A stretch of 64,000 nt of DNA, from contig URLZ01000001.1 of NCBI GenBank assembly GCA_900548895.1, positions 1 through 64,000 of the forward strand, given 5' to 3'. The position numbers and the translations under genes were made by a program. The first letter of the stretch is position 1; each line of letters opens with the position of its first letter. Positions 1 through 64,000 of the stretch are shown here, one piece after another. The notes under the pieces are model-generated. The model was not told where the DNA came from and ran no database searches. It worked only from the letters and a program-made list of their open reading frames with translations. The stretch is from an uncultured Akkermansia sp. Its GTDB lineage: Bacteria; Verrucomicrobiota; Verrucomicrobiia; Verrucomicrobiales; Akkermansiaceae.

Positions 1-85
1 CTCCTTGGAGGCGAAACATGCCGTAGCGCATGTCGATGGGCTCCTTGTGCAGGTAGGCGATGGTGTTTTGAGGCATGGTGAACAT
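1..85 (-). CDS. IS66-family Orf2 (TnpB)-like protein, N-terminal fragment cut by window edge
   Basis: Read on the minus strand from ATG at 85 (a second ATG lies at 76), 28 codons stay open to the edge. The translation contains IAYLHKEPIDMRYGMFRLQG, which resembles the conserved N-terminal block of IS66 Orf2 proteins (a YL-x-x-x-P-x-DMR core followed by a G-x-x-x-L segment). A purine-rich GAGG lies just upstream of the ATG. IS66 Orf2 is an accessory protein needed for transposition of that family. Only the first 28 residues are visible, so it cannot be said whether the element is complete. No terminal inverted repeat was found between this start and position 138. The family call rests on one short motif. 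Confidence 0.45.
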   Translation of the reverse strand, partial: MFTMPQNTIAYLHKEPIDMRYGMFRLQG

Positions 86-137
86 AGGCCTCTATTCTCG
101 CATGCCTGCCTAGAATGGTTTTTGTTGAGAGCTTACG

Positions 138-737
138 ATGAAACGGATTTAGTCGCTCTTTCTGTTAGGGTTATTCGCCTTTGCCTTTCAAACACCCGCA
201 GCGGTGCCTGAGGTCAAGCTTTCGACATGGCGAGTGAACGTCCCCGACGAGCGGTCGAAGGGCGGGGAGTCGGGATATTGCATCCGCATCGATCGAGAGG
301 AGGTGCCGTATGGCGAGTTCTCCGCTCTGCTGAGCCATCTCGCTGTCTCGGGCTATTACGACGTTGTGCTGAGTTATCGCGGTGAGTTGATCAAGATCTC
401 CTCCAACGGCCTCGAAAACGGGCTCCGAGTTGTTGTGTCGCTTCCGTCAGACGGGGCCGCGCTGAAAGCGGCTTCGGTGCCAAGTTTTCCTCATTTTATC
501 GAAAGCCGCACGGAAGAGGGCTCCTGCCCGATTTTGCGCTGGACGATCGCGGCGGCGGATGCTCAGGGCGCGGCCGAGGATCAGGAGAGATTTCGCCGCA
601 TCATTCTCGCGTCCGGAAAGAGGGAGATGGGATTTATGTTTCTCGTGGAGCCTGTGGTTCCGATGGGGGGTCTGTGGGGCTATCTGACTTCCATTCCCGA
701 ACAGGTGAAGGTCAGGGGCTTTTTGTTCACGCGCTGA
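138..737 (+). pseudogene. Secreted hypothetical protein with an amber codon in the signal peptide
   Basis: From ATG 138 the frame reads M-K-R-I, then TAG at 150-152, then a hydrophobic run (SLFLLGLFAFAF) ending in an AXA-type site (TPAAV), then about 178 residues to the TGA at 735-737. The charged start plus hydrophobic core is exactly a signal peptide interrupted at codon 5. A TTG or CTG to TAG change would explain it. The only strong later start is GTG 204, which would give a 177-aa protein without a signal peptide. The body has no frame damage, so the loss is recent, or the stop is read through, or it is a base error. A TAGAAT -10-like box lies at 111-116. The function is not recognised; the region after residue 30 of the body (IRIDREEVPYGEFSALL) faintly recalls ExbD-type periplasmic domains, which I would not rely on. 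Confidence 0.55.
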
Positions 738-842
738 GGGGCGGACTCGTGCAGCGATGTTCCGTTCTTGCTCGGCCGGGGTGTTGCGTTTTTCGGCCGA
801 GGGGATGAGGAAGCTTGCTGCGGGGAGTTTTTTGTAGCTTGC

Positions 843-875
843 AAAAAAAGGGGGGGCGACCGGAGTCGCCCCCCC
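843..875 (-). terminator. Rho-independent terminator of the giant autotransporter gene
   Basis: A perfect 11-bp GC stem (850-860 with 865-875) closes a 4-nt loop. On the minus strand it is followed at once by seven T residues (849 to 843). It lies 28 bp after the autotransporter stop codon and is the clearest intrinsic terminator in the window. Confidence 0.9.
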
Positions 876-902
876 GAAGTCTGCGGGCTGCGGCGGCAAG
901 CG

Positions 903-3900
903 TCAGAAGTTGATGCGGTAGCCCACCGTCGCGTTCACGTTCGTGTAGTCCGCACGCAGCTCCAGACTGGCATCGAAGAAGAGCGAGCCGCCCTCCTGAC
1001 CTACGGGGACGGTCAGCCCGGCGCCGAGTTCAACGCCGAAGGCTCCGACCTCTGCCGACTCAACTTCTCCCGCCGTGTGGCCCAGAGCCGCGAGGGCTGC
1101 TGAGGCCGAGCTGCTGCGGTCGCCGATGTCGCACTTCGCCAGCACGCGTCCTTCGAGCAGGGAGGTGCGGTTGTAGATGTTTTCTCCGATCGTCGTCTGG
1201 GCGCGCAGGCCGAGACCCAGAGTCAGAGTGTCCATCGTCTGATCACCGAAGCGCACGGCCATGTCGCCGGATTCGGAGTAGGCACCGAGGTTGCTGTGCG
1301 TGTAGGTGATATTGAACACCGGTTGCAGTGCCGACTGTCCGTCTTCATCCAGCGGTACCGTGTAGCCCAGTTCGTACATCAGGCCGAAGCCGTAGCCGTC
1401 GGTATCGCCGCCGGTGCGGTATGAGCCGCCGCTGTAAGACACCGTGCGGTCGAGCGAGGCGTCGGCCATGCCGACTGAGGCCACGAAGGTGTGTGCCCAA
1501 GCTGAGGGTGTGTAGCGGGCGAAGGCCGTTACGTAGTAGGTGTTCAGATCGCCCTCGGCCATTTCCGCCGATTTTGCCGTCAGGCTGCCGTACATGGCCG
1601 TGAGCGCCAGACCTGCCGTCCAATTCGGCGTGATGTCGGCATCAAAGCCGAGCGTGCCGCCCCAGCTGTTGAACTCATAGCCTGCGTAGGTGCTGTCTTG
1701 CTCGAGGCTGCGGTAGCTGCCCTCGGCATTGACCCAGGCGTTGAAGTACGGCATGTCGGGGTTCACGTAGGCGTCGTTCACGCCCATCGTGGTCGTGCGG
1801 TTGCGGATGGCTTTGAGCTGGCGCTGCACGTCGCCGGCAAAGGCCATGCCCATTGCCGTCGCGCTTGCGCCTGCAACTGCCGCCATACGACGGTCAGCCG
1901 CCGCGTTGTCTCCCGCGAGGATCATCTGCTCGAGCTCATTGAGCACGGATGCCGCAACGCTGCCCGGCGCATTCAGCTGAGGATTCGTCGTCGCATAGAG
2001 ATCATCGAGCATCGCCGCGCCCGTCCTGCCGTTCTGCGTCAGGGCGGCAGAGGCGTGGAAGTCGGCCGTCTCTGCCGTGACGGTCGTGCCCGTCAGAACA
2101 AGGTTATTACCCTGTACTTCGACTCGTGCCGTGTTGCCGAAGTATTTTTGCAGCAGTTTATCCTCGGGGCGAGCCAGCGAGACCTCGGTGTCGGTCACTG
2201 TTGTGACGGAGGAGATCAGCGTGGCCGTTACCGTCTCGCCGCCCGTCAGGTCGAGCCCCTCATCCATGCCGACCAGGTTCAGCGAGACTGAACCTCCGGT
2301 GTAGGAGGCGGAGGTTGATGTGATGGCTGCCGTACCGTCCAGCATCGCCTGTGTCAGATTCAGCGTGAGGTTCAGCGTTGAGCCTTCTCCGAGGCGAAGC
2401 TCATTCTTCACCGCGAAGGTGCGGTTGGCCCCTGTGTTATTCTCGTCGACGAGGTTGACGTAGGCTTGACCCGTGCCGCTGAGTTGCAGCGAGCCGACGG
2501 TCGAGACCGTATCTGCCAGCACCAGATTGCCGCCCGTTACGCGGAAGCTCGTTGCCGCAGCGTCCTGCGTGAAGGCTTGCGTGCCCTCGCCCTTCAGTGT
2601 GATGGTTCCGTTGTAGTCGGCCAGGCTGCCTTCGAAGATGTAGCCCGTTCCCGACGCCGTATTCAGCACGATTTCAGCTGCGGCACTCGCATCGGCGACC
2701 AGTGAGCCTTTGCCCACAAGACCTTCGTACTCCAGTACGCCGGGTGTCGGCTCTGTCGCGTAGGTCGTTGTCAGGCTGCTCGATTGGTCAGCCACGATGC
2801 TCAGGGCCGCGCCTTCCTCGACGCTGAGCAGCAGGCCGCTGGTCGCGCTGCTCATATCAAGGGATGAATCGGACGCGATCGACATCACTGAGCCGGCCTC
2901 TCCCGCAATGGAGATTCCCGCCAGCTCTGCGTCGTCGAGAGTCAGCGTTCTGCCACTGCCGACGGATACGTCGGCTCTCGCTTTATCGGTGCCCGAGAGG
3001 AGCGTTCCCGTGACTGCGCCGCTCAAGGTCGTGTCGCCGCGCAGGGCAAGCTGTCCGTTCTCATCCACCGAAAGCCCGCCGGAGAGCGTGCTGCTGCTGT
3101 CGAGTTGCAGTACGCCGCTCTGAACGATGACCTGCGAATGTTCATCCGCTTGCAGGGAACCGACGCGGTACACAAACTCGCTGTCCGGCTCGCTTGTTGC
3201 CGCATCCGCGGCCATCAGCTTGAGATCCGTGCCCTGAAGCTTGATCGTGCCGCCGAAGCTCAGCGCGTTTCGTACGTTGTTCGGCAGCTCATCCGCAGAG
3301 AGATTCGGCACAATGGAGACGAGATCCTTGGTGCCCGTCCCGTCGTTGTCGCCGACGATGGTGAGCGTTGTGCCGGAGGAGCCGATCAGGTTGGGCAGAG
3401 CGAGACCGACGTCCGTCTTGCCGGCGGGAATTTCGGCCGGGTCGAGGAGGCCGAGGCCGTTGACCAGATCAATCGTTGTGTCCTGATTGATGTAGACGAC
3501 CGTGTAGCCCTCTGTCGAGTTATAGATGAGTCGGTCTCCGTTGCCTGCCCATGCGGCATTGCCGCTGCCTTGAGCTTCCGAGGCGATGTAGACCGTGTCG
3601 GGATCACTCGGGCTGAGCTGTGTGAGCGTCAGCTTGCCGTCCTGCGTGAACTCAGCCTGCATGTTCATCAGATACAGCGATGCATCAAAGGTGACGGCAC
3701 TGTTGAGATCGCTCAGATCGGCGTAGCCGTTGCCCAGAGTGAACGTGGCAGACTGATTTTCCGCACTGCGTACGATGCCCAGCACATCATTGATGTCAAA
3801 GGTCACCGTCGCATTCTCAGCTACTCCCGCCGTGCCCTGCTCGGAGAATTGCAGCAGAGCCCCGGCTTCGCTCGTCATGCCCGCAGAGATCGTGATCAGA

Positions 3901-6900
3901 GAGCCATCGCCGAGAGTCAGGCCCGTGAGGCCTGTCAGCTGCGTGCCCTCGGCATTCTGAAGCATCAGCGTCGCTTCGTCGCTCAGCCCTCCCATTTCGA
4001 AGGTCTGCCCGATTGCATCGTTGATGATGATCAAGCCTCTGTATCGCTCGGCCCTGGCCAGAGAGCCGCCCGTCATCACGATGTCGCCGTACATCGAAAT
4101 CGGCTCCGGTGCATCCGGCGTTGACGGCGGGGCAATGCCGATGTTGTTGCCGCAGAAGTCAAGGGTGCCGCCGGACATTTCAATCAGGGAGACACGCGTC
4201 GAAGACGTCGTTGCTACCGTGCCGGATTCAAGAAGCAGGTGGCCGATTTCCGTACCGCCCAGAGCCACCGTCGTGCCCGGCGTCACGGTGCCGCTTGCTT
4301 CATCGGTCACGCTGTCTTGTCCGCTCACCGTAAGGGTGCTGACCGTTGTATTGAGATCCAGACTGGCGTTGCCCATCAGAACGAGCTCGGCGGCATTCAC
4401 CGTCGTTTTCTCAATCGTCGCTGATCCCGTTACCGTGATGGTGCCGTCTGCCGTGGCTGTGTTGAGCTCGTTGGCCGGATAATGCGCGAATGAGTCGCTT
4501 TCCAGGATGAGGGAGCCCACGGTTGTGTCATCGGCCAGCGTCACCGTGGCGCCGCCGTAGTAGGTGCTGATCGAGCTGATGGTTGCGTTGCTCTCCACCA
4601 TCAGCGAACTGCCGTAACCCACGTTGATGGTGGCATCCTTCGCCTGATTGATCGTCAGCGAGGCGGTATTCGAAGCACTCGTCAGAGACCCCACATTCAT
4701 ATCGGCCCCGTCGGCCAGATTCTCCAGAGTCCACGTGCCGAAGAACGTACCGTTGTGGCTGACAGTCGTCAAGCTCGCGACCGTCGTGCCTTCCGCCGCG
4801 GTCGAATACATGTAGCCGTAATTCACCGCAAGATGGGCGATATCGAGGGAGGAGCTCGCGCTGGTGAGCACGCCCTCGACCTGTAGCGTGCCGTCGCCGC
4901 TGATCCTGTCGACGATCAGATCCGTGGAGACATCCAGCTTCGTCGTGCCCGAGTTGACGATCAGAGCCGCAAAGGAAGCATCTTTCGGCGCCTCATTGAT
5001 GTTCACGGTCCCGTCCGTCGTCAGCACGCTGTCAGAGGAGATCGAGCTCAAGCCCAGATTGAGCACGGCATCGCCCTCGCCGGCGAGCGAGACGGCGCCG
5101 TTGGTCGCCACATTGTTCACCGTGCCGCCGGCGTTGCCCGTCGCGGCCAGACGGCTGCCGTCGTTCATCGTGATCGACGAGGCAAAGATCTTCGTGCCGG
5201 CGGCGGTCTGATCCACCTTGAGCGTTGCGTCCTTGTTCACCGTCACCACCGAGTCCTTCAGGGCCCAGGAGTGAGCCGCGACAACGGTGCCGCTGTTGAT
5301 GTCCACACCGCCGGCGATGGCTGTTTCCGTCTCCAGACGCAGCGTGCCGTTGAACGCCTCGTCAGCAGTGCCCACCTCCAGCTTGCCGCCGGCCACCGTC
5401 GAGACCGTCGAACCGTTCTCCGTTGTCCATGTGTAGCTCGTATCGCCCTTCACTACGATGCTGCCCGCGATCACATCCGTCGTGACGTTGACGACAGCCG
5501 GTCCGGTGATACCCTCCAGCGTGTCGAAGGTGACGGCCTCGCCGTTGCTGAAGTCGGATGCCGCCGTCCCGCTGCCGCTCGTGTAGGTCCAGGGCTGATT
5601 GGGATCCAAATCTTCCGTGTAACTCCAGTTGCCGGCGCCGGACGCATCGCCCTGCCAGGTCAGGCTGCGAGCTTCCCCGGACACCGTCAGGACGAGATCA
5701 TACTGAGAGCCGTTCTGCTCGAGGCTCAGGTCGTGGCGCAGGCGCTTCCAACTGGAGTAATTGAGCACCAGATAGCCCAGCTCTTTTTCCTCCAGCTCAC
5801 CGACGTTCTCGATCAGGGTGTAGGTGCCGTTTTGAATCGACACGCCCGTGCCCGGATTGAGGATGAGGTTGTTCTGACCGAAGATGAAAAGGTCTCCGCC
5901 GCCATTATAGGCTGCCGTTGTCGACGGAGCATAGACGGGAACGCCGTCTTCGCCGTCCGAGACCTTCGTCATGTCGAACTGAACGCTGCCCCCGAGGAAC
6001 ATGCCCCCGCTCAGAGACACCTGCGAATCCTCACCGGTGTTGGAGGCATGCAGCGTGATTCCCGACCAGAGTCTGAGCTCATTGATGGTGCTGCCGCCTT
6101 CGCCGATGATGTTTATCGGGCCACCCGGCTGAATGGTGACGCCTTCGAGATTCAGGGTGGCCCCGCTCGCCACCGTGAGTTGCACGCCCGCGGAGAGCTT
6201 GCCCGCAAAGGCGCTGTTTGCACCGCTGAGCACGTAGCGACCGGCATTCAGGGTGCTGCTGCCATCGGCGGTGAGATTCCGGATGCTGACGACCTCATCT
6301 TCCCCCACGCTCGACGCCATGCCGAGCGAAGCACCGGTGAGCCGGATCTCGGCTTCCGCTGCCGTGTTGCTGCCGAGCTTCAGCTCGCCGCCGGCGACGG
6401 TCAGATCGGCGCCGCTCGCCAGCGTGCCGCTGAACTCGCCGCCCGCGCTGACCTGGTACTTGCCGGCTGCGACCGTGCCGGTGCCGGTGAGCGAGCCGAT
6501 CAGGTAGGTCTCAGTGTCGTCAGCCGCCTGCAGCGTTGCGTTGGCGTTGGAGAGCTCGATGGTTGCGTCGGCTGCGACTTCCGCTGCACCCAGCGTCAGA
6601 GATCCGGTATCGCCGTTCATCTCCAGCGTGCCTGCGAAGTCCCCGCCGTTGATCGTGAGATCATTCTGCACATCAACGGTTCCGGAGCCGCTGAGGCTGG
6701 TCAGCGTGGTGGCATTGCCCGTGAGGGTCGTCGCACCGCCGCTGACGGTGAGCGAAGCGAGGGTGGAGTCCACTGAGGCGTTGATCGCGGTGCCGTCAGC
6801 AGCCGTGACCGAGGCGCCGATGGATGCCGCACCCAGATCCAGCGTGCCGGCATCGAGAGCGATGTTGGCTGCGGAGCTCGTAGCAAACTTCAGGGTGCCG

Positions 6901-9900
6901 GAGCCCGTCTTGGAGAGCGAGCCGTCGGCCTCCTGCGTAATGGATCCCGACAGAGTCACCGTGCCGTTCTCAACCCTCATCTCCGCAGTCTTGCCGAGGG
7001 TGACGGCTCCCGAGAACTCCGAGGCTCCGCCGATCGAGGCCAGCGAGCTGCCGTCCTGCATCGTCAGAGAACCCGTGAAGTTTGCCGCCGTGTTGCCCGT
7101 GATGTCCAGAACGAGACCGGCCTGCTGCCCGGTGATCGCCCCGATCGCTTCGGACGAGGCTCCCGTCAGGTCGATGTTGAAGGTCCAATTGCCGGAGTCG
7201 GGGCAGCCGACGAGAAGCTGGCCGTCGCTCTCTACCTTAATGGTCGGAGCAGGGTCAAGCCCCATGGCGAGCTTGCCGTTGCGCTCCACGTCCAGATACA
7301 GTTGGCCGCCGGAGAGCAAATAAGTGCCGGTGAAACGACTCGGGGCACCGTTATTGGTCACATTGCCTGCATTCGGGATGGCTGCCGTGACAAAGCCGCT
7401 TGCCGTGAGACGGATGTCTTCGACGGATTTGTTACTGCCCGCGCTGTCCGTCAGGCTGAGGTCAACGCAAATCGTGCCGGAACCGCAGAGCCATCGGTTG
7501 GACTCAAAGTCTCCGTTAGTGGTGATCACCACCGTGCCGCTCGTGCCGGTGTTGATGGAGCCGAATCCCCGGTTGCCGTCGGCCAGTACCAGCGTGGAGC
7601 CCTCACCCAGCGAGACGGCTGTGTTGCCGGACGAGATGCCGCCCTGAGCCGTGACCGTCACGCCGTCGGCAATGTTCGTTGCACCGCTGTAGGTCTTGTT
7701 TGCGCCATTCCATGCAGTGTCTGCGTCGATGCCGACGCTGCCGGCTCCGGCAATGGCATTGTTCGCCGCATGCTGAGCCCCTGCCAGCGTGGTGCCCGTG
7801 CCCATGTCGAGCCCGGCACTGCCGATGCTGTCATCGGCCAGCGTCACGCTGCCGCTGCCCGCCACGGCGATGGTCGTCGCCTCGGTGAGCGCGCTGCCGG
7901 CTGTGTTGGTCAGACCCGCAAGACTCGTGTCATTGGAGCCGATATTCAGCGTGACGGTGCCTTCGCCGAGGGCGAGGCTGTTGCCCTCCAGCACGTCGCT
8001 GCTGCCCGCCCATACCAGCGTCGAGCCGCCCTCCATCGCGATGTTGAGTTTGCCGTCGGTGGACGTTCCCTTGTCCGCCAGCGACAGCGTCGCGCCGTTG
8101 CTTACGGTGACATCGGTCTCACTCGTGACAGCGAGGGCTCCCGCGCCGAAGGAGGCAGAGCCGCTTTCAACGGTGAGGTTGCCCAGCGAGGTAATGGCGC
8201 CGTTGGAGACTGTGAAGCTGTAGGTGTTGCCGGCTCCGGCTTGAACGATCATGTCGGCCACCTCCAGACCACCCTCAATGGAGACATCCTTCGCTTCGCT
8301 CGACTCACCGAAAACGAGCGTGGTGCCTGAGCCGCTCACCCATGTAGCCGCCGAGCCGGAGCCTCCGGTGAAGAAGTTATCTTCATCCGTTGCCGTCCAA
8401 ACTCCCGGAACATCAGTTGCGTCCCAATACAGGAACTGATTTGCCGTCAAAACGAGTTTGTTGTCGATGAGGCTCAGTTCTCCCGTCCATCCGTCACCCA
8501 ATGCGATGTCGAATCGGCTCAGATCAAGACTTTGTTCCGAATCGAAGGCGACAAGGGTGTAGTCTGACTGCGTTGTGTCGAGGGTGAGCCCCGTCAGATC
8601 GAGCCCGATACTTGCCCCGTCGTTGATCACGAGCGAGCTCAGATGCAGAGCATCCGCCCCCGATGCCGTGAGCTTGAGCGTGGTGTCGGTCGCCATGGCA
8701 AGGCTGCCTAGAACTGTTGCGTTTCCGACTTGCAACGTGCCACCTTCAACTCGCAGGTTCGCGCCGGTCATATCGCCTGCGATGGCAAGTGTGCCCGCTC
8801 CGGTTTTCGTGGTGATGCCGGCAGTCGCCAGCTTGGAGCCCAGATTGAGCGAGCTGCCCTCGGCGACGTCCGCCGTGGTGAAATTGCTCAGAATAATGTT
8901 ATTGCCGCTGAGATCGACGGAGCCACCCGTGGCAGCCAAGGTCTTGGAGCCCGTGACGGTGGCGTTGGCTCCGCTCCCGCCATAGCCGCCGCTGATGGTG
9001 ATGGGGGCGTCCGCACTGCCGCCGAAGCTTACGCCTTGGGCGATGGTGACCTTCGTGTCCTCGGTGCTGAAGGCGGCATCTCCTTCCGCGTAACCGGCCG
9101 CATAGACGCTTCCGTTGATCGCCGTTGTTGTTCCCTCAGAGTTGCCGAGAGTAAGTTCGACATCCTTTTGAACAACGGGAGAGTTGCCCTCAATGTATGT
9201 GCCGCCGTAGATGTTGGAGTCAACCGTGGCCCCGCTGACAGCGAGCTGAATCGTGCCGTTGAAGGTGCTCTTGTTGTCGCCCGCTGCTTCCACGAGATAC
9301 GAGCCGCCGATGATGTCGGCCCCGCTCGCGAATCGCCCGCCCGTGATTTGTACGTCGATATCGGTTTCCTCGCTGCTGAAGGTGATGTTGGAGGCATAAC
9401 CGCCGCCATTTGACGCCACGCCGCCGATGACAGCTTTATTGAAGGTGCCCCCGCTAATCTTGAGGGTGTTTACACCGGAGATGGTCGTTGTGGATCTATA
9501 CGGCACAACGGAACCGGTGACGACGAGTCCGTCGAACGAACCGCCGCTGATGTCAACGGTCGAGTTCTTTGTCTTGGTGTATTCGCCGTTCGTGTAGTTC
9601 TTGACGTAGGTGCCGCCGATGACGGCCAGCTGATCTCCGTTGAGAGTCAGCCCTCCGGAGAACGTAGCATCGCCTTTGATGGTAACGCTCGTATCACCCT
9701 GATGATCGACGAGCTTGGCACTCCCAGCCGCCATCAGATCCATCGAGCCGCCGATAATGCTCCCGAGGAATACGGCGTTCGCTCCCCCGTTGATCTCAAC
9801 GGAGCTGTTGCCTGCATGGGTCGCCTGAGCCGTTGCCGTTTCGCCGAGGTAGGAACCGCCAACAATGTGAGAGAAGGTGCCGCCTGCGCTCGCATCTATG

Positions 9901-12194
9901 GCTACGGAGCTGTTGCCCGTGAGGGTGAGAGACGAAGCTCTGTAAGGGTTGAAGTGTCCGCCGATGATGGCGTCGCGGAAGGTGAGGCCGTCTCGGGAGA
10001 TGATCGAGACGGAAGCGTCTCCGGTCTGACGTACGGTTGCACCGGATTCATAGGCGATGGAGGAGCCGACGACGTATTTGCCGAATTCGCTTCCGTTGCT
10101 GCCTGCATAATCAGAGAGATCGATGGTCACGGAGGTATTGCCGGAAATGGCAATCGTGCCGTTGACGTTGCGAGCAGTGGCGCCGCCACCCGCGACCGCA
10201 GCGAACTCGGCTGACAGATTCGTCGTATTATTCGCAGCACTTGCATCAATTTTAAGCGTCGTATCTCCGGTTGTGAGTACGGTATAGACCCAGATGTTGG
10301 TATCGCCGATAAATGAGTTAGTGCTGCTGTGGGCTGTGGTGCCTGCCCCCAGAACGAAGCCCTCGACGTTGCCGTTCTCAACGGTGATGTAGGAATTGCC
10401 GGTGAAGAAGCCGTTGGTGCCGGCCCCGTCACGAAGGTTACCGCCGATAATGTTGTTGGCTGTGCCGTTCTTGAGCAGGATATGGCTGTTACCGGTGAAA
10501 TTGCCGGCAGTGGAGTTTGCGCTCCAATCGTTGGAGAGGTTTCCGCCGACGATGGTGCCGATGGTGTCGACGGAACCGGGAGCGATGTCAATGTAAATCC
10601 ACGTATCGAGCTCTGTTGAAGTCGACGGAGAACCGCCGATGATGTAGGTGTTCGCTTCATTCGTTCCGTTCGTGATCCGGATGGCAGCCGTGCCGTCACT
10701 CGCATACTCAGCCTTGTTGCCGATGAAGACGCAATTGATCAGGGCGTCATTTTCCCTGCCTATGTCCTCATTGTACGAGAAGGCCCCGTCATTTGTCGGC
10801 AAGGAGGCGACGTCAGGCGAGCCTTCGAGCCCCGTGTAGCCCCAGTTGGCATCCCATCCGTTGACGAGAACCGTTTCAGAGAAGGCCCATGTCCCGTCTG
10901 TATTGGTCACCCCCATTCCCGTCAGAACCGCATCACTGCCGTCCGCCAGAGTGATACCGCCGTCGATGGTCAGAAACTCATAGCTCAGCGTCCAGCCCGT
11001 GATGTTGTTCTGCTCATCCCTGATTTCCGTAATCCCGCCGGCCATGGACGGGGCAACGCTGATAGAGGTGAGGCCACTGAGATCGAGAGTGCCCGTGCCG
11101 GTAATGGTCGTCGGCGTTTCAATACTGAGCCTTCCTTGAAGGTTCAAAATGCCTGTGCCGGCAATGTCGATGGATCCGGCAACCCTGGTTTCGTCGGTGA
11201 CCAGTGCGGTAGCTCCCGGGGCAATGGAGAGAGTAGATCCTGCCGTAATGGTCAGACCGGCGGTTGTGTAGTTGCCGCCGATTGTCGCCGTTGCGTTGGG
11301 TGCCAGATATGTCGCCGTAGCAGAACCGCCTGATATGGAGGAGCCGTCAGCCAGATTGACGGTGCCGAGGGAAGTCGTCACGCCGGTGAAATTCGCAGTG
11401 CCGCTGAGGTTTAGCGTCGTGGCGTTGACGGCACCGCTGAAAGTGTTGGTTGCTGTGCCGTCGACATTGAGAGTCCCGACGGTAACGGTATTGTTGAAGG
11501 TATTATCCGTTGTACCCTTAACATTAAGTGTGCCTGCCGTTACGGTGCCCGTGACGGTTGTCGCGTAAGCTGAGCTGCCCGTGCCGTCACTGCGGCCCGT
11601 TGTATTCCCGATGCTCAGGGTATCGGCAACGTTGATGGATGCGGCATTAATCTCACCGCCGCCGGTGAACTTCAACTCTTCCAGGTGTGCCCCGTTACCG
11701 CTGATATTTATCGTGCCCGTGAAGCCGGACACATCGCCCAGGAAGTCCCAGGACTGACCGCCGCCCGCCAGCGCCTTGCTGTACGAGAACTCGCCGGAGC
11801 CGGAGATGCTTCCGCTGAAATTGTAAGCGGCATTGCCGTAACCGTCCGTCAGCTTCAGCTGAGTGATGATGATGTTGGCTGCGATGTTGCCGTTGCCGTC
11901 AGTGGAATTGATGAGATGCCCGCCGGAGACGTTCAAATCGATATATTGATTCTCACCGTACGACGAAAGATTGAGATTGGTAACGGAACCCGCGGTGCCG
12001 TCACTGTTCGGCAACTTGAGGGGGTCATCCATGCTGTCACCGGCCTCGGCCTGTGCCCTAGATCCGGAGGCGAGCGAGACGATAAGAGCACCGCCGGCGA
12101 TGGTGCCGGTGCCGAGGCTGGTTGCCAAGGTAGCGGTAGCTGCCAAGCCGGCGAGCAGCGCGGCGCGGAGATTGGTCGGGAGATGAAGTTTCAT
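903..12194 (-). CDS. Giant autotransporter (type Va), 3763 aa
   Basis: A surface protein exported by the Sec route and then through its own outer-membrane barrel. Residues 1-49 are a long signal peptide (MKLHLPT start, AQA cleavage site). The passenger, about residues 50-3480, is low-complexity, rich in T/S/G/N and beta-helical. It contains IxGG-type repeats in the first third and many autotransporter-associated strand repeats (GxGTLxxAG, LxVEGGTLxVG) later. The last 280 residues, from FNAWVNAEG, form an autotransporter beta-barrel with alternating aromatic strands and a terminal Phe suited to BAM recognition. Only one Cys was noticed, in the barrel. The gene is monocistronic, with its own promoter (12272-12301) and terminator (843-875). 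At 11.3 kb it is far larger than typical autotransporters of 1000-1500 aa. The role is unknown; adhesion or mucin contact is only an inference from family and lineage. Confidence 0.9.
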   Translation of the reverse strand: MKLHLPTNLRAALLAGLAATATLATSLGTGTIAGGALIVSLASGSRAQAEAGDSMDDPLKLPNSDGTAGSVTNLNLSSYGENQYIDLNVSGGHLINSTDGNGNIAANIIITQLKLTDGYGNAAYNFSGSISGSGEFSYSKALAGGGQSWDFLGDVSGFTGTINISGNGAHLEELKFTGGGEINAASINVADTLSIGNTTGRSDGTGSSAYATTVTGTVTAGTLNVKGTTDNTFNNTVTVGTLNVDGTATNTFSGAVNATTLNLSGTANFTGVTTSLGTVNLADGSSISGGSATATYLAPNATATIGGNYTTAGLTITAGSTLSIAPGATALVTDETRVAGSIDIAGTGILNLQGRLSIETPTTITGTGTLDLSGLTSISVAPSMAGGITEIRDEQNNITGWTLSYEFLTIDGGITLADGSDAVLTGMGVTNTDGTWAFSETVLVNGWDANWGYTGLEGSPDVASLPTNDGAFSYNEDIGRENDALINCVFIGNKAEYASDGTAAIRITNGTNEANTYIIGGSPSTSTELDTWIYIDIAPGSVDTIGTIVGGNLSNDWSANSTAGNFTGNSHILLKNGTANNIIGGNLRDGAGTNGFFTGNSYITVENGNVEGFVLGAGTTAHSSTNSFIGDTNIWVYTVLTTGDTTLKIDASAANNTTNLSAEFAAVAGGGATARNVNGTIAISGNTSVTIDLSDYAGSNGSEFGKYVVGSSIAYESGATVRQTGDASVSIISRDGLTFRDAIIGGHFNPYRASSLTLTGNSSVAIDASAGGTFSHIVGGSYLGETATAQATHAGNSSVEINGGANAVFLGSIIGGSMDLMAAGSAKLVDHQGDTSVTIKGDATFSGGLTLNGDQLAVIGGTYVKNYTNGEYTKTKNSTVDISGGSFDGLVVTGSVVPYRSTTTISGVNTLKISGGTFNKAVIGGVASNGGGYASNITFSSEETDIDVQITGGRFASGADIIGGSYLVEAAGDNKSTFNGTIQLAVSGATVDSNIYGGTYIEGNSPVVQKDVELTLGNSEGTTTAINGSVYAAGYAEGDAAFSTEDTKVTIAQGVSFGGSADAPITISGGYGGSGANATVTGSKTLAATGGSVDLSGNNIILSNFTTADVAEGSSLNLGSKLATAGITTKTGAGTLAIAGDMTGANLRVEGGTLQVGNATVLGSLAMATDTTLKLTASGADALHLSSLVINDGASIGLDLTGLTLDTTQSDYTLVAFDSEQSLDLSRFDIALGDGWTGELSLIDNKLVLTANQFLYWDATDVPGVWTATDEDNFFTGGSGSAATWVSGSGTTLVFGESSEAKDVSIEGGLEVADMIVQAGAGNTYSFTVSNGAITSLGNLTVESGSASFGAGALAVTSETDVTVSNGATLSLADKGTSTDGKLNIAMEGGSTLVWAGSSDVLEGNSLALGEGTVTLNIGSNDTSLAGLTNTAGSALTEATTIAVAGSGSVTLADDSIGSAGLDMGTGTTLAGAQHAANNAIAGAGSVGIDADTAWNGANKTYSGATNIADGVTVTAQGGISSGNTAVSLGEGSTLVLADGNRGFGSINTGTSGTVVITTNGDFESNRWLCGSGTICVDLSLTDSAGSNKSVEDIRLTASGFVTAAIPNAGNVTNNGAPSRFTGTYLLSGGQLYLDVERNGKLAMGLDPAPTIKVESDGQLLVGCPDSGNWTFNIDLTGASSEAIGAITGQQAGLVLDITGNTAANFTGSLTMQDGSSLASIGGASEFSGAVTLGKTAEMRVENGTVTLSGSITQEADGSLSKTGSGTLKFATSSAANIALDAGTLDLGAASIGASVTAADGTAINASVDSTLASLTVSGGATTLTGNATTLTSLSGSGTVDVQNDLTINGGDFAGTLEMNGDTGSLTLGAAEVAADATIELSNANATLQAADDTETYLIGSLTGTGTVAAGKYQVSAGGEFSGTLASGADLTVAGGELKLGSNTAAEAEIRLTGASLGMASSVGEDEVVSIRNLTADGSSTLNAGRYVLSGANSAFAGKLSAGVQLTVASGATLNLEGVTIQPGGPINIIGEGGSTINELRLWSGITLHASNTGEDSQVSLSGGMFLGGSVQFDMTKVSDGEDGVPVYAPSTTAAYNGGGDLFIFGQNNLILNPGTGVSIQNGTYTLIENVGELEEKELGYLVLNYSSWKRLRHDLSLEQNGSQYDLVLTVSGEARSLTWQGDASGAGNWSYTEDLDPNQPWTYTSGSGTAASDFSNGEAVTFDTLEGITGPAVVNVTTDVIAGSIVVKGDTSYTWTTENGSTVSTVAGGKLEVGTADEAFNGTLRLETETAIAGGVDINSGTVVAAHSWALKDSVVTVNKDATLKVDQTAAGTKIFASSITMNDGSRLAATGNAGGTVNNVATNGAVSLAGEGDAVLNLGLSSISSDSVLTTDGTVNINEAPKDASFAALIVNSGTTKLDVSTDLIVDRISGDGTLQVEGVLTSASSSLDIAHLAVNYGYMYSTAAEGTTVASLTTVSHNGTFFGTWTLENLADGADMNVGSLTSASNTASLTINQAKDATINVGYGSSLMVESNATISSISTYYGGATVTLADDTTVGSLILESDSFAHYPANELNTATADGTITVTGSATIEKTTVNAAELVLMGNASLDLNTTVSTLTVSGQDSVTDEASGTVTPGTTVALGGTEIGHLLLESGTVATTSSTRVSLIEMSGGTLDFCGNNIGIAPPSTPDAPEPISMYGDIVMTGGSLARAERYRGLIIINDAIGQTFEMGGLSDEATLMLQNAEGTQLTGLTGLTLGDGSLITISAGMTSEAGALLQFSEQGTAGVAENATVTFDINDVLGIVRSAENQSATFTLGNGYADLSDLNSAVTFDASLYLMNMQAEFTQDGKLTLTQLSPSDPDTVYIASEAQGSGNAAWAGNGDRLIYNSTEGYTVVYINQDTTIDLVNGLGLLDPAEIPAGKTDVGLALPNLIGSSGTTLTIVGDNDGTGTKDLVSIVPNLSADELPNNVRNALSFGGTIKLQGTDLKLMAADAATSEPDSEFVYRVGSLQADEHSQVIVQSGVLQLDSSSTLSGGLSVDENGQLALRGDTTLSGAVTGTLLSGTDKARADVSVGSGRTLTLDDAELAGISIAGEAGSVMSIASDSSLDMSSATSGLLLSVEEGAALSIVADQSSSLTTTYATEPTPGVLEYEGLVGKGSLVADASAAAEIVLNTASGTGYIFEGSLADYNGTITLKGEGTQAFTQDAAATSFRVTGGNLVLADTVSTVGSLQLSGTGQAYVNLVDENNTGANRTFAVKNELRLGEGSTLNLTLNLTQAMLDGTAAITSTSASYTGGSVSLNLVGMDEGLDLTGGETVTATLISSVTTVTDTEVSLARPEDKLLQKYFGNTARVEVQGNNLVLTGTTVTAETADFHASAALTQNGRTGAAMLDDLYATTNPQLNAPGSVAASVLNELEQMILAGDNAAADRRMAAVAGASATAMGMAFAGDVQRQLKAIRNRTTTMGVNDAYVNPDMPYFNAWVNAEGSYRSLEQDSTYAGYEFNSWGGTLGFDADITPNWTAGLALTAMYGSLTAKSAEMAEGDLNTYYVTAFARYTPSAWAHTFVASVGMADASLDRTVSYSGGSYRTGGDTDGYGFGLMYELGYTVPLDEDGQSALQPVFNITYTHSNLGAYSESGDMAVRFGDQTMDTLTLGLGLRAQTTIGENIYNRTSLLEGRVLAKCDIGDRSSSASAALAALGHTAGEVESAEVGAFGVELGAGLTVPVGQEGGSLFFDASLELRADYTNVNATVGYRINF
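9195..10650 (-). repeat. Degenerate IxGG beta-helix repeats within the autotransporter passenger
   Basis: At least ten copies of an I/V-x-GG motif (for example IIGGNL, IVGGSY, IIGGSM, VIGGTY, IYGGTY, IIGGHF) occur here. Several follow a preceding SVxI or TVxI strand. They are seen on the plus strand as recurring gccgccgatgatg-like blocks. Spacing is irregular, mostly about 30-65 residues. The pattern suggests right-handed beta-helix coils built by old duplications. Confidence 0.6.
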
Positions 12195-12736
12195 GTGTTA
12201 TTTGTTGGTAAAGGCTGAGGAAAGGACGTATTGCTTGAGGAGAGTGTGCAATCCCTGCAGATATCCCCTACGCTTTAGCAAAGAGTGCCTCGCCTTGTCA
12301 AGCATTAATTCATATTGCCGGGATTTTCTGTTCAAATCCTTGGCTGTCCGACTTTTGGCCGGCGTCTCGAAACCCGTCTCACCGAGTCCTGCAACTCTGC
12401 GACGCGCACGAATCAAGCCCCTTGTAGCCGAGCGGAGGGCAACGCCGTGTGTCAGCTCCGCCTAAAAGGCTTGCCGTTCCTTAAAAGACATTTCGATCTA
12501 CCCCCGAATGCGGGATGAACTTCTCGTTGTTCAAGACGGGGCACTGCCGGAACAACGCAACTGCAAACAAGGACAGGATGAAGCCGAAGCAGCCAGGTCG
12601 GGCAGCGCATTTCCCATCAGCGGAGCTGAGAACGAAGCGGGGTGCTCGCGGAGTCTTCCGTGCAGTCATGCCCCCTCTGCGGTGATTCCGCACAGCCGGG
12701 AAATATCACTCGAGCACAGGCAGGGCCACGTTTATC
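12195..12736. other. Intergenic region upstream of the autotransporter
   Basis: This 542-bp stretch contains the autotransporter promoter at its left end. No convincing coding region was found. Short open frames on both strands lack family motifs, good starts or coding bias. Confidence 0.5.
12272..12301 (-). promoter_or_regulatory. Sigma70-type promoter of the autotransporter
   Basis: On the minus strand a consensus TTGACA (12301-12296) is followed after 18 nt by TAAAGC (12277-12272). This predicts a leader of about 70 nt before ATG 12194. Confidence 0.5.
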
Positions 12737-12922
12737 ATGAAACTCTCGCAATACCTTATCTCTCCCTTTGCCAACCTCCTCTCCTCTTGGCGGCGGAGTC
12801 AGCAGCTCCGACGTCAGAATCGGGAGTGGCGTCGCTCATTGCGAGGGAGAACGCGAGGTGCATACGAGCAGGCCTGGACTTGCTCCGATGCTGTCCCGGA
12901 TGATGATTGCATCGCGAAGTAG
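12737..12922 (+). CDS. Small basic hypothetical protein, likely the 5' part of a frameshifted gene
   Basis: A 61-aa frame starts at ATG 12737. It is Arg-rich in its middle (WRRSQQLRRQNREWRRSLRG) and ends PDDDCIAK before TAG at 12920-12922. The next small gene begins at 12931 in another frame. If one base were missing near 12919-12924 the two would read through as one protein of about 133 aa, with a continuous helix bridging the join (DDDCIAK followed by ARIM). I therefore regard this as probably the N-terminal half of one gene. The family is not recognised. Independent translation as two proteins cannot be excluded. Confidence 0.4.
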   Translation: MKLSQYLISPFANLLSSWRRSQQLRRQNREWRRSLRGRTRGAYEQAWTCSDAVPDDDCIAK

Positions 12923-12930
12923 CGCGCATC

Positions 12931-13137
12931 ATGAGTCTGCCCACGCCGTATTTGTACCCGGATGATCGATTGTCCGACATCCTGTTTAACCCATACTCGG
13001 ATTTCTGCGACGTGGAAGCCATTATGCTGGCAGAGAGAAAGCTTGGAGTGAAGATCGAGATCGATCAGGAATGGGAGCGCAGAGTCCTCAAGGATCTTTT
13101 TCGCCGAAAAACGCGCGACCTGCGTGAGCTTTGCTGA
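12931..13137 (+). CDS. Small acidic protein, DUF1493/carrier-like, likely the 3' part of a frameshifted gene
   Basis: ATG 12931 opens a 68-aa frame containing LPTPYLYPDDRLSDILF, then DVEAIMLAERKLGVKIE. The pattern of a DDxLxDI helix, a short acidic turn and an LAERKLGVKI helix recalls acyl-carrier-like DUF1493 proteins. That is a weak, motif-level resemblance. A TTG at 12907 would extend it by eight residues. The stop codon lies inside an 11-bp hairpin at 13115-13147. The protein looks genuine because of its amphipathic, conserved-looking composition, unlike the shadow frames around it. Confidence 0.5.
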   Translation: MSLPTPYLYPDDRLSDILFNPYSDFCDVEAIMLAERKLGVKIEIDQEWERRVLKDLFRRKTRDLRELC

Positions 13138-13147
13138 CGCAGGTCGC
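13115..13147. terminator. Perfect hairpin across a stop codon, T-run on the minus strand
   Basis: Arms 13115-13125 and 13137-13147 pair over 11 bp around an 11-nt loop that contains the stop codon of the small gene. A five-T run follows on the minus side, 3 nt beyond the stem, and none follows on the plus side. It could end the small plus-strand gene, or a minus-strand transcript from the region to the right. Confidence 0.5.
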
Positions 13148-13596
13148 AGCGGAGCAGGGGGGCACTTTGCGTTCTGCGAGCCGAGGTCGAATCCTTAGCT
13201 GTTGAGCGTCCCGGTCGTGAGCCCCGTCGGCCCGCGCACGTCGTCTCGGAGAGAGAAAAAGCCGCGCGCGAGCCCGTGTCCGAGACGTCGCGAACGACAC
13301 GCGAGCCGCCGGCATCTCATATGAAGGATGTTTTCTATAAGATATATTCCGGTTCAGACATGCGCCACTACCCATGATGCAAACTGCGACGCAATTTATT
13401 AACGACATACATGTAAAGGATTAGGAGTGATAAGCGGCACTTGTGAACGCAGGTGCTCAAGCCGAAATGAATTGACAGAAAAATAAAATGTGATATAATC
13501 GCATCAGTCGCCAGCGAGCCCGCACTATTTTACCCGCCGTGCCCGAAGCTCAGCCCAGCCGCCTTCACGAAAGTCACAAGCTCCCTGAATCCCGCC
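13138..13596. other. Intergenic region with an AT-rich centre and a promoter
   Basis: No supported gene. It holds an inverted repeat (13242-13250 with 13279-13287, 9 bp) and a clearly AT-richer part from about 13320 to 13520. A consensus promoter for the next gene lies at 13472-13499, with a leader of roughly 90 nt. Confidence 0.5.
13472..13499 (+). promoter_or_regulatory. Exact-consensus sigma70 promoter before the PIN-like gene
   Basis: TTGACA at 13472-13477 and TATAAT at 13494-13499, separated by 16 nt of A-rich DNA. Both hexamers are perfect, which is rare in this GC-rich window. Confidence 0.8.
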
Positions 13597-15366
13597 ATGT
13601 CAACGAAAGGAATGGAATATCTCGCGTACCGCCGCACAATTGAGCCGCTTATGGACAGCTACCGCGACCTCCTTTCCGGCGCGGATTTTGTCTACCTCGC
13701 CTCCGATGCCCTCATCGGCACGGTCGGCCGCGTCCTGCTCGATACCGTCGTCGGATCTCGGATGCTCGAGAACGATCACGTCCTCATGGTCGCACCCGGC
13801 TATGAAGCCCTGTGCCGAAGCTGCCGCTGTGTCGACGCGAGCTACCGGCGCCCCATGCCGGGGGAATGGCTCGAGGGCGATGACATCTCGTGGTATCCGC
13901 CCTCCAAGAGAATCGAGCTGCACGACCTCTACACGTCCGTGAGGAAGGCCCCGGGAAAGCCCGCCTCGCTCAGAAGCCTCCACATCATGTTCGGCCCCGA
14001 TTCCGAGTGGGATGAGAGCGGCCGGCTCATCCTGCGCAGCGGAGAGCCTTGGGGCGATGTCAGCGAGCGCACGGCCCTTCAGCAGGCGGTGCGGCTCAAG
14101 CGGAATGACTGCTCGCAAATCGTGGTCTCTCGCGATATCGAGCTGCTCAAATCCCTGCGCGAACAATGTCCCTCGAGCCTCGACGGGAAGGGCCCCGGAC
14201 GCCTCAGCACCCTGTCCCTCCGCGAATGGGGCGGTCTGTACGACCCCTTCGAACCAGCCGAAGAGAAGCAAGCCCTGTACGATCATCTCGCGTATCAGGC
14301 TCTGGCCGCCATCGTGCAGGCGAAGCCCCTTATCGTCGAGACCTCCGCCCTGTATCATCCGCAGGTCGGCCTCCTGCTGCAGCACATCAAACCCGCCCTC
14401 ATCGAGGCCGGGGCGTCGCTCATCATCGCAGCCTCCGGCGAGGGTGAACTCCCAAACGCGCCCCTCCTCGCGGCGCTCGCGCAGGAGGCGCCCTCTGCGG
14501 TGCGCGTGGTGCGCTTGGATCGCCTGCGCGGCGAGGAGGACAGCTCGGACGATGCGCTCATCGAGCTTCTCCACAACGAGGCTGAGGCCCATCCGTCGCC
14601 CGAAGGAATCGGCCTTGTCACCGATCGCGTCTCGCACGGCGCCCGGATTCAGGAGCGACTCGCCCTCGCCGGCGTGCCGATGGAGATCTACTCCGTCAAC
14701 GGGTACGGCTTCCTCACCCACCAAGGGCCCGAGGACGCGCCGTCCTCGGCACAGGGGCGTTCCGATGAAGGCGCCCGCCTTCGCCGCCGGAAAATCTCCG
14801 TTGCCGTCAGAACCGGCAACAGCGAGGAGGCCCTCGCGCTGGTCAAAGACCAAGAGGGGCTCATCATCGGCATCAGCGCCTGTCTCAAGGCGCACAACGC
14901 CCCGCTCCTCGAGCGCCTCCTCAAGCGGGCGGAGAGCGTCCCGAACGCCGCGCTCGACCGCTGGTTCTCGGCCGACGAGGACCTGCTCGTTCAAGCTCCC
15001 TTTTATCCTCTGCTGGTTCTCGCCCTCAGCAAGTGCGTTTTCCGACGTGCGCAAGCGAAACGGTGGATCGAGCAGCTCCGCATACTCGAGGGGAATCCCT
15101 GCGCCGCGAAGGCGGAGCTCGGCTTCCTGATTTCGCTGTTGCAGCGGTCGGCCGGAGGCATGGCTTGCTTCATCCGGTGGACGGACATCCCCCGCGAACT
15201 GCCGATGAGCGAGCCGAAAAGCGAGGCGGAGTGGTGGCGTTGCCGCCTGTGGAAGCTCGAGCAGATGCGGGAGCGGCTGGATCGCGACATGCAGCGGCTC
15301 AGCGCCGAGTGCGAGGCCGTCGAGCGGCTTATCGCGCAGACGGAAGCGGCTCGCGCGCGCAGGTGA
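13597..15366 (+). CDS. Tandem PIN-like domain protein with C-terminal helical region
   Basis: 589 aa with no signal peptide, so probably cytoplasmic. Two regions have a PIN-like layout. The first, about residues 25-225, runs from FVYLASDALIG, through a VAPGYEAL helix, to an IVVSRDIELLKSL strand-helix. The second, about residues 240-390, runs from LIVETSALYHPQ to IGLVTDRVSHGARI. The second copy has Glu or Ser where PIN nucleases carry Asp, so it may not bind metal. After an alpha-helical stretch the protein ends in a basic coiled coil (about residues 545-589). PIN proteins are usually RNases, often toxins of about 130 aa with an antitoxin. Here there is no partner gene and the length is four times greater. 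The perfect promoter and roughly 90-nt leader suggest strong or controlled expression. The PIN assignment is from pattern reading only. Confidence 0.6.
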   Translation: MSTKGMEYLAYRRTIEPLMDSYRDLLSGADFVYLASDALIGTVGRVLLDTVVGSRMLENDHVLMVAPGYEALCRSCRCVDASYRRPMPGEWLEGDDISWYPPSKRIELHDLYTSVRKAPGKPASLRSLHIMFGPDSEWDESGRLILRSGEPWGDVSERTALQQAVRLKRNDCSQIVVSRDIELLKSLREQCPSSLDGKGPGRLSTLSLREWGGLYDPFEPAEEKQALYDHLAYQALAAIVQAKPLIVETSALYHPQVGLLLQHIKPALIEAGASLIIAASGEGELPNAPLLAALAQEAPSAVRVVRLDRLRGEEDSSDDALIELLHNEAEAHPSPEGIGLVTDRVSHGARIQERLALAGVPMEIYSVNGYGFLTHQGPEDAPSSAQGRSDEGARLRRRKISVAVRTGNSEEALALVKDQEGLIIGISACLKAHNAPLLERLLKRAESVPNAALDRWFSADEDLLVQAPFYPLLVLALSKCVFRRAQAKRWIEQLRILEGNPCAAKAELGFLISLLQRSAGGMACFIRWTDIPRELPMSEPKSEAEWWRCRLWKLEQMRERLDRDMQRLSAECEAVERLIAQTEAARARR

Positions 15367-15489
15367 GCCGCGGGGACTCGGTCGTCCTCGCTCCTCAGAA
15401 CGCTCCGGTCACGCCGTCCGATGCGGCAGGCCGTGGACGTTCAGGCGCCGCTTGCACTGCGGCAAGGTGCATGGCCTTGCGGAAAAAAC

Positions 15490-15519
15490 TTGTCTTCCCC
15501 TCAGCCTGTGTGATATATA
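15490..15519 (+). promoter_or_regulatory. Putative promoter of the ankyrin gene
   Basis: TTGTCT at 15490-15495, 18 nt, then TATATA at 15514-15519. The leader to ATG 15631 would be about 105 nt. Confidence 0.45.
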
Positions 15520-15630
15520 ACGGAGAAGGGCCACACAGTCGCCCCCGCCGCGGCGTATGCCCGCATCCCTTGGGCCGCTTTCTCCCGTCGGCGGCCGCAA
15601 ACGCAGCAACATCGAACCCTATCCCACGCG

Positions 15631-17421
15631 ATGAACGAGATGACCTTAACCGCCGGCCTGCTGAGCTTGCTCGCCACCGCCGGCCTTGCATCCGCCCCTG
15701 CCGAGACCCCGGCCGGTCAGGCGCAGACTGCTGCGCCTCTCGCCCCCCGCGCCGAGACGCAGCAGGAGCAACGAGCATCGGCGGAGGATGCCCGCAGACT
15801 GCTGGACGCCGCTGCCCGCGGGGATGTGACGCGTCTGCGCCAACTTCTCGCGAGCGGCGTCTCCGCCAACGCCCGCGACCCCGAGGATCCGCAGACTCCC
15901 CTCTACGCAGCGGCGGAGGGCGGTTTCGTCGCCTGTGTCGAGGCCCTGCTGAAAGCCGGAGCCCGCGTGAATGAGGAGCTGTGGTGGGACGGCGGCGATC
16001 CGATCACCTGCGCGACGGCTCTCACCGTCGCCGCGGAGGAGGGGCACGCGGACTGCGTTCGCGCTCTCCTCGCCGGCGGTGCCGACGTCAATTTTCTGTG
16101 CCTCGAGGATGAGCTCGGGGGCTCAGCCCTGCATCTGGCCGCCAACGCCGAGGTGTTGCGCCTGCTGCTCGACGCCGGCGGCAATCCCCGTTTGGTGAAT
16201 CAGTTCGGCGATACCCCGCTCCACCGGGCTCACGATGCGGCCTGTGTGCGCCTGCTTCTGGAGGCTGGCGCCGAGCCCGATGCCGTGAACAAGGCCGGAG
16301 ACACGCCGCTGCTTGCCCTCCTGAGCGCTGCGGAGGATGAACGGGAGGCCGATGAGCCGATGCCCGGGCTCTGCGAGCAGGTGCAGGCTCTGCTGGCGGG
16401 CGGCGCCGATCCGGAGGCTCGCGATCGCTACGGGAATACGGCTCTGCATATCGCGGCACGCTTGGGCGACCTGCCCTTGCTGCGCCTGCTGCTGGATGCC
16501 GGTGCCGACGTGAAGGTGCGCAACGGCGACGGCTCCACCCCGCTGCATCTGGCGCGGGAGACCGGGCAGGATGCAGCCGCCCGCCTGTTGCTCGAGCGGG
16601 GGGCTGAGGAGGGGGCGCGGGACAAGTCCGGCCTCACGGCTGACGAAAGTGCGCGGCAGCATCGGGCGGATGCCGCCCTGCTGGCGGCGGCCGCATCCGG
16701 CGATGCGGAGGCGCTTCGCCGAGCGCTGGACGCCGGGGCGAACCCGCAGGCCGGAGATCCGAAGCAAGCTCCCTGGACCTGCCCGCTGATGGCGGCGGCT
16801 GCGAACGGTCGGGAGGACTGTGTCCGCCTGTTGCTGGATGCCGGCGCCGAGGCGGACGCGGGGATCGAGCCGGGCGCCGGGCAAACGCCTCTGTCGCGGG
16901 CCGTGGAGAGCGGGCACCCGGGCTGCGCGGCGCTGTTGCTGAAGGCGGGGGCCTCGGCTCAGAGCTGCGACGGGCAGGGCAACACCCCGCTGCACGAAGC
17001 GGCTCGCCGCGGGGATGCGGCCACGGCTCGCCTGCTGCTGGCCGCCGGAGCCCGCACGGACGCCCGGGGCTCGTTTTCCTGCACTCCTCTGCATGTGGCT
17101 GCCGAGCGCGGGGATCGGGCTCTCGTGGCCCTGCTGCTGGAAGCCGGCAGCAGCCCCGCCGCCGGGGATCACTACGACCGCACGCCGCTGCATCTGGCCG
17201 CAGCACAGGGGCAGAACGGCGCCGTTGAGCTGTTGCTGGAGGCGGGGGCCGACCCGAATGCGGAGGATTCTCTGGGGAATACGCCGCTGCACGAAGCCGC
17301 CGCCCAAGGGAATCGCGAGACGATGCGAGCCCTCGAAGCGCGGGGCGCCGACCCGGCGCGCCGCAACAAGGCCGGGCTCTTGCCCCGCGACGTCATGAAT
17401 CAGCAGGTCTCCTCGCTCTGA
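15631..17421 (+). CDS. Periplasmic ankyrin-repeat protein
   Basis: 596 aa. Residues 1-24 form a Sec signal peptide with a LASA cleavage site. A short A/P/Q-rich linker follows. From about residue 47 to the end there are roughly thirteen ankyrin repeats with the standard pattern (TPLHxAAxxGxxxxVxxLLxAGAxxxAxD), for example GNTPLHEAARRGDAATARLL. No catalytic domain is present, so the protein is probably an envelope scaffold that binds a protein partner. The start is supported by the signal peptide; the bases before it are C-rich with no Shine-Dalgarno. The gene appears monocistronic. A second ankyrin protein with a thioredoxin domain is encoded at 42166-44355. The partner is unknown. Confidence 0.88.
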   Translation: MNEMTLTAGLLSLLATAGLASAPAETPAGQAQTAAPLAPRAETQQEQRASAEDARRLLDAAARGDVTRLRQLLASGVSANARDPEDPQTPLYAAAEGGFVACVEALLKAGARVNEELWWDGGDPITCATALTVAAEEGHADCVRALLAGGADVNFLCLEDELGGSALHLAANAEVLRLLLDAGGNPRLVNQFGDTPLHRAHDAACVRLLLEAGAEPDAVNKAGDTPLLALLSAAEDEREADEPMPGLCEQVQALLAGGADPEARDRYGNTALHIAARLGDLPLLRLLLDAGADVKVRNGDGSTPLHLARETGQDAAARLLLERGAEEGARDKSGLTADESARQHRADAALLAAAASGDAEALRRALDAGANPQAGDPKQAPWTCPLMAAAANGREDCVRLLLDAGAEADAGIEPGAGQTPLSRAVESGHPGCAALLLKAGASAQSCDGQGNTPLHEAARRGDAATARLLLAAGARTDARGSFSCTPLHVAAERGDRALVALLLEAGSSPAAGDHYDRTPLHLAAAQGQNGAVELLLEAGADPNAEDSLGNTPLHEAAAQGNRETMRALEARGADPARRNKAGLLPRDVMNQQVSSL

Positions 17422-17731
17422 GCTCGAGCGGACGGAGCCCGGCAGGCTGCGTCGTTCCGCCCACGCTCCTCTGCCACACGCGCGAGGACGCCGGTGAGTG
17501 CCGCGCAGATTCCGCGCACCCGCTTCCTTACAGCGAGGACGGGCGCGTCACGGCGCCGCCGCTCCGGATGACACTTTTTGTGGCTCAACTGTCGACAAGG
17601 GTATTTGACGGCGGCCACTGAGCTTGATAGATTGATCCACAAGGCGGCGGGACTCCGCCCGGGCGCTGCACCTCCTCCCTGTGACGGGAACGGCGTGCCG
17701 GGAGAAGGCCCGTCGAAAACACCATAAAAAA
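17422..17731. other. Intergenic region between the ankyrin and Sel1 lipoprotein genes
   Basis: 310 bp without a supported gene. It contains a promoter-like pair (17605-17633) for the downstream lipoprotein. No clear terminator for the ankyrin gene was found. Confidence 0.45.
17605..17633 (+). promoter_or_regulatory. Putative promoter of the Sel1 lipoprotein gene
   Basis: TTGACG at 17605-17610, 17 nt, then TAGATT at 17628-17633. The leader would be about 90 nt. Confidence 0.5.
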
Positions 17732-18493
17732 ATGACCGATTTTCATTCTCTGAGACCCATGATGCCGGCGGCGATCGCCCTTTGCTGCGCCGTTGGCCTG
17801 ACCGCCTGCGGCGAGCGCGCGGAACAGAAGTCCTTTCCCCTCTCCGAGTGCCGAGACAAGCTTTTGGCAGACATCGGGAAAAATTACCCGAATGCCCGAG
17901 TCATCTACGAAGTGTTTGAGGACCACACCAACACGGAGGGGCCCGTCAAGATCTACGACGAGGTGGCGCGCGTGCCGGTCACCATCGTCGACCCGGAGTA
18001 TCCGAAGGAGTTGCGGCACTCGCTCATCGTCTCCGGCTTCCCGGATCTGCGAGCGGCAGAGCTGGGGGAAGAGGCAATGCTGGTTCAGAGTCCGGTCGAG
18101 TGGGCACTGAGTCGTCTGAAGGAGAAGGGCGGTAGGTCCGTCTCGCCGAACGAGGTGCGCAGCTATTGGACGAAACGCTTTTTCTCGCCGGACTACGGCA
18201 GTATCTACGATGTGAAAGGGCTTGAACTCACCGGCGGAGAAAGCTATGCCTTGATTGAGCGCTGTACGGCGAGTCCGGAACAGCTCATGCCCAAGGCAGA
18301 GGCGGGAAATGCGCAAGCTCAGTATCAGCTGGGGCAGATCTATGAGAAGGGACTGGTGATGGAGGAGAGATCCCGGGAGCAGGCTACTAAGTGGTACCGT
18401 ATGGCAGCGGAGCAGGGGCACGAAGGGGCTCAACAGGCCCTCCGGCGAATTGAGGGCGCAGCGGCGCACGGCGAGGCGAAGACAAGCCCGTGA
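17732..18493 (+). CDS. Lipoprotein with C-terminal Sel1 repeats
   Basis: From ATG 17732 the product is 253 aa. Its signal peptide has a lipobox (GLTACG), so it should be lipidated and anchored in a membrane. ATG 17759 would still leave a signal peptide; an upstream frame opening at 17681 adds only a basic tail before the signal and is unlikely. The middle, about residues 30-180, is unrecognised alpha/beta sequence. About residues 190-245 hold Sel1-like repeats (GNAQAQYQLGQIYEKG and KWYRMAAEQGHEGAQ), which are protein-binding helical hairpins. Other Sel1 sequences lie at 20375-20809 and 46464-47492, so this family is locally expanded. Confidence 0.75.
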   Translation: MTDFHSLRPMMPAAIALCCAVGLTACGERAEQKSFPLSECRDKLLADIGKNYPNARVIYEVFEDHTNTEGPVKIYDEVARVPVTIVDPEYPKELRHSLIVSGFPDLRAAELGEEAMLVQSPVEWALSRLKEKGGRSVSPNEVRSYWTKRFFSPDYGSIYDVKGLELTGGESYALIERCTASPEQLMPKAEAGNAQAQYQLGQIYEKGLVMEERSREQATKWYRMAAEQGHEGAQQALRRIEGAAAHGEAKTSP

Positions 18494-18580
18494 GCCGATT
18501 TCGGCCGCGGCTCCCCATCGACGGCGGGTCGGGCGCCTCGGCGGTCCTGTATCATCCCCGCCGAGGTCGTTCAAAAAGAC

Positions 18581-18609
18581 TTTAACTGCTGGGCTTGGCG
18601 TGCTATAAC
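18581..18609 (+). promoter_or_regulatory. Putative promoter of the small membrane protein gene
   Basis: TTTAAC at 18581-18586, 17 nt, then TATAAC at 18604-18609. The leader to ATG 18696 is about 80 nt. Confidence 0.45.
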
Positions 18610-18695
18610 GTATCTGCACACGCTGCCGCGCTCGATGGACGACCGCCGTGGGCTTCCGGGAAGGGAGCGGAACGCAGCAGCGCGCATACCCGCGC

Positions 18696-19139
18696 ATGAA
18701 AACCATCTTATTCATCTACCTGTGCACCCAGCTTGTTGTCACGCTCGCCGTCTGTCTTCTCGGCGGGGGTGAGGGAATCTTGATGGGCATTCCCCTGTAC
18801 GGCGTGCCGCAGACGTTGCTCCTGCTGCTGGCCCTCAAGACGGAGATCTGGAACATCTGGCCGGCGATCCGCCGCTGGGACGTGGGAATCGCTTCCGTCG
18901 CGCTGTTGGTCTTCTTGATCACCTTGGTGCAGAATGTCCTCGCTCGCTTTCCTGGAGGTTTCTTCACGACGGGAGCGCCGCGTGTGGAGGACACGGCGTT
19001 GCACTGGTGGGCTAATGGGCTGGCGGGTACGATGGCCTACACCCTCATCTCCCTCCCCATCCTCATCGGGATCCTTTGGCGGGCGTGCCGGCGGGGGAAG
19101 CATGCCGGTGGCGGGAACGCCGATGAAATCAACCGTTGA
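18696..19139 (+). CDS. Small polytopic membrane protein, unknown function
   Basis: 147 aa from ATG 18696. An in-frame start 48 bp upstream would prepend a polar segment before the first membrane helix and is less likely. Four hydrophobic segments are visible: around residues 3-23, 28-45, 58-80 and 108-130. A basic C-terminus follows, consistent with a cytoplasmic tail. No family motif was recognised. It stands alone between the Sel1 lipoprotein and the HsdR-like gene, with its own promoter-like sequence. Confidence 0.6.
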   Translation: MKTILFIYLCTQLVVTLAVCLLGGGEGILMGIPLYGVPQTLLLLLALKTEIWNIWPAIRRWDVGIASVALLVFLITLVQNVLARFPGGFFTTGAPRVEDTALHWWANGLAGTMAYTLISLPILIGILWRACRRGKHAGGGNADEINR

Positions 19140-19188
19140 GAAGATGAAGGGATGCATCTGAAAAGCTTCCGCGGTTTCAAAATCTATC

Positions 19189-19217
19189 TTGACATTTTTT
19201 AATCTAAAAGGTATCAT
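19189..19217 (+). promoter_or_regulatory. Consensus-like promoter of the HsdR-N nuclease gene
   Basis: TTGACA at 19189-19194, 17 nt including a T-run, then TATCAT at 19212-19217. The leader of about 14 nt contains AGGA, 5 nt before ATG 19238, one of the few Shine-Dalgarno-like sites in this window. Confidence 0.75.
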
Positions 19218-19237
19218 CTGGACAACTCAGGATTACC

Positions 19238-20335
19238 ATGGACTTTATTGACAATCTTACGCAGTTATCAGCACGTGTGCCGCGCCTTCGCGAAACTCTC
19301 CAGACGGAGGAGGCGACGAAGAATGCGCTTATCATGCCCTTCCTTCAGGCTCTTGGGTACAACGTTTTCGATCCCTTTGAAGTGGTTCCCGAGTACACGT
19401 CGGACGTCGGCACCAAAAAGAATGAAAAGGTTGACTATGTGATTATGTGGGAGGGTAAACCCGCCATCTTGGTGGAATGTAAGGCTGTCAATACGCCGCT
19501 GAACGTCAAGCACGCGAATCAGCTCTTCCGCTATTTTAGCTGCACGGAGGCTCGTTTGGCCATTTTAACAAATGGCATAGACTATCAGTTCTATACGGAT
19601 ATCGAATCTCCGAACATTATGGATGACAAGCCTTTCTTTGAATTCTCCATGCTGGAGGTGGATCCGAAGAAGGTGGCTGTCCTGAAGAAATTCACCAAGA
19701 GCCATTACGACTTGGGGAACATCTTGAGCAATGCCTCTGAGTTGAAATACAAGAGACAGATTCAGAATCTCTTCGATAAAGAGCTGGAGGCTCCTAGTGA
19801 TGAGTTTGTCCGTTATTTTGCGAAGCAGGTGTATAGCGGCATGCTCACGAACAGTGTGCGAGAACAGTTCACTGCGCTGGTGATGCAGGCTTTCCGCGAG
19901 TGGCTGAACGGCAAAATCAGCGAGCGCCTGCAGAGTGCCATCGACGGGGTGACGCCTCTGGCTCCGCTTTCGCCCGTGGAGAACAGTGAGGCACCTGCCG
20001 AGCAGCCGGAGAAGGTTGCGGACGACAATGTGAAGGCCGATCCGGGGATCGTGACGACAGAGGAAGAGCTGGAGTCCTTTTACATCGTGCGGGCCATTTT
20101 GTCTCAGGTGGTCGACCCGCATCGCGTCTTCATCAAGGATACGCGCAGCTACTGCGGTGTGCTGCTGGACTACAATGTTCGCAAGCCGCTTTGCCGCTTT
20201 TTGTACAACTCAACGCAGAAAACCCTCATTCTCTTGGATAAGGAGCGCAACGAGAAGCGCATCCCCCTGGAATCTCCTGTGGATATTTACCAGCATGCGG
20301 ATGAGCTCAAGCAGTACGCTGCGCTGTATCTGTAA
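19238..20335 (+). CDS. Stand-alone type I restriction endonuclease HsdR_N-like nuclease
   Basis: 365 aa. The first 150 residues match the N-terminal nuclease domain of type I restriction R subunits. After the helical start, DPFEVVPEYTSDVGTKKNEK leads to a PD-(D/E)xK site read as VDYVIMWEGKPAILVECKA (Asp, then E-x-K). There is no helicase or translocase domain, and no methylase or specificity gene nearby. The rest is helical with an acidic, Pro-containing linker (about residues 235-275) and a small C-terminal domain of unknown role. Such short HsdR_N proteins are widespread and often annotated as restriction endonucleases. Base composition is visibly AT-richer than the flanks, and it has its own consensus promoter and SD-like site, suggesting acquisition by transfer. 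It may cut foreign DNA, but single-gene defence is an inference. Confidence 0.85.
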   Translation: MDFIDNLTQLSARVPRLRETLQTEEATKNALIMPFLQALGYNVFDPFEVVPEYTSDVGTKKNEKVDYVIMWEGKPAILVECKAVNTPLNVKHANQLFRYFSCTEARLAILTNGIDYQFYTDIESPNIMDDKPFFEFSMLEVDPKKVAVLKKFTKSHYDLGNILSNASELKYKRQIQNLFDKELEAPSDEFVRYFAKQVYSGMLTNSVREQFTALVMQAFREWLNGKISERLQSAIDGVTPLAPLSPVENSEAPAEQPEKVADDNVKADPGIVTTEEELESFYIVRAILSQVVDPHRVFIKDTRSYCGVLLDYNVRKPLCRFLYNSTQKTLILLDKERNEKRIPLESPVDIYQHADELKQYAALYL

Positions 20336-20374
20336 GGGGGCACTCGGAGTTTCGGACGTCCTCAGTTTCTCGGA

Positions 20375-20809
20375 TTGAGGTTGCCGAGGGTGTGGAGCTG
20401 CCCGCGGGGGGGAGACCGTTGGGGCAAGGCCATTTGCCTGTTCAATTTCGGGCTGTGCTGCGAGACCGGTCAGGGTGTTGCCCCGAGCGATGAGGAGGCT
20501 TTCCGCCTCTACCGTGCATCGGCGTCTCTCGGTTTTCCTCGGGCGATGACGCGCCTTGGCCTGTGCTATGCTCAGGGGAAGGGGGTGGCGGCGTCGGATG
20601 AAGAAGCCGCGCTCTGGTTCCGACGGGCGGCGGAGAGAGGGGATGCTGAGGCTGCGTATCTTCTGGGGCTCTGCTGCGCCCGAGGAAAGGGGGTGCCTCG
20701 CAGCGATGAGCAGGCTCTCACCTGCTTCCGCGAGGCGGCATCGCGAGGATGGGAGGCTGCGCTTGATGAGATCGCGCGCTTGAGTCCGGAGAAGGGGCAA
20801 GGCGAGTAA
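20375..20809 (+). pseudogene. 5'-truncated Sel1-repeat gene remnant
   Basis: The frame gives three Sel1-like repeats (FNFGLCCETGQGV, MTRLGLCYAQGKGV, AYLLGLCCARGKGV, each followed by DEEA or DEQA and a helix) and a short tail. It opens inside the first repeat: there is no ATG, only TTG at 20375 or 20381 and a poor GTG, and no signal peptide or ribosome binding site. Upstream it is in the same frame as the preceding nuclease gene, whose TAA sits 39 nt before the TTG. This looks like the 3' part of a Sel1 gene whose 5' half was lost, possibly when the nuclease gene arrived. Translation from TTG cannot be excluded. Confidence 0.6.
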
Positions 20810-20999
20810 CGCCCGCTCCTCCGATGCGCCTTTCCGCGGGTGCCTGACCACTCTGCGGCGCTTCGTGGCTCGCTCCGGGAGTCAGGAGGAGGTGGTGCGC
20901 CGGAGAGCGCTCAGGAGAGCAGGGGGCTGCCGATGGCAGAGGTGTCTCGAACTCGTTGTGCGAGCCGGGCTCGCGCTGTGTCATACGGTGGCTTCCTCC

Positions 21000-21028
21000 T
21001 TGATATCTGTGGGCTCGGCGGTTAATCT
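21000..21028 (+). promoter_or_regulatory. Putative promoter of the secreted protein at 21083
   Basis: TTGATA at 21000-21005, 17 nt, then TAATCT at 21023-21028, with a leader of about 48 nt. The rest of 20810-21082 shows nothing else. Confidence 0.4.
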
Positions 21029-21082
21029 GATAGAGAGGATGGGGCCGTCGCGGCTCTCGTCTCCGACAACGATCTCTTGACG

Positions 21083-21760
21083 ATGAAGATGAAAGTTTAT
21101 GGAAAAATTCTGTTGGGCGCCGCCGTGGCAGGTTTCGTTCCGGCGGAGGCTGCCGGCTCCGGCGAGTCGGCACTTCCCCCTGCCCCTGCGGCGAGGGCTT
21201 CCGAGGAGTCGGCACCGCCTTCCGAGCTTGTTCTGCGTTTTGCTCAGTGGCTGAAGGTTCCTGATCTGCCGGGGCGCTCTCCGTTTTTCATTCACCATAT
21301 TGGTGTGTGTTCGGACGGCAGGGGAGGGGGCCTAGGCCCGTCTGATTTATATATTGTGGCGGAGTACGGCGGCTCGACACCCGACTGGCGGCAGGTGGAT
21401 GGGCCCCGCTACCTGATGGTGGATGTTCTCCATGGCCACAGTCCTCGGTTGCGTCTGTATGATATGGATGGAGATGGCCTGCCGGAGTTGTTGGTGGAGT
21501 ATGCGACGCCGACGGACAGACCGAAGCTGGCGATTTATTCGCTGCGCACGAGGGATGCGGAGCGTCATCCTGTGTGTGCCTCGGAGGGGCTGAGCCTGGT
21601 GGTGAAAGGGCTTGACAAGGCGCTGGTCAGCGTGGAGGAGGATGGCTCTGTCTATCTGTGCGATCCCTGGCATCCTGCTGAGATGAAGAGTCCCCGTCCC
21701 GAGCCGCGGCGCTACGTGCTGCGCGACGGGGTGTTGACGGAGCAGCCGTCCGAGGAGTGA
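21083..21760 (+). CDS. Secreted protein with a DxDGD calcium-loop-like motif
   Basis: 225 aa from ATG 21083; a TTG two codons upstream is less likely. The first 22 residues are a Sec signal peptide ending AEAA, followed by an A/P/E-rich linker. The globular part contains LYDMDGDGLPELLVEY. This DxDGDGxxE loop is typical of VCBS/FG-GAP-like beta-propeller blades and dockerin-type calcium sites. Only one such loop is visible, so a full propeller is not supported. Hydrophobic strands such as YLMVDVLHG and LAIYSLRT suggest a small beta domain. It is probably periplasmic or exported. The role is unknown and it has no clear operon partner. Confidence 0.65.
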   Translation: MKMKVYGKILLGAAVAGFVPAEAAGSGESALPPAPAARASEESAPPSELVLRFAQWLKVPDLPGRSPFFIHHIGVCSDGRGGGLGPSDLYIVAEYGGSTPDWRQVDGPRYLMVDVLHGHSPRLRLYDMDGDGLPELLVEYATPTDRPKLAIYSLRTRDAERHPVCASEGLSLVVKGLDKALVSVEEDGSVYLCDPWHPAEMKSPRPEPRRYVLRDGVLTEQPSEE

Positions 21761-22075
21761 GGCGCGGGAACGCTCCTCATGGGGCTTTGCGTGTCTCCTG
21801 ATGCTGTCACGATCCGTTCGGAGCGGGGATGCCCCGCTTCGGGCGGAGCATCGGCTGTGCCGTTCCCGCGGCAACACGGAGGGCTCTCGGATGGCGCAAG
21901 GCTCGCCAAATGCGTGCTCGGGCAGCGGAGGGCGTGGTCAGCCGCGGCTCTGCCGCGCAGGTGCCCCGAGGGGCTGTGTGAGCAGCACCCTCGCGCCGGA
22001 TGGCGTCGGGGGGCGAGTGTGGCCGGATGCACGACCCTGGGGGCGAGGTTGCGGCTCTCCGAATGGTTCGACGGC
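21761..22075. other. GC-rich gap between convergent genes
   Basis: 315 bp with no supported gene. It separates the ends of two convergent genes. Small GC inverted repeats occur (for example GCGGGG-ATG-CCCCGC near 21826) but none has a T-run. Confidence 0.4.
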
Positions 22076-22915
22076 TCATCCCAGGGGAAGGTCGCCCTTC
22101 AGAGCTTGGGTGGTGCGGTCGTGGTAATCGAGCACGGGGTCGGCGATGCTGCGCCCTACGGTGTCGATGAGTCGGCAGACGGCCAGATGCGCAGTGCGCT
22201 CTTCGTACCGGGTGACCCAGTCCGCCATGACTTCCGGAGCACCGAGGGAGTCCTCGAGCCGGGGGAAGCGGGGCAGGCCGAGGTGAAAGGGCTTGGGGCT
22301 GAGGCGGGCGCGCCAGCACAGCTGGCTGTCGCAGAGCTTCGTGTAGAGAGGGTCGACGTTCAGGTCGGCAAAGAGGCGGCGCTGTTGCTCAGAGCCGAGT
22401 TCGACCTTGCGCAGGATGATGCGCCAGCCGTGCGCGGTGCGGTAGAGACGGGCGCCGAAGTGCTCATCACTCCGGCTTATGGCGTCGAGGGCTTCGAGCA
22501 GTCGCTGCTCGGCCCGCTTGCCGTGAAAGAGGGCCGCGAGTCGCTGCCTCAAACCGCGGGGCGGAAAGTGATCCACGTCCGCGAAGCAGAGGCGGGTCGT
22601 GTTGAGGACGAGGCTGCCGTAGCGGTTGCGGGTGACGATGTTTTTATCATCGAGGCGCTGCTCGATCGGTTCGAGAATGCCGGCGCTGTAGGGGCCTTCG
22701 TCGTGGCCGTCGAGCCGACGCAGGCTCCGGCGGAAGTCGTCGATGGCTTCGCGGGAGGCTTTCGGGCGGCTGAGCAGCTGTTCCCAGATGCGGGCGCGCT
22801 CTTCCAGCTTCGCCCGGGCTTCGTCCATGGAGCTGTTCGATACGCCGCGCAGGTGCACGCAGGTGCCGTCGCTGAGGCGGCGGCGCTCTTTGATCCAAAA
22901 GGTCGGTATGTTCAT
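22076..22915 (-). CDS. Conserved hypothetical protein, possibly AEP primase-fold
   Basis: 279 aa from ATG 22915, chosen because it lies 25 nt below a good promoter. The longer frame to 23080 passes through that promoter. The N-terminus is a short beta segment followed by a charged helical region. The core has three motifs in order: a strand ending CFADVDHF (D-x-D), then GARLYRTAHGWRIILRK, then DPLYTKLCDSQLCW with RARLSPKPFH. A D-x-D strand followed by a basic strand-turn-strand and a late Arg/Lys block is the layout of archaeo-eukaryotic primase-like proteins, and widespread hypothetical proteins share these blocks. The primase link is my inference at motif level. No helicase or zinc domain accompanies it. 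It stands alone, divergent from the glycosyltransferase gene. Confidence 0.6.
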   Translation of the reverse strand: MNIPTFWIKERRRLSDGTCVHLRGVSNSSMDEARAKLEERARIWEQLLSRPKASREAIDDFRRSLRRLDGHDEGPYSAGILEPIEQRLDDKNIVTRNRYGSLVLNTTRLCFADVDHFPPRGLRQRLAALFHGKRAEQRLLEALDAISRSDEHFGARLYRTAHGWRIILRKVELGSEQQRRLFADLNVDPLYTKLCDSQLCWRARLSPKPFHLGLPRFPRLEDSLGAPEVMADWVTRYEERTAHLAVCRLIDTVGRSIADPVLDYHDRTTQALKGDLPLG

Positions 22916-22946
22916 GGGTGGGGATGAGAGATCCGAGGGCTTTCGC

Positions 22947-22975
22947 ATGATATCAGGTTCGGGTTTTCGCGTCAA
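22947..22975 (-). promoter_or_regulatory. Promoter of the AEP-like gene
   Basis: On the minus strand TTGACG (22975-22970), 17 nt, TATCAT (22952-22947). The leader of about 25 nt is pyrimidine-rich just before the ATG, with no Shine-Dalgarno. Confidence 0.65.
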
Positions 22976-23197
22976 GGCACCGCGCTTCGTCTGGCAAGGC
23001 TCCTGAGCGCGGTCGGAGAGGGCCAAGCGCGGGCTTCCCTTGCCTCCCTTTGAGGCGCCGAAGGCGCTTGCGAGCGCCATCGCGGATAGTGCGAGCTCCC
23101 CGCAATGGGTGCGCGGAGCTCGGAGGCTCCGCCCCGGGGCGTGAATAAAATCCTATTTTTTCAACAGGAGTAGCTCTTCTCGTGTCTCAAGGCCGTG

Positions 23198-25582
23198 ATG
23201 AATGCGCTGGCGTATGTGGTGGCGAGGCTCATGCCCTTCGCCTTCGTGAGTGTTGTGTATGATATTTTGGAGTTTGCGCTGGTAGCGTTGCGGGGCGGAG
23301 GCACGGGCCGCGGGGATGAGGGGCTGCTTTACTGGGCCTGCGACTTGGGGGCCTCGGTTTTTTTCTGCCTGTTGCCGTATTTGTGCTACCTGCTCGTTCT
23401 GCCGGCGGCGTATCACGGGAGTCAGCGGGATCGCTGCTGCACGGCGCTGTTGTTCGCTCTGTTTATGCTGCTCAGCGGGGCGGAGGAGCTCAGCGAGGTG
23501 CTCTCGGGTGATCAGTTCGGCATTCTGGGTGCCGAGCTGTTTCAGAATCCGGCGGGCACGCTGCACTATTTCGCCACGCTGCCCGGCGTCGCGTGGTGGC
23601 TGCTGGGGATGCTCGCCTGCGTGGCGGTGACCTTTTATGCGCTGCGCGGCCGCCTCCTTCCGCGCGCCATTCAGGTGCCGCCGGCGTGGCAGCGGGCGGC
23701 GCTGCTGCTGCTCGCGGCGGCAGCGGCCTTCACCCTCCTGAGTCTCCCTGAGGGTGTGATGAACACGAGCGGGATGCCGGAGATTTACCGCGACGGGATC
23801 ATCAGCCTCTTCGGCGACCTGATCGCGATGACGGCGGTTCCGGATCTCACGCAGATTTTTCGGATGCCGGTGCTGCAAACCGCCATGATGGCGGGTGCTC
23901 TGCTGTTCATGGAGGGAGCCTTCCGCTTTCTGTGGCCCGATCTGCGCTCGCCGGGGCAGCTCTTCCGCGAGGGGCATGCGCGGCTCTGTGCGCGCTATGG
24001 GGCTCTGCGGGTTCACTTGCTGCTGCTGGTGCTGGCGCTGCTGGTGCTGCGCTGGGGCAGTCTGGGGGCTTACCCCCTCATGGACACGACGGAGGCGCGC
24101 TACGGCGAGATGGCGCGCAAGATGCTGGAGACGGGCAACTGGTTGCAGCCGCAGTTTGATTACGGGGTGCCGTTCTGGGGCAAGCCTCCGCTGTCTTTCT
24201 GGGGAAGCGCGCTGACGATGAAACTCTTCGGCGTCAGCGAGTTCGCCGCGCGCTTCGCTCCCTATCTCGCGGCCGTGGGGATGGCGGCTCTGTTTTTCTG
24301 CTGGCCCTTCCGCCGCGCCCATGCGGGGGCGGCGACGCGGGAGGGGGCACTGGGTGCTGTGGAGCCGCGCGCGGAGGCGAAGGAGCCTGATATCCGCGGC
24401 GTCGATACGGAGATGGCGCTGGCCTGTGCCGCGGTGTTCCTGAGCAGCGTGATTGGCGTGATCGCCTCGGGCTCGGTGATGACGGATGCCTTTTTGGCGC
24501 TGGGCACGACGCTGACGCTCGTGTCGTTCCGGCGCGCGATGGAGGAGGGGGCTCACCGCATCTGGGGCTATGCGTTTTTTGTCGGTCTGGCTATCGGTTT
24601 GCTCAGCAAGAGCCCCTTGGCGCTGATGCTCGGCGGCCTGCCTGTTTTCCTGTGGGCGCTGCGGAGCGGCCAGTGGCGACTCTTGTTCCGCCGCTTGCCG
24701 ATGGTGAGCGGCTGCCTGCTGATGCTGGTGCTGGTGGTGCCTTGGTATTGGGCGGCGGAGTGCAGGACGCCGGGCTTTCTGCGCTACTTCATCGTCGGTG
24801 AGCATTTTGAGCGCTATCTGGTGAAGGGTTGGAGCGGTGATCTGTACGGGGCCGGTCACTCGCGGAGCATCGGGACGATTTGGATTTACGCGCTGGAGTC
24901 TTTTTTGCCGTGGACGCTGCTGCTGCCCTTTTTGCTGCGCCTTCCCGCTTGCCTCCGCGGCCGGGAGGGCGACAGGGGCAGCGCCCGCCGCAGGGAGGCG
25001 GAGAAGGGAGCAGAGAAGGGGGCCGTCACCTGCCCCGCCGGAGAAGTCTGCGGCGGTGTTGCTCCGTCGGGGGAGACAGCGGGGTTCCGCTTCGAGAGCT
25101 GGTATCTGTGGTGCTGGGCGCTGGCGCCTCTGGTTTTCTTTACGGCGGCGCGCAATATTCTGCCGGCCTATGTGTTGCCGGCGGCGCCGGCTTGGTGCAT
25201 GCTGCTGGTGCAGCGCCTGTGGCGCTCGCGGCACGCCCGCAACCTGGTGTTCGCCTGCGTGCCCCTGCTGGTGACGACGGCGCTCTTTCTGGCCGGCGGC
25301 GGCTTCCGCTACGTTGAGTACCGCTGCCAGCGGGAGCTGCTGCAGGGCTGGGAGCGGCAGCAGCCGCTCTACTACGTCGGCTCGGTGCCCTATTCGGCGC
25401 AGTTTTATTCCGCCGGGCACGCCCGCGCTTGGTCCGGCGACTGGCGCGACTGCCCGGAGGGCTCCTTTCTCGCGGTGCCGGACGGATCTCCGCTCAGCGC
25501 GGAGCTGAGCGCTGCGGGCGCGTGGCAGCGCGTCGCGCAGAGCCACGGCTGGCTGCTCTTCCGCCGGGTGGCGGGCAGGTGA
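23198..25582 (+). CDS. ArnT-like GT-C glycosyltransferase with an extra N-terminal membrane domain
   Basis: About 794 aa from ATG 23198, with a GTG one codon earlier. Two membrane modules are visible. Residues 1-285 hold about six membrane helices and a periplasmic-type segment near SGMPEIYRDGIISL, resembling the membrane part of LtaS/EptA-type sulfatase-fold proteins. From about residue 290 the sequence is a GT-C dolichyl-mannosyltransferase-like enzyme of the ArnT type: TTEARYGEMARKMLETGNWL, then GVPFWGKPPLSFW, with the acidic Glu in the first loop, followed by about ten helices. ArnT enzymes transfer a sugar from a polyprenyl-phosphate donor to lipid A or similar acceptors at the periplasmic face. 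Typical ArnT is about 550 aa, so the front module is extra. The donor and acceptor are unknown. Confidence 0.82.
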   Translation: MNALAYVVARLMPFAFVSVVYDILEFALVALRGGGTGRGDEGLLYWACDLGASVFFCLLPYLCYLLVLPAAYHGSQRDRCCTALLFALFMLLSGAEELSEVLSGDQFGILGAELFQNPAGTLHYFATLPGVAWWLLGMLACVAVTFYALRGRLLPRAIQVPPAWQRAALLLLAAAAAFTLLSLPEGVMNTSGMPEIYRDGIISLFGDLIAMTAVPDLTQIFRMPVLQTAMMAGALLFMEGAFRFLWPDLRSPGQLFREGHARLCARYGALRVHLLLLVLALLVLRWGSLGAYPLMDTTEARYGEMARKMLETGNWLQPQFDYGVPFWGKPPLSFWGSALTMKLFGVSEFAARFAPYLAAVGMAALFFCWPFRRAHAGAATREGALGAVEPRAEAKEPDIRGVDTEMALACAAVFLSSVIGVIASGSVMTDAFLALGTTLTLVSFRRAMEEGAHRIWGYAFFVGLAIGLLSKSPLALMLGGLPVFLWALRSGQWRLLFRRLPMVSGCLLMLVLVVPWYWAAECRTPGFLRYFIVGEHFERYLVKGWSGDLYGAGHSRSIGTIWIYALESFLPWTLLLPFLLRLPACLRGREGDRGSARRREAEKGAEKGAVTCPAGEVCGGVAPSGETAGFRFESWYLWCWALAPLVFFTAARNILPAYVLPAAPAWCMLLVQRLWRSRHARNLVFACVPLLVTTALFLAGGGFRYVEYRCQRELLQGWERQQPLYYVGSVPYSAQFYSAGHARAWSGDWRDCPEGSFLAVPDGSPLSAELSAAGAWQRVAQSHGWLLFRRVAGR

Positions 25583-25608
25583 AGGCGGGGCGCTGCTGCT
25601 CTTTATCC

Positions 25609-25637
25609 TTGAATGAGGCGCCGTTCGCTGCTAGAAT
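25609..25637 (+). promoter_or_regulatory. Promoter giving a leaderless coaE-rho mRNA
   Basis: TTGAAT at 25609-25614, 17 nt, TAGAAT at 25632-25637. The -10 box ends 7 nt before ATG 25645, so transcription should begin at or next to the start codon. An in-frame ATG at 25636 lies inside the -10 box and is therefore not a credible start. Confidence 0.75.
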
Positions 25638-25644
25638 GCCCGCG

Positions 25645-27534
25645 ATGAAGGTCATCGTTGTAACAGGGGGAATCGCCTCCGGCAAATCCACGGCCGTCGG
25701 GATGCTCACGGAGCTCGGCGGCAAGGGTGTTGAGATTTTTGACTGTGATGAGCAGGCGCGTCGGCTTCGCGAGAGCGGTGCTCTCACGGAAGAGCTGGCC
25801 CAAGTGCTCGGTCCCGAGGTGCTCGATGAGCAGGGGCAGCTGAGCACGGAGAGCCTGCGGCGCTTGGTCGAGAGCGATGCGGAGAAGCGCGCCGCGCTCG
25901 GCCGCGTGGTGCACCCGCGTCTGGCGGCGGCGTATGCCGAAGCGGTGCAGGCTGCTCGCGAGCGTGACGATGTGCATACCTTCATTCTCGATGCGCCGCT
26001 GTATTTTGAATCCGAGTCCGAGTTCCCGGCGGACATGGTCTGTGTGGTGGCGTGCAGCCCGTCGACGCAGAAGGCGCGCCTGATGCGCCGCAACGGCTTT
26101 TCGGAGCAGGAGGCCGATCTGCTGATGGGCGCTCAGATGCCGACGGACGAGAAGATGCGGCGGGCGGACGTGGTCTTCTGGAACGAAGGGGCCCGCGTGC
26201 GCATGCAGGCTCAGGTGCAGGTCTTCTTCAATACGTGGATTGCGCCCGAGGTGAAGGCTCTTCAGGCGCGCTCCCGCGTCTTCCGCATCAACGAGTTGAG
26301 GCTCCTGCCGCTCAATGAGCTGGTGACCATGGCCCGCGAGGCGGAGCTGCGCTATGCGCTGAGCCTTCCGCGCGCCGAGCTGACTTATGAGCTGATGCGC
26401 TTCCACCTCAACAGCGGCGCTCAGGTGCTGGCGAGCGGGGTGCTGGAGTTCTGCCCAGGCGGCGAGGTAGTACTGCGCGACGGTGCGCGCAGCTTCCGCC
26501 CCGGCAAGGATGATCCCCTGCTGCCGAACGAGCTGGTGCGCCGCTTCGGCCTGCGCCCCGGTCAGGAGGTGTCGGCGCGCCTGCGCCTGCCGCGCCACCC
26601 CCGCGAGAACGGTACGCTGGTGGTCGATGAACTGCTGCAGATCGAGGGTGTTCCGGCTGCCGATTTTCAGGCGCCGAAGGAGTTTGAGAAGCTCACGCCG
26701 CTCATCCCCCGCGAGCGCCTGATTCTCGAGAACAACGTGAACAAGGCGGCCTCCATGCGCGTGCTGGATCTGATCACTCCGCTGGGCCTCGGACAGCGCG
26801 CGCTCATCGTGGCGCCTCCCCGCGGCGGCAAGACGGTGCTGCTCAAGACGATTGCCGGCTCGCTGCGCGCCAACTACCCGGATCTCGACCTGCTGATTCT
26901 GCTGCTCGACGAGCGCCCGGAGGAAGTGACGGATTTTGAGGAGACGGTGGACGCCCCGGTCTACGCCTCGACCTTTGATGAGCCCTCGAAGCGCCATGCA
27001 CAGCTCAGCGACTTGGTGCTCGAGCGGGCGCGGCGCCTCGTGGAGCAGGGCCGCAACGTCGTCATCATGCTCGATTCGCTCACGCGCCTGGCCCGCGGGT
27101 ACAACGCGAATCAAGTGGGCGGGCGAACGATGTCCGGCGGCCTCGGCTCGAACGCTCTGGAGAAGCCCCGCAAGTTTTTCGGTGCGGCGCGCAATGTGGA
27201 GGAGGGCGGCAGTCTGACGATTATCGCGACCTGCCTCGTCGATACGGAGTCTCGCATGGACGAGATCATCTTCGAGGAGTTCAAGGGAACGGGCAATATG
27301 GAGATTCGCCTCGATCGCGACTTGGCCGAGCGCCGCATTTACCCGGCCATCTCCATTCCCCAGAGCGGTACGCGCAACGATGACCGCCTCTATCACCCCG
27401 ATGAGCTGGTGCGCGTGCTTCAGCTGCGCCGCCAGCTGGCGATGCTGCCCGGCTGGGAGGGGCTGGAGACGCTCAAGCGCAATATCGCGGCGACGCAGAA
27501 CAACGCCGAGCTGCTGCTGCGCGGCCTGCGTTGA
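25645..27534 (+). CDS. Fusion of dephospho-CoA kinase (CoaE) and transcription terminator Rho
   Basis: 629 aa in one uninterrupted frame. Residues 1-205 are dephospho-CoA kinase, the last step of coenzyme A synthesis: P-loop GGIASGKST at the start, [14 protein letters not shown], and [13 protein letters not shown]. Residues about 215-629 are a full-length Rho: N-terminal helical domain ([16 protein letters not shown]), an RNA-binding OB region whose RNP1-like stretch is diverged, Walker [12 protein letters not shown] near residue 389, [12 protein letters not shown], the Q-loop ([14 protein letters not shown]), and the R-loop block [16 protein letters not shown]. coli CoaE is about 206 aa and Rho 419 aa, so both parts are complete. 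The stand-alone proteins are unrelated in function. Whether the fusion is known in the phylum could not be checked here. Confidence 0.95.
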
Positions 27535-27792
27535 CCGCGAGCGCGCCCCGCGCCCTGAATGCCCTCTCCGGCCCCAGGGGCGGCTCGGTGGAGTGCCCCG
27601 CATGTCACGACGCGCGGGGAGGCGGAGGGCCGGTGCGGCGGAGCGTTCCCCGGCTTTCGACGCCCTGCTGAGGCTTGCCTTTCCCGCAGTCGCCGCCTCC
27701 GGTCTCCATGTTCGGGGGAGGAAGCGGGCAGAACGGCACGACCGGGCGGCACATACCCCCGCACTTCGCCCTCGCTTGCATCCACGCCGCCC

Positions 27793-28674
27793 TCACTCCA
27801 TGAGGGCGGCCGGCTCCGCGGCGGACTCCGGCCAGAGCTTCAGACTGACCATGAAGGTCTCCCACGCCAGCAGCATCTGTTCAAAGGCGGCGGGGTTGAC
27901 TTCAAAGTTCGTCAGGGTGTGATCCGCACCCGGGCAGGCGATGAACTCGGCCCGATTGCCGAGCTTTGTCCAGATCTCGCAGAACCATTCGCGCATGCCG
28001 CAGTCCAGCAACGGGTCTTCGAGCCCGTGCGCGCAGAAGAGCGGCGGCAGGTGGTGGCGCAGCAGGTCGCAGGGGTTGAGCGCAGCCGGGTTCGTCGAGT
28101 CGCGCATCACATTGAGGAGGCGGGCCTCGGGAGCCTCGACATCGACAATGCCGCGGAAGATGGCGACAGCAGCCGGCATGAGCGGCAGCTCGCGCTTGGC
28201 CATGAACTTCCACCAGGGGCGGGGCGTCTCGGGCTGCATGGCGGCATTGAGCGCCATCAGGCCGCCGGCATCCGAACCGGCCAGCGTGATGAGTGCGGGA
28301 TCGATCCCGAGAGCCTCCGCGTTGCGGTGCAGCCAGGTCCAGGCGTCGAGCCCGTCCTGAACGATATCATCGGCCAGCACCTCGAAGCGCGCTCGTGTGC
28401 GATACTCCGGCAAAAAACAGACAATGCCCCGGCTGGCGAGGTGCAGAGCCCACGAGCTGAACTCGCTCACGTAGTCGAGCATCCACATGCCGCCGTGAAA
28501 AAACATGACGGCCGGCGCGCGGCGCTCCGCGCAGTGCCCCTGCGGCGCAATCATGTACACCTTGAGCGCAACGCCATCGGCAAATTGCTTCCACTCGAAA
28601 GAGTCCGCCCGCTCCAGCCAGCGCCGGCTTCGGCCTTCGGCTGCGGCATGCGGGTGAGGGAGAAAGGATGTCAT
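27793..28674 (-). CDS. Alpha/beta-hydrolase, HSL-esterase-like, with Asp at the nucleophile position
   Basis: 293 aa from ATG 28674. It has the HSL-type oxyanion motif HGGMWMLDY, a strand-helix elbow, a DCG/EDP acid loop (HGLEDPLLDCGMREW) and a late GADHTL histidine. The elbow reads AGSDAGGLMA (Asp135 central) where HSL esterases have GDSAGG, so the Ser and Asp appear swapped and the usual serine is not in the nucleophile slot. Catalysis would need an Asp nucleophile, as in dehalogenases and epoxide hydrolases, or the adjacent Ser, or be absent. There is no signal peptide. It is divergent from 28739 with only 64 bp between starts. The substrate is unknown. Confidence 0.8.
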   Translation of the reverse strand: MTSFLPHPHAAAEGRSRRWLERADSFEWKQFADGVALKVYMIAPQGHCAERRAPAVMFFHGGMWMLDYVSEFSSWALHLASRGIVCFLPEYRTRARFEVLADDIVQDGLDAWTWLHRNAEALGIDPALITLAGSDAGGLMALNAAMQPETPRPWWKFMAKRELPLMPAAVAIFRGIVDVEAPEARLLNVMRDSTNPAALNPCDLLRHHLPPLFCAHGLEDPLLDCGMREWFCEIWTKLGNRAEFIACPGADHTLTNFEVNPAAFEQMLLAWETFMVSLKLWPESAAEPAALME

Positions 28675-28683
28675 ATTGCGCGG

Positions 28684-28689
28684 ACAGTA
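28684..28689 (-). promoter_or_regulatory. Putative -10 box of the hydrolase gene
   Basis: TACTGT on the minus strand ends 9 nt before ATG 28674, again the leaderless spacing. The -35 is unclear (TTGCTT at 19 nt). Confidence 0.4.
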
Positions 28690-28699
28690 TGCATTTTTC

Positions 28700-28728
28700 T
28701 TGCCATAAAAGCAAGCTTGATGTAGTCT
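28700..28728 (+). promoter_or_regulatory. Promoter giving a nearly leaderless mRNA for 28739
   Basis: TTGCCA at 28700-28705, 17 nt, TAGTCT at 28723-28728. The -10 ends 10 nt before ATG 28739. Confidence 0.6.
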
Positions 28729-28738
28729 GGATGCAGGC

Positions 28739-29830
28739 ATGAAACCATTTTTTTACTCTCTTCTGGCCGTCTCCGCCGCCCTCCCCGCTGCATGGGCACA
28801 AGTGGGCAACGACGCACTCGACGCCGCGACGCGTCGCCACATCGCTCAGCGCGAAATGGCGCAGCAGCCGAAGCAGGAAGCCCCGCTGAGGCTCCCTCAT
28901 CAGGAGAGAGCCCGCGAAATTGCGGACTTGGTGTATAACACCTGGCGCGTCTGCCACGCCAACGGCGGCAATCTGGCCGAATGGGAGCGCTGCACCACAC
29001 GCTCGCGTGTGCGCAAGGTGCGCAACCTCATTGTCTCGCAGCGCGGTCGCTATCCGCAGGCCTACTTCCGCGAGGCCCAGTACATGCCCTCGCTGGATCG
29101 CTTCAACTACGTGGGCTCCGTGGCTTCCTGCAACGGGAATACGCTCGCGGCCACCTACTTCGGCAAGGTGCAACTCGGCGATGGCAAGCCGTCGGACACG
29201 GCCTTCGTGATCCTGCTGGTCAACGAGGACGGCCGCTGGAAGGTGGATCAGACGCGCTGCTTTGACCTCTCCCGCATCCCCGAGGTGCGCAAGCGCCTGC
29301 TGGCGCGCGACACCAAGGTGCTCATGGAGCAGGACGGCTTTCACCCCTACCGCTCGATTCCCGAGATCCCGCCGGCCTGCCCGGCTCCGCAGCTGATCGG
29401 CAAGATCTTCGTTGACTGCCCCGGGCGCGAGATTGACCTGCGCATCAACGGGATTTCTGCCCACGAGTTTTACGACGAACGCCGCGCCGACGTCATCTCC
29501 GGCGGGCTGCGCCGCGGCTCCAACACCATCTCGTACACCATCCGCGAACTCGACGGCCGCGAACACCCCTCGATGGCGATCGGGCTCTTTGTCATGCCCG
29601 AGACGCCCGGCAACGCCCCTGTTTGCGTCTTTGACCACATCCTGGATGCCTCCGACGCGGCGAAGGGCGGCAGCTTCACCTTCAACGTCTCCAACACGCA
29701 GATCGCGTCGATGAACCCGAAGTTCACGGGAGAGAAGCCTCAGCCCTTCCACGCCGTGCCGCTCAAGAAGCGCGACGAGAAGACCGAGAAGCCCGACCCT
29801 GCCGTGGCTCCCGCGCCTCCCGCGAACTGA
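28739..29830 (+). CDS. Secreted hypothetical protein
   Basis: 363 aa with a Sec signal peptide (residues 1-20, ending AWA). A helical segment rich in R/Q/E follows (about 25-60), then a domain (about 60-180) with a cystatin/NTF2-like feel: YNTWRVCHANGG, then DTAFVILLVNEDGRWKVDQT, a strand pair that often closes such folds. The second half (about 195-330) has short beta strands and may be a beta-sandwich. The tail is rich in K/E/P/A. The function is not recognised. The start is fixed by the promoter, whose -10 lies 10 nt upstream. It is probably periplasmic. Despite the shared control region, no functional link to the divergent hydrolase is evident. Confidence 0.75.
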   Translation: MKPFFYSLLAVSAALPAAWAQVGNDALDAATRRHIAQREMAQQPKQEAPLRLPHQERAREIADLVYNTWRVCHANGGNLAEWERCTTRSRVRKVRNLIVSQRGRYPQAYFREAQYMPSLDRFNYVGSVASCNGNTLAATYFGKVQLGDGKPSDTAFVILLVNEDGRWKVDQTRCFDLSRIPEVRKRLLARDTKVLMEQDGFHPYRSIPEIPPACPAPQLIGKIFVDCPGREIDLRINGISAHEFYDERRADVISGGLRRGSNTISYTIRELDGREHPSMAIGLFVMPETPGNAPVCVFDHILDASDAAKGGSFTFNVSNTQIASMNPKFTGEKPQPFHAVPLKKRDEKTEKPDPAVAPAPPAN

Positions 29831-30003
29831 AGCGGGGCGGGGAAAGGGGGGATAGCCTCCGGGGCTCACCCTCCGCCTGAACGGAGAGGCGCACCGCCTG
29901 AGCGGCGACTGGGAAGCCGGAGAGGCCTCCCGAGCGCTGAGCGCAGAACGCTGAGTGTGTCGTTGCGCCTCAGCCGTGCTCGGGCTCTGGTTGGGTGCCT
30001 CCG

Positions 30004-30021
30004 CCTCCGCAGAAGCGGAGG
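30004..30021. terminator. Small hairpin between convergent genes
   Basis: CCTCCGC and GCGGAGG pair over 7 bp around an AGAA loop in the 277-bp gap between converging genes. There is no T-run on either strand, so termination here would be weak or Rho-dependent. The rest of the gap shows no gene. Confidence 0.35.
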
Positions 30022-30107
30022 GAGTGAGGAGAGACCTTGCCGCCTTGTCCTCGGGCGCTCAGCCTGAGGGGCGCCGGGACATCCCGAGGCAATCACGGGG
30101 AAGGGTC

Positions 30108-31454
30108 TCAGGCGGTGGCGATGTGCGGGCGCACGAGCCGCCAGCAGGTGATGAACGAGCTGGCGAAATCCTCCGGGCGGCGCTCGATCCAGCGGTCTAT
30201 CAGCTCCGCCGGGAAGGGGAGCACACCGGCAATTTCCGCCGCGGGGAAGCGCACCTTGCCGCCGTGCATCGCCGCATAGAGCTCCACGTGCTCCATGCCC
30301 GTCTCCTCGCAGGGCGCGAGGTGGCCGATGCGGACGAGCTTCGCCCCGCTGATGCCGAGCTCTTCGCCCAGCTCGCGCTCGGCCGCTGCCTCATAGCTCT
30401 CCCCGGCATCCAAGTGGCCGGCGGCGGAGGAGTCCCAGACGCCCGGCTGGCGGTCCTTGAGCATCGAGCGCTTTTGCAGCAGGCAGTCGCGATTCTTGTT
30501 GAACACGAGGATGTGGACGGCGCGGTGCATCAGCCCGCGCTCGTGCACCTCGCGGCGCGTCGCCTGGCCCGTCACCACATCGTCGGAGTCCACCACATCG
30601 AAGAGCTCGTCATCGCGCTGCGCGACAGCCGCCAGCGGGTGCGAATCATAGAGCTCCGTCAGCTCGGCCCATTGCCTCAGGCTCAGCTCCTCGGGGCGCG
30701 CCGTCAGCGAGACGCCGAGGCGCGAGGCCACCTCGGCCCAGGCCGGCTCCGGCGGCAGAAACTTGTACATCTGTTTGCGGCGCTGGGCATAGCAGCGCTG
30801 CATCAGCGAGTTCATCAAGCGGTGATCGAAGGGGGGCAAGCTCAGCGGGTCGCGCGGCGTGAGCAGCATCACCGTCGAATCAATCTTGGGGCGCGGGAAA
30901 AAAGCCTCGGGAGGCACCGTGCGGAGAGCCTGCGGCACCCAGTCCATCTGCACCCGCAGCGAGAGAATCCCGTAGGCCTCGTCTCCCGGCCCGGCCAGAA
31001 TGCGATCGATGAACTCCTTTTGCAGCATCACCACCGCGCGCTCGCAGGCGCAGGGCTGCGTGAGAAAATTGGCGAGAATCGCGCCGCCGCACGAATAGGG
31101 CAGATTGCCCAGAAACTTCACCGGACGCTCCGCAAAGAGGCAGCGGGGATCCCACGAGGCCCCGTCCGCATGGTGCACCTCCACGTGCGCGTCGTCCGCC
31201 CAGCGCTCGCGGTGATAGGCCGCGAGGCGGGCATCGAACTCCACGAGAATCAGCTTGCGGCAGCGGGGCGCGACAAACTCCGTGAGAGCCCCCGTGCCCG
31301 GACCGACCTCCACCACGCAGTCCTGCGGCTGAAGGTCGAGCTGATCCACAATCCGCCGCGCCACGTTCTCGTCGATGAGAAAGTTTTGCCCGAGGGACTT
31401 GGAGGGCGTGATGCCGGCCCTGTCGAGAACGTCGCGGATCTGGGTGATATTCAT
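30108..31454 (-). CDS. ksgA: Fusion of 16S rRNA dimethyltransferase KsgA (RsmA) and a Nudix hydrolase
   Basis: 448 aa from ATG 31454, fixed by a promoter 8 nt upstream. Residues 1-265 are KsgA, which dimethylates the two adenines near the 3' end of 16S rRNA: KSLGQNFLIDENV, SAM motif VEVGPGTGALTEF, and the catalytic NLPYS near residue 115. Residues about 280-448 are a Nudix hydrolase with an intact box GHLDAGESYEAAAERELGEE (about 346-365), led by DDELFDVVDSDDVVTGQA. That lead resembles the YfcD/isopentenyl-diphosphate-isomerase-like Nudix branch. KsgA alone is about 270 aa, so this is a true fusion and both active sites look complete. The Nudix substrate is unknown. It is divergent from hemB. 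Confidence 0.93.
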   Translation of the reverse strand: MNITQIRDVLDRAGITPSKSLGQNFLIDENVARRIVDQLDLQPQDCVVEVGPGTGALTEFVAPRCRKLILVEFDARLAAYHRERWADDAHVEVHHADGASWDPRCLFAERPVKFLGNLPYSCGGAILANFLTQPCACERAVVMLQKEFIDRILAGPGDEAYGILSLRVQMDWVPQALRTVPPEAFFPRPKIDSTVMLLTPRDPLSLPPFDHRLMNSLMQRCYAQRRKQMYKFLPPEPAWAEVASRLGVSLTARPEELSLRQWAELTELYDSHPLAAVAQRDDELFDVVDSDDVVTGQATRREVHERGLMHRAVHILVFNKNRDCLLQKRSMLKDRQPGVWDSSAAGHLDAGESYEAAAERELGEELGISGAKLVRIGHLAPCEETGMEHVELYAAMHGGKVRFPAAEIAGVLPFPAELIDRWIERRPEDFASSFITCWRLVRPHIATA

Positions 31455-31462
31455 GCGCGTGC

Positions 31463-31491
31463 ATTGTAGCCCTTGGCCCTGAGCTTGGCAA
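31463..31491 (-). promoter_or_regulatory. Promoter giving a leaderless ksgA-nudix mRNA
   Basis: On the minus strand TTGCCA (31491-31486), 17 nt, TACAAT (31468-31463), ending 8 nt before ATG 31454. Confidence 0.7.
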
Positions 31492-31502
31492 GTACTTTCG
31501 CC

Positions 31503-31531
31503 TTTACAGCACGGGGGGCCGGTGCTACAAT
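31503..31531 (+). promoter_or_regulatory. Promoter giving a nearly leaderless hemB mRNA
   Basis: TTTACA at 31503-31508, 17 nt, TACAAT at 31526-31531, ending 10 nt before ATG 31542. The two divergent promoters do not overlap and fill the 87-bp gap. Confidence 0.7.
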
Positions 31532-31541
31532 CGCCCCGCTT

Positions 31542-32540
31542 ATGTTGCATCTGCCCATTCGTCCCCGCCGCAACCGCAAGTCGGCCGTTGTGCGTGATCT
31601 GATTGCTGAAAGCTCGCTGAGCGCCTCCCACCTCATCTACCCCATGTTCGTGCAGGAGGGAGATGAAAACACCCCCATCGAATCACTGCCCGGCTGCAAG
31701 CGCTGGAGCATCGAGGGCATCGTCGGCGAGTGCGCGCGACTGTATGCGCTGGGCATCCGCTGCGTGGACCTCTTCGCCGTCGTCCCCGAAGAGAAAAAGG
31801 ACGCGGAAGGCTCCGAGGCATGGAACCCCGAGGGCGTTGTTCCCCGGGCCATCAGGGCCATCAAGGCCGGCGTGCCCTCCATGTGCGTGATGACGGACGT
31901 AGCCCTCGACCCCTTCAACACCTACGGGCAGGACGGCATCGTGCGTGAGTACCCCAACGGCAGCTATGAGATTCTCAACGACAAGACGGTGGACGCCCTC
32001 TGCCGCCAAGTGCTCTGCCACGCCCGCGCCGGCGCCGATATCATTTCGCCCAGCGACATGATGGACGGCCGCATCGCCGCCATGCGCAGCGCTCTCGATG
32101 CCGAGGGCTTTACGCGCGTCAGCCTCCTGAGCTACACCGCCAAATACGCCTCATCCCTGTATGGCCCCTTCCGCGGCGCGCTGGGCAGCGCCCCGAAGTT
32201 CGGCGACAAAAAGACCTACCAGATGGATCCCGCGAACCGCCGCGAAGCGATGCGCGAGGCCGAGCTGGATATCGCCGAGGGTGCCGACATGCTGATGGTC
32301 AAACCGGCCACGCTCTACCTCGACGTCATCTCGGATCTCCACCTCAACACCCACCTGCCCATCGCAGCCTACCACGTCAGCGGCGAGTACCTCATGCTCA
32401 AGGCCGCCGCGGCCTCAGGCTGGCTCGATGAAAAGGCCGCCACGCTCGAGACCCTCCTCTCCATCCGCCGCGCCGGTGCCGATATGATCCTCACCTACGC
32501 CGCGCCGGATGTCGCCGCTTGGCTGGCTGAGGAGTCCTGA
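31542..32540 (+). CDS. hemB: Delta-aminolevulinic acid dehydratase (porphobilinogen synthase)
   Basis: 332 aa, the normal family length. It condenses two 5-aminolevulinate molecules to porphobilinogen, the second committed step of haem and other tetrapyrroles, in the cytoplasm. Visible landmarks are IYPMFVQEG, the metal/lid region DVALDPFNTYGQDG, DIISPSDMMDGR, and both Schiff-base lysines (SYTAKYAS near 201 and MLMVKPA near 252). The lid region has Asp and Thr in place of the three cysteines of zinc-type enzymes, so it should be a magnesium-dependent form. The start at ATG 31542 is supported by the promoter; an upstream in-frame ATG (31473) lies within the divergent control region. No other haem gene is in view. 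Confidence 0.96.
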   Translation: MLHLPIRPRRNRKSAVVRDLIAESSLSASHLIYPMFVQEGDENTPIESLPGCKRWSIEGIVGECARLYALGIRCVDLFAVVPEEKKDAEGSEAWNPEGVVPRAIRAIKAGVPSMCVMTDVALDPFNTYGQDGIVREYPNGSYEILNDKTVDALCRQVLCHARAGADIISPSDMMDGRIAAMRSALDAEGFTRVSLLSYTAKYASSLYGPFRGALGSAPKFGDKKTYQMDPANRREAMREAELDIAEGADMLMVKPATLYLDVISDLHLNTHLPIAAYHVSGEYLMLKAAAASGWLDEKAATLETLLSIRRAGADMILTYAAPDVAAWLAEES

Positions 32541-32886
32541 GCCGCAAGTGCGAGATAGCGAGCACGGAGCCGGCTCCCGTGCGCTGAGGCTACGCTTTCC
32601 GCCGAAGCCTCGCGTTGAGAGCCTGCCGGGACGCCGAGCCCGACGCCGCAATTCGTGTCTGACGCTCCCACCCGGCGCTCCTCGTGGGTCTTACCCCCCC
32701 CCTACGCTCTGCGGTGAGATGGCGCGCGCTCCGAGCGCACATCCGCCGGGCTCTGCTCACAGGGCAGGTCGCCCCCCCCCTCTCGCCCGCGTTCCGGAGC
32801 CACCATCGCGCGAGTTCGGCCCCGCGAGGCGCAGACGGCGGCCCGACTGCCCAACGAACACCCAACCATCCCCCCACCTGCTACCC
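32541..32886. other. Intergenic region with two C9 tracts
   Basis: 346 bp without a supported gene. It holds two nine-base C homopolymers (32694-32702 and 32772-32780) upstream of the EEP nuclease gene. An open frame crosses it in frame with that gene but lacks conserved sequence. Confidence 0.5.
32694..32780. repeat. Two poly-C (C9) tracts
   Basis: Homopolymers of nine C at 32694-32702 and 32772-32780, 69 bp apart. They are prone to slippage and could change promoter spacing or leader length for the gene at 32887. Confidence 0.6.
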
Positions 32887-33993
32887 ATGCCCCGATATCG
32901 AAGCCCCATCCCCGGCATGTCCACCGCTTCGCTGGTGCGACGCCTCCTCAGCCTCTTGCTCGGCGGCAGTCGCCGCCGCAAGCGGGGCGATTCCCTGCTG
33001 GGCCTGCTCGTCCTTGTCATCCTGCTGCTGCTCGTCGGTCTCTACAAAGGGGAGAGCACCGAATCGGCCGTTGAGCCCGTTCACATCGGCGACGCCCCGC
33101 AGGAGCAGCTCGCCGCGCCCGAGGAGCTGCGCACCGAAGCCCGCAGCACCGACGCGCGGGACCCCGCAGCCCAACAGACCTTCGTCTTCCTCATGCACAA
33201 CGTCGAGAACTACTTCGTCGACGATGCCGAGGGGCGCTCCAAATACCGCCTGAAAATGAAGCCCGTGGCCGAGCGCGAAGCCGTGGCCGACGTCATCGCC
33301 TCCGCCAAGCCCGCCATCGTCGGCCTCGTCGAAATCGGCGGTCCCCGCGCGCTGCAGGACCTGCGCGAGCGCTTGCGCCGCCGCGGGCTTGAATACCCCT
33401 ACTTCGTCGTCCTCACCCGCAACGGTGAAGACCGCGCCCTCGGCCTCCTCTCTCAGCTCCCCATTGTCAGCAACGACTCCAAGGCCAACTACGGCCTCTA
33501 CGGGCAGCAGCGGCGCAAAATGTTGCGCGGCATCCTCGACGTCACCGTCCAGGCCAAGGACGGACGCCGCTTCCGCATTTTCGGGGCTCACCTCAAGTCC
33601 CGCGTCTCCTCTGACCCGGCGGCCGCCGCCAGCCTGCGCAAGCGCGAGGCGCAAACCCTCGCCCTCTACATCAACGCCGTCACCAAGCGCCAGCCGAACA
33701 TGCCCGTGCTCGTCTTCGGCGACTGGAACGACGGACCCAAGGACGAGTCCATCCAAGTGCTGATGAAGACCGGCGGCAACCGCGGGCTCCGCCGCCTCAG
33801 CCCCGAGGACTCGGACGGCGGCACATGGACGCTCTACTACAAGGCCGGCAGCGAGTACCGCACCTTCGATCAGATCTTCGTCAACAGCGTCCTACAGCGC
33901 CGCATGGGCAGCAAGAGCCGCTCCGGCATCGTCGACATCCGCAACGCTTCGCGAGCCAGCGATCACCGCGCCGTCTGGTGCGAGCTGCGCTGA
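32887..33993 (+). CDS. Membrane-anchored endonuclease/exonuclease/phosphatase-family protein
   Basis: About 368 aa from ATG 32887; ATG 32917 is an alternative. A basic stretch (GGSRRRKRGD) precedes one membrane helix (about residues 40-55, LLGLLVLVILLLLVGLY), so the enzyme domain is probably periplasmic. An acidic linker follows. From about residue 95 the EEP fold is clear: FLMHNVENYF (metal Asn), IVGLVEIGG (catalytic Glu), FGAHLKSR, FGDWNDGP and terminal ASDHRAVW. Family members hydrolyse phosphodiesters in nucleic acids, inositol phosphates or sphingomyelin. A secreted nuclease is plausible but the substrate is not determined. All core residues are present. The leader before the start is C-rich. 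Confidence 0.85.
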   Translation: MPRYRSPIPGMSTASLVRRLLSLLLGGSRRRKRGDSLLGLLVLVILLLLVGLYKGESTESAVEPVHIGDAPQEQLAAPEELRTEARSTDARDPAAQQTFVFLMHNVENYFVDDAEGRSKYRLKMKPVAEREAVADVIASAKPAIVGLVEIGGPRALQDLRERLRRRGLEYPYFVVLTRNGEDRALGLLSQLPIVSNDSKANYGLYGQQRRKMLRGILDVTVQAKDGRRFRIFGAHLKSRVSSDPAAAASLRKREAQTLALYINAVTKRQPNMPVLVFGDWNDGPKDESIQVLMKTGGNRGLRRLSPEDSDGGTWTLYYKAGSEYRTFDQIFVNSVLQRRMGSKSRSGIVDIRNASRASDHRAVWCELR

Positions 33994-34447
33994 GCCCCAC
34001 GGGTGTGGGGCTGCTCAGAGCTCTGCTCGGGCGGCGATGAAGGCTGTATCAGCCGGAAGGGGGAGGTTTTGCCTGAAATGTTATCTGGACATTACCAGAG
34101 CATCTCTCGGAGAACGCCTCCATCTTGGCTCACGCCGGCCCCCGGCTCATGTAGGAGCCCGGATGACCTCCGAAAGCGGAGATCATCCGGCACCTCCCCC
34201 CTCCCCAATTCGGAGACCCGCGGGCTCTGAGGGCTTGGCGGAAGCCCTGAGCCGAAGCGATTGTCCGCGGGGAGGGATGCGAGAGCTCGGTGCCGAGGAG
34301 TGCATGAGCACCCACCCGAAGCGACGTGCGCGAGCGCTCTTCCGCAGACTCAATGGGGCAGGACGGGAGGCAAGGTGATGGCAAGGAGCCCCGAGCGAAC
34401 GCGGCTCAGGAGTGCGCTCCGTCGTGATGTGAGGATGATGTGAGGGC
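33994..34447. other. Gap between convergent genes with a strong hairpin
   Basis: 454 bp, no supported gene. It contains the hairpin at 34159-34190. The remainder is GC-rich and shows no motif. Confidence 0.45.
34159..34190. terminator. Strong intergenic hairpin between convergent genes
   Basis: Arms 34159-34172 and 34177-34190 pair with one C/A mismatch (8 bp plus 5 bp) around an AAAG loop. There is no T-run. Its position between two converging genes suggests a shared end structure. Confidence 0.5.
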
Positions 34448-36835
34448 TCAGTCGGACGGATGCATGCGGCGAATCTGCTTGGCCCAGTTGCGCAGGCGCG
34501 TGGCATAGCGGGCGGCCTTCTCGCTCGTCTCAGCAGAGGAAACCCGATCCGCCACGCGCTCCGCCACCTCGGCAGCGCGCTCGTAGTCTTCCTCCTCCAG
34601 CCAAGCCGTCACCTCGCCGGCGCCGGCCGCGTAAAGGACGTAGGGGCCGGAAGCGAGGTGGTGGCGCTCTGCGAGAGGATCGGCATCCAGAATCGCCTCA
34701 AAATCTTCAATTGCCTGCGGCGTGTACCCGTAGCGCAGGCAGAGCGCGGCGTGGTGCAGGCGCAGGCGGAAGAGCCAGCGCACCGGGAGCCGGCGATCAC
34801 CCAAGGCATCCTCCAGCGCACGGATAGCGCAAAGCCCCGCATCAGGGCTCTGCTCCAGAGCCCAAGCGTCGGCCAAGCTGCTGCACAGCCGCGCGCGATC
34901 CAGCGCATCGGGCGGATGCTGCTGATCGCCCAGCTCCTTCTCGAGCAGCCTCCGCGCCTCCTCAGCCTTGCCCGTCAGCGTCAGCAAATGCGCCTTGAGA
35001 GCCAGAGCTTCGCGGCGATAGCGCGAGGAAATCTGCTCACAGCGGTTCAGATACGCGAGCGCCATCCGGCGTGCGGGCGACGTCCCGAAGCGGTCATAGG
35101 CCTGAGCCAGCGCCAGATAGGCGCGCGCGCGAAGCTCCGGCACCTTCGTCTCACGCAAAAACGCGCCGAGCTCGGACACCGCCTCCGCCTCGCGTCCCGC
35201 CTCACATAGCAGAGCCGCATGAGCAAGACGCAGCTCCGCCGCCACGCGCTCCGTTCCCGGGCGGTGCATCAGCGCCTCAAACTCCGGGAGAATCCGTCGA
35301 GCCGTCGACGCCTCGTCTTCATCCTTCTCTCGGCCCTCGGCGCGTGTCAGCTCCTCCGTAAACGCCGCGTAACGCAGCAGCTGATCGGCGCGCCAGCGAC
35401 GCAGATCGGCCCGCGAAAACTCGCTGATCAAGGCGGCCGCATGCTCCCGCTGAGAGCTCAGCAGCATGGCCGCGAGATCCATCATCGCATCCGTCCTCTC
35501 CGCCTCACCCAGAGGCAACTGAAGCTCAACCTCCAGCATGCGACGGGCCGCTTCCGGACTTTTCTGAGCCAGATACAGAGCCCCCGTCGACAGCATGGCC
35601 GCGCGTGTTTCCGTCGAGAGCCCCGGCATGCCGAACAGACGGCGCGCGGTCTGCTCATCCTCGAGTTGCAGCGCACAATACAGCGCATTCACCAGCGAAA
35701 GCCGCCTCAGCTCCTCCGGAGCCTGCTCCGCCGCCTTCAGATACAAGGGCAGGGCCTCCTGCGGATGGGAGCCCCTCGCACCCGCAGCAAAGAACAGGCG
35801 GTAGGGATCATCCTCCTTCAGCGACTGAAGATAGGGCTCCGCCTGCGCATCCTGGCCCGCGGCCAACAGACGACGCGTCTGCTCCAGCAAAATGCGCCGC
35901 GTCGCCGGCTCGTGAGGGAAAAAACTCTGCGCCGTATTCACCAGAGCCAGAGCCCGCGCATCATCCGGCGTCAGGTTGTAAATCGCCTGAAGCTCTTGAA
36001 GCGCGAGGCAGCTGCGGTGGGCGCGCGGCGTATCGGTGGCCCACTCCACCAGCTTGCTCGAGGCATAATCACTCGTCGCAAACGCATGGCGGCGATGCAG
36101 GCGGCGGAACGCCTCCTCCAGCAGCGGCGAATCCGGATTCGCCGAAATGAATTGCAGCAAAGTCTCCTCCGCCTTGTCCGCAGCGGACACGCGCTCAGAC
36201 GCCTCGCCGCGCTCCGCCTCACCGTAGTACACCTCAGCCATCGCCAGACGCACGCGATGCCGCTGTGCCGTGCTGAGCCCGGGCTGAGCCTCCAGCATGC
36301 GGCAGAGAGCGAGAGCCTCATCAAAATGGCCGACGCGGGCCAAGCGATACACCTCAAGCAAGCGGCGCTCCGGAGCCGACTCGACCCCTTCGGGCCAAGC
36401 CCTCTCCAGCAGCTCCGCCACCTCGGATTCGGGACCCAACCCATTGAGTAAATCATGCTCCGCCAGCAGAGCCGCAGCCAAGCGAGCCACCTCCGCATCC
36501 TTGCTGGCCGTCAGGGGCATGAGGCAAGACTCCACATCGACCTTCGGGCACTCCCTCGCGCAGAACATCAGCGCCTTGGCCGCGTAGGGGAAGAGAGCAT
36601 CCCCCTCCGGCACTTGGCGCAGCCACGATACCGCCTCACTGTAGCGTCGCAGCTCCAGCAGCGCCCGACCGCGCCAGAACGCGGCGGCCGGCGAATCCGG
36701 CGCCTTCTCCAAAGCCTCGAGAGCCTGCTCCGGGTGATGCGCGCGCAGCGCGCGCTGCGCCTCAGCCATCCCCTCCGCCCGGCAGAGGGGCAGGGCAGCC
36801 AGCAGCAGAACAAGAGCTGAGGAAACGCGCGTCAT
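34448..36835 (-). CDS. Periplasmic TPR-repeat protein
   Basis: 795 aa. The start at ATG 36835 makes a TGATG overlap with the stop of the upstream gene; GTG 36838 is an alternative. Residues 1-19 are a signal peptide (LPLCRAEG). Almost the whole protein is helical repeats of TPR type, for example AFWRGRALLELRRYSEAVSW and YLALAQAYDRFGTSPA, with Ala at the usual small-residue positions. No catalytic motif was seen. It is the last gene of a coupled operon with a LytM-type peptidase and a lipoprotein, which suggests a scaffold for envelope or peptidoglycan work. YbgF- or BamD-type roles are possible analogies but not supported by specific motifs. Confidence 0.85.
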   Translation of the reverse strand: MTRVSSALVLLLAALPLCRAEGMAEAQRALRAHHPEQALEALEKAPDSPAAAFWRGRALLELRRYSEAVSWLRQVPEGDALFPYAAKALMFCARECPKVDVESCLMPLTASKDAEVARLAAALLAEHDLLNGLGPESEVAELLERAWPEGVESAPERRLLEVYRLARVGHFDEALALCRMLEAQPGLSTAQRHRVRLAMAEVYYGEAERGEASERVSAADKAEETLLQFISANPDSPLLEEAFRRLHRRHAFATSDYASSKLVEWATDTPRAHRSCLALQELQAIYNLTPDDARALALVNTAQSFFPHEPATRRILLEQTRRLLAAGQDAQAEPYLQSLKEDDPYRLFFAAGARGSHPQEALPLYLKAAEQAPEELRRLSLVNALYCALQLEDEQTARRLFGMPGLSTETRAAMLSTGALYLAQKSPEAARRMLEVELQLPLGEAERTDAMMDLAAMLLSSQREHAAALISEFSRADLRRWRADQLLRYAAFTEELTRAEGREKDEDEASTARRILPEFEALMHRPGTERVAAELRLAHAALLCEAGREAEAVSELGAFLRETKVPELRARAYLALAQAYDRFGTSPARRMALAYLNRCEQISSRYRREALALKAHLLTLTGKAEEARRLLEKELGDQQHPPDALDRARLCSSLADAWALEQSPDAGLCAIRALEDALGDRRLPVRWLFRLRLHHAALCLRYGYTPQAIEDFEAILDADPLAERHHLASGPYVLYAAGAGEVTAWLEEEDYERAAEVAERVADRVSSAETSEKAARYATRLRNWAKQIRRMHPSD

Positions 36836-37956
36836 CACTCCTCATTCGGTTCCGTGTCAGCCTCCTCCACATCCCCGGACGGCGGGGGCACATCCGCGGG
36901 AGAGTGCAGGTAGGTGTTCAGATAGCGCAGGCCGGAAACCGTCAGCGCCGGGTTCTTGCTGCTGTTGCGCACGCGGTTGACCGTGCAATTCTGCTGCCAA
37001 GTCGGCATCGGCTTGCAGGAAATCACCTTGGGGCGTGAAACCTTCTCCTGCGCGGGCCAGGCGCCGATCGGCACCCCCTCAGCCGTGAACGCCAGATCAA
37101 TCGACGGAGGGCAGGGGTTCCAACTCCCCTTGTAGAGGAAGGGATAGCGCACCAGCAAATCAATCGGCCCCTTGCAGGGCACGCGCACTCGGTAGTGCTC
37201 CGGCAGAGACGACACGTAGCGGGAGAAGGAAAACGGCTCCCCGTTGCGGCAGGCCATCAGCAAGTCGGCAGCATTCACGCCGACCAGATTGAGACCGTTG
37301 TATATCCCGTGTTTGTTGGACTTCGGCGCAAAGCGATCGTAGTTCTCATTGATCAGCATGCACACCTCCAAGTGGCAGTGTGAGCGCACCCGGTTAATCC
37401 CCGCGCCGCTGTGGCCAAGAAGGCCCAACACGTTGCCCGTGCCCACCACCTGGCCCTCCTTCGCATCCACGCGCGCCAGATGGGCGTAGAGCGAATAAAT
37501 CGTCCCCTCCGGCACCTCGTGAGCCACCACCACGTAGCGGCCGTAATTGCTCAGCCCGGGGCGAGCGCAGGCATACACCACGCGGCCGGGAGCAATCGGG
37601 CGCACCTCATCCAGAGGCTCCCCCGCCGCATCGCGGCGCATCGGCTTGATATCGATCCCCTCGTGAAAGCGAGAAAACATCACCTTCTGATCCGACGCGC
37701 GGAAAGGATTGCGCACCATGCCGTACGAACCCGCCTCCCAAGGCTGCGAATGCACATCCTCAAAGGTGCGGTCGCAGTACATGTAAAACCCCTCCATGTC
37801 GCCGCGGAAGAGCGCATCATTCTCCGTCGGTAGGCGATACACGAGATCCGTGCGCTCCTCCTCGGCATGCAGCGTCGACGAGAGCGCCGTCAGCAACGAC
37901 AGAGACGCCGCGAGCAGGCGCGAAGCCCTGGCTGAAACAAAGCGCATGGCCATCAT
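36835..37956 (-). CDS. M23 (LytM)-family metallopeptidase, secreted
   Basis: 373 aa with a signal peptide (about residues 1-31, ending LHA). The M23 domain, about residues 75-215, shows the zinc ligands of the family: FHEGIDIKP (HxxxD) and SHCHLEVCM (HxH). An upstream catalytic His lies in SLYAHLARV and the conserved GxxG turn in LLGHSGAG. LytM enzymes cut peptide cross-bridges of peptidoglycan, or activate amidases when ligands are lost; here the ligands look complete. A C-terminal extension of about 130 residues is unrecognised and ends acidic. Its ATG overlaps the stop of the lipoprotein gene (TGATG), and its own stop overlaps the TPR start, so all three are translationally coupled. Two further in-frame ATGs lie within the first nine bases. 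Confidence 0.9.
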   Translation of the reverse strand: MMAMRFVSARASRLLAASLSLLTALSSTLHAEEERTDLVYRLPTENDALFRGDMEGFYMYCDRTFEDVHSQPWEAGSYGMVRNPFRASDQKVMFSRFHEGIDIKPMRRDAAGEPLDEVRPIAPGRVVYACARPGLSNYGRYVVVAHEVPEGTIYSLYAHLARVDAKEGQVVGTGNVLGLLGHSGAGINRVRSHCHLEVCMLINENYDRFAPKSNKHGIYNGLNLVGVNAADLLMACRNGEPFSFSRYVSSLPEHYRVRVPCKGPIDLLVRYPFLYKGSWNPCPPSIDLAFTAEGVPIGAWPAQEKVSRPKVISCKPMPTWQQNCTVNRVRNSSKNPALTVSGLRYLNTYLHSPADVPPPSGDVEEADTEPNEE

Positions 37957-38513
37957 CAGAAGATCTGAGGAATCGGGCGGCCCGAGGCATCGCGCTGCTG
38001 CTTGAAGTTCGAGGGCACCTTGGGAACCGGGCGCGGGTTGTCATCCTTGTAGCGCTTCTCCTCAATCTCCGGATTCACCGGCTCCACCTTGCGGGAAATC
38101 ATCTTGAGGTCATACCCGTTCAGCCCGCCCCAGATCGTCAGCTTGCCGTTATTTTTCGGCCCATCGATGAGAATCGGCGTAAAGGCCATATTGTTCACCA
38201 CCGGCAGCAGATAATGCCCCTGATTGTTCAGCGTCGCCGTGTAGAGGCGGTTGCGGTACTCCGGCTTCAGATACAGCGTCACGCCGTACGAACCGTCCTC
38301 CTCCATGAACGAACTGAACTTCGCAAAGTGCGACAAATTGAACAGCGGCTGGCGAACGTAGTAGCGATTGCGGTAGGCAATCGTAAAGCTCGCACCCGCC
38401 TCCGAACCATCCGCCTGCTCGTACCAAAACACGGGATAGGTCTGTTGTTGCTGGCAGGAGGACAGCAGAGGCATGAGCGCCAGCGGCGCCAGAAGGAGAG
38501 AAAACTTATTCAT
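37956..38513 (-). CDS. Lipoprotein, first gene of the M23 operon
   Basis: 185 aa with a lipoprotein signal peptide (lipobox LLSSC near residue 20) followed by a Gln run. The body has beta-strand character (FTIAYRNRYYVRQPL, YGVTLYLKPEYRNRLY) and a basic, Pro-rich tail. The family is not recognised. The Tyr/Arg-rich strands and Lol-type lipidation suggest an envelope component. The stop codon shares a base with the start of the M23 gene, so both are made together. A TACAAT -10 lies at 38544-38539. Confidence 0.75.
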   Translation of the reverse strand: MNKFSLLLAPLALMPLLSSCQQQQTYPVFWYEQADGSEAGASFTIAYRNRYYVRQPLFNLSHFAKFSSFMEEDGSYGVTLYLKPEYRNRLYTATLNNQGHYLLPVVNNMAFTPILIDGPKNNGKLTIWGGLNGYDLKMISRKVEPVNPEIEEKRYKDDNPRPVPKVPSNFKQQRDASGRPIPQIF

Positions 38514-38538
38514 ATGCAGCTACGACTCGTTGCACCGC

Positions 38539-38544
38539 ATTGTA
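38539..38544 (-). promoter_or_regulatory. Putative -10 box of the lipoprotein-M23-TPR operon
   Basis: TACAAT on the minus strand predicts a leader of about 18 nt. No convincing -35 was found at 16-18 nt. Confidence 0.4.
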
Positions 38545-38725
38545 GCGAAAAATCCGCCCTAACGCGAGCCAAAAATGCCCGCATGACATGCTGAACAGCG
38601 AAAGCCCACCTGAGCATCCGCTCGGGCGCAGCAGGCCTCGGCCCCGCTTCCTTCGCCTCGCTAAACACGGATGTAACAATACCATACAGACGCATTTTAT
38701 GCTCGCCATGAGCCGACGCGTGTAC

Positions 38726-38731
38726 TATAAT
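38726..38731 (+). promoter_or_regulatory. -10 box of ilvD
   Basis: TATAAT ends 10 nt before ATG 38742. An in-frame ATG at 38730 lies inside this box, which argues against it as the start. The -35 position (TCGCCA, 38703-38708, 17 nt) is imperfect. Confidence 0.6.
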
Positions 38732-38741
38732 GGCTTCCGCT

Positions 38742-40409
38742 ATGTTATCAGATCGTACCAAAGCCGGTATCGAACGCGCGCCCCATCGCAGCCTGATGCG
38801 CGCCACGGGCATGACGGATGAAGACATAAAAAAACCGTTCATCGCCATCTGCAACTCCTTCAACGAAGTCATTCCCGGGCACGTCCACCTCAACAAGGTA
38901 GCAGCCCTCATCAAAGAGGAAGTCCGCAAAGCCGGCGGCACCCCCATCGAGTTCAACGTCATCGGCGTCTGCGACGGCATCGCCATGGCGCACAAGGGCA
39001 TGAAATACTCTCTGGCCAGCCGCGAGCTCATCGCCGACAGCGTCGAAACCATGCTCACCGCCCACGCCTTCGACGCCTGCATCTGCATCCCCAACTGTGA
39101 CAAAATCGTCCCCGGCATGGTCATGGGCGCCCTGCGCTGCAACATCCCCACCATCTTCTGCTCGGGCGGCCCCATGGCCGCCGGCCGCAGCCGCACCGGC
39201 GAAGTGCTCGACCTCAACAGCGTCTTTGAAGCCGTCGCCGCCTGCACCGCCGGCAAAATCAGCGAGGAAGAGCTGCACGACGTCGAATGCCGCGCCTGCC
39301 CCGGCGCCGGCTCCTGCTCCGGCATGTTCACCGCCAATTCCATGAACTGCCTCTGCGAAGTCATCGGCCTCGCCCTCCCCGGCAACGGCACCCTGCTGGC
39401 CACCTCCGGAGAGCGCAAGGAACTCTGGCGCGCCGCCGCGCGCCGCGCCGTTGAAATGGCTCGACAAGGCGGCCCCCTGCCGCGCGACCTCGTCACGCAG
39501 GAGAGCATCGACAACGCCTTCACCTGCGACATGGCCATGGGCGGCTCCTCCAACACCGTGCTGCACACCCTCGCCTTCGCCAACGAAGCCGGCATCAACT
39601 ACGACCTGCGCCGCATCGACGCCATCTCCAAGCGCACCCCCAACATCTGCAAAGTTGCCCCCAGCTCCAAATACCACATGCAGGACGTCCTGCGCGCCGG
39701 CGGCGTCATGACCATCCTTGCGGAGATCAACCGCATCCCCGGCGCCCTGCACACCGAGTGCCCCACCGTCAGCGGCAAAACCCTCGGCGAGCAAATCGAC
39801 GGCCTGCGCAGCCTTGACACCGCCGTCATCCACCCGATCGAGAACGCCTACTCCCAGGACGGCGGCCTCGCTGTCCTCTTCGGCAACCTCGCCGAGCAGG
39901 GAGCCATCGTCAAGAAAGCCGGCGTGCTGCCCGAAATGATGGTGCACCGCGGCCCCGCCGTCATCTTCGAATGCCAGGAGGACGCCTGCGCCGGCATCCT
40001 CGCGGACAAAGTCAAGCCCGGCGACGTCGTCGTCATCCGCAACGAAGGCCCGAAGGGCGGCCCCGGCATGCAGGAAATGCTCGCCCCCACCAGCTACATC
40101 ATGGGCAAGGGCCTCGGCAACAGCGTCGCCCTCATCACCGACGGCCGCTTCTCCGGCGCCACCCACGGCGCCTGCATCGGCCACGTCTCGCCCGAAGCCG
40201 CCGAGGGCGGCCTCATCGGCCTGCTCAAGGACGGCGACATCATCAGCATCGACATACCCGCGCGCAGCATCAGCGTCGAGCTCAGCGATGAAGAAATCGC
40301 CGCCCGCCGCGCCGCATGGGCCCCCACCTTCCAGCCCATCGAAGGCCGCTGGCTCAAGCGCTACCGCAAGCTCGCCACCAACGCCAGCAACGGCGCCGTG
40401 CTCGAGTGA
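38742..40409 (+). CDS. ilvD: Dihydroxy-acid dehydratase
   Basis: 555 aa, normal length. It dehydrates 2,3-dihydroxy-isovalerate and 2,3-dihydroxy-3-methylvalerate to the 2-oxo acids in valine and isoleucine synthesis (and the pathway to leucine and pantothenate). The iron-sulphur cysteines are in [23 protein letters not shown] and [19 protein letters not shown]. Other landmarks are [21 protein letters not shown] and [12 protein letters not shown]. The start is ATG 38742, because the ATG four codons earlier is part of the -10 box. A hairpin follows at 40423-40455. No other branched-chain gene is in view, so it is a lone gene, divergent from the envelope operon. Confidence 0.96.
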
Positions 40410-40422
40410 GTACACCTTCAAG

Positions 40423-40458
40423 ACGCCGTGCCGGCCTGACCCGCCGGCGCGGCGTTTC
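40423..40458 (+). terminator. Terminator-like hairpin after ilvD
   Basis: ACGCCG-T-GCCGGC (40423-40435) pairs with GCCGGC-G-CGGCGT (40443-40455), including one G-T pair, around a 7-nt loop. It is followed by only a few T bases. Confidence 0.6.
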
Positions 40459-40545
40459 ACCGCGAGGCTTTCTCTTTGATCCCTCCGCGCCCTCAACCTT
40501 CCTCCTCCCTTCTCACCACCCCTCTCCGACCCATCTCCACCAACA

Positions 40546-42096
40546 ATGCCGGGCAAAAAACAAAATCCCATCGTCCAATATTTCTCGGAATTCGGCGTCC
40601 TGCGCGACTGCGGCAAAGACTTCTGGCTGACGAACTTCATCCAATTCTTTGACGGCCTCGCCTACTTCACCCTCATCGGCATCTTCGTCCTCTTCCTCGG
40701 CCGTTGCTGCGGCTTCAACGACGCCGACGCCACCCTGTGGGTGGGTCTCTACACCCTCTTCATCTCCCTCTTCGTCTTCGCCGTCGGCACCATCTGCGAC
40801 ATCATCGGCCTCAAGCGCACCTACCTCATCGGCTTCGCCCTGCTCATCGCCGGCCGCGTCCTGCTCGGCTTCGGCTTTGACACCGGCATGCAAGTCCTCG
40901 ACCTGCAGCCCGACGTCGCCCGCTGGATCGTCATGAGCGGCATCTGCATCATGTCCTTCGGCACCGCCTTCATGAGCCCGTGCATCTCCACATCCATCCG
41001 CCGCTTCACCACCCTGAGAGCGCGCCCCACGGGCTTCAATTTTTACTACCTCTTCATGAACATCGGCGCCCTGCTGGCCGGCGTCGCCTTCATCAAGCCC
41101 TTGCTCAACTCCTTCGGCACCGTCGACGGCTACATGTGGATCGTCAACCTCGGCACCGCCTGCAGCGCCATCGCCTTCATCTTCACCCGCTTCATCGACG
41201 AAAACTATTACGCCGTCCCTGAAGAGCGCGTCTCGCAGGCTCGCTCCGCCATGCGGCGCCCCCTGCAACTCATCGGCGAAGTCGCGCGAGAAAAAGCCTT
41301 CCAGAAGCTCATCGTCTTCCTCGTCCTCACCTTGGGCGTCCGCCTCGTCTTCACCCTCCAGTTCCTCGTCATGCCGCAGTACTACACCCGTACCGTCGGT
41401 GAAGACTTCGATCTGGGCTTCATCGCCTCCCTCAACCCCACCATCATCGTCGTCGGCCTCATCGCCATCATCCCCATCCTCAAAAACTACTCCACCGTCA
41501 AACTCATGATCTCGGGCATGTCCATCTCAGCCTTCGCCATGGCCTTCATGGCCATCCCCGCTGAGTGGTACTTCATCCTGCCCGGCGTCGAAACCCTCGG
41601 ACAGGCCTACTTCCTGGCCATCGTCCTGCAAATCCTCGTCTTCGCCTTCGGCGAACTGCTCTTCAGCCCGCGCTTCTCCGAATACGTCGCCCGCGTCGCG
41701 CCGAAGGATAAAGTCGCCTCCTACATGGCCCTCTCGGCCCTGCCCATGTTCATCGCCAAGCCCGTCAACGGCGTCGTCGGCGGTCTGCTCGTCTCCTACT
41801 TCTGCTACGACGGCATCGCCGCCAAAATGGACACCGGCCACATCAGCTTCTGGGACTCCCCCGAGTTCATGTGGACCATCTACCTCATCATGGCCATCGT
41901 CTCGCCCGTCGCCATCATCCTGACCAAAGACAGCTTCGTCTCCGATCATCCCGATACCCCGAGCACCCCGGAGGACGAAGAAGAGCGCAAGACCGATGCC
42001 TGCTCCGTCGAGCCCGCTGAGGAAAGCCCCGTCGAAGCCTGCCGCGAACCCGAGGCGGACGACCAGGACACGACCGCCCCGGCTCAGAAAGCCTGA
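40546..42096 (+). CDS. MFS transporter, POT/PTR2-like
   Basis: 516 aa with about twelve to fourteen membrane segments. The N-terminal pattern (FWLTNFIQFFDGLAYFTLIG) and the first-loop motif DIIGLKRTYLIGFALL resemble the proton-dependent oligopeptide transporter branch of the major facilitator family. The classic ExxER proton-coupling motif of helix 1 is not present, so peptide transport cannot be claimed. The C-terminal 45 residues are polar and acidic, probably a cytoplasmic tail. It lies 136 bp after ilvD behind a terminator-like hairpin and 69 bp before the ankyrin-thioredoxin gene. The leader before ATG is strikingly pyrimidine-rich, with no Shine-Dalgarno. Confidence 0.82.
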   Translation: MPGKKQNPIVQYFSEFGVLRDCGKDFWLTNFIQFFDGLAYFTLIGIFVLFLGRCCGFNDADATLWVGLYTLFISLFVFAVGTICDIIGLKRTYLIGFALLIAGRVLLGFGFDTGMQVLDLQPDVARWIVMSGICIMSFGTAFMSPCISTSIRRFTTLRARPTGFNFYYLFMNIGALLAGVAFIKPLLNSFGTVDGYMWIVNLGTACSAIAFIFTRFIDENYYAVPEERVSQARSAMRRPLQLIGEVAREKAFQKLIVFLVLTLGVRLVFTLQFLVMPQYYTRTVGEDFDLGFIASLNPTIIVVGLIAIIPILKNYSTVKLMISGMSISAFAMAFMAIPAEWYFILPGVETLGQAYFLAIVLQILVFAFGELLFSPRFSEYVARVAPKDKVASYMALSALPMFIAKPVNGVVGGLLVSYFCYDGIAAKMDTGHISFWDSPEFMWTIYLIMAIVSPVAIILTKDSFVSDHPDTPSTPEDEEERKTDACSVEPAEESPVEACREPEADDQDTTAPAQKA

Positions 42097-42165
42097 GCCC
42101 TCCGCACTTCGTCCCTTTTTCCCCTTCATCAGACTCTTTTACTCCCCTCCCCCTCACCCTCTCTC

Positions 42166-44355
42166 ATGTCAGAACCTCGTCAACGCAACACCGAAGAAGA
42201 GCAGAAAGAACTGCTGCGAGAAGTCGCCGAAGCCGAGAACCAAGCCGCGCAGAACAAGCCGGTGGACGTCCAGTGGAAGCCCATCCTCAACGACATGCTC
42301 GTGCTCATGCTCGTCGCCGTCGTCCTGGGCCTCTTCAGCAAGTTCGCCATGAAGCCCTTTGAGTTCGTCTACGACGCTCAGGACCTCGTCTCGCTGGCCA
42401 ACAAGAGCCTCGTCGACTTCGAAAGCAAGGATAAACTTGACTACAATAACCTGAGTGACAAAGGCTTCACCCGCGAATTCGAAAAGCGCACCGCCGAAGC
42501 CCTGAATCACAACACCAGCTTCATCAACTGCCGCGACAACACCGGCCGCACCCCGCTCATGTGGGTCTGCTACAGCAACTACAACAAGCCGCAGACACTC
42601 ATCTACGACCTCAGCAGCGACGTCATCAGTGAAAGCTACAAGGAAGAGCACACCCGCCTCCGCGACTTCCACAGCTACGTCCGCAGCCACGCCGGCGAAG
42701 CCTGGCAGGACTTCTACGACAACGAAGAGCTCTACACCGCCACCGACCTGCGCCGCTATTACTACACCGACTTCCTCCTCAATCAGGAAGGCATCGACGT
42801 CGCCGCCACGGATGAGGACGGCTTCAATGCCCTCCACTGGGCTGCCTGGAGCGGCCTGCCCTTCAACTGCGCGCGTCTCGTCGAGCGCGGCATCGACATC
42901 AACGCGCCCGAAGGCAACGGCTACACCCCCCTCATGCTCGCCGCCCTGCGCGGCCAAGCCGGCGCCGTGCGCATGCTTCTCGCCCTCGGCGCCGATGCCT
43001 TGCTCAAGAACAGCAACGGCGAAACAGCCCTCGACATCGCACGCAGCCACGCCGCCGCCTACGGAAAGCGCCAGAGCGTCCTCTACAAGCTGATTTACTC
43101 TGAGCAGCGCAGCAAGGACTACGCCAGTGTCATCAGTCAACTGGAGCAGGTAGGCGCCCCCGATCAGCGCCCGCGCATCGATGCCGATGGCAGCCTTGCC
43201 GTTGCGCGGGCCGCCGTCACCTCCTTCATCATCCAGCGCGACAAGGCTGAGGAGGAAGAGAAGGCCAAGGAAGAGCGCAAATACGGCAAAAAGAGCGTAC
43301 CCGCTGCCCAGCCCTCCGCGGATGATAAGGACGCTCCCGCCGCGGAGTCCGCTTCCGGCGACAACGCTACTCCGGCTGCTGAGTCTGCCGACGGCGATAA
43401 GGTCGCTCCTGCCGCCGAGCAGCCCTTTGATGAGCCCGCAGTGAAGCCCGCGGATCCTGCCGCCGAAGCCCTTGCATGGCTCAGCGACCTCGAAGCTGCC
43501 AAGCAGCAGGCCGCCGCCGAAAACAAAGTTATCCTCGTCGACTTCACCGGATCCGACTGGTGCGGATACTGCATCCAGCTCCGCCAAAATATCTTGGATA
43601 AGCCCGCGTTCGCCCGCTACGCGCAGGACAAGTTCGTTCTGCTGGAAGTCGACATGCCCCGCAACCCGAAATTCGACCAAGCCCAGCTCGAGAAAAACAC
43701 GCAGATCTGCCGCCAATACGGTGTCAAAGGCTTCCCGACCGTCCTCGTCCTCACCCATCGCGGTGACGTCGCCGGCGGCTTCGTCGGGGGACGGCCGGAC
43801 TTCGCCTCCGTACAAGCCGAGCTCGACAAGGCCCTCGAGAACGCCGAGGCCCTGATCGCCGCGGAGAGCCTTGAGGGCGACGCGCAGATCGCGGCCCTCG
43901 CCGCCTGCTACAAGGCCCTGCCCGAGGCCCTTCGCGAGACCGCACGAGCCCAGCGCGACCGGATCGTCAGCAGCGACCCGAGTGATATCAGCGGGCTCGC
44001 CGCCGAAGTCGCTGCAGAAAAGCAGATGAGCGACATCAAGGCCGAAGTCCTTGCCGCCGGCAACGACCTCAAGAAACAGCTCGACATCCTCGAATCCCGT
44101 CTCCCCGCGGTCCTGCCGGCCAATAAAGCCACGCTGCTCGAAGAGATCTTTGAACTCCGCATGCTGACGGCTGAAAGCGTTCGGGACCTCGATCAGGCCC
44201 GCCACATCCTCGACGAGCTCGCCGCCCTCAAGCCCGAAGAGAAAAACGCCATCGAAGCCTACAAGGCCCGCATCTTCGCCGATCCCGCTGCCCAGCTCGA
44301 AAAAATCAAGCAGCAGCGCGAGTTCATCCGCGGCCAGATGAAGCCCGAGTCCTGA
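42166..44355 (+). CDS. Membrane-anchored ankyrin-thioredoxin fusion protein
   Basis: 729 aa. In order: an acidic cytoplasmic N-terminus (1-38); one membrane helix (about 41-60, LNDMLVLMLVAVVLGLFSKF); a helical region with ankyrin repeats (about 115-300, including NTGRTPLMWVCYSN, DGFNALHWAAWSGLPFNCAR, GYTPLMLAALRGQAGAV); a long A/E/D/P/S linker (about 365-425); a thioredoxin-fold domain of the Thioredoxin_7/DsbD-gamma type (about 435-560) with active-site WCGYC near 465 and cis-Pro block VKGFPTVLVL; and a helical C-terminal part. The topology puts the ankyrin and thioredoxin parts in the periplasm. A CxxC with a cis-Pro suggests a working disulphide oxidoreductase, with ankyrins choosing the client protein (inference). 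The pyrimidine-rich leader has no Shine-Dalgarno. Confidence 0.88.
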   Translation: MSEPRQRNTEEEQKELLREVAEAENQAAQNKPVDVQWKPILNDMLVLMLVAVVLGLFSKFAMKPFEFVYDAQDLVSLANKSLVDFESKDKLDYNNLSDKGFTREFEKRTAEALNHNTSFINCRDNTGRTPLMWVCYSNYNKPQTLIYDLSSDVISESYKEEHTRLRDFHSYVRSHAGEAWQDFYDNEELYTATDLRRYYYTDFLLNQEGIDVAATDEDGFNALHWAAWSGLPFNCARLVERGIDINAPEGNGYTPLMLAALRGQAGAVRMLLALGADALLKNSNGETALDIARSHAAAYGKRQSVLYKLIYSEQRSKDYASVISQLEQVGAPDQRPRIDADGSLAVARAAVTSFIIQRDKAEEEEKAKEERKYGKKSVPAAQPSADDKDAPAAESASGDNATPAAESADGDKVAPAAEQPFDEPAVKPADPAAEALAWLSDLEAAKQQAAAENKVILVDFTGSDWCGYCIQLRQNILDKPAFARYAQDKFVLLEVDMPRNPKFDQAQLEKNTQICRQYGVKGFPTVLVLTHRGDVAGGFVGGRPDFASVQAELDKALENAEALIAAESLEGDAQIAALAACYKALPEALRETARAQRDRIVSSDPSDISGLAAEVAAEKQMSDIKAEVLAAGNDLKKQLDILESRLPAVLPANKATLLEEIFELRMLTAESVRDLDQARHILDELAALKPEEKNAIEAYKARIFADPAAQLEKIKQQREFIRGQMKPES

Positions 44356-44369
44356 TCTCAATCGCAGAG

Positions 44370-44394
44370 CCCCGAGCGCAAGCGACGCTCGGGG
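44370..44394 (+). terminator. Hairpin after the ankyrin-thioredoxin gene
   Basis: CCCCGAGCG and CGCTCGGGG form a perfect 9-bp stem with a 7-nt loop, 15 bp after the stop. No T-run follows. Confidence 0.5.
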
Positions 44395-44515
44395 AGTCCC
44401 GTGAGGAAGCGAACTACTGAGCGTCGCTCGAGCAGCGGCAGCGGTCTCCCCGCTCTTCGCCACGAGGCAGTGGGGGGCAGGAGGCAGAATTTCACCCAAT
44501 CAATTCAGAGCGGAT

Positions 44516-46369
44516 ATGGCCAGAATGTATCCCGGGCAGCCGGTCGTCAATATCGCCTTGGGGCGCGTGCCCGAGGGCGAGACGGAAGTTTATGAGCTCC
44601 TCAGGTCCTCGCTTCCCGACGACTGGATCGTCATGCACAGCGTGCGTGAAAACAGAGGGCAGATCAATTATGAAGCGGACTTTGTCGTCCTCATCCCGCA
44701 CAAGGGCATCCTCGTGCTCGAGGTGAAGGCGCACAAAAAGTTCCAGATCGTCGACGGCTGCTGGCAGGAGTACCACGCTGATCGGGACTGCTGGGTTGCC
44801 ATGGAAAAACAGACGCCGCTGGAGCAGGCCTTTCTCGCCAGCAAGCAGTTCGTGGCGGCACGCGAGGATGATGGTTCCATCGAGCGCCACGGCAAATTCT
44901 TCACCCCGAAGCTGAGATTTAACAGCGCGGCGATCCTGATCAACATCGAGCGCTTGGACGAGGAGGCCATGAGCTGCGATATCGCCAAACATCGCAAGAA
45001 TCTCGACCCGGCCAAACACTATCTCTGCGGCTTGCAGAATCTGCAGGAGATGGGAGCATCCGGCGAGCTCACCCGCCTGTTTGAGTCCTATTTCGGCGAC
45101 GGCTGGTACTCGGATGAGTTTGACTTGGCGATCATGGACATTCTGCGCCGCGAGGTCAAGCCCTGTTGCCTGTTGGATGCGGACCCGGCGTTTTATCGGA
45201 TGAATCTCGAGCGGGCGGCGCAGCGCGCCTCGGTTCTGCTGGAAGCGACCGCAGAGAGCACGGCGGACGTCTTGGTGTCCGGCTGCGCCGGATCCGGCAA
45301 GACGGTGATGCTCGTCCGCGAGGCCAAGCGGCTCTACCGCAAGGCGTGCCGAGAGCAAAGTCCCGTTCGCATTCTCGTTCTCTGCTACAATAAGGCACTG
45401 GCCGGGTATTTGCAGAAACTGTTTGCCGATTGCCCGAAGCGCGCTCAGCAGGAGGTTCGGGTGTGCTCCTTTCACACCTTTGCCCTTGAAGAGCTCAGGG
45501 CCTCTGATCCCTCATGGAGTGATTTTAATGCCAAGGTGAAGCTCTACGGTGAGTCCGGGGTCTGGGCGGCGCTGATTGAGCAATTCAACGAAGCCATTTT
45601 CCGGCGGGCGACCGAGCTGGATGGAGAGGCCTCGCTTTATGACCACGTCTTCATTGACGAGGTGCAGGATTTTGAGGCGTCTTGGCTGGCCTCGCTGCAA
45701 GCTTGCCGCCGCCCTGCCGGGCCGGAGCTTGAAGACCGAGGCGGGCGCCTGTATTATTTCTGCGACGTCAATCAGACGCTCTATAAGGGGCGTCAATCGC
45801 TGCCCGATGCGCCCATGAAGATCCAGCTGCGCCACAACCTGCGCAACGCCCGACAGATCGCCCATTTCAACTCGCGCTGCCTCATGCGTGAGGATTTGCC
45901 GGAGAACGTCCTGCCGATTCCGCTGGAGACGCTCGAAGGGCGTGAGGTGCAGATCTTTGACGAGGCGGAGGTGCCCTCGCGGCGCGAGCAGGCGGCCAAG
46001 CTGGTGCGGCGATTGATCGAGCGCGAGGGCGTGAATCCGTCTGACATCGCGATCCTGTCGCCGTACAAAAAGGGGCACCGCGAGAACTCCTTCCCCGCGG
46101 TGGACGGGCGCGTTCGCCTGTCGACGATTCGCTCCTTCAAGGGCTTGGAGGCCGATTACGTGATCCTGACGGATTGCGTGCCCCGCGATACCGAGGGGGC
46201 GGATTCGGTGCAGTCGCTGGAGGATTTTTACGTGGCGTCGTCTCGAGCGAAGTTTGCGCTTTATATTCTCCCGGCCCCCGGCGGCAAGGAGCTGCTGGAA
46301 TCCTGGCTCAAGCAGGCGCGACAGCTCGATGAGGCGACGACGAACGACGAGCTGCCGGACGGCTGGTGA
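44516..46369 (+). CDS. NERD-domain nuclease fused to a UvrD/Rep-like SF1 helicase
   Basis: 617 aa. Residues about 15-110 form a NERD (nuclease-related) domain: GETEVYELLRSSL, then the PD-(D/E)xK core NYEADFVVLIPHKGILVLEV with Lys following (EVKAHK). Residues about 245-600 are a superfamily-1 helicase: Walker A GCAGSGKTVM near 257, VRILVLCYNKALAGYL, CSFHTFALEEL, Walker B-like FIDEVQDFE, LRHNLRNARQIA, LSTIRSFKGLEADYVIL and motif VI VASSRAKFALYI. All helicase motifs look intact. Such nuclease-helicase fusions can act in DNA repair or in phage defence; Nhi is a defence analogy, not a claimed homologue. It stands alone. The next gene, 94 bp away, has its own promoter. Confidence 0.9.
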   Translation: MARMYPGQPVVNIALGRVPEGETEVYELLRSSLPDDWIVMHSVRENRGQINYEADFVVLIPHKGILVLEVKAHKKFQIVDGCWQEYHADRDCWVAMEKQTPLEQAFLASKQFVAAREDDGSIERHGKFFTPKLRFNSAAILINIERLDEEAMSCDIAKHRKNLDPAKHYLCGLQNLQEMGASGELTRLFESYFGDGWYSDEFDLAIMDILRREVKPCCLLDADPAFYRMNLERAAQRASVLLEATAESTADVLVSGCAGSGKTVMLVREAKRLYRKACREQSPVRILVLCYNKALAGYLQKLFADCPKRAQQEVRVCSFHTFALEELRASDPSWSDFNAKVKLYGESGVWAALIEQFNEAIFRRATELDGEASLYDHVFIDEVQDFEASWLASLQACRRPAGPELEDRGGRLYYFCDVNQTLYKGRQSLPDAPMKIQLRHNLRNARQIAHFNSRCLMREDLPENVLPIPLETLEGREVQIFDEAEVPSRREQAAKLVRRLIEREGVNPSDIAILSPYKKGHRENSFPAVDGRVRLSTIRSFKGLEADYVILTDCVPRDTEGADSVQSLEDFYVASSRAKFALYILPAPGGKELLESWLKQARQLDEATTNDELPDGW

Positions 46370-46426
46370 GCCGCGCGGGCGGCGCGCCCATAAGATGTTG
46401 CCGCCTCTGCCTGTTCCTTTTTGAGC

Positions 46427-46456
46427 TTGACCGAAGGGCGTGTGTTCACCTAGAAT
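46427..46456 (+). promoter_or_regulatory. Promoter giving a leaderless mRNA for the Sel1 lipoprotein
   Basis: TTGACC at 46427-46432, 18 nt, TAGAAT at 46451-46456, ending 7 nt before ATG 46464. Another in-frame ATG at 46455 overlaps the box. Confidence 0.7.
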
Positions 46457-46463
46457 GAGCGGC

Positions 46464-47492
46464 ATGAGATACTGTGATTGGCGGCCGGGGCTGCTCGGCC
46501 TGATGCTGTTGAGTCTGTCGTGCTGTGATGATCGCGAGGCCGATCGCGTGCCGCGGACGGCCGAGGAGATGTATGCGCGTGCGCAGGAGTTGATCAAGCC
46601 GAGCGCGGATCGCGCGGCATCAGATTTTAGCGGGGCACTGGAGTGGACGAAGCGCGCGGCCGAGGCCGGCTATCTGCAGGCGCAGACGGATCTCGGCGCT
46701 CTGTACATGTATGGCGGCAAAGGGGTGGAGCGCGACGCAGCGGCGGCTTGGAAGTGGTTCTCCGAGGCTGCGGCTCAGGGTAGCAAGGAGGCGGAACTCT
46801 TTCTCGGCGACCTGCAGAGCCGCGGCGAGGGTGTGGCCCGAGATGCTGAGGCGGCAGCGGAGCATTGGCGCAGGGCTGCTGAGGCCGGCATTGCGGAGGC
46901 GCAGTATCGCTTGGGGCATTACTTGGTCGGCCTCGGGCAGAAGAGCGATGAAGGCGTGGCGTGGCTGCAACGGGCAGCCCGCGACGGGGCTCCCGACGGC
47001 GTGCGCGAGGCCTGCTGCGACCTCGGGTATCTCTATGCGCGCGGTCAGGCGGGGCTTCAGGTCGATGCGGAGAAGGCCGCTCACTGGTACGGGCTGGCGG
47101 CGGAGCGCGGCGAGGCTCGTGCACAGCTGGTGTACGGTCTGATGCTGATGGAGGGCGAGGGGATTGCGCAGGATGCGGAGCGCGGCATGGCGTATATTCG
47201 CATGGCAGCCGGGCAGGACTATGTTCCGGCGATTCGCATGCTCATCGGCCTCTTGCAGGCTGATGCTCATGCGGACGAGCTGAGCGCGGAGATTGAGGCT
47301 TGGACGCATCGCTTGGAGTCGCTTCAGAAGCGAAGCGGTGAGAGTGCGGCTGGGCAGCCCGGGGGGTCAGCCCCCGCAACGTCGGGCGGTGCCCCCTCGG
47401 CGCAGCCGAGCGGGGGCGGACCGATCCCGGTTACAGGGGGAGCTTCAGAGAATCCTGCGCCGGTTGGGGAGGCTCCAAAGCCGGCGAATTGA
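46464..47492 (+). CDS. Sel1-repeat lipoprotein
   Basis: 342 aa from ATG 46464. The signal peptide ends in a lipobox-like LSLSCC, so it is probably a membrane-anchored lipoprotein. Residues about 50-275 hold about six Sel1 repeats (for example YLQAQTDLGALYMYGGKGV, AWKWFSEAAAQGSKEAELFL, AHWYGLAAERGEARAQL), which form TPR-like helical hairpins that bind proteins. The last 60 residues are low-complexity G/S/P/A, resembling a disordered tail. No enzyme domain is visible. It is one of three Sel1 sequences in the window. It is monocistronic with a leaderless-type promoter and is followed by another promoter at 47687. Confidence 0.85.
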   Translation: MRYCDWRPGLLGLMLLSLSCCDDREADRVPRTAEEMYARAQELIKPSADRAASDFSGALEWTKRAAEAGYLQAQTDLGALYMYGGKGVERDAAAAWKWFSEAAAQGSKEAELFLGDLQSRGEGVARDAEAAAEHWRRAAEAGIAEAQYRLGHYLVGLGQKSDEGVAWLQRAARDGAPDGVREACCDLGYLYARGQAGLQVDAEKAAHWYGLAAERGEARAQLVYGLMLMEGEGIAQDAERGMAYIRMAAGQDYVPAIRMLIGLLQADAHADELSAEIEAWTHRLESLQKRSGESAAGQPGGSAPATSGGAPSAQPSGGGPIPVTGGASENPAPVGEAPKPAN

Positions 47493-47686
47493 GCGCTCTT
47501 CGGCAGCGCCGTGAGCTGGACCCCCGAGGGGCCAGAGATCGGCTGGGCTGGGCGGGGGCGGCCCGCGACGGCGGCTCGGGGAGATCAGCCGTCGGGGCCG
47601 GGTCTTCGCGGGGCGGCAGCGGCCTGCGCGGCTCGTCGTGCAAGCTGCCCTCGGAGGGCCACCGCACGGAGCGCGTGCTTTTGGGC

Positions 47687-47714
47687 TTGCCTTTCGCGTC
47701 GCCGGGTGTAGAAT
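47687..47714 (+). promoter_or_regulatory. Promoter giving a leaderless EamA mRNA
   Basis: TTGCCT at 47687-47692, 16 nt, TAGAAT at 47709-47714, ending 9 nt before ATG 47724. Confidence 0.65.
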
Positions 47715-47723
47715 CGGCGCGCG

Positions 47724-48668
47724 ATGATGAGATCTGAGCTCAGGGGGCACGCTGCGGCGCTGCTGGCTGTGCTGTTTTTCGGGCTGATGAGCCCGGTGTC
47801 GAAGCTGGTGATGCAGGGCGGAATCATCGATGGAGCCCTGCTGGCTTCCTTCCGCATTGCCGGGTCGGCGATTCTGTTCTGGCTGCTCTCGCTGCTGGTG
47901 CCCTCGCAGCCGATTCGTCGCCGCGATTGGCCGGCGCTCATCGGCATGTCGCTCTGCGGCATGGCCTGCAATCAGTATCTCTTCGTGATCGGTGTGCAGT
48001 ACACCTCGCCGACGAATGCCTGTGTGGTGACGACCTCGACGCCGGTGATGACGATGGCGATGGCGGCGCTGGTGCTGCATGAGCGCCTGACGCGGCGCCG
48101 TGTGCTGGGGCTGGTGCTCGGTGCGGGCGGGGCCTTGACGCTGATTCTCGGCTCGGCGTCGGGCTCGGGGCAGGGGGGAAGCGTGCTCGGTGACGTCCTC
48201 TGCCTGCTCTCTCAGTTCTTTGCGTGCTGTTACTTCATCTTTTTCGGCAGCTTGATTCGCCGCTATCGCACGCTGACGCTGATGAAGTGGCTGTTTGCCA
48301 TTTCCGCGCTGGGCTCGCTGCCCTTCATGGCGCCCTCCTGGGCGGCTCTGCCTTGGGCCGCATTGAGCTGGCGCGAGTGGGCGGGGATGCTCTACGTGGT
48401 GCTGATCGGCACCTTTGTCTGCTACATCCTGCTCATTATGGCTCAGCGCCGCCTGTCCCCCTCGGTGGTGGCGACGTACAATTATGTGCAGCCGGCGGTG
48501 GCGGCGACGGCAGGGGTTCTCTGGGGGCTTGATGTGCTGACGTTCCAGAAGCTGCTGGCGGTGCTCCTGATCATTGCCGGTGTGCGCTTGGTGACGGTGC
48601 ATACGCCGAGCCGCGAGGCCCGTGCCTCTGCTTCAGCGCCCTCGCCGCTGCCCTCGAAACGAGCCTGA
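47724..48668 (+). CDS. EamA/DMT-superfamily transporter
   Basis: 314 aa with ten hydrophobic segments in two EamA halves (about residues 5-140 and 155-290). Landmarks are LLAVLFFGLMSPVSKLVM, SFRIAGSAILFWLLS, the end of the first half TTSTPVMTMAMAALVLHERL with its typical E-R-L, and the same arrangement in the second half (YNYVQPAVAATAGVLWG). Family members export or import metabolites such as amino acids, purines or nucleotide sugars. Nothing here identifies the substrate. The C-terminus is a short polar tail. It is a single gene with its own promoter. Confidence 0.9.
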   Translation: MMRSELRGHAAALLAVLFFGLMSPVSKLVMQGGIIDGALLASFRIAGSAILFWLLSLLVPSQPIRRRDWPALIGMSLCGMACNQYLFVIGVQYTSPTNACVVTTSTPVMTMAMAALVLHERLTRRRVLGLVLGAGGALTLILGSASGSGQGGSVLGDVLCLLSQFFACCYFIFFGSLIRRYRTLTLMKWLFAISALGSLPFMAPSWAALPWAALSWREWAGMLYVVLIGTFVCYILLIMAQRRLSPSVVATYNYVQPAVAATAGVLWGLDVLTFQKLLAVLLIIAGVRLVTVHTPSREARASASAPSPLPSKRA

Positions 48669-48852
48669 AGGGGGTGAGAGAAGCGCGGGAGCTGTCGCTC
48701 CTTGAGGAGTGGCGTCGCGCTGTGATGCCCGCTAGCGGAGTCGCCCCCGGTTGTCGCACTGTAATACGCGGCTGTCCCGTCTTTGAAGAGCTGATGTGAG
48801 CGTCCTGTATGGAGGGGCGGAGGGCGCAGTTCCCGCGACAAATCGCACGTTC

Positions 48853-48891
48853 AAAAAAACACGCCCTGCGCAGAGCCGCACAGGGCGTGTT
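48853..48891 (-). terminator. Rho-independent terminator of the GH57-glycosyltransferase operon
   Basis: An 11-bp stem (48858-48868 with 48881-48891) closes a 12-nt loop and, on the minus strand, runs directly into seven T bases (48859-48853). It lies 65 bp beyond the GH57 stop. On the plus strand it lies downstream of the EamA gene but without a T-run. Confidence 0.85.
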
Positions 48892-48956
48892 GAAAGGCAA
48901 CTTGAAACTTGCGGATGAGAGGAGTCTCGCGTGGCCGGGATGGCCTCGCTCGCAAA

Positions 48957-50141
48957 TCAGGCGAGCTTGGTGCGATCCGGCTTGTGAAGCATCTCGGCCT
49001 CGCGCTTGACGCGCACCTGCAGATCCGCCAGAGCGTTCATGTAGTAGATGTAGGCGTCGTAGGGCGAGGGGTAGGGGGTGAAGCCGTTGGATTTCTCCAT
49101 GTAGTGGAAGTGATCCGCGCTCTGAAGCTTGCGCCAGACGTGAATCATGTCCTGATCTTCACTGGCCTTGACGGCCTCCTCGAGGTCGTAGATCTTCTTG
49201 ATGGCCTCCTGCTGCATGACGTTGCCGTTCCACTGGGTGGTGGTGCCGTAGGTGGAGCAGGTGACGGGGTTCGGGCAGTCGATGGTGCCCGTCGAGCGGA
49301 AGCGCTTGACGGCGCGGCCGGGGGTCGTGAAGGTGTTGCCGTTGAAGAGGGCGGCCATGATCATCGTGCGCCAGAACTCGAAGACGCCGGTGGAGTCCGC
49401 CTGTCGTTCGCCGAGGGTCTCGTAGTCCATCGAGATGTTGACGATCTGCCCCTCCTGATGCGTCAGCCAGTCGGCATAGGTGTGCGGTGAGAGGGGGTAT
49501 TCGCTCCACGAGGGGTCGACGCGGCGGTTGGCCAGGTCATTGGAGAGGTGACGGTTGCGAATGATGGTCTTGGTCTTGGCGATGAGCGGCGCGCACTGAA
49601 GGTCGTTGGTGTGGCGGTTGGACATCATGCGGCTGTTGCCGTCGGCCATGATGCCGGCAAAGCCCATGTCATAGGCCTGAGCGGCAATGGCGTTCGAGTA
49701 GAGCATGCCGGTGTTCCAGAGCACGGTCGGGCGCTGCCCGAAGAGCTCTTCCATGAGGTCCATGTGCTCATGCACCTGCTCGACGAACTCTCCCGGGGAG
49801 TAGAGGGAGGCCAGAGAGGCGTAGTAGGGCATGGCCAGGAACTCGACGCAGCCGGTCTCCGCCAGCTCCTGGAAGGAGGTGATGAGATCCGGGCGGTGGT
49901 AGCGGGCCTGCTCGAGGATGACGCCCGAGAGGGCGAGCGAGAATTTGAACTTGCCGTCCGACAGCTCGATGAGCTGTTTCATCAGACGGTTAGCCGGAAG
50001 GTAGCAGCGTTCGGACACCTGACTGAGGACGCGGCCGTTCAGCTCGTCGTCTTCGTAGAACGCATGCTCGCCGATTTTGAAGAAATCGTAGTGAATCAGT
50101 CGATTGGGCTGATGCGCATGAAACGTGAGAGAAATGTTCAT
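48957..50141 (-). CDS. GH57-family glycoside hydrolase-like protein with altered nucleophile region
   Basis: 394 aa. GH57 enzymes are retaining alpha-amylases, amylopullulanases or branching enzymes with a Glu nucleophile and Asp acid/base. Visible are the start motif FHAHQPNRL, LPANRLMKQL, FSLALSGV, ELAETGCVEFLAMPYYAS and the acid/base region ISMDYETLGERQ with its Asp. In the third conserved region related proteins carry a Glu after Asn-Thr, but this protein reads WNTGMLYSN with Gly145. The Glu in the FLAET-type region is also missing (FLAMP). The catalytic nucleophile may therefore be lost. It follows the glycosyltransferase gene by 33 bp, a pair known in Bacteroides-type alpha-glucan metabolism, so a role in glycogen synthesis or control is likely, possibly non-catalytic. 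Confidence 0.85.
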   Translation of the reverse strand: MNISLTFHAHQPNRLIHYDFFKIGEHAFYEDDELNGRVLSQVSERCYLPANRLMKQLIELSDGKFKFSLALSGVILEQARYHRPDLITSFQELAETGCVEFLAMPYYASLASLYSPGEFVEQVHEHMDLMEELFGQRPTVLWNTGMLYSNAIAAQAYDMGFAGIMADGNSRMMSNRHTNDLQCAPLIAKTKTIIRNRHLSNDLANRRVDPSWSEYPLSPHTYADWLTHQEGQIVNISMDYETLGERQADSTGVFEFWRTMIMAALFNGNTFTTPGRAVKRFRSTGTIDCPNPVTCSTYGTTTQWNGNVMQQEAIKKIYDLEEAVKASEDQDMIHVWRKLQSADHFHYMEKSNGFTPYPSPYDAYIYYMNALADLQVRVKREAEMLHKPDRTKLA

Positions 50142-50174
50142 GATAGATGTCTCTGTTTCTGGATGTTGTTGTCT

Positions 50175-51473
50175 TTACCAACCGAGGACGTGGTGATAGA
50201 CGGCAATCATCTTGTCGGCAGCCGTGTCCCAGTTGGAGTTCTTGATATCCTGAGCACTTTGCTCAGCCACACGCTTGTAGAGTTTCTCATCGGTGATGAG
50301 GTCCACAATGTGCTTGGCCATCATGTTGACGTCCCAGAAGTCGGCCTTGAGGGCGCCCTTCATGACTTCTGCAACGCCGCTCTGCTTGGAGATGACGGCC
50401 GGAATGTTGAACTGCGCGGCTTCGAGGGCGGAGAGGCCGAAGGGCTCAGAGACGGACGGCATGCAGTACACGTCGGTCATCGAGAGCAGCTCGTTGACTT
50501 TCTCCTTGTTGAGGAAGCCGGTGAAGTGGAACTTGTCGCCCACGCCGTGGAAGGCTCCCGTCTCGATGAGCTGGCGGAGCTTTTCGCCCGTGCCGGCCAT
50601 GACAAAGCGGACGTTGTCCGTCTGCTCCAGCACCTTGGCGGCAATCTGCAGGAAGAACTCCGGACCCTTCTGCGCCGTGAGGCGGCCGAGGAAGAGGACG
50701 AGCTTTTCCGGGAACTTTTTCTTGGAGTGGTAGACGTGCACGGGATCCGCGCCGTTGTGCACGGGGAAGATCTTGGCCGGGTCGATGCCGTAGTGACCGG
50801 CGGCGATCATGCCCGTGTACTTCGAGACGGGGATGACGGCGTCGGCCTGCTCCATGCCGTATTTCTCAATGTCGTAGATCCAGCCGCGGGCGTCGGCGCC
50901 GGCGCGGTCGAACTGCGAGGCGTGCAGGTGCACCACCAGAGGCTTGCCGGTGGCCTTCTTGACTTCGACGCCGGCCAGATAGGTCATCCAGTCGTGGGCG
51001 TGCACGATGTCAAAGTCGTAGCTGCGAGCCATGACGGCGCAGATCTTCGAGAACTCGATGACCTTGCGCGCAAGGTCGCCGGCGTAAAGGTCCTCCTTGC
51101 CCGTGAAGAGCTCCAGATCGGCCTTGTGAATCTTGGAGAAGAGCAGCTTGCCCTCCTTGGTGAAGGTGATGGCACCGGGGGTGCCCTCGACGCTGGCGTA
51201 GGGATCCAGATTGATGGGGGCCTTGCTCACCATGGCAAAGCTCTCGTAGGTGTAATCCGCCTCCATCTGCTCAATCTGCTCCATGCGGAGCGTGTTGATG
51301 CCCGTCAGTGTAAAGCCGTCATAGTGCGCGTCGGGTGCTGCCTTCGGCACGATGACGGACAGATCGACCTTTTTGGAGAGTGCTTTGGAGATGCCCATAC
51401 AGGCCACGCCCAGACCGCCGTTGATGAGCGGCGGAAACTCCCATCCCAGTTCCAATACTTTGATTCTCCTCAT
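50175..51473 (-). CDS. GT4/GT5-type glycosyltransferase, glycogen-synthase-like
   Basis: 432 aa with two Rossmann domains (GT-B fold). The N-terminus ELGWEFPPLINGGLGVACMG is the GGLG-type donor site of starch/glycogen synthases and GT4 enzymes. Then come FDIVHAHDWMTYLAG, FPVHNGADPV, LVLFLGRLTAQKG and the C-terminal E-x7-E motif in SEPFGLSALEAAQ. It probably adds glucose from a nucleotide sugar to an alpha-glucan. GT4 and GT5 are hard to separate by eye. It is first in a two-gene operon with a GH57 protein, the arrangement seen in Bacteroides glycogen loci. The start at ATG 51473 is preceded by an A-rich, SD-less leader. Confidence 0.88.
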   Translation of the reverse strand: MRRIKVLELGWEFPPLINGGLGVACMGISKALSKKVDLSVIVPKAAPDAHYDGFTLTGINTLRMEQIEQMEADYTYESFAMVSKAPINLDPYASVEGTPGAITFTKEGKLLFSKIHKADLELFTGKEDLYAGDLARKVIEFSKICAVMARSYDFDIVHAHDWMTYLAGVEVKKATGKPLVVHLHASQFDRAGADARGWIYDIEKYGMEQADAVIPVSKYTGMIAAGHYGIDPAKIFPVHNGADPVHVYHSKKKFPEKLVLFLGRLTAQKGPEFFLQIAAKVLEQTDNVRFVMAGTGEKLRQLIETGAFHGVGDKFHFTGFLNKEKVNELLSMTDVYCMPSVSEPFGLSALEAAQFNIPAVISKQSGVAEVMKGALKADFWDVNMMAKHIVDLITDEKLYKRVAEQSAQDIKNSNWDTAADKMIAVYHHVLGW

Positions 51474-51692
51474 TGTCTTCGTTTCAAGTTTCAGTTGCAG
51501 TGTCTATCCTCTCGGATTACGCAGGCATTCAAACACAATTTAGACTTTAAGTCCAGCAGAAAGTCTTTCATTTTTTTAACGAAATCGCTCTGCCGCGTTC
51601 CGTATGAGGTCTTTGCTCTTCTCTGTGGTGAATTTGCCACGCATTGCCCCCGCCGTCTGACGGGCGGGGGAAGCTTGCCATGGCGGCTCGGC

Positions 51693-51950
51693 TCAGCCCT
51701 GAGCCGTCTGCCGATTGACTCGGCTCACCTCTTGAAGGGCCGCGATGAAGTCATCGAGCAGCTCGGCGGGCACCATGATGCGATCACGGTTCGAGCTGAC
51801 TTTCTCCGTAATGCGGATCACGCGTCCGCGAGCGTTGGCCTTCAGATCGATGAAAAAGGTTTTGCGATCAGTCGAGAGTTTTTCGGTACAAATAATATCG
51901 TCGTCCACGTTGTTGTCGGCGCTGAGGTTACAGGCAGCGCACCGACGCAT
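51693..51950 (-). CDS. PUR-family (BpuR-like) single-stranded nucleic-acid-binding protein
   Basis: 85 aa at most. Residues 19-75 fit one PUR repeat: IICTEKLSTDRKTFFIDLKA (beta strands with aromatic pair), GRVIRITEKVSSNRD, then a C-terminal helix VPAELLDDFIAALQEV. Bacterial one-repeat PUR proteins dimerise and bind single-stranded DNA or RNA; BpuR of Borrelia acts as a regulator. The first 18 residues do not look like PUR. The ATG at 51950 overlaps a perfect TATAAT (51954-51949 on the minus strand), so if that is the -10 box the real start is probably GTG 51908, giving a 71-aa protein. It stands alone between the glycogen operon and birA. Confidence 0.75.
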   Translation of the reverse strand: MRRCAACNLSADNNVDDDIICTEKLSTDRKTFFIDLKANARGRVIRITEKVSSNRDRIMVPAELLDDFIAALQEVSRVNRQTAQG

Positions 51951-51954
51951 TATA
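51949..51954 (-). promoter_or_regulatory. Perfect TATAAT at the start of the PUR gene
   Basis: A consensus -10 hexamer on the minus strand that contains part of the annotated ATG. No strong -35 was found. Confidence 0.45.
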
Positions 51955-52057
51955 CCACGGAATGCCCGCAGGTCAATATGTAACTGATAAGATTTCGCAA
52001 AAGGGGCGAAAATGCCGCGCAGCGCTGCGGCCCGGAGCCGCGCGCCGGGGGAGGGGC

Positions 52058-52783
52058 TCAGATGAGCTCCTTCATGCGGTTGACGGTGATGCCGGGCACG
52101 GTGAGCCGCGAGCCGTCGGGTCGCCTCAGGATGGGCGAGCCGTCGCTCTCCACCCCGGCGAAGAAACCGCAGACGCGCTCGGTGTCGGTAATGGCGACGA
52201 CGGGCTGACTCTCGCCCCAGGCGAGTTCGAGCTTGGAGGCGATGGCGTCCAGTCCACCCTCGATGAAGTAGTTGAAGTTTTCCGCGAGGTTGTCGGCGAT
52301 GATGGTGCGCAGCTTTTTGACGGAGGGGCAGCCGACGACGAGGTCGCCCAGTCGGGCGGGGGGATCCGTCGTCTGCCCGTCGAGCGCGACGACGTTGTTG
52401 AAGACGTTGACGCCGATGCCGACGGAGGCCATGGTCGCGGCAGGGCGTTCGACGAGGATACCGGCGAGCTTTTTCTTGCCCACCAGCACGTCGTTGGGCC
52501 AGCGCAGGCGCAGGCCGTCGATGCCGTAGGGGCGCAGCGAGTCGATGATGGCCACGCCGGCCACGAGGGGCAGCAGGCCCCAGGAGCGCGGAGACTTCGG
52601 ATCAATGGGGAGGTTGTAGGAGGCCCAGAGACCGCCGGGCTCGCCGAACCACGGGCGGTTGAAGCGTCCGCGGCCGTGCGTTTGCTGATTGCAGCTGACG
52701 ATGGTCCAGGCGGGGAACTTGCGGGCCACGTTGAATGTCGAGTCGCAGACGTCGACCTCCTCCACTTTCCATTGCATGCTCAT
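52058..52783 (-). CDS. birA: Biotin-[acetyl-CoA-carboxylase] ligase, without DNA-binding domain
   Basis: 241 aa from ATG 52783, with an alternative ATG two codons later. It activates biotin with ATP to biotinyl-AMP and transfers it to a lysine of the biotin carrier protein of acetyl-CoA carboxylase. Motifs: VCDSTFNVARKF, the biotinyl-AMP loop QQTHGRGRFNRPW, LRWPNDVLVGKKKLAGILVE, VGIGVNVFN and a C-terminal SH3-like domain (VCGFFAGVESDGSPIL). It lacks the N-terminal helix-turn-helix of E. coli BirA, so it is a ligase only, not a repressor. TAGAAT ends 6 nt before the ATG, predicting a leaderless mRNA. It is divergent from the GNAT gene. Confidence 0.94.
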   Translation of the reverse strand: MSMQWKVEEVDVCDSTFNVARKFPAWTIVSCNQQTHGRGRFNRPWFGEPGGLWASYNLPIDPKSPRSWGLLPLVAGVAIIDSLRPYGIDGLRLRWPNDVLVGKKKLAGILVERPAATMASVGIGVNVFNNVVALDGQTTDPPARLGDLVVGCPSVKKLRTIIADNLAENFNYFIEGGLDAIASKLELAWGESQPVVAITDTERVCGFFAGVESDGSPILRRPDGSRLTVPGITVNRMKELI

Positions 52784-52789
52784 GGCTCC

Positions 52790-52795
52790 ATTCTA
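52790..52795 (-). promoter_or_regulatory. -10 box of birA
   Basis: TAGAAT on the minus strand ends 6 nt before ATG 52783. The -35 region is degenerate. Confidence 0.55.
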
Positions 52796-52857
52796 GCCTA
52801 CCAAGCCGCGTGCGTCCACCAAATTATGAGCAAAATGCGAATAACGCGAGTTTTAGC

Positions 52858-52887
52858 TTGCTTGGGCGGCTGTCTGTTTGCTAGAAA
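52858..52887 (+). promoter_or_regulatory. Promoter giving a leaderless GNAT mRNA
   Basis: TTGCTT at 52858-52863, 18 nt, TAGAAA at 52882-52887, ending 7 nt before ATG 52895. Confidence 0.65.
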
Positions 52888-52894
52888 GAGGGCG

Positions 52895-53479
52895 ATGGAC
52901 AGAGTGCATGAGAGAGAGAGGAGGGCGGCGGCCGAGGAGCTGCGCGCCGTGCGCATCAGATCGGCGCAGGATGAGGGTTATGCCGCTCTCCTGCGGCTGA
53001 TGGAGGGCAGTTTTCCGCCGGAGGAGCGCCGCAGTGAGCCCCAGCATCGGCGGGCCCTGGCCGAGGGCGATTTTCATTGCCTGCTGCTGCGCGAGGAGGG
53101 GCAGGTGGCGGGGCTGCTCACCTATTGGCTCCACCGGGACTTCGCCTTTGTGGAGCATCTCGCCGTCAATCCTGAGCAGCGCGGGCGGGGGCTCGGCCAT
53201 CGCATCATGCAGTTGCTCGCGGAGGAGCTCTGCCCGGGCGTACCCGTCATCCTTGAAATTGAGCCGGTTTGCGATGAGATGACGGCGCGCCGGCTGCGCT
53301 TTTATGAGAGCTGTGGCTTTGTGCGCCTGCCGGATGCTCATGTGCAGCTTCCCTATCACGCCGGGGGCTCTCCGCTGCCGATGGAGCTGCTGCTGCACCC
53401 CTGCGGCGCGCCGGCTGTGTGCCCGCCGGGCTTTGAGGATTACGTCCGCGGACACGTGATGCAGTACGTTGACCGCTGA
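52895..53479 (+). CDS. GNAT-family N-acetyltransferase
   Basis: 194 aa from ATG 52895. The longer open frame upstream runs through birA's control region and is not real. GNAT landmarks: VRIRSAQDEGYAALLRLMEG, then VAGLLTYWLHRDFAFVEHLA, the acetyl-CoA-binding AVNPEQRGRGLGHRIMQLLA (Q/R-x-x-G-x-G/A) and LRFYESCGFVRLP. It transfers an acetyl group from acetyl-CoA to an amine; the substrate could be a protein, a small metabolite or an antibiotic. No partner gene suggests which. It is divergent from birA, with both promoters in a gap of 111 bp. Confidence 0.88.
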   Translation: MDRVHERERRAAAEELRAVRIRSAQDEGYAALLRLMEGSFPPEERRSEPQHRRALAEGDFHCLLLREEGQVAGLLTYWLHRDFAFVEHLAVNPEQRGRGLGHRIMQLLAEELCPGVPVILEIEPVCDEMTARRLRFYESCGFVRLPDAHVQLPYHAGGSPLPMELLLHPCGAPAVCPPGFEDYVRGHVMQYVDR

Positions 53480-53658
53480 GCGAACGGGCCGGGAAAAAAC
53501 GGCTGCGGGCGGGTTCTCTGCCGGGGTGCGGCTGTCGCCGCCGCACTCGGCCCTGAGCGCTCGGGGAGGAGGTGGGAAAGATTTGGGGAAGAGTGCGCGA
53601 GCACCCGCGTCGGCCGGGCCGCCGCAGGGAGCTTGTTCGAAGGCGAGAGACGGCGAGC

Positions 53659-54147
53659 TCAGGGATTGCGGCGGCTCATGAGCTCGGCCAAGGCTTCATT
53701 CAGTCGCGCGGCGAGGGCGTCGCTGCTGCCCGCGGGGGCGAGTTGCTGCTGCTCGAGCATGCGGGAGATGTGAATCTGAAGCTCTACGTTCCTCTTGAGC
53801 TGCCCGAGCAGTCGCTGCGCCTCTTCCGGCGGCAGGGTGGCGTCCTGAAGATTTTGGATGATGCTCTGCGCCTCCACTTTCAACACGTCGGTGTAGTTCG
53901 CCGCGCCGCTCGCGCATTGCTCCCAACTCCGCTGCACGTCGGTATAGGGGGAGGCCGCGAGGTTGTGCTGCTGCTGCACAAGGGCGGCCAAGGTGTCACG
54001 GTCGGCAAGCTTGGCAACTGGCGTCGCCGCGGATGCTGCGGATGCCGGGGGTGTCGCCGTCGCGTCCGCGGCGGCGAGCGGGGGCAGGGCGAGGGCGGCG
54101 GTGCTGAGGATCACGGCGTAGGGGTGATGGGCTGGCTTCATGGTCAT
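53659..54147 (-). CDS. Small periplasmic helical protein
   Basis: 162 aa from ATG 54147, with an alternative ATG at 54141. It has a signal peptide (about residues 1-27, ending PLAAADA) and an A/T/P-rich linker. The remainder is helical with heptad-like spacing (LAALVQQQHNLAASPYTDVQ, AQRLLGQLKRNVELQIHISRML), so a coiled coil is likely. No known family was recognised. A CATAAT box (54163-54158) ends 10 nt before the ATG, the leaderless spacing. The longer frame to 54207 passes through that box and is less likely. Confidence 0.65.
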   Translation of the reverse strand: MTMKPAHHPYAVILSTAALALPPLAAADATATPPASAASAATPVAKLADRDTLAALVQQQHNLAASPYTDVQRSWEQCASGAANYTDVLKVEAQSIIQNLQDATLPPEEAQRLLGQLKRNVELQIHISRMLEQQQLAPAGSSDALAARLNEALAELMSRRNP

Positions 54148-54301
54148 GTTCAGGGCAATTATGCCCTCTTCCTTTGCAAGGCTAACAAGAGCGGATGCTC
54201 CCGTCAAGTTGAAAGTCGCTCGATGACGCGATGGCGGGCGGGCTCGCTTGCAATCGCCGGCTCCATTTCCGAACGGAGCGGCGAGGGCGGCGGGGGGCAG
54301 T

Positions 54302-55051
54302 TTACTCGTCCTGATTGGGGTAGGGCGCGCGCTTCTGCTCGGTGTAGTCCCAGCCCTTTTTGAGGCGCTCCCAGAAGGCGAAGTGCGTGTGATCGGCCTC
54401 CTGCTGCATGCGCTCGTCCGTCATGCGGAAGGGGTAGACTTGCACGCGGACGCCCTCCTGACCGTTGCGCAGGGCGGCAGCGACCATGGAGTAGATTTCC
54501 TCAATGCCGGGGTCCGTCATGGCGAAGCAGCCGATGGAGCAGTCTTTGCCGTGAATCATGATGAGCGAGCCGGTGCGCCCGAGCTGCCTGTCGTAGCGAT
54601 TGGGGTAGCCGATGTTGAAGGAGAGGTGGTAGGAGCTCCGGGGATTCAGAGCTGGCGGGGTGACGCGATAAAAGCCCTCGGGCGCTTGGCAGTCGCCCTC
54701 CTGAGTCTTGGGCCCGAGTTCGCCGCTCATGCCGGCGATGGGGTAGGTTTTGGCGATGCTCCAGCGGCCTTCACGGCAGCACCAGAGCTCAAGCTCGAGG
54801 TCTTCCTTGATGATGCGGATGAAGACGGGCAGCCCGTAGAGCTCGCCGTAGCTGCGGCGGGCGCGCTGCTCAGCTTGCCGGAGTTTCTCGTCGATGCTAC
54901 TTTCTTCCGCGCGGGCGGGTGCGCCGGCGGTGCCGAGGATGGCGAGGGCTCTCAGGGTGCCGAGGCTGCCGGAGGCGGGCAGAGTGGCGAGGGCGGCGGA
55001 GGCGGCCAGGAGTCGTTGCATGGTGGGGCGGAATCGGGGGTGGGGTTTCAT
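54302..55051 (-). CDS. YafK/DpaA-like L,D-transpeptidase-fold protein
   Basis: About 249 aa from ATG 55051, with an alternative start at 55021. It has a signal peptide ending ARA. The YkuD-fold domain spans about residues 70-205: LWCCREGRWSIAKTYPIAGM, then GFYRVTPPALNP, YHLSFNIGYPNRYDR and the active site IMIHGKDCSIGCFAMTDPGI. The nucleophile Cys sits in SIGCFAM as in the YafK branch, rather than the SHGC of classic L,D-transpeptidases. YafK (DpaA/LdtF) of E. coli cleaves the link between Braun lipoprotein and peptidoglycan. It should act on the cell wall in the periplasm. It lies 68 bp after proA on the same strand and may be cotranscribed, without an obvious functional tie. Confidence 0.85.
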   Translation of the reverse strand: MKPHPRFRPTMQRLLAASAALATLPASGSLGTLRALAILGTAGAPARAEESSIDEKLRQAEQRARRSYGELYGLPVFIRIIKEDLELELWCCREGRWSIAKTYPIAGMSGELGPKTQEGDCQAPEGFYRVTPPALNPRSSYHLSFNIGYPNRYDRQLGRTGSLIMIHGKDCSIGCFAMTDPGIEEIYSMVAAALRNGQEGVRVQVYPFRMTDERMQQEADHTHFAFWERLKKGWDYTEQKRAPYPNQDE

Positions 55052-55119
55052 GGCGGAGTTGGGTGGGTGAGAGAGGGGGGGCACCGCCGCGAGTGGTGCC
55101 GCGGCGGCCGGGCGCGGGC

Positions 55120-56367
55120 TCAGGGGCGCGTTTGCCCCTGCCCGCGGATGATCCACTTGTAGGTGGTGATTTCCTCCAGCCCCATGGGGCCGCGGGCGTG
55201 GAGCTTCTGAGTGCTGATGCCGATCTCCGCCCCGAGGCCGAACTGGGCGCCGTCGGTGAAGGAGGTGGGAGCGTTGGTGTAGACGCAGGCGGCGTCAACC
55301 ATGCGGGTGAAGCGCTCGGCGGCGTCGCAGTCCTCCGTGATGATGCATTCGCTGTGGCCCGAGCCGTGCAGGGCGATGTGCTCAAGGGCTTCGTCGAGAT
55401 TCGATACGCTGCGGATGGCCATGGCGTAGCTGAGGTATTCCGTGCCGTAGTCCGCCGGGGTGGCGGGGATGAGGAGATCGTCCGAGTAGTGGCCGCGCAG
55501 GGCATCCAGAGCGTCGCTGTCGGCGTGCAGGCGCACGCGGTGCTGCAGCAGCGGGGCGCAGAGGGCGGCGAGGTCTGCGAGGCGCTCGCGGTGGATGAGC
55601 AGGCAGTCGAGGGCGTTGCAGACGCTGACGCGCCGCGTCTTGGCGTTGTTGATGATGGCGCGTCCCTTTTCGAGGTCGCCGTCGCGGTCGAAGTAGGCGT
55701 GGCAGACGCCGGCTCCGGTCTCGATGATGGGGACGAGGGCGTTTTCCCGCACGTGCCGGATGAGGCGGCTGCTGCCGCGGGGGATGACGAGGTCGATGAG
55801 TCCGCGGGCTTGCAGCAGGACGGTGCCGGCTTCGCGATCGGGCGGCAGCAGGGTGAGGGTGTCGGCATCGGCGCCGAGGCTCTCGAGGGTGCGACACAGC
55901 AGGGCGGCAATGGCGCGGTTGGAGGCGTCGGCGTCGTGCCCGCCCTTGAGGACGCAGGCGCTGCCGGCCTTCAGGCAGAGGGCGAAGACGTCGAAGGTAA
56001 CGTTGGGGCGGGCTTCGTAGATGACGCCGATGACGCCGAAGGGGACGCTGACGCGGCGCAGCTCGAGCCCGTTGGGCAGCGTGCGCTGAATCAGGGTGCG
56101 GCCGAGGGGGCTGGGCAGGGCGGCGACGTGGCGAAGGCCGTCGGCGATGTCGCAGAGGCGTTCGGGGGTGAGTCGCAGGCGGTCGCAGAGGGGGCTGTCG
56201 GGCTCCATGCGGGCGAGGTCTTCGGCGTTGGCGGCCAGCAGGTGCTCCTGCTCGCTCGGTATGGCGTCGGCCGCGGCGAGGAGGATGCGGTTGATCTGCG
56301 CTTCGTCGAGTTGCAGGAGGCGGCGGGCCGCTTGGCGGCTGCGGCGGAAGGTTGCGGTGAGGTCCAT
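55120..56367 (-). CDS. proA: Gamma-glutamyl phosphate reductase
   Basis: 415 aa, the usual length. It reduces gamma-glutamyl phosphate with NADPH to glutamate semialdehyde, the second step of proline synthesis. Motifs: [45 protein letters not shown], the catalytic-cysteine block [13 protein letters not shown] and [20 protein letters not shown] with [13 protein letters not shown]. It is an aldehyde-dehydrogenase-fold enzyme. The start at ATG 56367 gives the family N-terminus; the upstream open frame is low-complexity. It follows proB by 148 bp, with a C-rich leader and no Shine-Dalgarno, and is part of the proC-proB-proA cluster. Confidence 0.95.
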
Positions 56368-56515
56368 GACGGGGGGCGTTCTGCCGGCGGGGCCGGCTTG
56401 CGATGGAGGGGGAGGGTCGTGATCAGCGATGCGGGAGCGAGCGCGGGGCCGTGAGCCGGAGGCGGAGGGGAGCCGGGGACAGAGCCGACGTGCACGCAGG
56501 GGTGCGGTTCGCCGC

Positions 56516-57607
56516 TTATTCGATGTAGAGGTTGGAGGCGGGCACAAGGGTGCCGGTATCGTGCCGCCCGACGCGGCGGCGGGCTTCCTCGCTGCCGAGG
56601 GCACTGCGGCCGATGCCGAGTTCACAGCCGTCCGGGGCGATGAGGCGCACGAGGTCGTCGGGTTCGAAGATGCCCTCAATGCGCGTGATGCCGCTGAGGG
56701 GGAGATCGGCGGCGCTTTCCGCCCGCAGGGTCTCGGCGGTGGCGGCGGTGACGAAGATGCGGCCCTTGGAGTAGCTGATGCCCGGGCTGCTCTTCAGCCC
56801 GCCGGCGTCGCTGCCGCCCTCGCTGTGGGGCAGAAAGCGGGTGAAGCTGAGGCTCTCGGGCCGGAAGAGAAGGTCGCAGAGCACGTTGTCGCGCTTGCCG
56901 TTGGCGATGAGTACCTCGATGCCGGCCTCGGCGACGCGCAGGGCGATGTTGCTCTTGGTCACCATGCCGCCGCGCCCGAAGCCGGATTTTTCACTGCTGA
57001 TGCAGCGGCTCAGGTCGGTCTCTCGGGTGATGTCGCGGATGACGCTGGCTCCCGGGGTGCCGGGTTTGCCGTTGTAGATGCCGTCCACGTTGCTCAGGAT
57101 GATGAGGGTGCGCGCGCCCATCAGGGTGGCGATGAGCCCGGAGAGTTCGTCGTTGTCGGTGAACATGAGCTCGGTGACGCTCACGGTGTCATTTTCGTTG
57201 ACGATGGGCAGCACGCCGTTGGCGAGCATGACGCTCATGCAGTTGCGCTGGTTGAGGCAGTGCCGCCTCGTGCTGAAGCTCTCCTTCATGGTGAGCACCT
57301 GACCGACGGTGATGCCGTGCTCGCGGAAGAGCTCGTAGTAGCGGTTGATGAGCTTCGCCTGGCCGACGGCGGAGTAGAGCTGGCGCTGGTCGACGTGATC
57401 CATGTGCCCGTGGGGCAACTCTCGCAGCTCGCTGCGGCCGCTGGCGACAGCGCCGGAGGAGATGAGAATGACGTCGAGCTTGTTGCGTCGCAGCTCGGCG
57501 ATCTGATCGACGAGGGCCGACATGCGGGTGATGTCGAGGCTGCCGTCACTGCGGGTCAGCACATTGCTGCCGACCTTGACGGCGATGAGGGGGCGCCTGT
57601 GTTTCAT
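56516..57607 (-). CDS. proB: Glutamate 5-kinase with PUA domain
   Basis: 363 aa from ATG 57607. It phosphorylates glutamate at the gamma-carboxyl, the first and feedback-inhibited step of proline synthesis. The amino-acid-kinase domain (1-260) shows [56 protein letters not shown] and [14 protein letters not shown]. Residues about 285-363 form the PUA domain ([20 protein letters not shown]), which tunes activity in many family members. It sits between proC (166 bp upstream) and proA (148 bp downstream). The gap before it is a long pyrimidine tract on the coding strand. Confidence 0.95.
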
Positions 57608-57773
57608 GGGATGAGGAGGGGAAGGTGTGGGGTGGAGGGCTCGGTCCGCGGGCCGAGCGAGGGGGACCGCCTTCGGGGGAATGTGATGAAAGGTGACGGC
57701 GGAGGGGAAGGAGGGGGGGACGAGAAAGAGGGCAGGATGAGAAAGGCTTGCGGAACGCAACCCCGCGCCGCAC

Positions 57774-58568
57774 TCAGCGCACGGAGGCACGCAGGCCGCG
57801 GATGACGCTGGCGCTGAAACCGCTCTCCTCCATGGCGTTGAGACCGCGAATGGTGAGGCCGCCTGGGGTGGTGACTTTGTCGATTTCCGCCTCGGGGTGG
57901 CTGCCGTTGGCCTCCAGCAGGCTCACGGCGCCCTGCATGGTCTGCATGATGATGTGCTGGGCGTCTCCCGGGCGCAGGCCGAGTTCAACGGCGCCCTCGG
58001 TGGCGGCGCGGATGTAGCGCATGACGTAGGCGATGCCGCAGGAGGCCAGGGCCATGCAGGCGCCCATTTGCGCCTCCTCGATGAGCATCGCATCGCCGAG
58101 CTCGCGGAAGACCTCCAGCAGGCGTGCGTCGCGCTCGGGGGTGCTGCGGGCCGAGCAGATGAAGGTCATGCTGCGGCGCACGGCGATGGCGGTGTTCGGG
58201 ATGAGGTAGTGGACGGTCGGCAGTTGCCCGTCGCCGCGATCCAGCCAGCTGCTGAGCGTCTCCGTGCCGATGCCGCCGGCCATGGAGGCGATGCTCTGGC
58301 GCTCGTAGTCGAGGTGCGGCTTGAGCTCGTCAATGACGTCGTGCACCTTCCAGGGCTTGACGGCGAGGATGATGAGATCAGCCCCCTGCGCCGCCTCGGC
58401 GTTGGCGGCCGTGGTGTGCAGACCGGGGCACGCGGCCTCGAGGGCGCGAAGCTTGGCGGGGCTCGGGTTGCTGACGGTGATGTTCTGCGCGGGGATGAGG
58501 CTGCCGGAGGCAAGACCGCGCGCAACGGCGCTGCCCATGTTGCCGGCTCCGATGATGCTGATGTTCAT
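57774..58568 (-). CDS. proC: Pyrroline-5-carboxylate reductase
   Basis: 264 aa. It reduces pyrroline-5-carboxylate with NAD(P)H to proline, the last step of the pathway. It has the N-terminal Rossmann motif IIGAGNMGSAVARGL, DLIILAVKPWKV, SIASMAGGIGTETL, the MPNT-like PNTAIAVRRSM and C-terminal TTPGGLTIRGLNAMEESGF, whose conserved TPGG-T block binds the substrate. It is the first gene of the proC-proB-proA cluster on the minus strand. A promoter lies about 60 bp upstream, with a palindrome over its -35. The leader near the ATG is C/T-rich. Confidence 0.96.
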   Translation of the reverse strand: MNISIIGAGNMGSAVARGLASGSLIPAQNITVSNPSPAKLRALEAACPGLHTTAANAEAAQGADLIILAVKPWKVHDVIDELKPHLDYERQSIASMAGGIGTETLSSWLDRGDGQLPTVHYLIPNTAIAVRRSMTFICSARSTPERDARLLEVFRELGDAMLIEEAQMGACMALASCGIAYVMRYIRAATEGAVELGLRPGDAQHIIMQTMQGAVSLLEANGSHPEAEIDKVTTPGGLTIRGLNAMEESGFSASVIRGLRASVR

Positions 58569-58630
58569 GGTGCGTGAGAAGGTGAGAAAGACGGCCGCGG
58601 GCGTTTTCTCTGCCCGGCGGCAGCCCCACC

Positions 58631-58659
58631 ACCCTAGCAGCTTTGAGGCGGCGCCTCAA
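58631..58659 (-). promoter_or_regulatory. Promoter of the proCBA cluster
   Basis: On the minus strand TTGAGG (58659-58654), 17 nt, TAGGGT (58636-58631), with a leader of about 55 nt. Confidence 0.5.
58643..58659. promoter_or_regulatory. Palindrome overlapping the proC -35 box, candidate operator
   Basis: TTGAGGCG-G-CGCCTCAA is a perfect 8+8 inverted repeat with one central base. Its right arm contains the whole proposed -35 hexamer. A regulator bound here would block RNA polymerase. Confidence 0.45.
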
Positions 58660-59038
58660 GGATTTTCTGCGTATGCGCCGGGATGCGGAGCCTCGGAAGT
58701 CACCTTTCCCCGAGTCGCTCCCGGCATGAGCTGCCGTGGCGGCGGGAGTAAGAGACCGCAAGGGGCAGATGTGTTGAGGACAATGAGGAAGGGGAGTTGC
58801 CCGGGTGATGGTGGAGAGGTGCCGCTCTTCGCGCTCGAAAAACAGATATAAAGAAAGAATTTGGATCTTTCTGGGCTTGGGATGCAGTTATCTGCCCGCA
58901 ACAGCGTCTACCCGACGGAATGAGCTTGACGCTGAGCGCGCTTGCCCGTAGGATGGGGGGACTGGGTCTTCGGTGCGTGGCCACCGCTACCCGCCGGAGA
59001 CGAAATTCAATATCATAACACCCTATTCCTCGATTACA
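58660..59038. other. Gap between proC and the ferritin-like gene
   Basis: 379 bp with no supported gene. It contains the ferritin-gene promoter at 58926-58954 and a small AT-rich part around 58835-58875 with a 6-bp inverted repeat (AGAAAG/CTTTCT). Confidence 0.4.
58926..58954 (+). promoter_or_regulatory. Putative promoter of the ferritin-like gene
   Basis: TTGACG at 58926-58931, 17 nt, TAGGAT at 58949-58954. The leader is about 78 nt, unlike the leaderless genes nearby. Confidence 0.5.
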
Positions 59039-59404
59039 ATGCCTGAATTCTGCAATGCATTCAGTGGTTTGGCGGCCGACCGCAAGTTGACTCACTCGGA
59101 ACTTGTGCGCGCGATTCGCTACATGATCTCAGCCGAGTACGAAGCCATCCAGCTCTACGAGCAGCTGGCGGAATCCACCGACTGCGAGCTGGCTCGCAAG
59201 GTGCTGCTCGATGTGGCGGATGAGGAGAAGGAGCATGCCGGCGAGTTCCGCCGCCTGCTCAGCATGCTTGCTCCTCAGGACGAGCCCTTTTATGCCGACG
59301 GCATGAAGGAGACGGATGAGGCCGCTGCCGGGCTGAAGTCCGACAGCTGCTGCTGCAAGAAGGACGCCTGCTGCGCCGAGCCCGGCTCGGCCTGCAAGTC
59401 CTGA
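59039..59404 (+). CDS. Ferritin-like/rubrerythrin-type protein with Cys-rich tail
   Basis: 121 aa from ATG 59039. Residues about 18-70 form a ferritin-like helix pair: AIRYMISAEYEAIQLYEQLA supplies Glu ligands and VADEEKEHAGEFRRLL the E-x-x-H. Only one such pair is present, so a dimer would be needed for a complete di-iron site, as in encapsulin-associated ferritins and related small rubrerythrin-like proteins. No encapsulin shell gene or loading peptide was seen nearby. The end is unusual: the last 20 residues contain CCCKKDACC and two more cysteine sites, like a metal-binding or redox tail. It may handle iron or peroxide. A strong terminator follows, so it is a single-gene unit. Confidence 0.8.
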   Translation: MPEFCNAFSGLAADRKLTHSELVRAIRYMISAEYEAIQLYEQLAESTDCELARKVLLDVADEEKEHAGEFRRLLSMLAPQDEPFYADGMKETDEAAAGLKSDSCCCKKDACCAEPGSACKS

Positions 59405-59431
59405 TGCCTTGCGCTCTGTAACGTCCTTTTC

Positions 59432-59458
59432 CGGGCGCGGGCCTTCGGCCCGCGCCCG
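59432..59458 (+). terminator. Strong terminator hairpin after the ferritin-like gene
   Basis: CGGGCGCGGGCC and GGCCCGCGCCCG form a perfect 12-bp stem around TTC, 28 bp after the stop, followed by a short T-rich stretch. Four A residues on the opposite side of the stem could let it act on both strands. Confidence 0.75.
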
Positions 59459-59659
59459 TTTGCTGTCCGTTTGACGCACGTTTGACGCCCTCCGGCATCC
59501 TGCCCCCTGTTGCCGTGTTCTCGGGGAGAATCCGGCCGCGAGGAGGCTGTGGAGGGGACAGTGGCGTGGGTGGTGGAGTGGGCGGCGTGCGGCGAGGTGC
59601 GCCGGGCTGAATGAGGCGCCCGCCGTGGGTGCCCGCTCGGCGAAAAGGCGTTTTGCGGA

Positions 59660-59688
59660 TTGACAGGCCGCGGGGGATAGGGTAAGCT
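59660..59688 (+). promoter_or_regulatory. Promoter giving a nearly leaderless rlmI mRNA
   Basis: TTGACA at 59660-59665, 17 nt, TAAGCT at 59683-59688, ending 9 nt before ATG 59698. Confidence 0.65.
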
Positions 59689-59697
59689 TGCCCCGTT

Positions 59698-60882
59698 ATG
59701 GCAGGTCTCATCATTGCGCCCAAAGCGCGCATTTTTCACGGGCACGACTGGGTATACGGAACGGAAGTCCGCACGGTCTTCGGCAATCCGAAGCCCGGGG
59801 ATGTGGTGCTGCTCAAGGATCAGCGCGACCGCTACCTCGGCTCTGCCATGTACAACCCCCACTCCCAGATCGTCGCGCGCCGCTTCTCCCGCCGCAAGCA
59901 GGATCTCGATCGCGACTTTTTCGCGCGCCGCATTTCTCAGGCCATCGCGCTGCGCGAGCGCTGGCTGCCCGGCGAGCAGATGATGCGCCTCGTCTGGAGT
60001 GAGAGCGACGGCCTTCCCGGCCTCATCGTCGATCGCTACGCCGACGTCCTCGTGGTGCAGACGCTGACGATTGCCATGCACCAGCGCTTCGGCCTCATCC
60101 GCGATCTGCTCGGCGACCTGCTGCAACCGCGCAGCATCATCGTGCGCAACGATTCCCCGATGCTGCTGGCCGAGGGCATTGAGCCGGAGACCTACGTCGC
60201 TGCCGGGGAGCAGCCGGAGCCCTTCGTAGCCACCGGCCGCGGGCTGAGCTTTGTTGTGGACTTGGCCACGGGGCAGAAGACGGGCCTCTACCTCGACCAG
60301 ATGGACAACTATCAGGCCGTCGCGCGCTTTGCCCGCGGGCGTCGCGTGCTGGACTGCTTCTGCAACCAGGGCGGCTTTGCCCTCGCCTGCGCCAAAGCCG
60401 GGGCCGCGAGCGTGACGGCGGTCGATATCTCGGAGGAGGCCATCGCCTCCGTGCGCCGCAATGCGGAGCTCAACGGGGTGCAGGTGGAAGCCGTGGCCGA
60501 CAACGCCTTCGATTTCCTCAAGCGCGAGAGCGACCTCGTGCGCCACGGCGCCGACCCGAAGTGGGATCTCATCATCCTGGATCCGCCGAGCTTCACCCGC
60601 AACAAAAAGAGCCTTCAGGGAGCGCTGCGCGGATACAAGGAGATTCACCTGCGCGCCATGCAGATGCTGCCCGTCGGCGGCGTGCTCTCCACCTTCTGCT
60701 GCTCGCACCACGCCAGCAGCGCGCTCTTCCGCCAGACGATCGCGGACGCGGCCGTCGACGGGCACAGCACGCTGCGCCTCGTCGCCACGCACGGCCAGAG
60801 CATCGACCACCCCGTCCTGCTCAACATCCCCGAGACGGAGTACCTCAAGGGCTTCACCTTTGAAATGGTGCCCGGCCGCTGA
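59698..60882 (+). CDS. rlmI: 23S rRNA (cytosine-5) methyltransferase RlmI-like
   Basis: 394 aa, the family length. RlmI methylates C1962 of 23S rRNA in E. coli using SAM. An N-terminal PUA domain (about residues 1-75: IIAPKARIFHGHDWVYGTEV) is followed by a central EEHEE-type domain (SDGLPGLIVDRYADVLVVQ) and a Rossmann methyltransferase: VLDCFCNQGGFALACAKAGA (motif I), VTAVDISEEAIAS, motif IV ILDPPSFTRNKK and the catalytic region STFCCSHHAS with Cys. All key residues look present. The start is fixed by the promoter 9 nt upstream. It is a single gene; the exact target site in this organism is assumed from the family. Confidence 0.92.
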   Translation: MAGLIIAPKARIFHGHDWVYGTEVRTVFGNPKPGDVVLLKDQRDRYLGSAMYNPHSQIVARRFSRRKQDLDRDFFARRISQAIALRERWLPGEQMMRLVWSESDGLPGLIVDRYADVLVVQTLTIAMHQRFGLIRDLLGDLLQPRSIIVRNDSPMLLAEGIEPETYVAAGEQPEPFVATGRGLSFVVDLATGQKTGLYLDQMDNYQAVARFARGRRVLDCFCNQGGFALACAKAGAASVTAVDISEEAIASVRRNAELNGVQVEAVADNAFDFLKRESDLVRHGADPKWDLIILDPPSFTRNKKSLQGALRGYKEIHLRAMQMLPVGGVLSTFCCSHHASSALFRQTIADAAVDGHSTLRLVATHGQSIDHPVLLNIPETEYLKGFTFEMVPGR

Positions 60883-60996
60883 TGCCTCGGCGATCGCTCG
60901 GAACTGCGTCAGGCCGGGGCGGGCAGGATTCCGCGCTCGCACCGGTTTCCCAGCTCTGCCGCGAGACTTCCGAGCTCGTCGAGGCTCGTGTGATCG

Positions 60997-61007
60997 CCCC
61001 CCCCCCC
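60997..61007 (+). repeat. Poly-C tract (C11)
   Basis: Eleven consecutive C residues, 83 bp upstream of the -35 box of the deacetylase gene. It is the longest homopolymer noticed in the window. Confidence 0.75.
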
Positions 61008-61089
61008 GCTGCGGCAGGAGGCTCGGAGGGCCCGTCGGAGCTGCCCTGTTCCCGCTGCGGGTGCTCAAGCGCTCACTGCGTCATTTTAC

Positions 61090-61117
61090 TTGCATCTCGC
61101 TCACTTTGTGATACCGT
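61090..61117 (+). promoter_or_regulatory. Promoter giving a leaderless deacetylase mRNA
   Basis: TTGCAT at 61090-61095, 16 nt, TACCGT at 61112-61117, ending 6 nt before ATG 61124. Confidence 0.5.
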
Positions 61118-61123
61118 AGGCGC

Positions 61124-63259
61124 ATGTCACGCAAGAGCCGCATCTCTGAGCCTCTGATGATGCTCGCCGTTGTGGCCGTCGTCGTGCTGGTGGCGGTGCT
61201 GATGCGCCTGCACCGCGAGCATGCTTCGGCCGCCGCTCCCCTGTCTCTCTCAGACAGCGCTTGTGCGGCTCCGGCCGTTTTGCCGACGGCGACTCCGGCC
61301 GAAGCGAAACTTCCGCTCGTTCTCAATTATCACGCCATCACATCGGACGGCCGCTACGGCAGCCTGAGCACGGCCTCATTTCATCGGCAGATGCGCTGCC
61401 TGCGCGAGCTGGGTTTTACCCCCGTCTCCCTGGCTGATGCCATTGCGGGCGCCCGCGGCGAGAAAGCACTGCCGCCGCGCAGCGTGCTGCTCTGCTTTGA
61501 TCGGGCGGACGCCGACTTCGTGCGCTATGCCTTCCCCGTGCTCAACCTGCTGGATTATCCCGCCGCCGTGCAGGCCGACGGCCGCAATCTGGCGTCCGAG
61601 CCGTCGAGCCTGACGCCGACCCAGCTCGTGAACCTCAGCCGCCGCGGTGCCGGAGTCATCTGCGCAACGCGCCTCCGCCTCTCCTCCGAGGCGTGGGAGA
61701 GCGCCCGTGATGCCGGCGGCACGACGCTGCGCGAGCTGATGCGCTCCGAAATCGTCGATTGCCTCCGCAACTTCCGCGAGCTGCTCGGCCGTTGTGAAGT
61801 CCTCTCGCTGCCCGAGGGCATCAGCCTTCGCAACAGCTCCCGAGAGCTCGATGCCGCCGGCTGCCGACTGACCATGGTCGCCGGACTCTCCTCCGCCCAG
61901 GCGCCCGGCGCCGCCGTGCTGGAGCGCCGCGACGTGGCGAGCAGCGAGGACTTTGCCGCCATCCTCAGCGGCGGCAGCGCCGAGCGCGAGGCCGATATCC
62001 TCAACCGCCTGAAAGACTGCGCCCTGCCGGCCGGCAGTCCCGGCACCCCCGGCTGGCAGCCCATCATGGATGTCGATGCCGAGATCGCGGAGGCAGCAGA
62101 CCCCGACTTCCTCGATCTGGAGGCCGACGCACCGCCCGTTCCCACCTGCGGGCGCTTGGCCCGCCGACACGGCACCGGAGACTGGATCACCACGAGCTTC
62201 GACGCCCCGCTGGTGCCGCGCGACCGCACGCGCGTCGCCGTGCTCGGCTACCACAACTTCAGCAACACCAAAAAGGTGACGGACATGCGCATGCGCACCT
62301 CCGAGTTCTGCACCCAGATGCAGTACATCCGCGACGCCGGCCTGAGCGTCATCACGATGCAGGACTTCCTCGAATGGCGGCGAGGCCGCCGCTGCCTGCC
62401 CGAGCGCTGCGTGCTCATCACCATCGACGACGGCTGGAAGAGCGTCTACACCGACGCCTACCCCGTCCTCAAAGCCTACGGCTACCCCTTCACGCTCTTT
62501 CTCTACACGCGCTACATCGGTGTGCAGGGCGACTCCATGACGAAGGACATGATCCGCGAGATGGCACAAAACGGCGCCACCCTCGGCAGCCACTCCACCA
62601 ACCACCTCTACCCCAGCGCTTGGAAAAAGGTGCCGCAGGACAGCCCCGCCTATGCGGAGAAAATCCGCGTTGAGATGCTGGATTCGGGGGATCGCCTCGC
62701 CGCCCTCTTCCCGCCGTCGCCCTGCTCAACCTACTGCTACCCGGGCGGCTACAACACCCCGCCCATGATCGAGGCCCTCAGCACCTCGCGTTACAAGGCC
62801 GCTTTCACCGTGCTGGAGAAAAAGGTCAGTTGCACCGAGCCCGTCTACCTCGTGCACCGCTACATGGTCTTCGGCACACAGCCGGAAATCTTCCGCCGCG
62901 CCGTCAACTTTGACGGCAGCGGGAACGCCCCCAAGCAGCGCGCCGCCATTGCCGCCGCGGAGACGAGGGCGCGGGCCTTCTTCCCGGCCGCGTTCCCGAA
63001 TGCGGGCGGTGCTGCAAGTGTTCCCGGAACGGGATGGGGGGCGTCCAACCCCTCCGCTCCGAGCACAGCACGCGAGGTGTCGGGGCAGGGGCCCCGGGGC
63101 GGAGCGGCCTCCGTCGCACCCCGGCCTTCAGCTCAGCACCCCTCCGCGCTGCCGCCGATCCCGACCGATGAGGACATAGCAGTTGATCCCGACGAGGAGG
63201 TCGAGGAGGAAGCCGAGACGACGGAGCTTCCGCCATTGCCCGAGTACCCGGAGTTCTGA
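61124..63259 (+). CDS. Membrane-anchored tandem polysaccharide deacetylase (CE4), first copy degenerate
   Basis: 711 aa. A signal anchor (about residues 8-28) is followed by two NodB-type domains. The first, about residues 65-270, keeps the frame LPLVLNYHAITSDGRYGSLS and a motif-1 strand VLLCFDRADADF where active enzymes have TFDDG, so it lacks a complete metal site. The second, about 370-600, is complete: VAVLGYHNFS, CVLITIDDGWKSVY (motif 1), GSHSTNHLYPS (motif 2) and YCYPGGYNTP (motif 3). CE4 enzymes remove N- or O-acetyl groups from chitin, peptidoglycan or other polysaccharides. The last 110 residues are G/P/S-rich and end acidic. The substrate is unknown; cell wall or exopolysaccharide is likely from its location. 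Confidence 0.88.
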   Translation: MSRKSRISEPLMMLAVVAVVVLVAVLMRLHREHASAAAPLSLSDSACAAPAVLPTATPAEAKLPLVLNYHAITSDGRYGSLSTASFHRQMRCLRELGFTPVSLADAIAGARGEKALPPRSVLLCFDRADADFVRYAFPVLNLLDYPAAVQADGRNLASEPSSLTPTQLVNLSRRGAGVICATRLRLSSEAWESARDAGGTTLRELMRSEIVDCLRNFRELLGRCEVLSLPEGISLRNSSRELDAAGCRLTMVAGLSSAQAPGAAVLERRDVASSEDFAAILSGGSAEREADILNRLKDCALPAGSPGTPGWQPIMDVDAEIAEAADPDFLDLEADAPPVPTCGRLARRHGTGDWITTSFDAPLVPRDRTRVAVLGYHNFSNTKKVTDMRMRTSEFCTQMQYIRDAGLSVITMQDFLEWRRGRRCLPERCVLITIDDGWKSVYTDAYPVLKAYGYPFTLFLYTRYIGVQGDSMTKDMIREMAQNGATLGSHSTNHLYPSAWKKVPQDSPAYAEKIRVEMLDSGDRLAALFPPSPCSTYCYPGGYNTPPMIEALSTSRYKAAFTVLEKKVSCTEPVYLVHRYMVFGTQPEIFRRAVNFDGSGNAPKQRAAIAAAETRARAFFPAAFPNAGGAASVPGTGWGASNPSAPSTAREVSGQGPRGGAASVAPRPSAQHPSALPPIPTDEDIAVDPDEEVEEEAETTELPPLPEYPEF

Positions 63260-63592
63260 GCCTTTCGAGGCGCAGATTCCCGCCCCGTTCACCGCGCACG
63301 TCTCGGTCTCACGGTCGGCTTCTCGGCGTTGAGGCGGCACGGCGCCGCGGCATCGCAACGAGCCCCCGGCAGCCCGGCCACAGCCGCGCTTTCACCCGCT
63401 CAGACGCCCCGGCGCGCTGCGGAAAGGCATATAGCGCGTAAAGGGAGCTCGGCGGATCGCTTCCGTGCCTCTTGGTTCCCAGGTGTTGCTACGTCAACAA
63501 GAGAGCCCGCCCCGCCGCAAAGCGACGAGAGCGGGCTCAAAGACGCACAGGAAGACGGAGTAGCTCAGAGCGCTGAGTCCTGAAGGCGTGCG
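63260..63592. other. Gap between convergent genes
   Basis: 333 bp. No supported gene. It holds the long-loop hairpin at 63503-63538. Confidence 0.4.
63503..63538 (-). terminator. Weak terminator-like hairpin for the right-edge gene
   Basis: GAGCCCGC (63503-63510) and GCGGGCTC (63531-63538) form 8 bp with a 20-nt loop. On the minus strand the following bases are T-rich (TCTTGTT). It lies 54 bp past the stop at 63593. Confidence 0.4.
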
Positions 63593-64000
63593 TCAGTACA
63601 GCTCAACGATATACTCATCCTCAAACGAGCCGGAGCTGATGCGGACCCAATACACACCGACAACGCGCCCGCGGTACTTGAGGCACTTGTCGTAATCCGG
63701 CTCAAAGACAACGCTCTGCCCGGCCGGAACGGAATCGTCCGCGTGCACGAAGGTCGCCTTGATCGGAATCCGATTCTTGTCGCTCAGGGCGCGCCCCTTG
63801 GGGGCCGTGCGCGGTGAGGAGGGCAGCTGCCACATCTCCACCTTCGTGCCCTCCGAGAGTCGAGCCCCGGCCGGCGCGTAATAGCTCCAGCCGTCGCCCC
63901 ACATGTACTCCTTGGGGTAATAGCCGCGCCCCGGGTAGCTGTATCCCACGGACGGGCGAGGCTGGTTGTGCCCGCTCTTGACCCACATCGCCTGAAAATC
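63593..64000 (-). CDS. C-terminal part of a hypothetical protein cut by window edge
   Basis: At least 135 residues are in view on the minus strand, and the frame stays open through the edge (DFQA before the first ATG at 63988). The visible N-terminal part is rich in aromatic residues and glycine (YSYPGRGYYPKEYMWGDGW), followed by a charged basic-acidic beta-like section (PIKATFVHADDSVPAGQSVV, YWVRISSGSFEDEYIVELY). The ATG at 63988 could be an internal Met. The repeated Tyr/Trp and two Val-rich strands suggest a small secreted beta-domain. The upstream part, including any signal peptide, is not visible. The family is not recognised. Confidence 0.6.
   Translation of the reverse strand, partial: DFQAMWVKSGHNQPRPSVGYSYPGRGYYPKEYMWGDGWSYYAPAGARLSEGTKVEMWQLPSSPRTAPKGRALSDKNRIPIKATFVHADDSVPAGQSVVFEPDYDKCLKYRGRVVGVYWVRISSGSFEDEYIVELY

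Follow-up and report, generated by a model that had tools for sequence, protein, structure and literature searches.

Promoters abutting start codons form a large class in an Akkermansia-related clade of gut bacteria

The window analysed here, a stretch of 64,000 nt from a gut bacterium related to Akkermansia (Akkermansia-type clade of Verrucomicrobiota), raises the question of whether the promoter-like hexamers that lie a few nucleotides before many of its start codons are genuine promoters and, if so, whether their transcripts would carry a leader at all. A sequence-only reading of this DNA had paired twelve hexamers with start codons. All twelve pairs exist at the coordinates given, 6-10 nt separating the last base of the hexamer from the start codon (hereafter the gap). 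TANNNT fits ten of the twelve hexamers, the exceptions being two weak sites: TAGAAA before a rimI-like gene (52882..52897, forward strand, gap 7, ATG 52895) and CATAAT before the gene starting at 54147 (54145..54163, reverse strand, gap 10, ATG 54147). Our results confirm that promoter-like boxes abutting start codons are a genuine pattern, with a density well above that of most of the phylum.

To measure the excess over chance, we used 33 listed window starts, namely the twelve claimed and 21 others, a list that includes the picks of the sequence-only reading itself. TANNNT at gap 6-10 preceded 10 of the 33, whereas 1000 dinucleotide shuffles averaged 1.2 and never exceeded 6; TANAAT preceded 7 of them, with a shuffle average of 0.06 and never more than 2. 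In 5-nt bands farther upstream of the same starts we counted 0-4 TANNNT. For a selection-free test, genes were called on coding signal only, promoters being ignored, with a simple caller of our own whose starts contain errors. Starts chosen by coding score alone were often too far downstream (the calls were late for coaE-rho, ilvD and the genes starting at 46464 and 47724), and the test therefore took in every in-frame candidate close to the 5′ end. The caller also placed some window genes on doubtful strands, for example 27793-28554. Before the in-frame ATGs of first genes, TANAAT at gap 5-10 occurred 7 times in the window (33 first genes; 0.6 expected), 15 times in G001, the nearest relative (1.2 expected), and 11 times in G106 (2.2 expected), while out-of-frame ATGs gave 0 in each case.

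Shine-Dalgarno sites, counted over first genes as a whole and not over boxed ones alone, were not enriched in the window (3 versus 6.8 expected), in G001 (11 versus 16.0) or in G106 (24 versus 26.0); an E. coli control for the same count gave 12 versus 1.0 expected. An excerpt of PMC10783764 places Akkermansia among the Shine-Dalgarno-scarce taxa. With a promoter matrix trained on other genomes, we recovered the layout in 9/33 (window), 37/117 (G001) and 33/116 (G106) first genes, compared with 1, 4 and 3 at out-of-frame starts and 3, 8 and 12 at a distance shifted by 20 nt. The raw share of first genes with the layout is thus 27-32%, and 18-25% remain once the shifted control is subtracted. 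The idea that it represents the general mode of initiation of the lineage holds in that the class is dense and conserved, but it is one large class, about one-fifth to one-third of clade first genes, and not the sole mode.

Conservation could be assessed for seven of the twelve window sites. The coaE-rho fusion (25609..25647, forward strand) has TTGAAT(17)TAGAAT at gap 7 from ATG 25645. Of 43 Akkermansia-type loci (L001-L043), 42 have TANNNT at gap 6-10; in the 43 the start codon is GTG in 39 cases and ATG in 4, and the protein alignment begins at residue 1. For birA, which encodes biotin ligase (52781..52795, reverse strand, TAGAAT, gap 6, ATG 52783), the box lies at gap 6-7 in 31/31 when a start shift of up to 3 codons is allowed, and it stays in place before 24 GTG and 7 ATG starts. 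The box of ilvD (38703..38744, forward strand, weak -35, TATAAT, gap 10, ATG 38742) was kept in 31/31 at gap 9-10, with gap 9 in 29 of them. At hemB (31503..31544, forward strand), which has TTTACA(17)TACAAT at gap 10 from ATG 31542, TANNNT lies directly before the start in 26/31. The rsmA-nudix site (31452..31491, reverse strand, TTGCCA(17)TACAAT, gap 8, ATG 31454) was kept in 6/6, that is, in the window and five relatives; 25 of the 30 fetched loci had no rsmA match. Box and start were thus conserved at 25645, 31454, 31542, 38742 and 52783. They were conserved too at 28739 (28723..28741, forward strand, TAGTCT with CTTG upstream, gap 10), with two homologues only, the same layout standing upstream of those in L001 and L002 among three loci matched. 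At 52895 the N-terminus was not conserved and TANNNT was present in 0/2 sequences.

No homologue with the same N-terminus was found in the fetched DNA for start 54147 or for four forward-strand sites. These are a TPR/Sel1-like gene (46451..46466, TAGAAT, gap 7, ATG 46464) and a transporter-like gene (47709..47726, TAGAAT, gap 9, ATG 47724), both named from matches under curated cut-offs, a methyltransferase (59683..59700, TAAGCT with TTGACA upstream, gap 9, ATG 59698) and a polysaccharide deacetylase (61112..61126, TACCGT, gap 6, ATG 61124).

We then profiled 101 non-redundant sites, which are not independent because they come from only five gene families (coaE-rho, hemB, ilvD, birA and rsmA). 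At spacing 17 the -35 profile read T 0.99, T 0.58, G 0.83, A 0.67, C 0.49, A 0.48, so that a TTGACA-like element lies 17 nt upstream of the box, as in a sigma-70-type promoter; a literal TTG at spacings of 15-19 nt was present at only 46/101 sites. TGn stood just before the -10 box at 64/101 sites (coaE-rho 31/31, hemB 18/21, ilvD 15/18, birA 0/25, rsmA 0/6). The consensus would be close to cTTGACA, 17 nt, (TGn)TAnAAT, resembling that of a housekeeping sigma-70 factor. RNA polymerase usually initiates 7-8 nt past the -10 box. From the position, conservation and make-up of the boxes, the lack of a Shine-Dalgarno excess over all first genes and the enrichment in the clade described below, we infer that these sigma-70-like promoters are very probably set so that the mRNA begins on the start codon or about 2-4 nt before it. 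At gap 6-7 the 5′ end would fall on the first base of the start codon. At gap 9-10 it would fall about 2-4 nt before it, and a leader of that length is more likely there than a strictly leaderless mRNA. The ribosome would then initiate without a Shine-Dalgarno site, at or beside a 5′-terminal AUG or GUG.

The same boxes could be true promoters followed by ordinary leaders, the real start codons lying farther downstream and the proposed starts being wrong. Starts were indeed assigned from sequence only, and the coding-score caller put several of them farther downstream. However, the coaE-rho proteins of all 43 loci align from residue 1, the window coaE-rho has no ATG, GTG or TTG codon from its start to the end of the GGIASGKS loop, in 30/30 relatives the ilvD alignment starts at residue 1, and out-of-frame ATGs show no TANAAT excess, so that this explanation is improbable. 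A chance origin of the boxes, as A/T-rich hexamers in the low-GC DNA between genes, is less probable still. As a motif TANNNT is weak, and A+T content is usually higher between genes than within them, but the shuffles and the upstream bands fall well short of the ten boxes seen, and across dozens of genomes the box stays at an almost constant distance, a -35-like element lying 17 nt from it. We consider chance refuted for coaE-rho, ilvD, birA, hemB and rsmA. Least probable of all is that the A/T-rich stretch serves translation, for instance as a signal for ribosomal protein S1, and is no promoter. An A/T bias at about -20 to -10 is discussed for non-Shine-Dalgarno genes generally in an excerpt of PMC5397173; yet the conserved TANNNT is accompanied by the -35-like element at 17 nt and, in three of the five genes, by TGn, and these argue against a translation signal because such a signal would not need them.

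If the boxes are promoters abutting the start codon, as we favour, their position is useful for calling starts in clade genomes. The sequence-only reading had used them to correct several starts, and this was supported where tested. The mechanical ORF of ilvD, for instance, begins at 38730, inside the -10 box. A start at 38742 and not 38730 is supported in that 30/30 relatives align from the residue encoded at 38742, and in that the usual gap of 9 throws the ATG equivalent to 38730 out of frame.

We also followed the layout across the phylum. A control with the pattern reversed was set aside, being confounded by composition, and a gap shifted by 20 nt was used instead. With the full architecture, the six clade genomes ranked 1-6 among 145 sampled genomes, with 462 sites versus 159 at the control distance. 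Mean strict matches per genome, chance matches included, were 77 in the six clade genomes, 7.6 in ten sibling-clade genomes and 6.2 in 128 others. The genome-wide count at 6-10 nt proposed by the sequence-only reading likewise gave enrichment, seen in the nearest relative (TAGAAT occurred 37 times at 5-10 nt and 11 times at 25-30 nt), in five other clade genomes, where the excess is smaller (ratios of 1.6-2.0), and at orthologous promoters. In the ten sibling-clade genomes TAGAAT was not in excess (562 versus 553), and the strict pattern exceeded its control slightly (76 versus 48, p 0.007). One of them, G028, has the layout in 20/178 first genes (11%), so that the window clade looks denser, and G108, outside the clade, shows a strong excess. 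Given the sibling counts, G028 and G108, the layout fits neither as a mark of the whole genus nor as a mark of the clade alone. For ilvD, the box lies 22-24 nt from the start in 8/10 genomes outside the clade versus 9-10 nt inside it. As this spacing differs within one genus group, a switch between leaderless and leadered forms is directly testable.

A scan that took every hexamer upstream of every ATG, without annotation, was noisy, since ATGs mostly fall within genes. In the window plus G001, TACAAT ranked third and TAGAAT thirteenth, the two other Akkermansia-type sets had no TANAAT hexamer among the 22 listed, and TAGAAT came first only in G108. The in-frame ATGs of G108 showed no TANAAT at gap 5-10; the gene caller failed there, and boxes before long ORFs are present. 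Draft genomes often come without a 16S gene, and for this reason the finding of an intact 16S end in 9/59 genomes, in a search for anti-Shine-Dalgarno sequences, says little.

Leaderless genes of mycobacteria and other actinobacteria, a different phylum, have 5′ ATG or GTG starts without a leader. Leaderless transcripts as a kind are already known closer to the window: an excerpt of the A. muciniphila Cappable-seq study (PMC4782308), from the same broad lineage, reports transcription starting on the annotated start codon at 10% of start sites (886 positions), compared with 0.4% in E. coli. The known lineages named by the sequence-only reading thus left out Akkermansia itself. The same excerpt presents this leaderless set without a promoter layout. 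Deinococcus-Thermus, an unrelated phylum, likewise has the -10 box a few bp ahead of ORFs and leaderless mRNA, for about 30% of ORFs, but there the -10 motif can serve as promoter, with an added -35 strengthening it (excerpt of PMC12340547), whereas the window clade conserves the -35-like element at 17 nt. The TA-led genes of Zheng et al. 2011 (PMC3160421) likewise have TANNNT, about 10-12 bp before the start, and were taken as leaderless; in the window clade a -10-like box precedes the start by about 6-10 nt more often than chance predicts, and the words Akkermansia and Verrucomicrobia are absent from the main text of that paper. What appears new is the density in this Akkermansia-related gut clade, a heavy use of the leaderless layout that could be recognised from sequence alone, together with two distance classes.

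These classes lie at 6-7 nt and 9-10 nt, and 8 nt is avoided. By the majority gap of each family, gaps 0-5 combined held 16 families, gap 6 held 41 and gap 7 held 38, so that the distribution rises sharply at 6 nt. For the dip at 8 nt the p value is 2e-6, which is post hoc because the dip was noticed after looking. Gaps 6 to 12 held 20, 10, 8, 19, 9, 6 and 9 of the 85 strict sites in G001, and 12, 4, 3, 7, 5, 6 and 4 among the 54 sites listed for G138, distributions that match the dip in part only, gap 7 being low too. The base at -1 was C in 85% (gap 6) and 79% (gap 7), and a pyrimidine at 0.93 (gap 6), 0.89 (gap 7), 0.58-0.61 (gap 9-10) and 0.92 (gap 11, 12 families). The pyrimidine excess at gap 6-7 is moderate because other ATG starts of these genomes already have 0.62-0.80 (C at -1, 0.24-0.61); in our own gene calls for G106, C at -1 was 0.44 at gap 6-7 (16 starts). 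It is a tentative and rather doubtful suggestion that leader length is quantised, at 0 nt (gap 6-7) or one codon (gap 9-10, position -3 being a purine at gap 10), with 1-2 nt avoided (gap 8). If true, this would fit a ribosome that, with the start codon in the P site, tolerates an empty or a full E-site triplet and not a partly filled one.

We examined twelve pairs of a -10-like hexamer (hereafter the box) and an ATG which the sequence-only reading had proposed for the window, with 6-10 nt between the end of the box and the start codon (the gap), and for which it had suggested leaderless mRNAs as a general mode of initiation. All 12 pairs are present where that reading had placed them. Ten of the hexamers fit TANNNT, the exceptions being TAGAAA at 52882 and CATAAT at 54163, and -35-like elements (TTGAAT, TTGCCA, TTTACA and TTGACA) lie upstream of the examples inspected. 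Among 33 listed window starts, the reader's own 12 included, TANNNT is found at gap 6-10 in 10, versus 1.2 in shuffles. The box/start layout is therefore confirmed as an observation, and its leaderless reading is well supported. As to its generality, more than one initiation mode is in use in the window, because some starts have no near box, among them those of a transporter at 40546 and of an ankyrin-repeat protein with a thioredoxin-like domain (42166-44355, plus strand).

The layout was also counted independently of the sequence-only reader's selection. Genes were called from coding signal alone, first genes (those 50 nt or more behind the next gene) were kept, and boxes were counted before every in-frame ATG close to the 5' end. 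Out-of-frame ATGs served as a control, and the expectation was taken from gaps 20-50. The genomes compared were G001 (the window's nearest relative) and G106, both from the Akkermansia-type clade with a fused coaE-rho gene, and G028, from a sibling clade. At gap 5-10, TANAAT was found 7 times versus 0.6 expected in the window, 15 versus 1.2 in G001, 11 versus 2.2 in G106 and 7 versus 2.8 in G028, with 0, 0, 0 and 1 out-of-frame occurrences, respectively. The looser TANNNT gave, in the same order, 12 versus 5.4, 34 versus 9.4, 44 versus 17.6 and 49 versus 27.0. Shine-Dalgarno cores (GGAG, AGGA or GAGG) at gap 5-10 showed no excess in any of the four (3 versus 6.8, 11 versus 16.0, 24 versus 26.0 and 32 versus 31.6). 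The test is able to detect such sites, since 70 kb of E. coli yields 12 versus 1.0.

Scored with a promoter matrix that had been trained on 87 sites of other genomes, 9 of 33 first genes of the window show the layout, as do 37 of 117 in G001, 33 of 116 in G106 and 20 of 178 in G028. Out-of-frame controls gave 1, 4, 3 and 5, and shifted controls 3, 8, 12 and 8. Net of the shifted control the share is 18%, 25%, 18% and 7%, respectively; being trained on this layout itself, the matrix says nothing on the frequency of other promoter types.

In G001 as a whole, TAGAAT precedes ATG 37 times at gap 5-10 versus 11 at gap 25-30. We extended this comparison to 145 genomes of the phylum, of which six carry the fusion and ten (the sibling genomes) have a Rho match of 66-68% without the CoaE part. 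The counts were 472 versus 255 in the six clade genomes (p below 0.003 for each), 562 versus 553 in the sibling genomes and 6375 versus 6158 in the other 129, which include an outlier, G108 (137 versus 31). With the full architecture, CTTG-N19-21-TANAAT-N5-10-ATG, against a control with N25-30, the clade yields 462 versus 159, the sibling genomes 76 versus 48, G108 57 versus 11 and the 128 others 791 versus 762. Ranked by this count, the clade genomes occupy places 1-6 and G108 the seventh; the latter is possibly a second, independent case of the layout. G108 lies outside the clade, with a GC content of 0.65 and only a weak Rho match, and at its loci L142-L161 TAGAAT mostly stands 7-9 nt before open reading frame ATGs, AAAGGA-type Shine-Dalgarno signals being present too.

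Conservation was assessed in 30 relatives per gene, the best matches from 59 genomes searched. Window included, a box at gap 5-11 is found in 31/31 sequences for ilvD, 31/31 for birA (allowing a shift of the start by three codons at most), 26/31 for hemB and 6/6 for rsmA, which encodes a fusion of the 16S rRNA dimethyltransferase RsmA (KsgA) with a Nudix domain (30108-31454, minus strand) and had a match in only 5 of 30 loci. Four of the boxless hemB genes (L179, L182, L186 and L188) are probably inside an operon, because they directly follow an open frame of 191-202 codons; in the fifth (L175) the aligned start reads ATA. Box conservation failed for the rimI-like gene at 52895 (0/2 homologous sequences). 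After removal of near-identical upstream regions, the box is kept in 31/32 for coaE-rho, 21/24 for hemB, 18/18 for ilvD, 25/25 for birA and 6/6 for rsmA, and control bands of the same width give 0-5, except the ilvD band adjoining the box (9/18). Over 101 non-redundant sites the -35 averages to cTTGACA, 17 nt from the box, with T at the first position in 99%; 46 sites carry a literal TTG at a spacing of 17 or 18, and TGn directly precedes the box in 64, its presence varying gene by gene.

The coaE-rho gene (25645-27534, plus strand) encodes dephospho-CoA kinase and the transcription terminator Rho as one fused protein of 629 aa, a fusion on which our literature search found no paper. Its identity is 85%, in the best segment, with the protein of Candidatus Akkermansia intestinigallinarum (locus L001, in genome G001) and 59-71% with the proteins of 42 loci, mostly Akkermansia or Akkermansiaceae (L002-L043), which places the window in an Akkermansia-type member of Verrucomicrobiota. 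Full-length matches are found at Akkermansia-type and Luteolibacter-type loci; in the ten sibling genomes the best match spans the Rho part only. Upstream of the gene in L001-L043, which starts with GTG in 39 and ATG in 4, TANNNT lies 6-10 nt before the start in 42/43 (exception L031) and CTTG begins 34-43 nt before it in 41/43. This promoter layout looks older than the clade, because CTTG is equally far from the start in 26/35 of the more distant loci (L044-L080, from Luteolibacter, Haloferula and others, excluding L055 and L070 and with L062 and L071 anchored at residue 3), and 26/35 have NANNNT at the place of the box, TANNNT itself being there in only 2/35.

Ten outgroup genomes were taken from the genus group of G001 outside the fused clade: seven are sibling genomes (G022, G025, G028, G031, G064, G083 and G112), and G159, G175 and G182 were placed by lower hemB, ilvD and birA identity. 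The ilvD box lies 9-10 nt from the start within the clade (L193-L222), and in 8/10 outgroup genomes (L253-L262) a TACACT or TATACT box lies at gap 22-24; TANNNT is also found at gap 6 in G022 and at gap 10 in G182. For outgroup hemB, TANNNT is at gap 6-10 in 0/10, and no near box was seen in the birA stretches examined, where the start is uncertain.

The gap distribution was drawn from 363 sites in 1.84 Mb of clade DNA, grouped by majority gap into 219 protein families. Gaps 0-5 together hold 16 families, followed by 41 at 6, 38 at 7, 8 at 8, 22 at 9, 21 at 10, 11 at 11, 6 at 12 and 7 at 13; beyond that, each gap up to 25 holds about 4. An edge at 6 nt is as expected if the start codon must not precede the transcription start. 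C directly precedes the start in 85% of sites at gap 6 and 79% at gap 7, versus 24-61% at other ATG starts of these genomes, and in only 44% of the 16 gap 6-7 starts in G106's own gene calls. Sites at gap 10 have a purine at -3 in 86% and C at -4 in 62%, a pattern weakly repeated at gap 9 (purine at -3 in 59%). Read after the fact, these classes would correspond to leaders of 0 nt and about 3 nt, 1-2 nt being avoided.

Leaderless expression is a known kind of expression and is already known in this genus. A Cappable-seq study of mouse cecum gives 10% leaderless start sites for A. muciniphila (886 positions) and 0.4% for E. coli (PMC4782308), and another paper lists A. muciniphila and A. glycaniphila as Shine-Dalgarno-scarce organisms keeping CCUCC (PMC10783764). 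Three papers treat the same kind of signal for other phyla (PMC3160421, PMC5397173 and PMC12340547), their main texts containing neither Akkermansia nor Verrucomicrobi(a). Judged by titles and abstract beginnings, the papers listed by searches for Verrucomicrobia leaderless genes and Akkermansia start-site maps included no other relevant report; as far as these searches reach, the distance classes, the conservation of the architecture and the density in the clade would thus seem new to print.

The window also contains an open reading frame of 3763 aa (903-12194, minus strand), for which Pfam gave no match at 1e-5, and a further ankyrin-repeat protein (15631-17421, plus strand).
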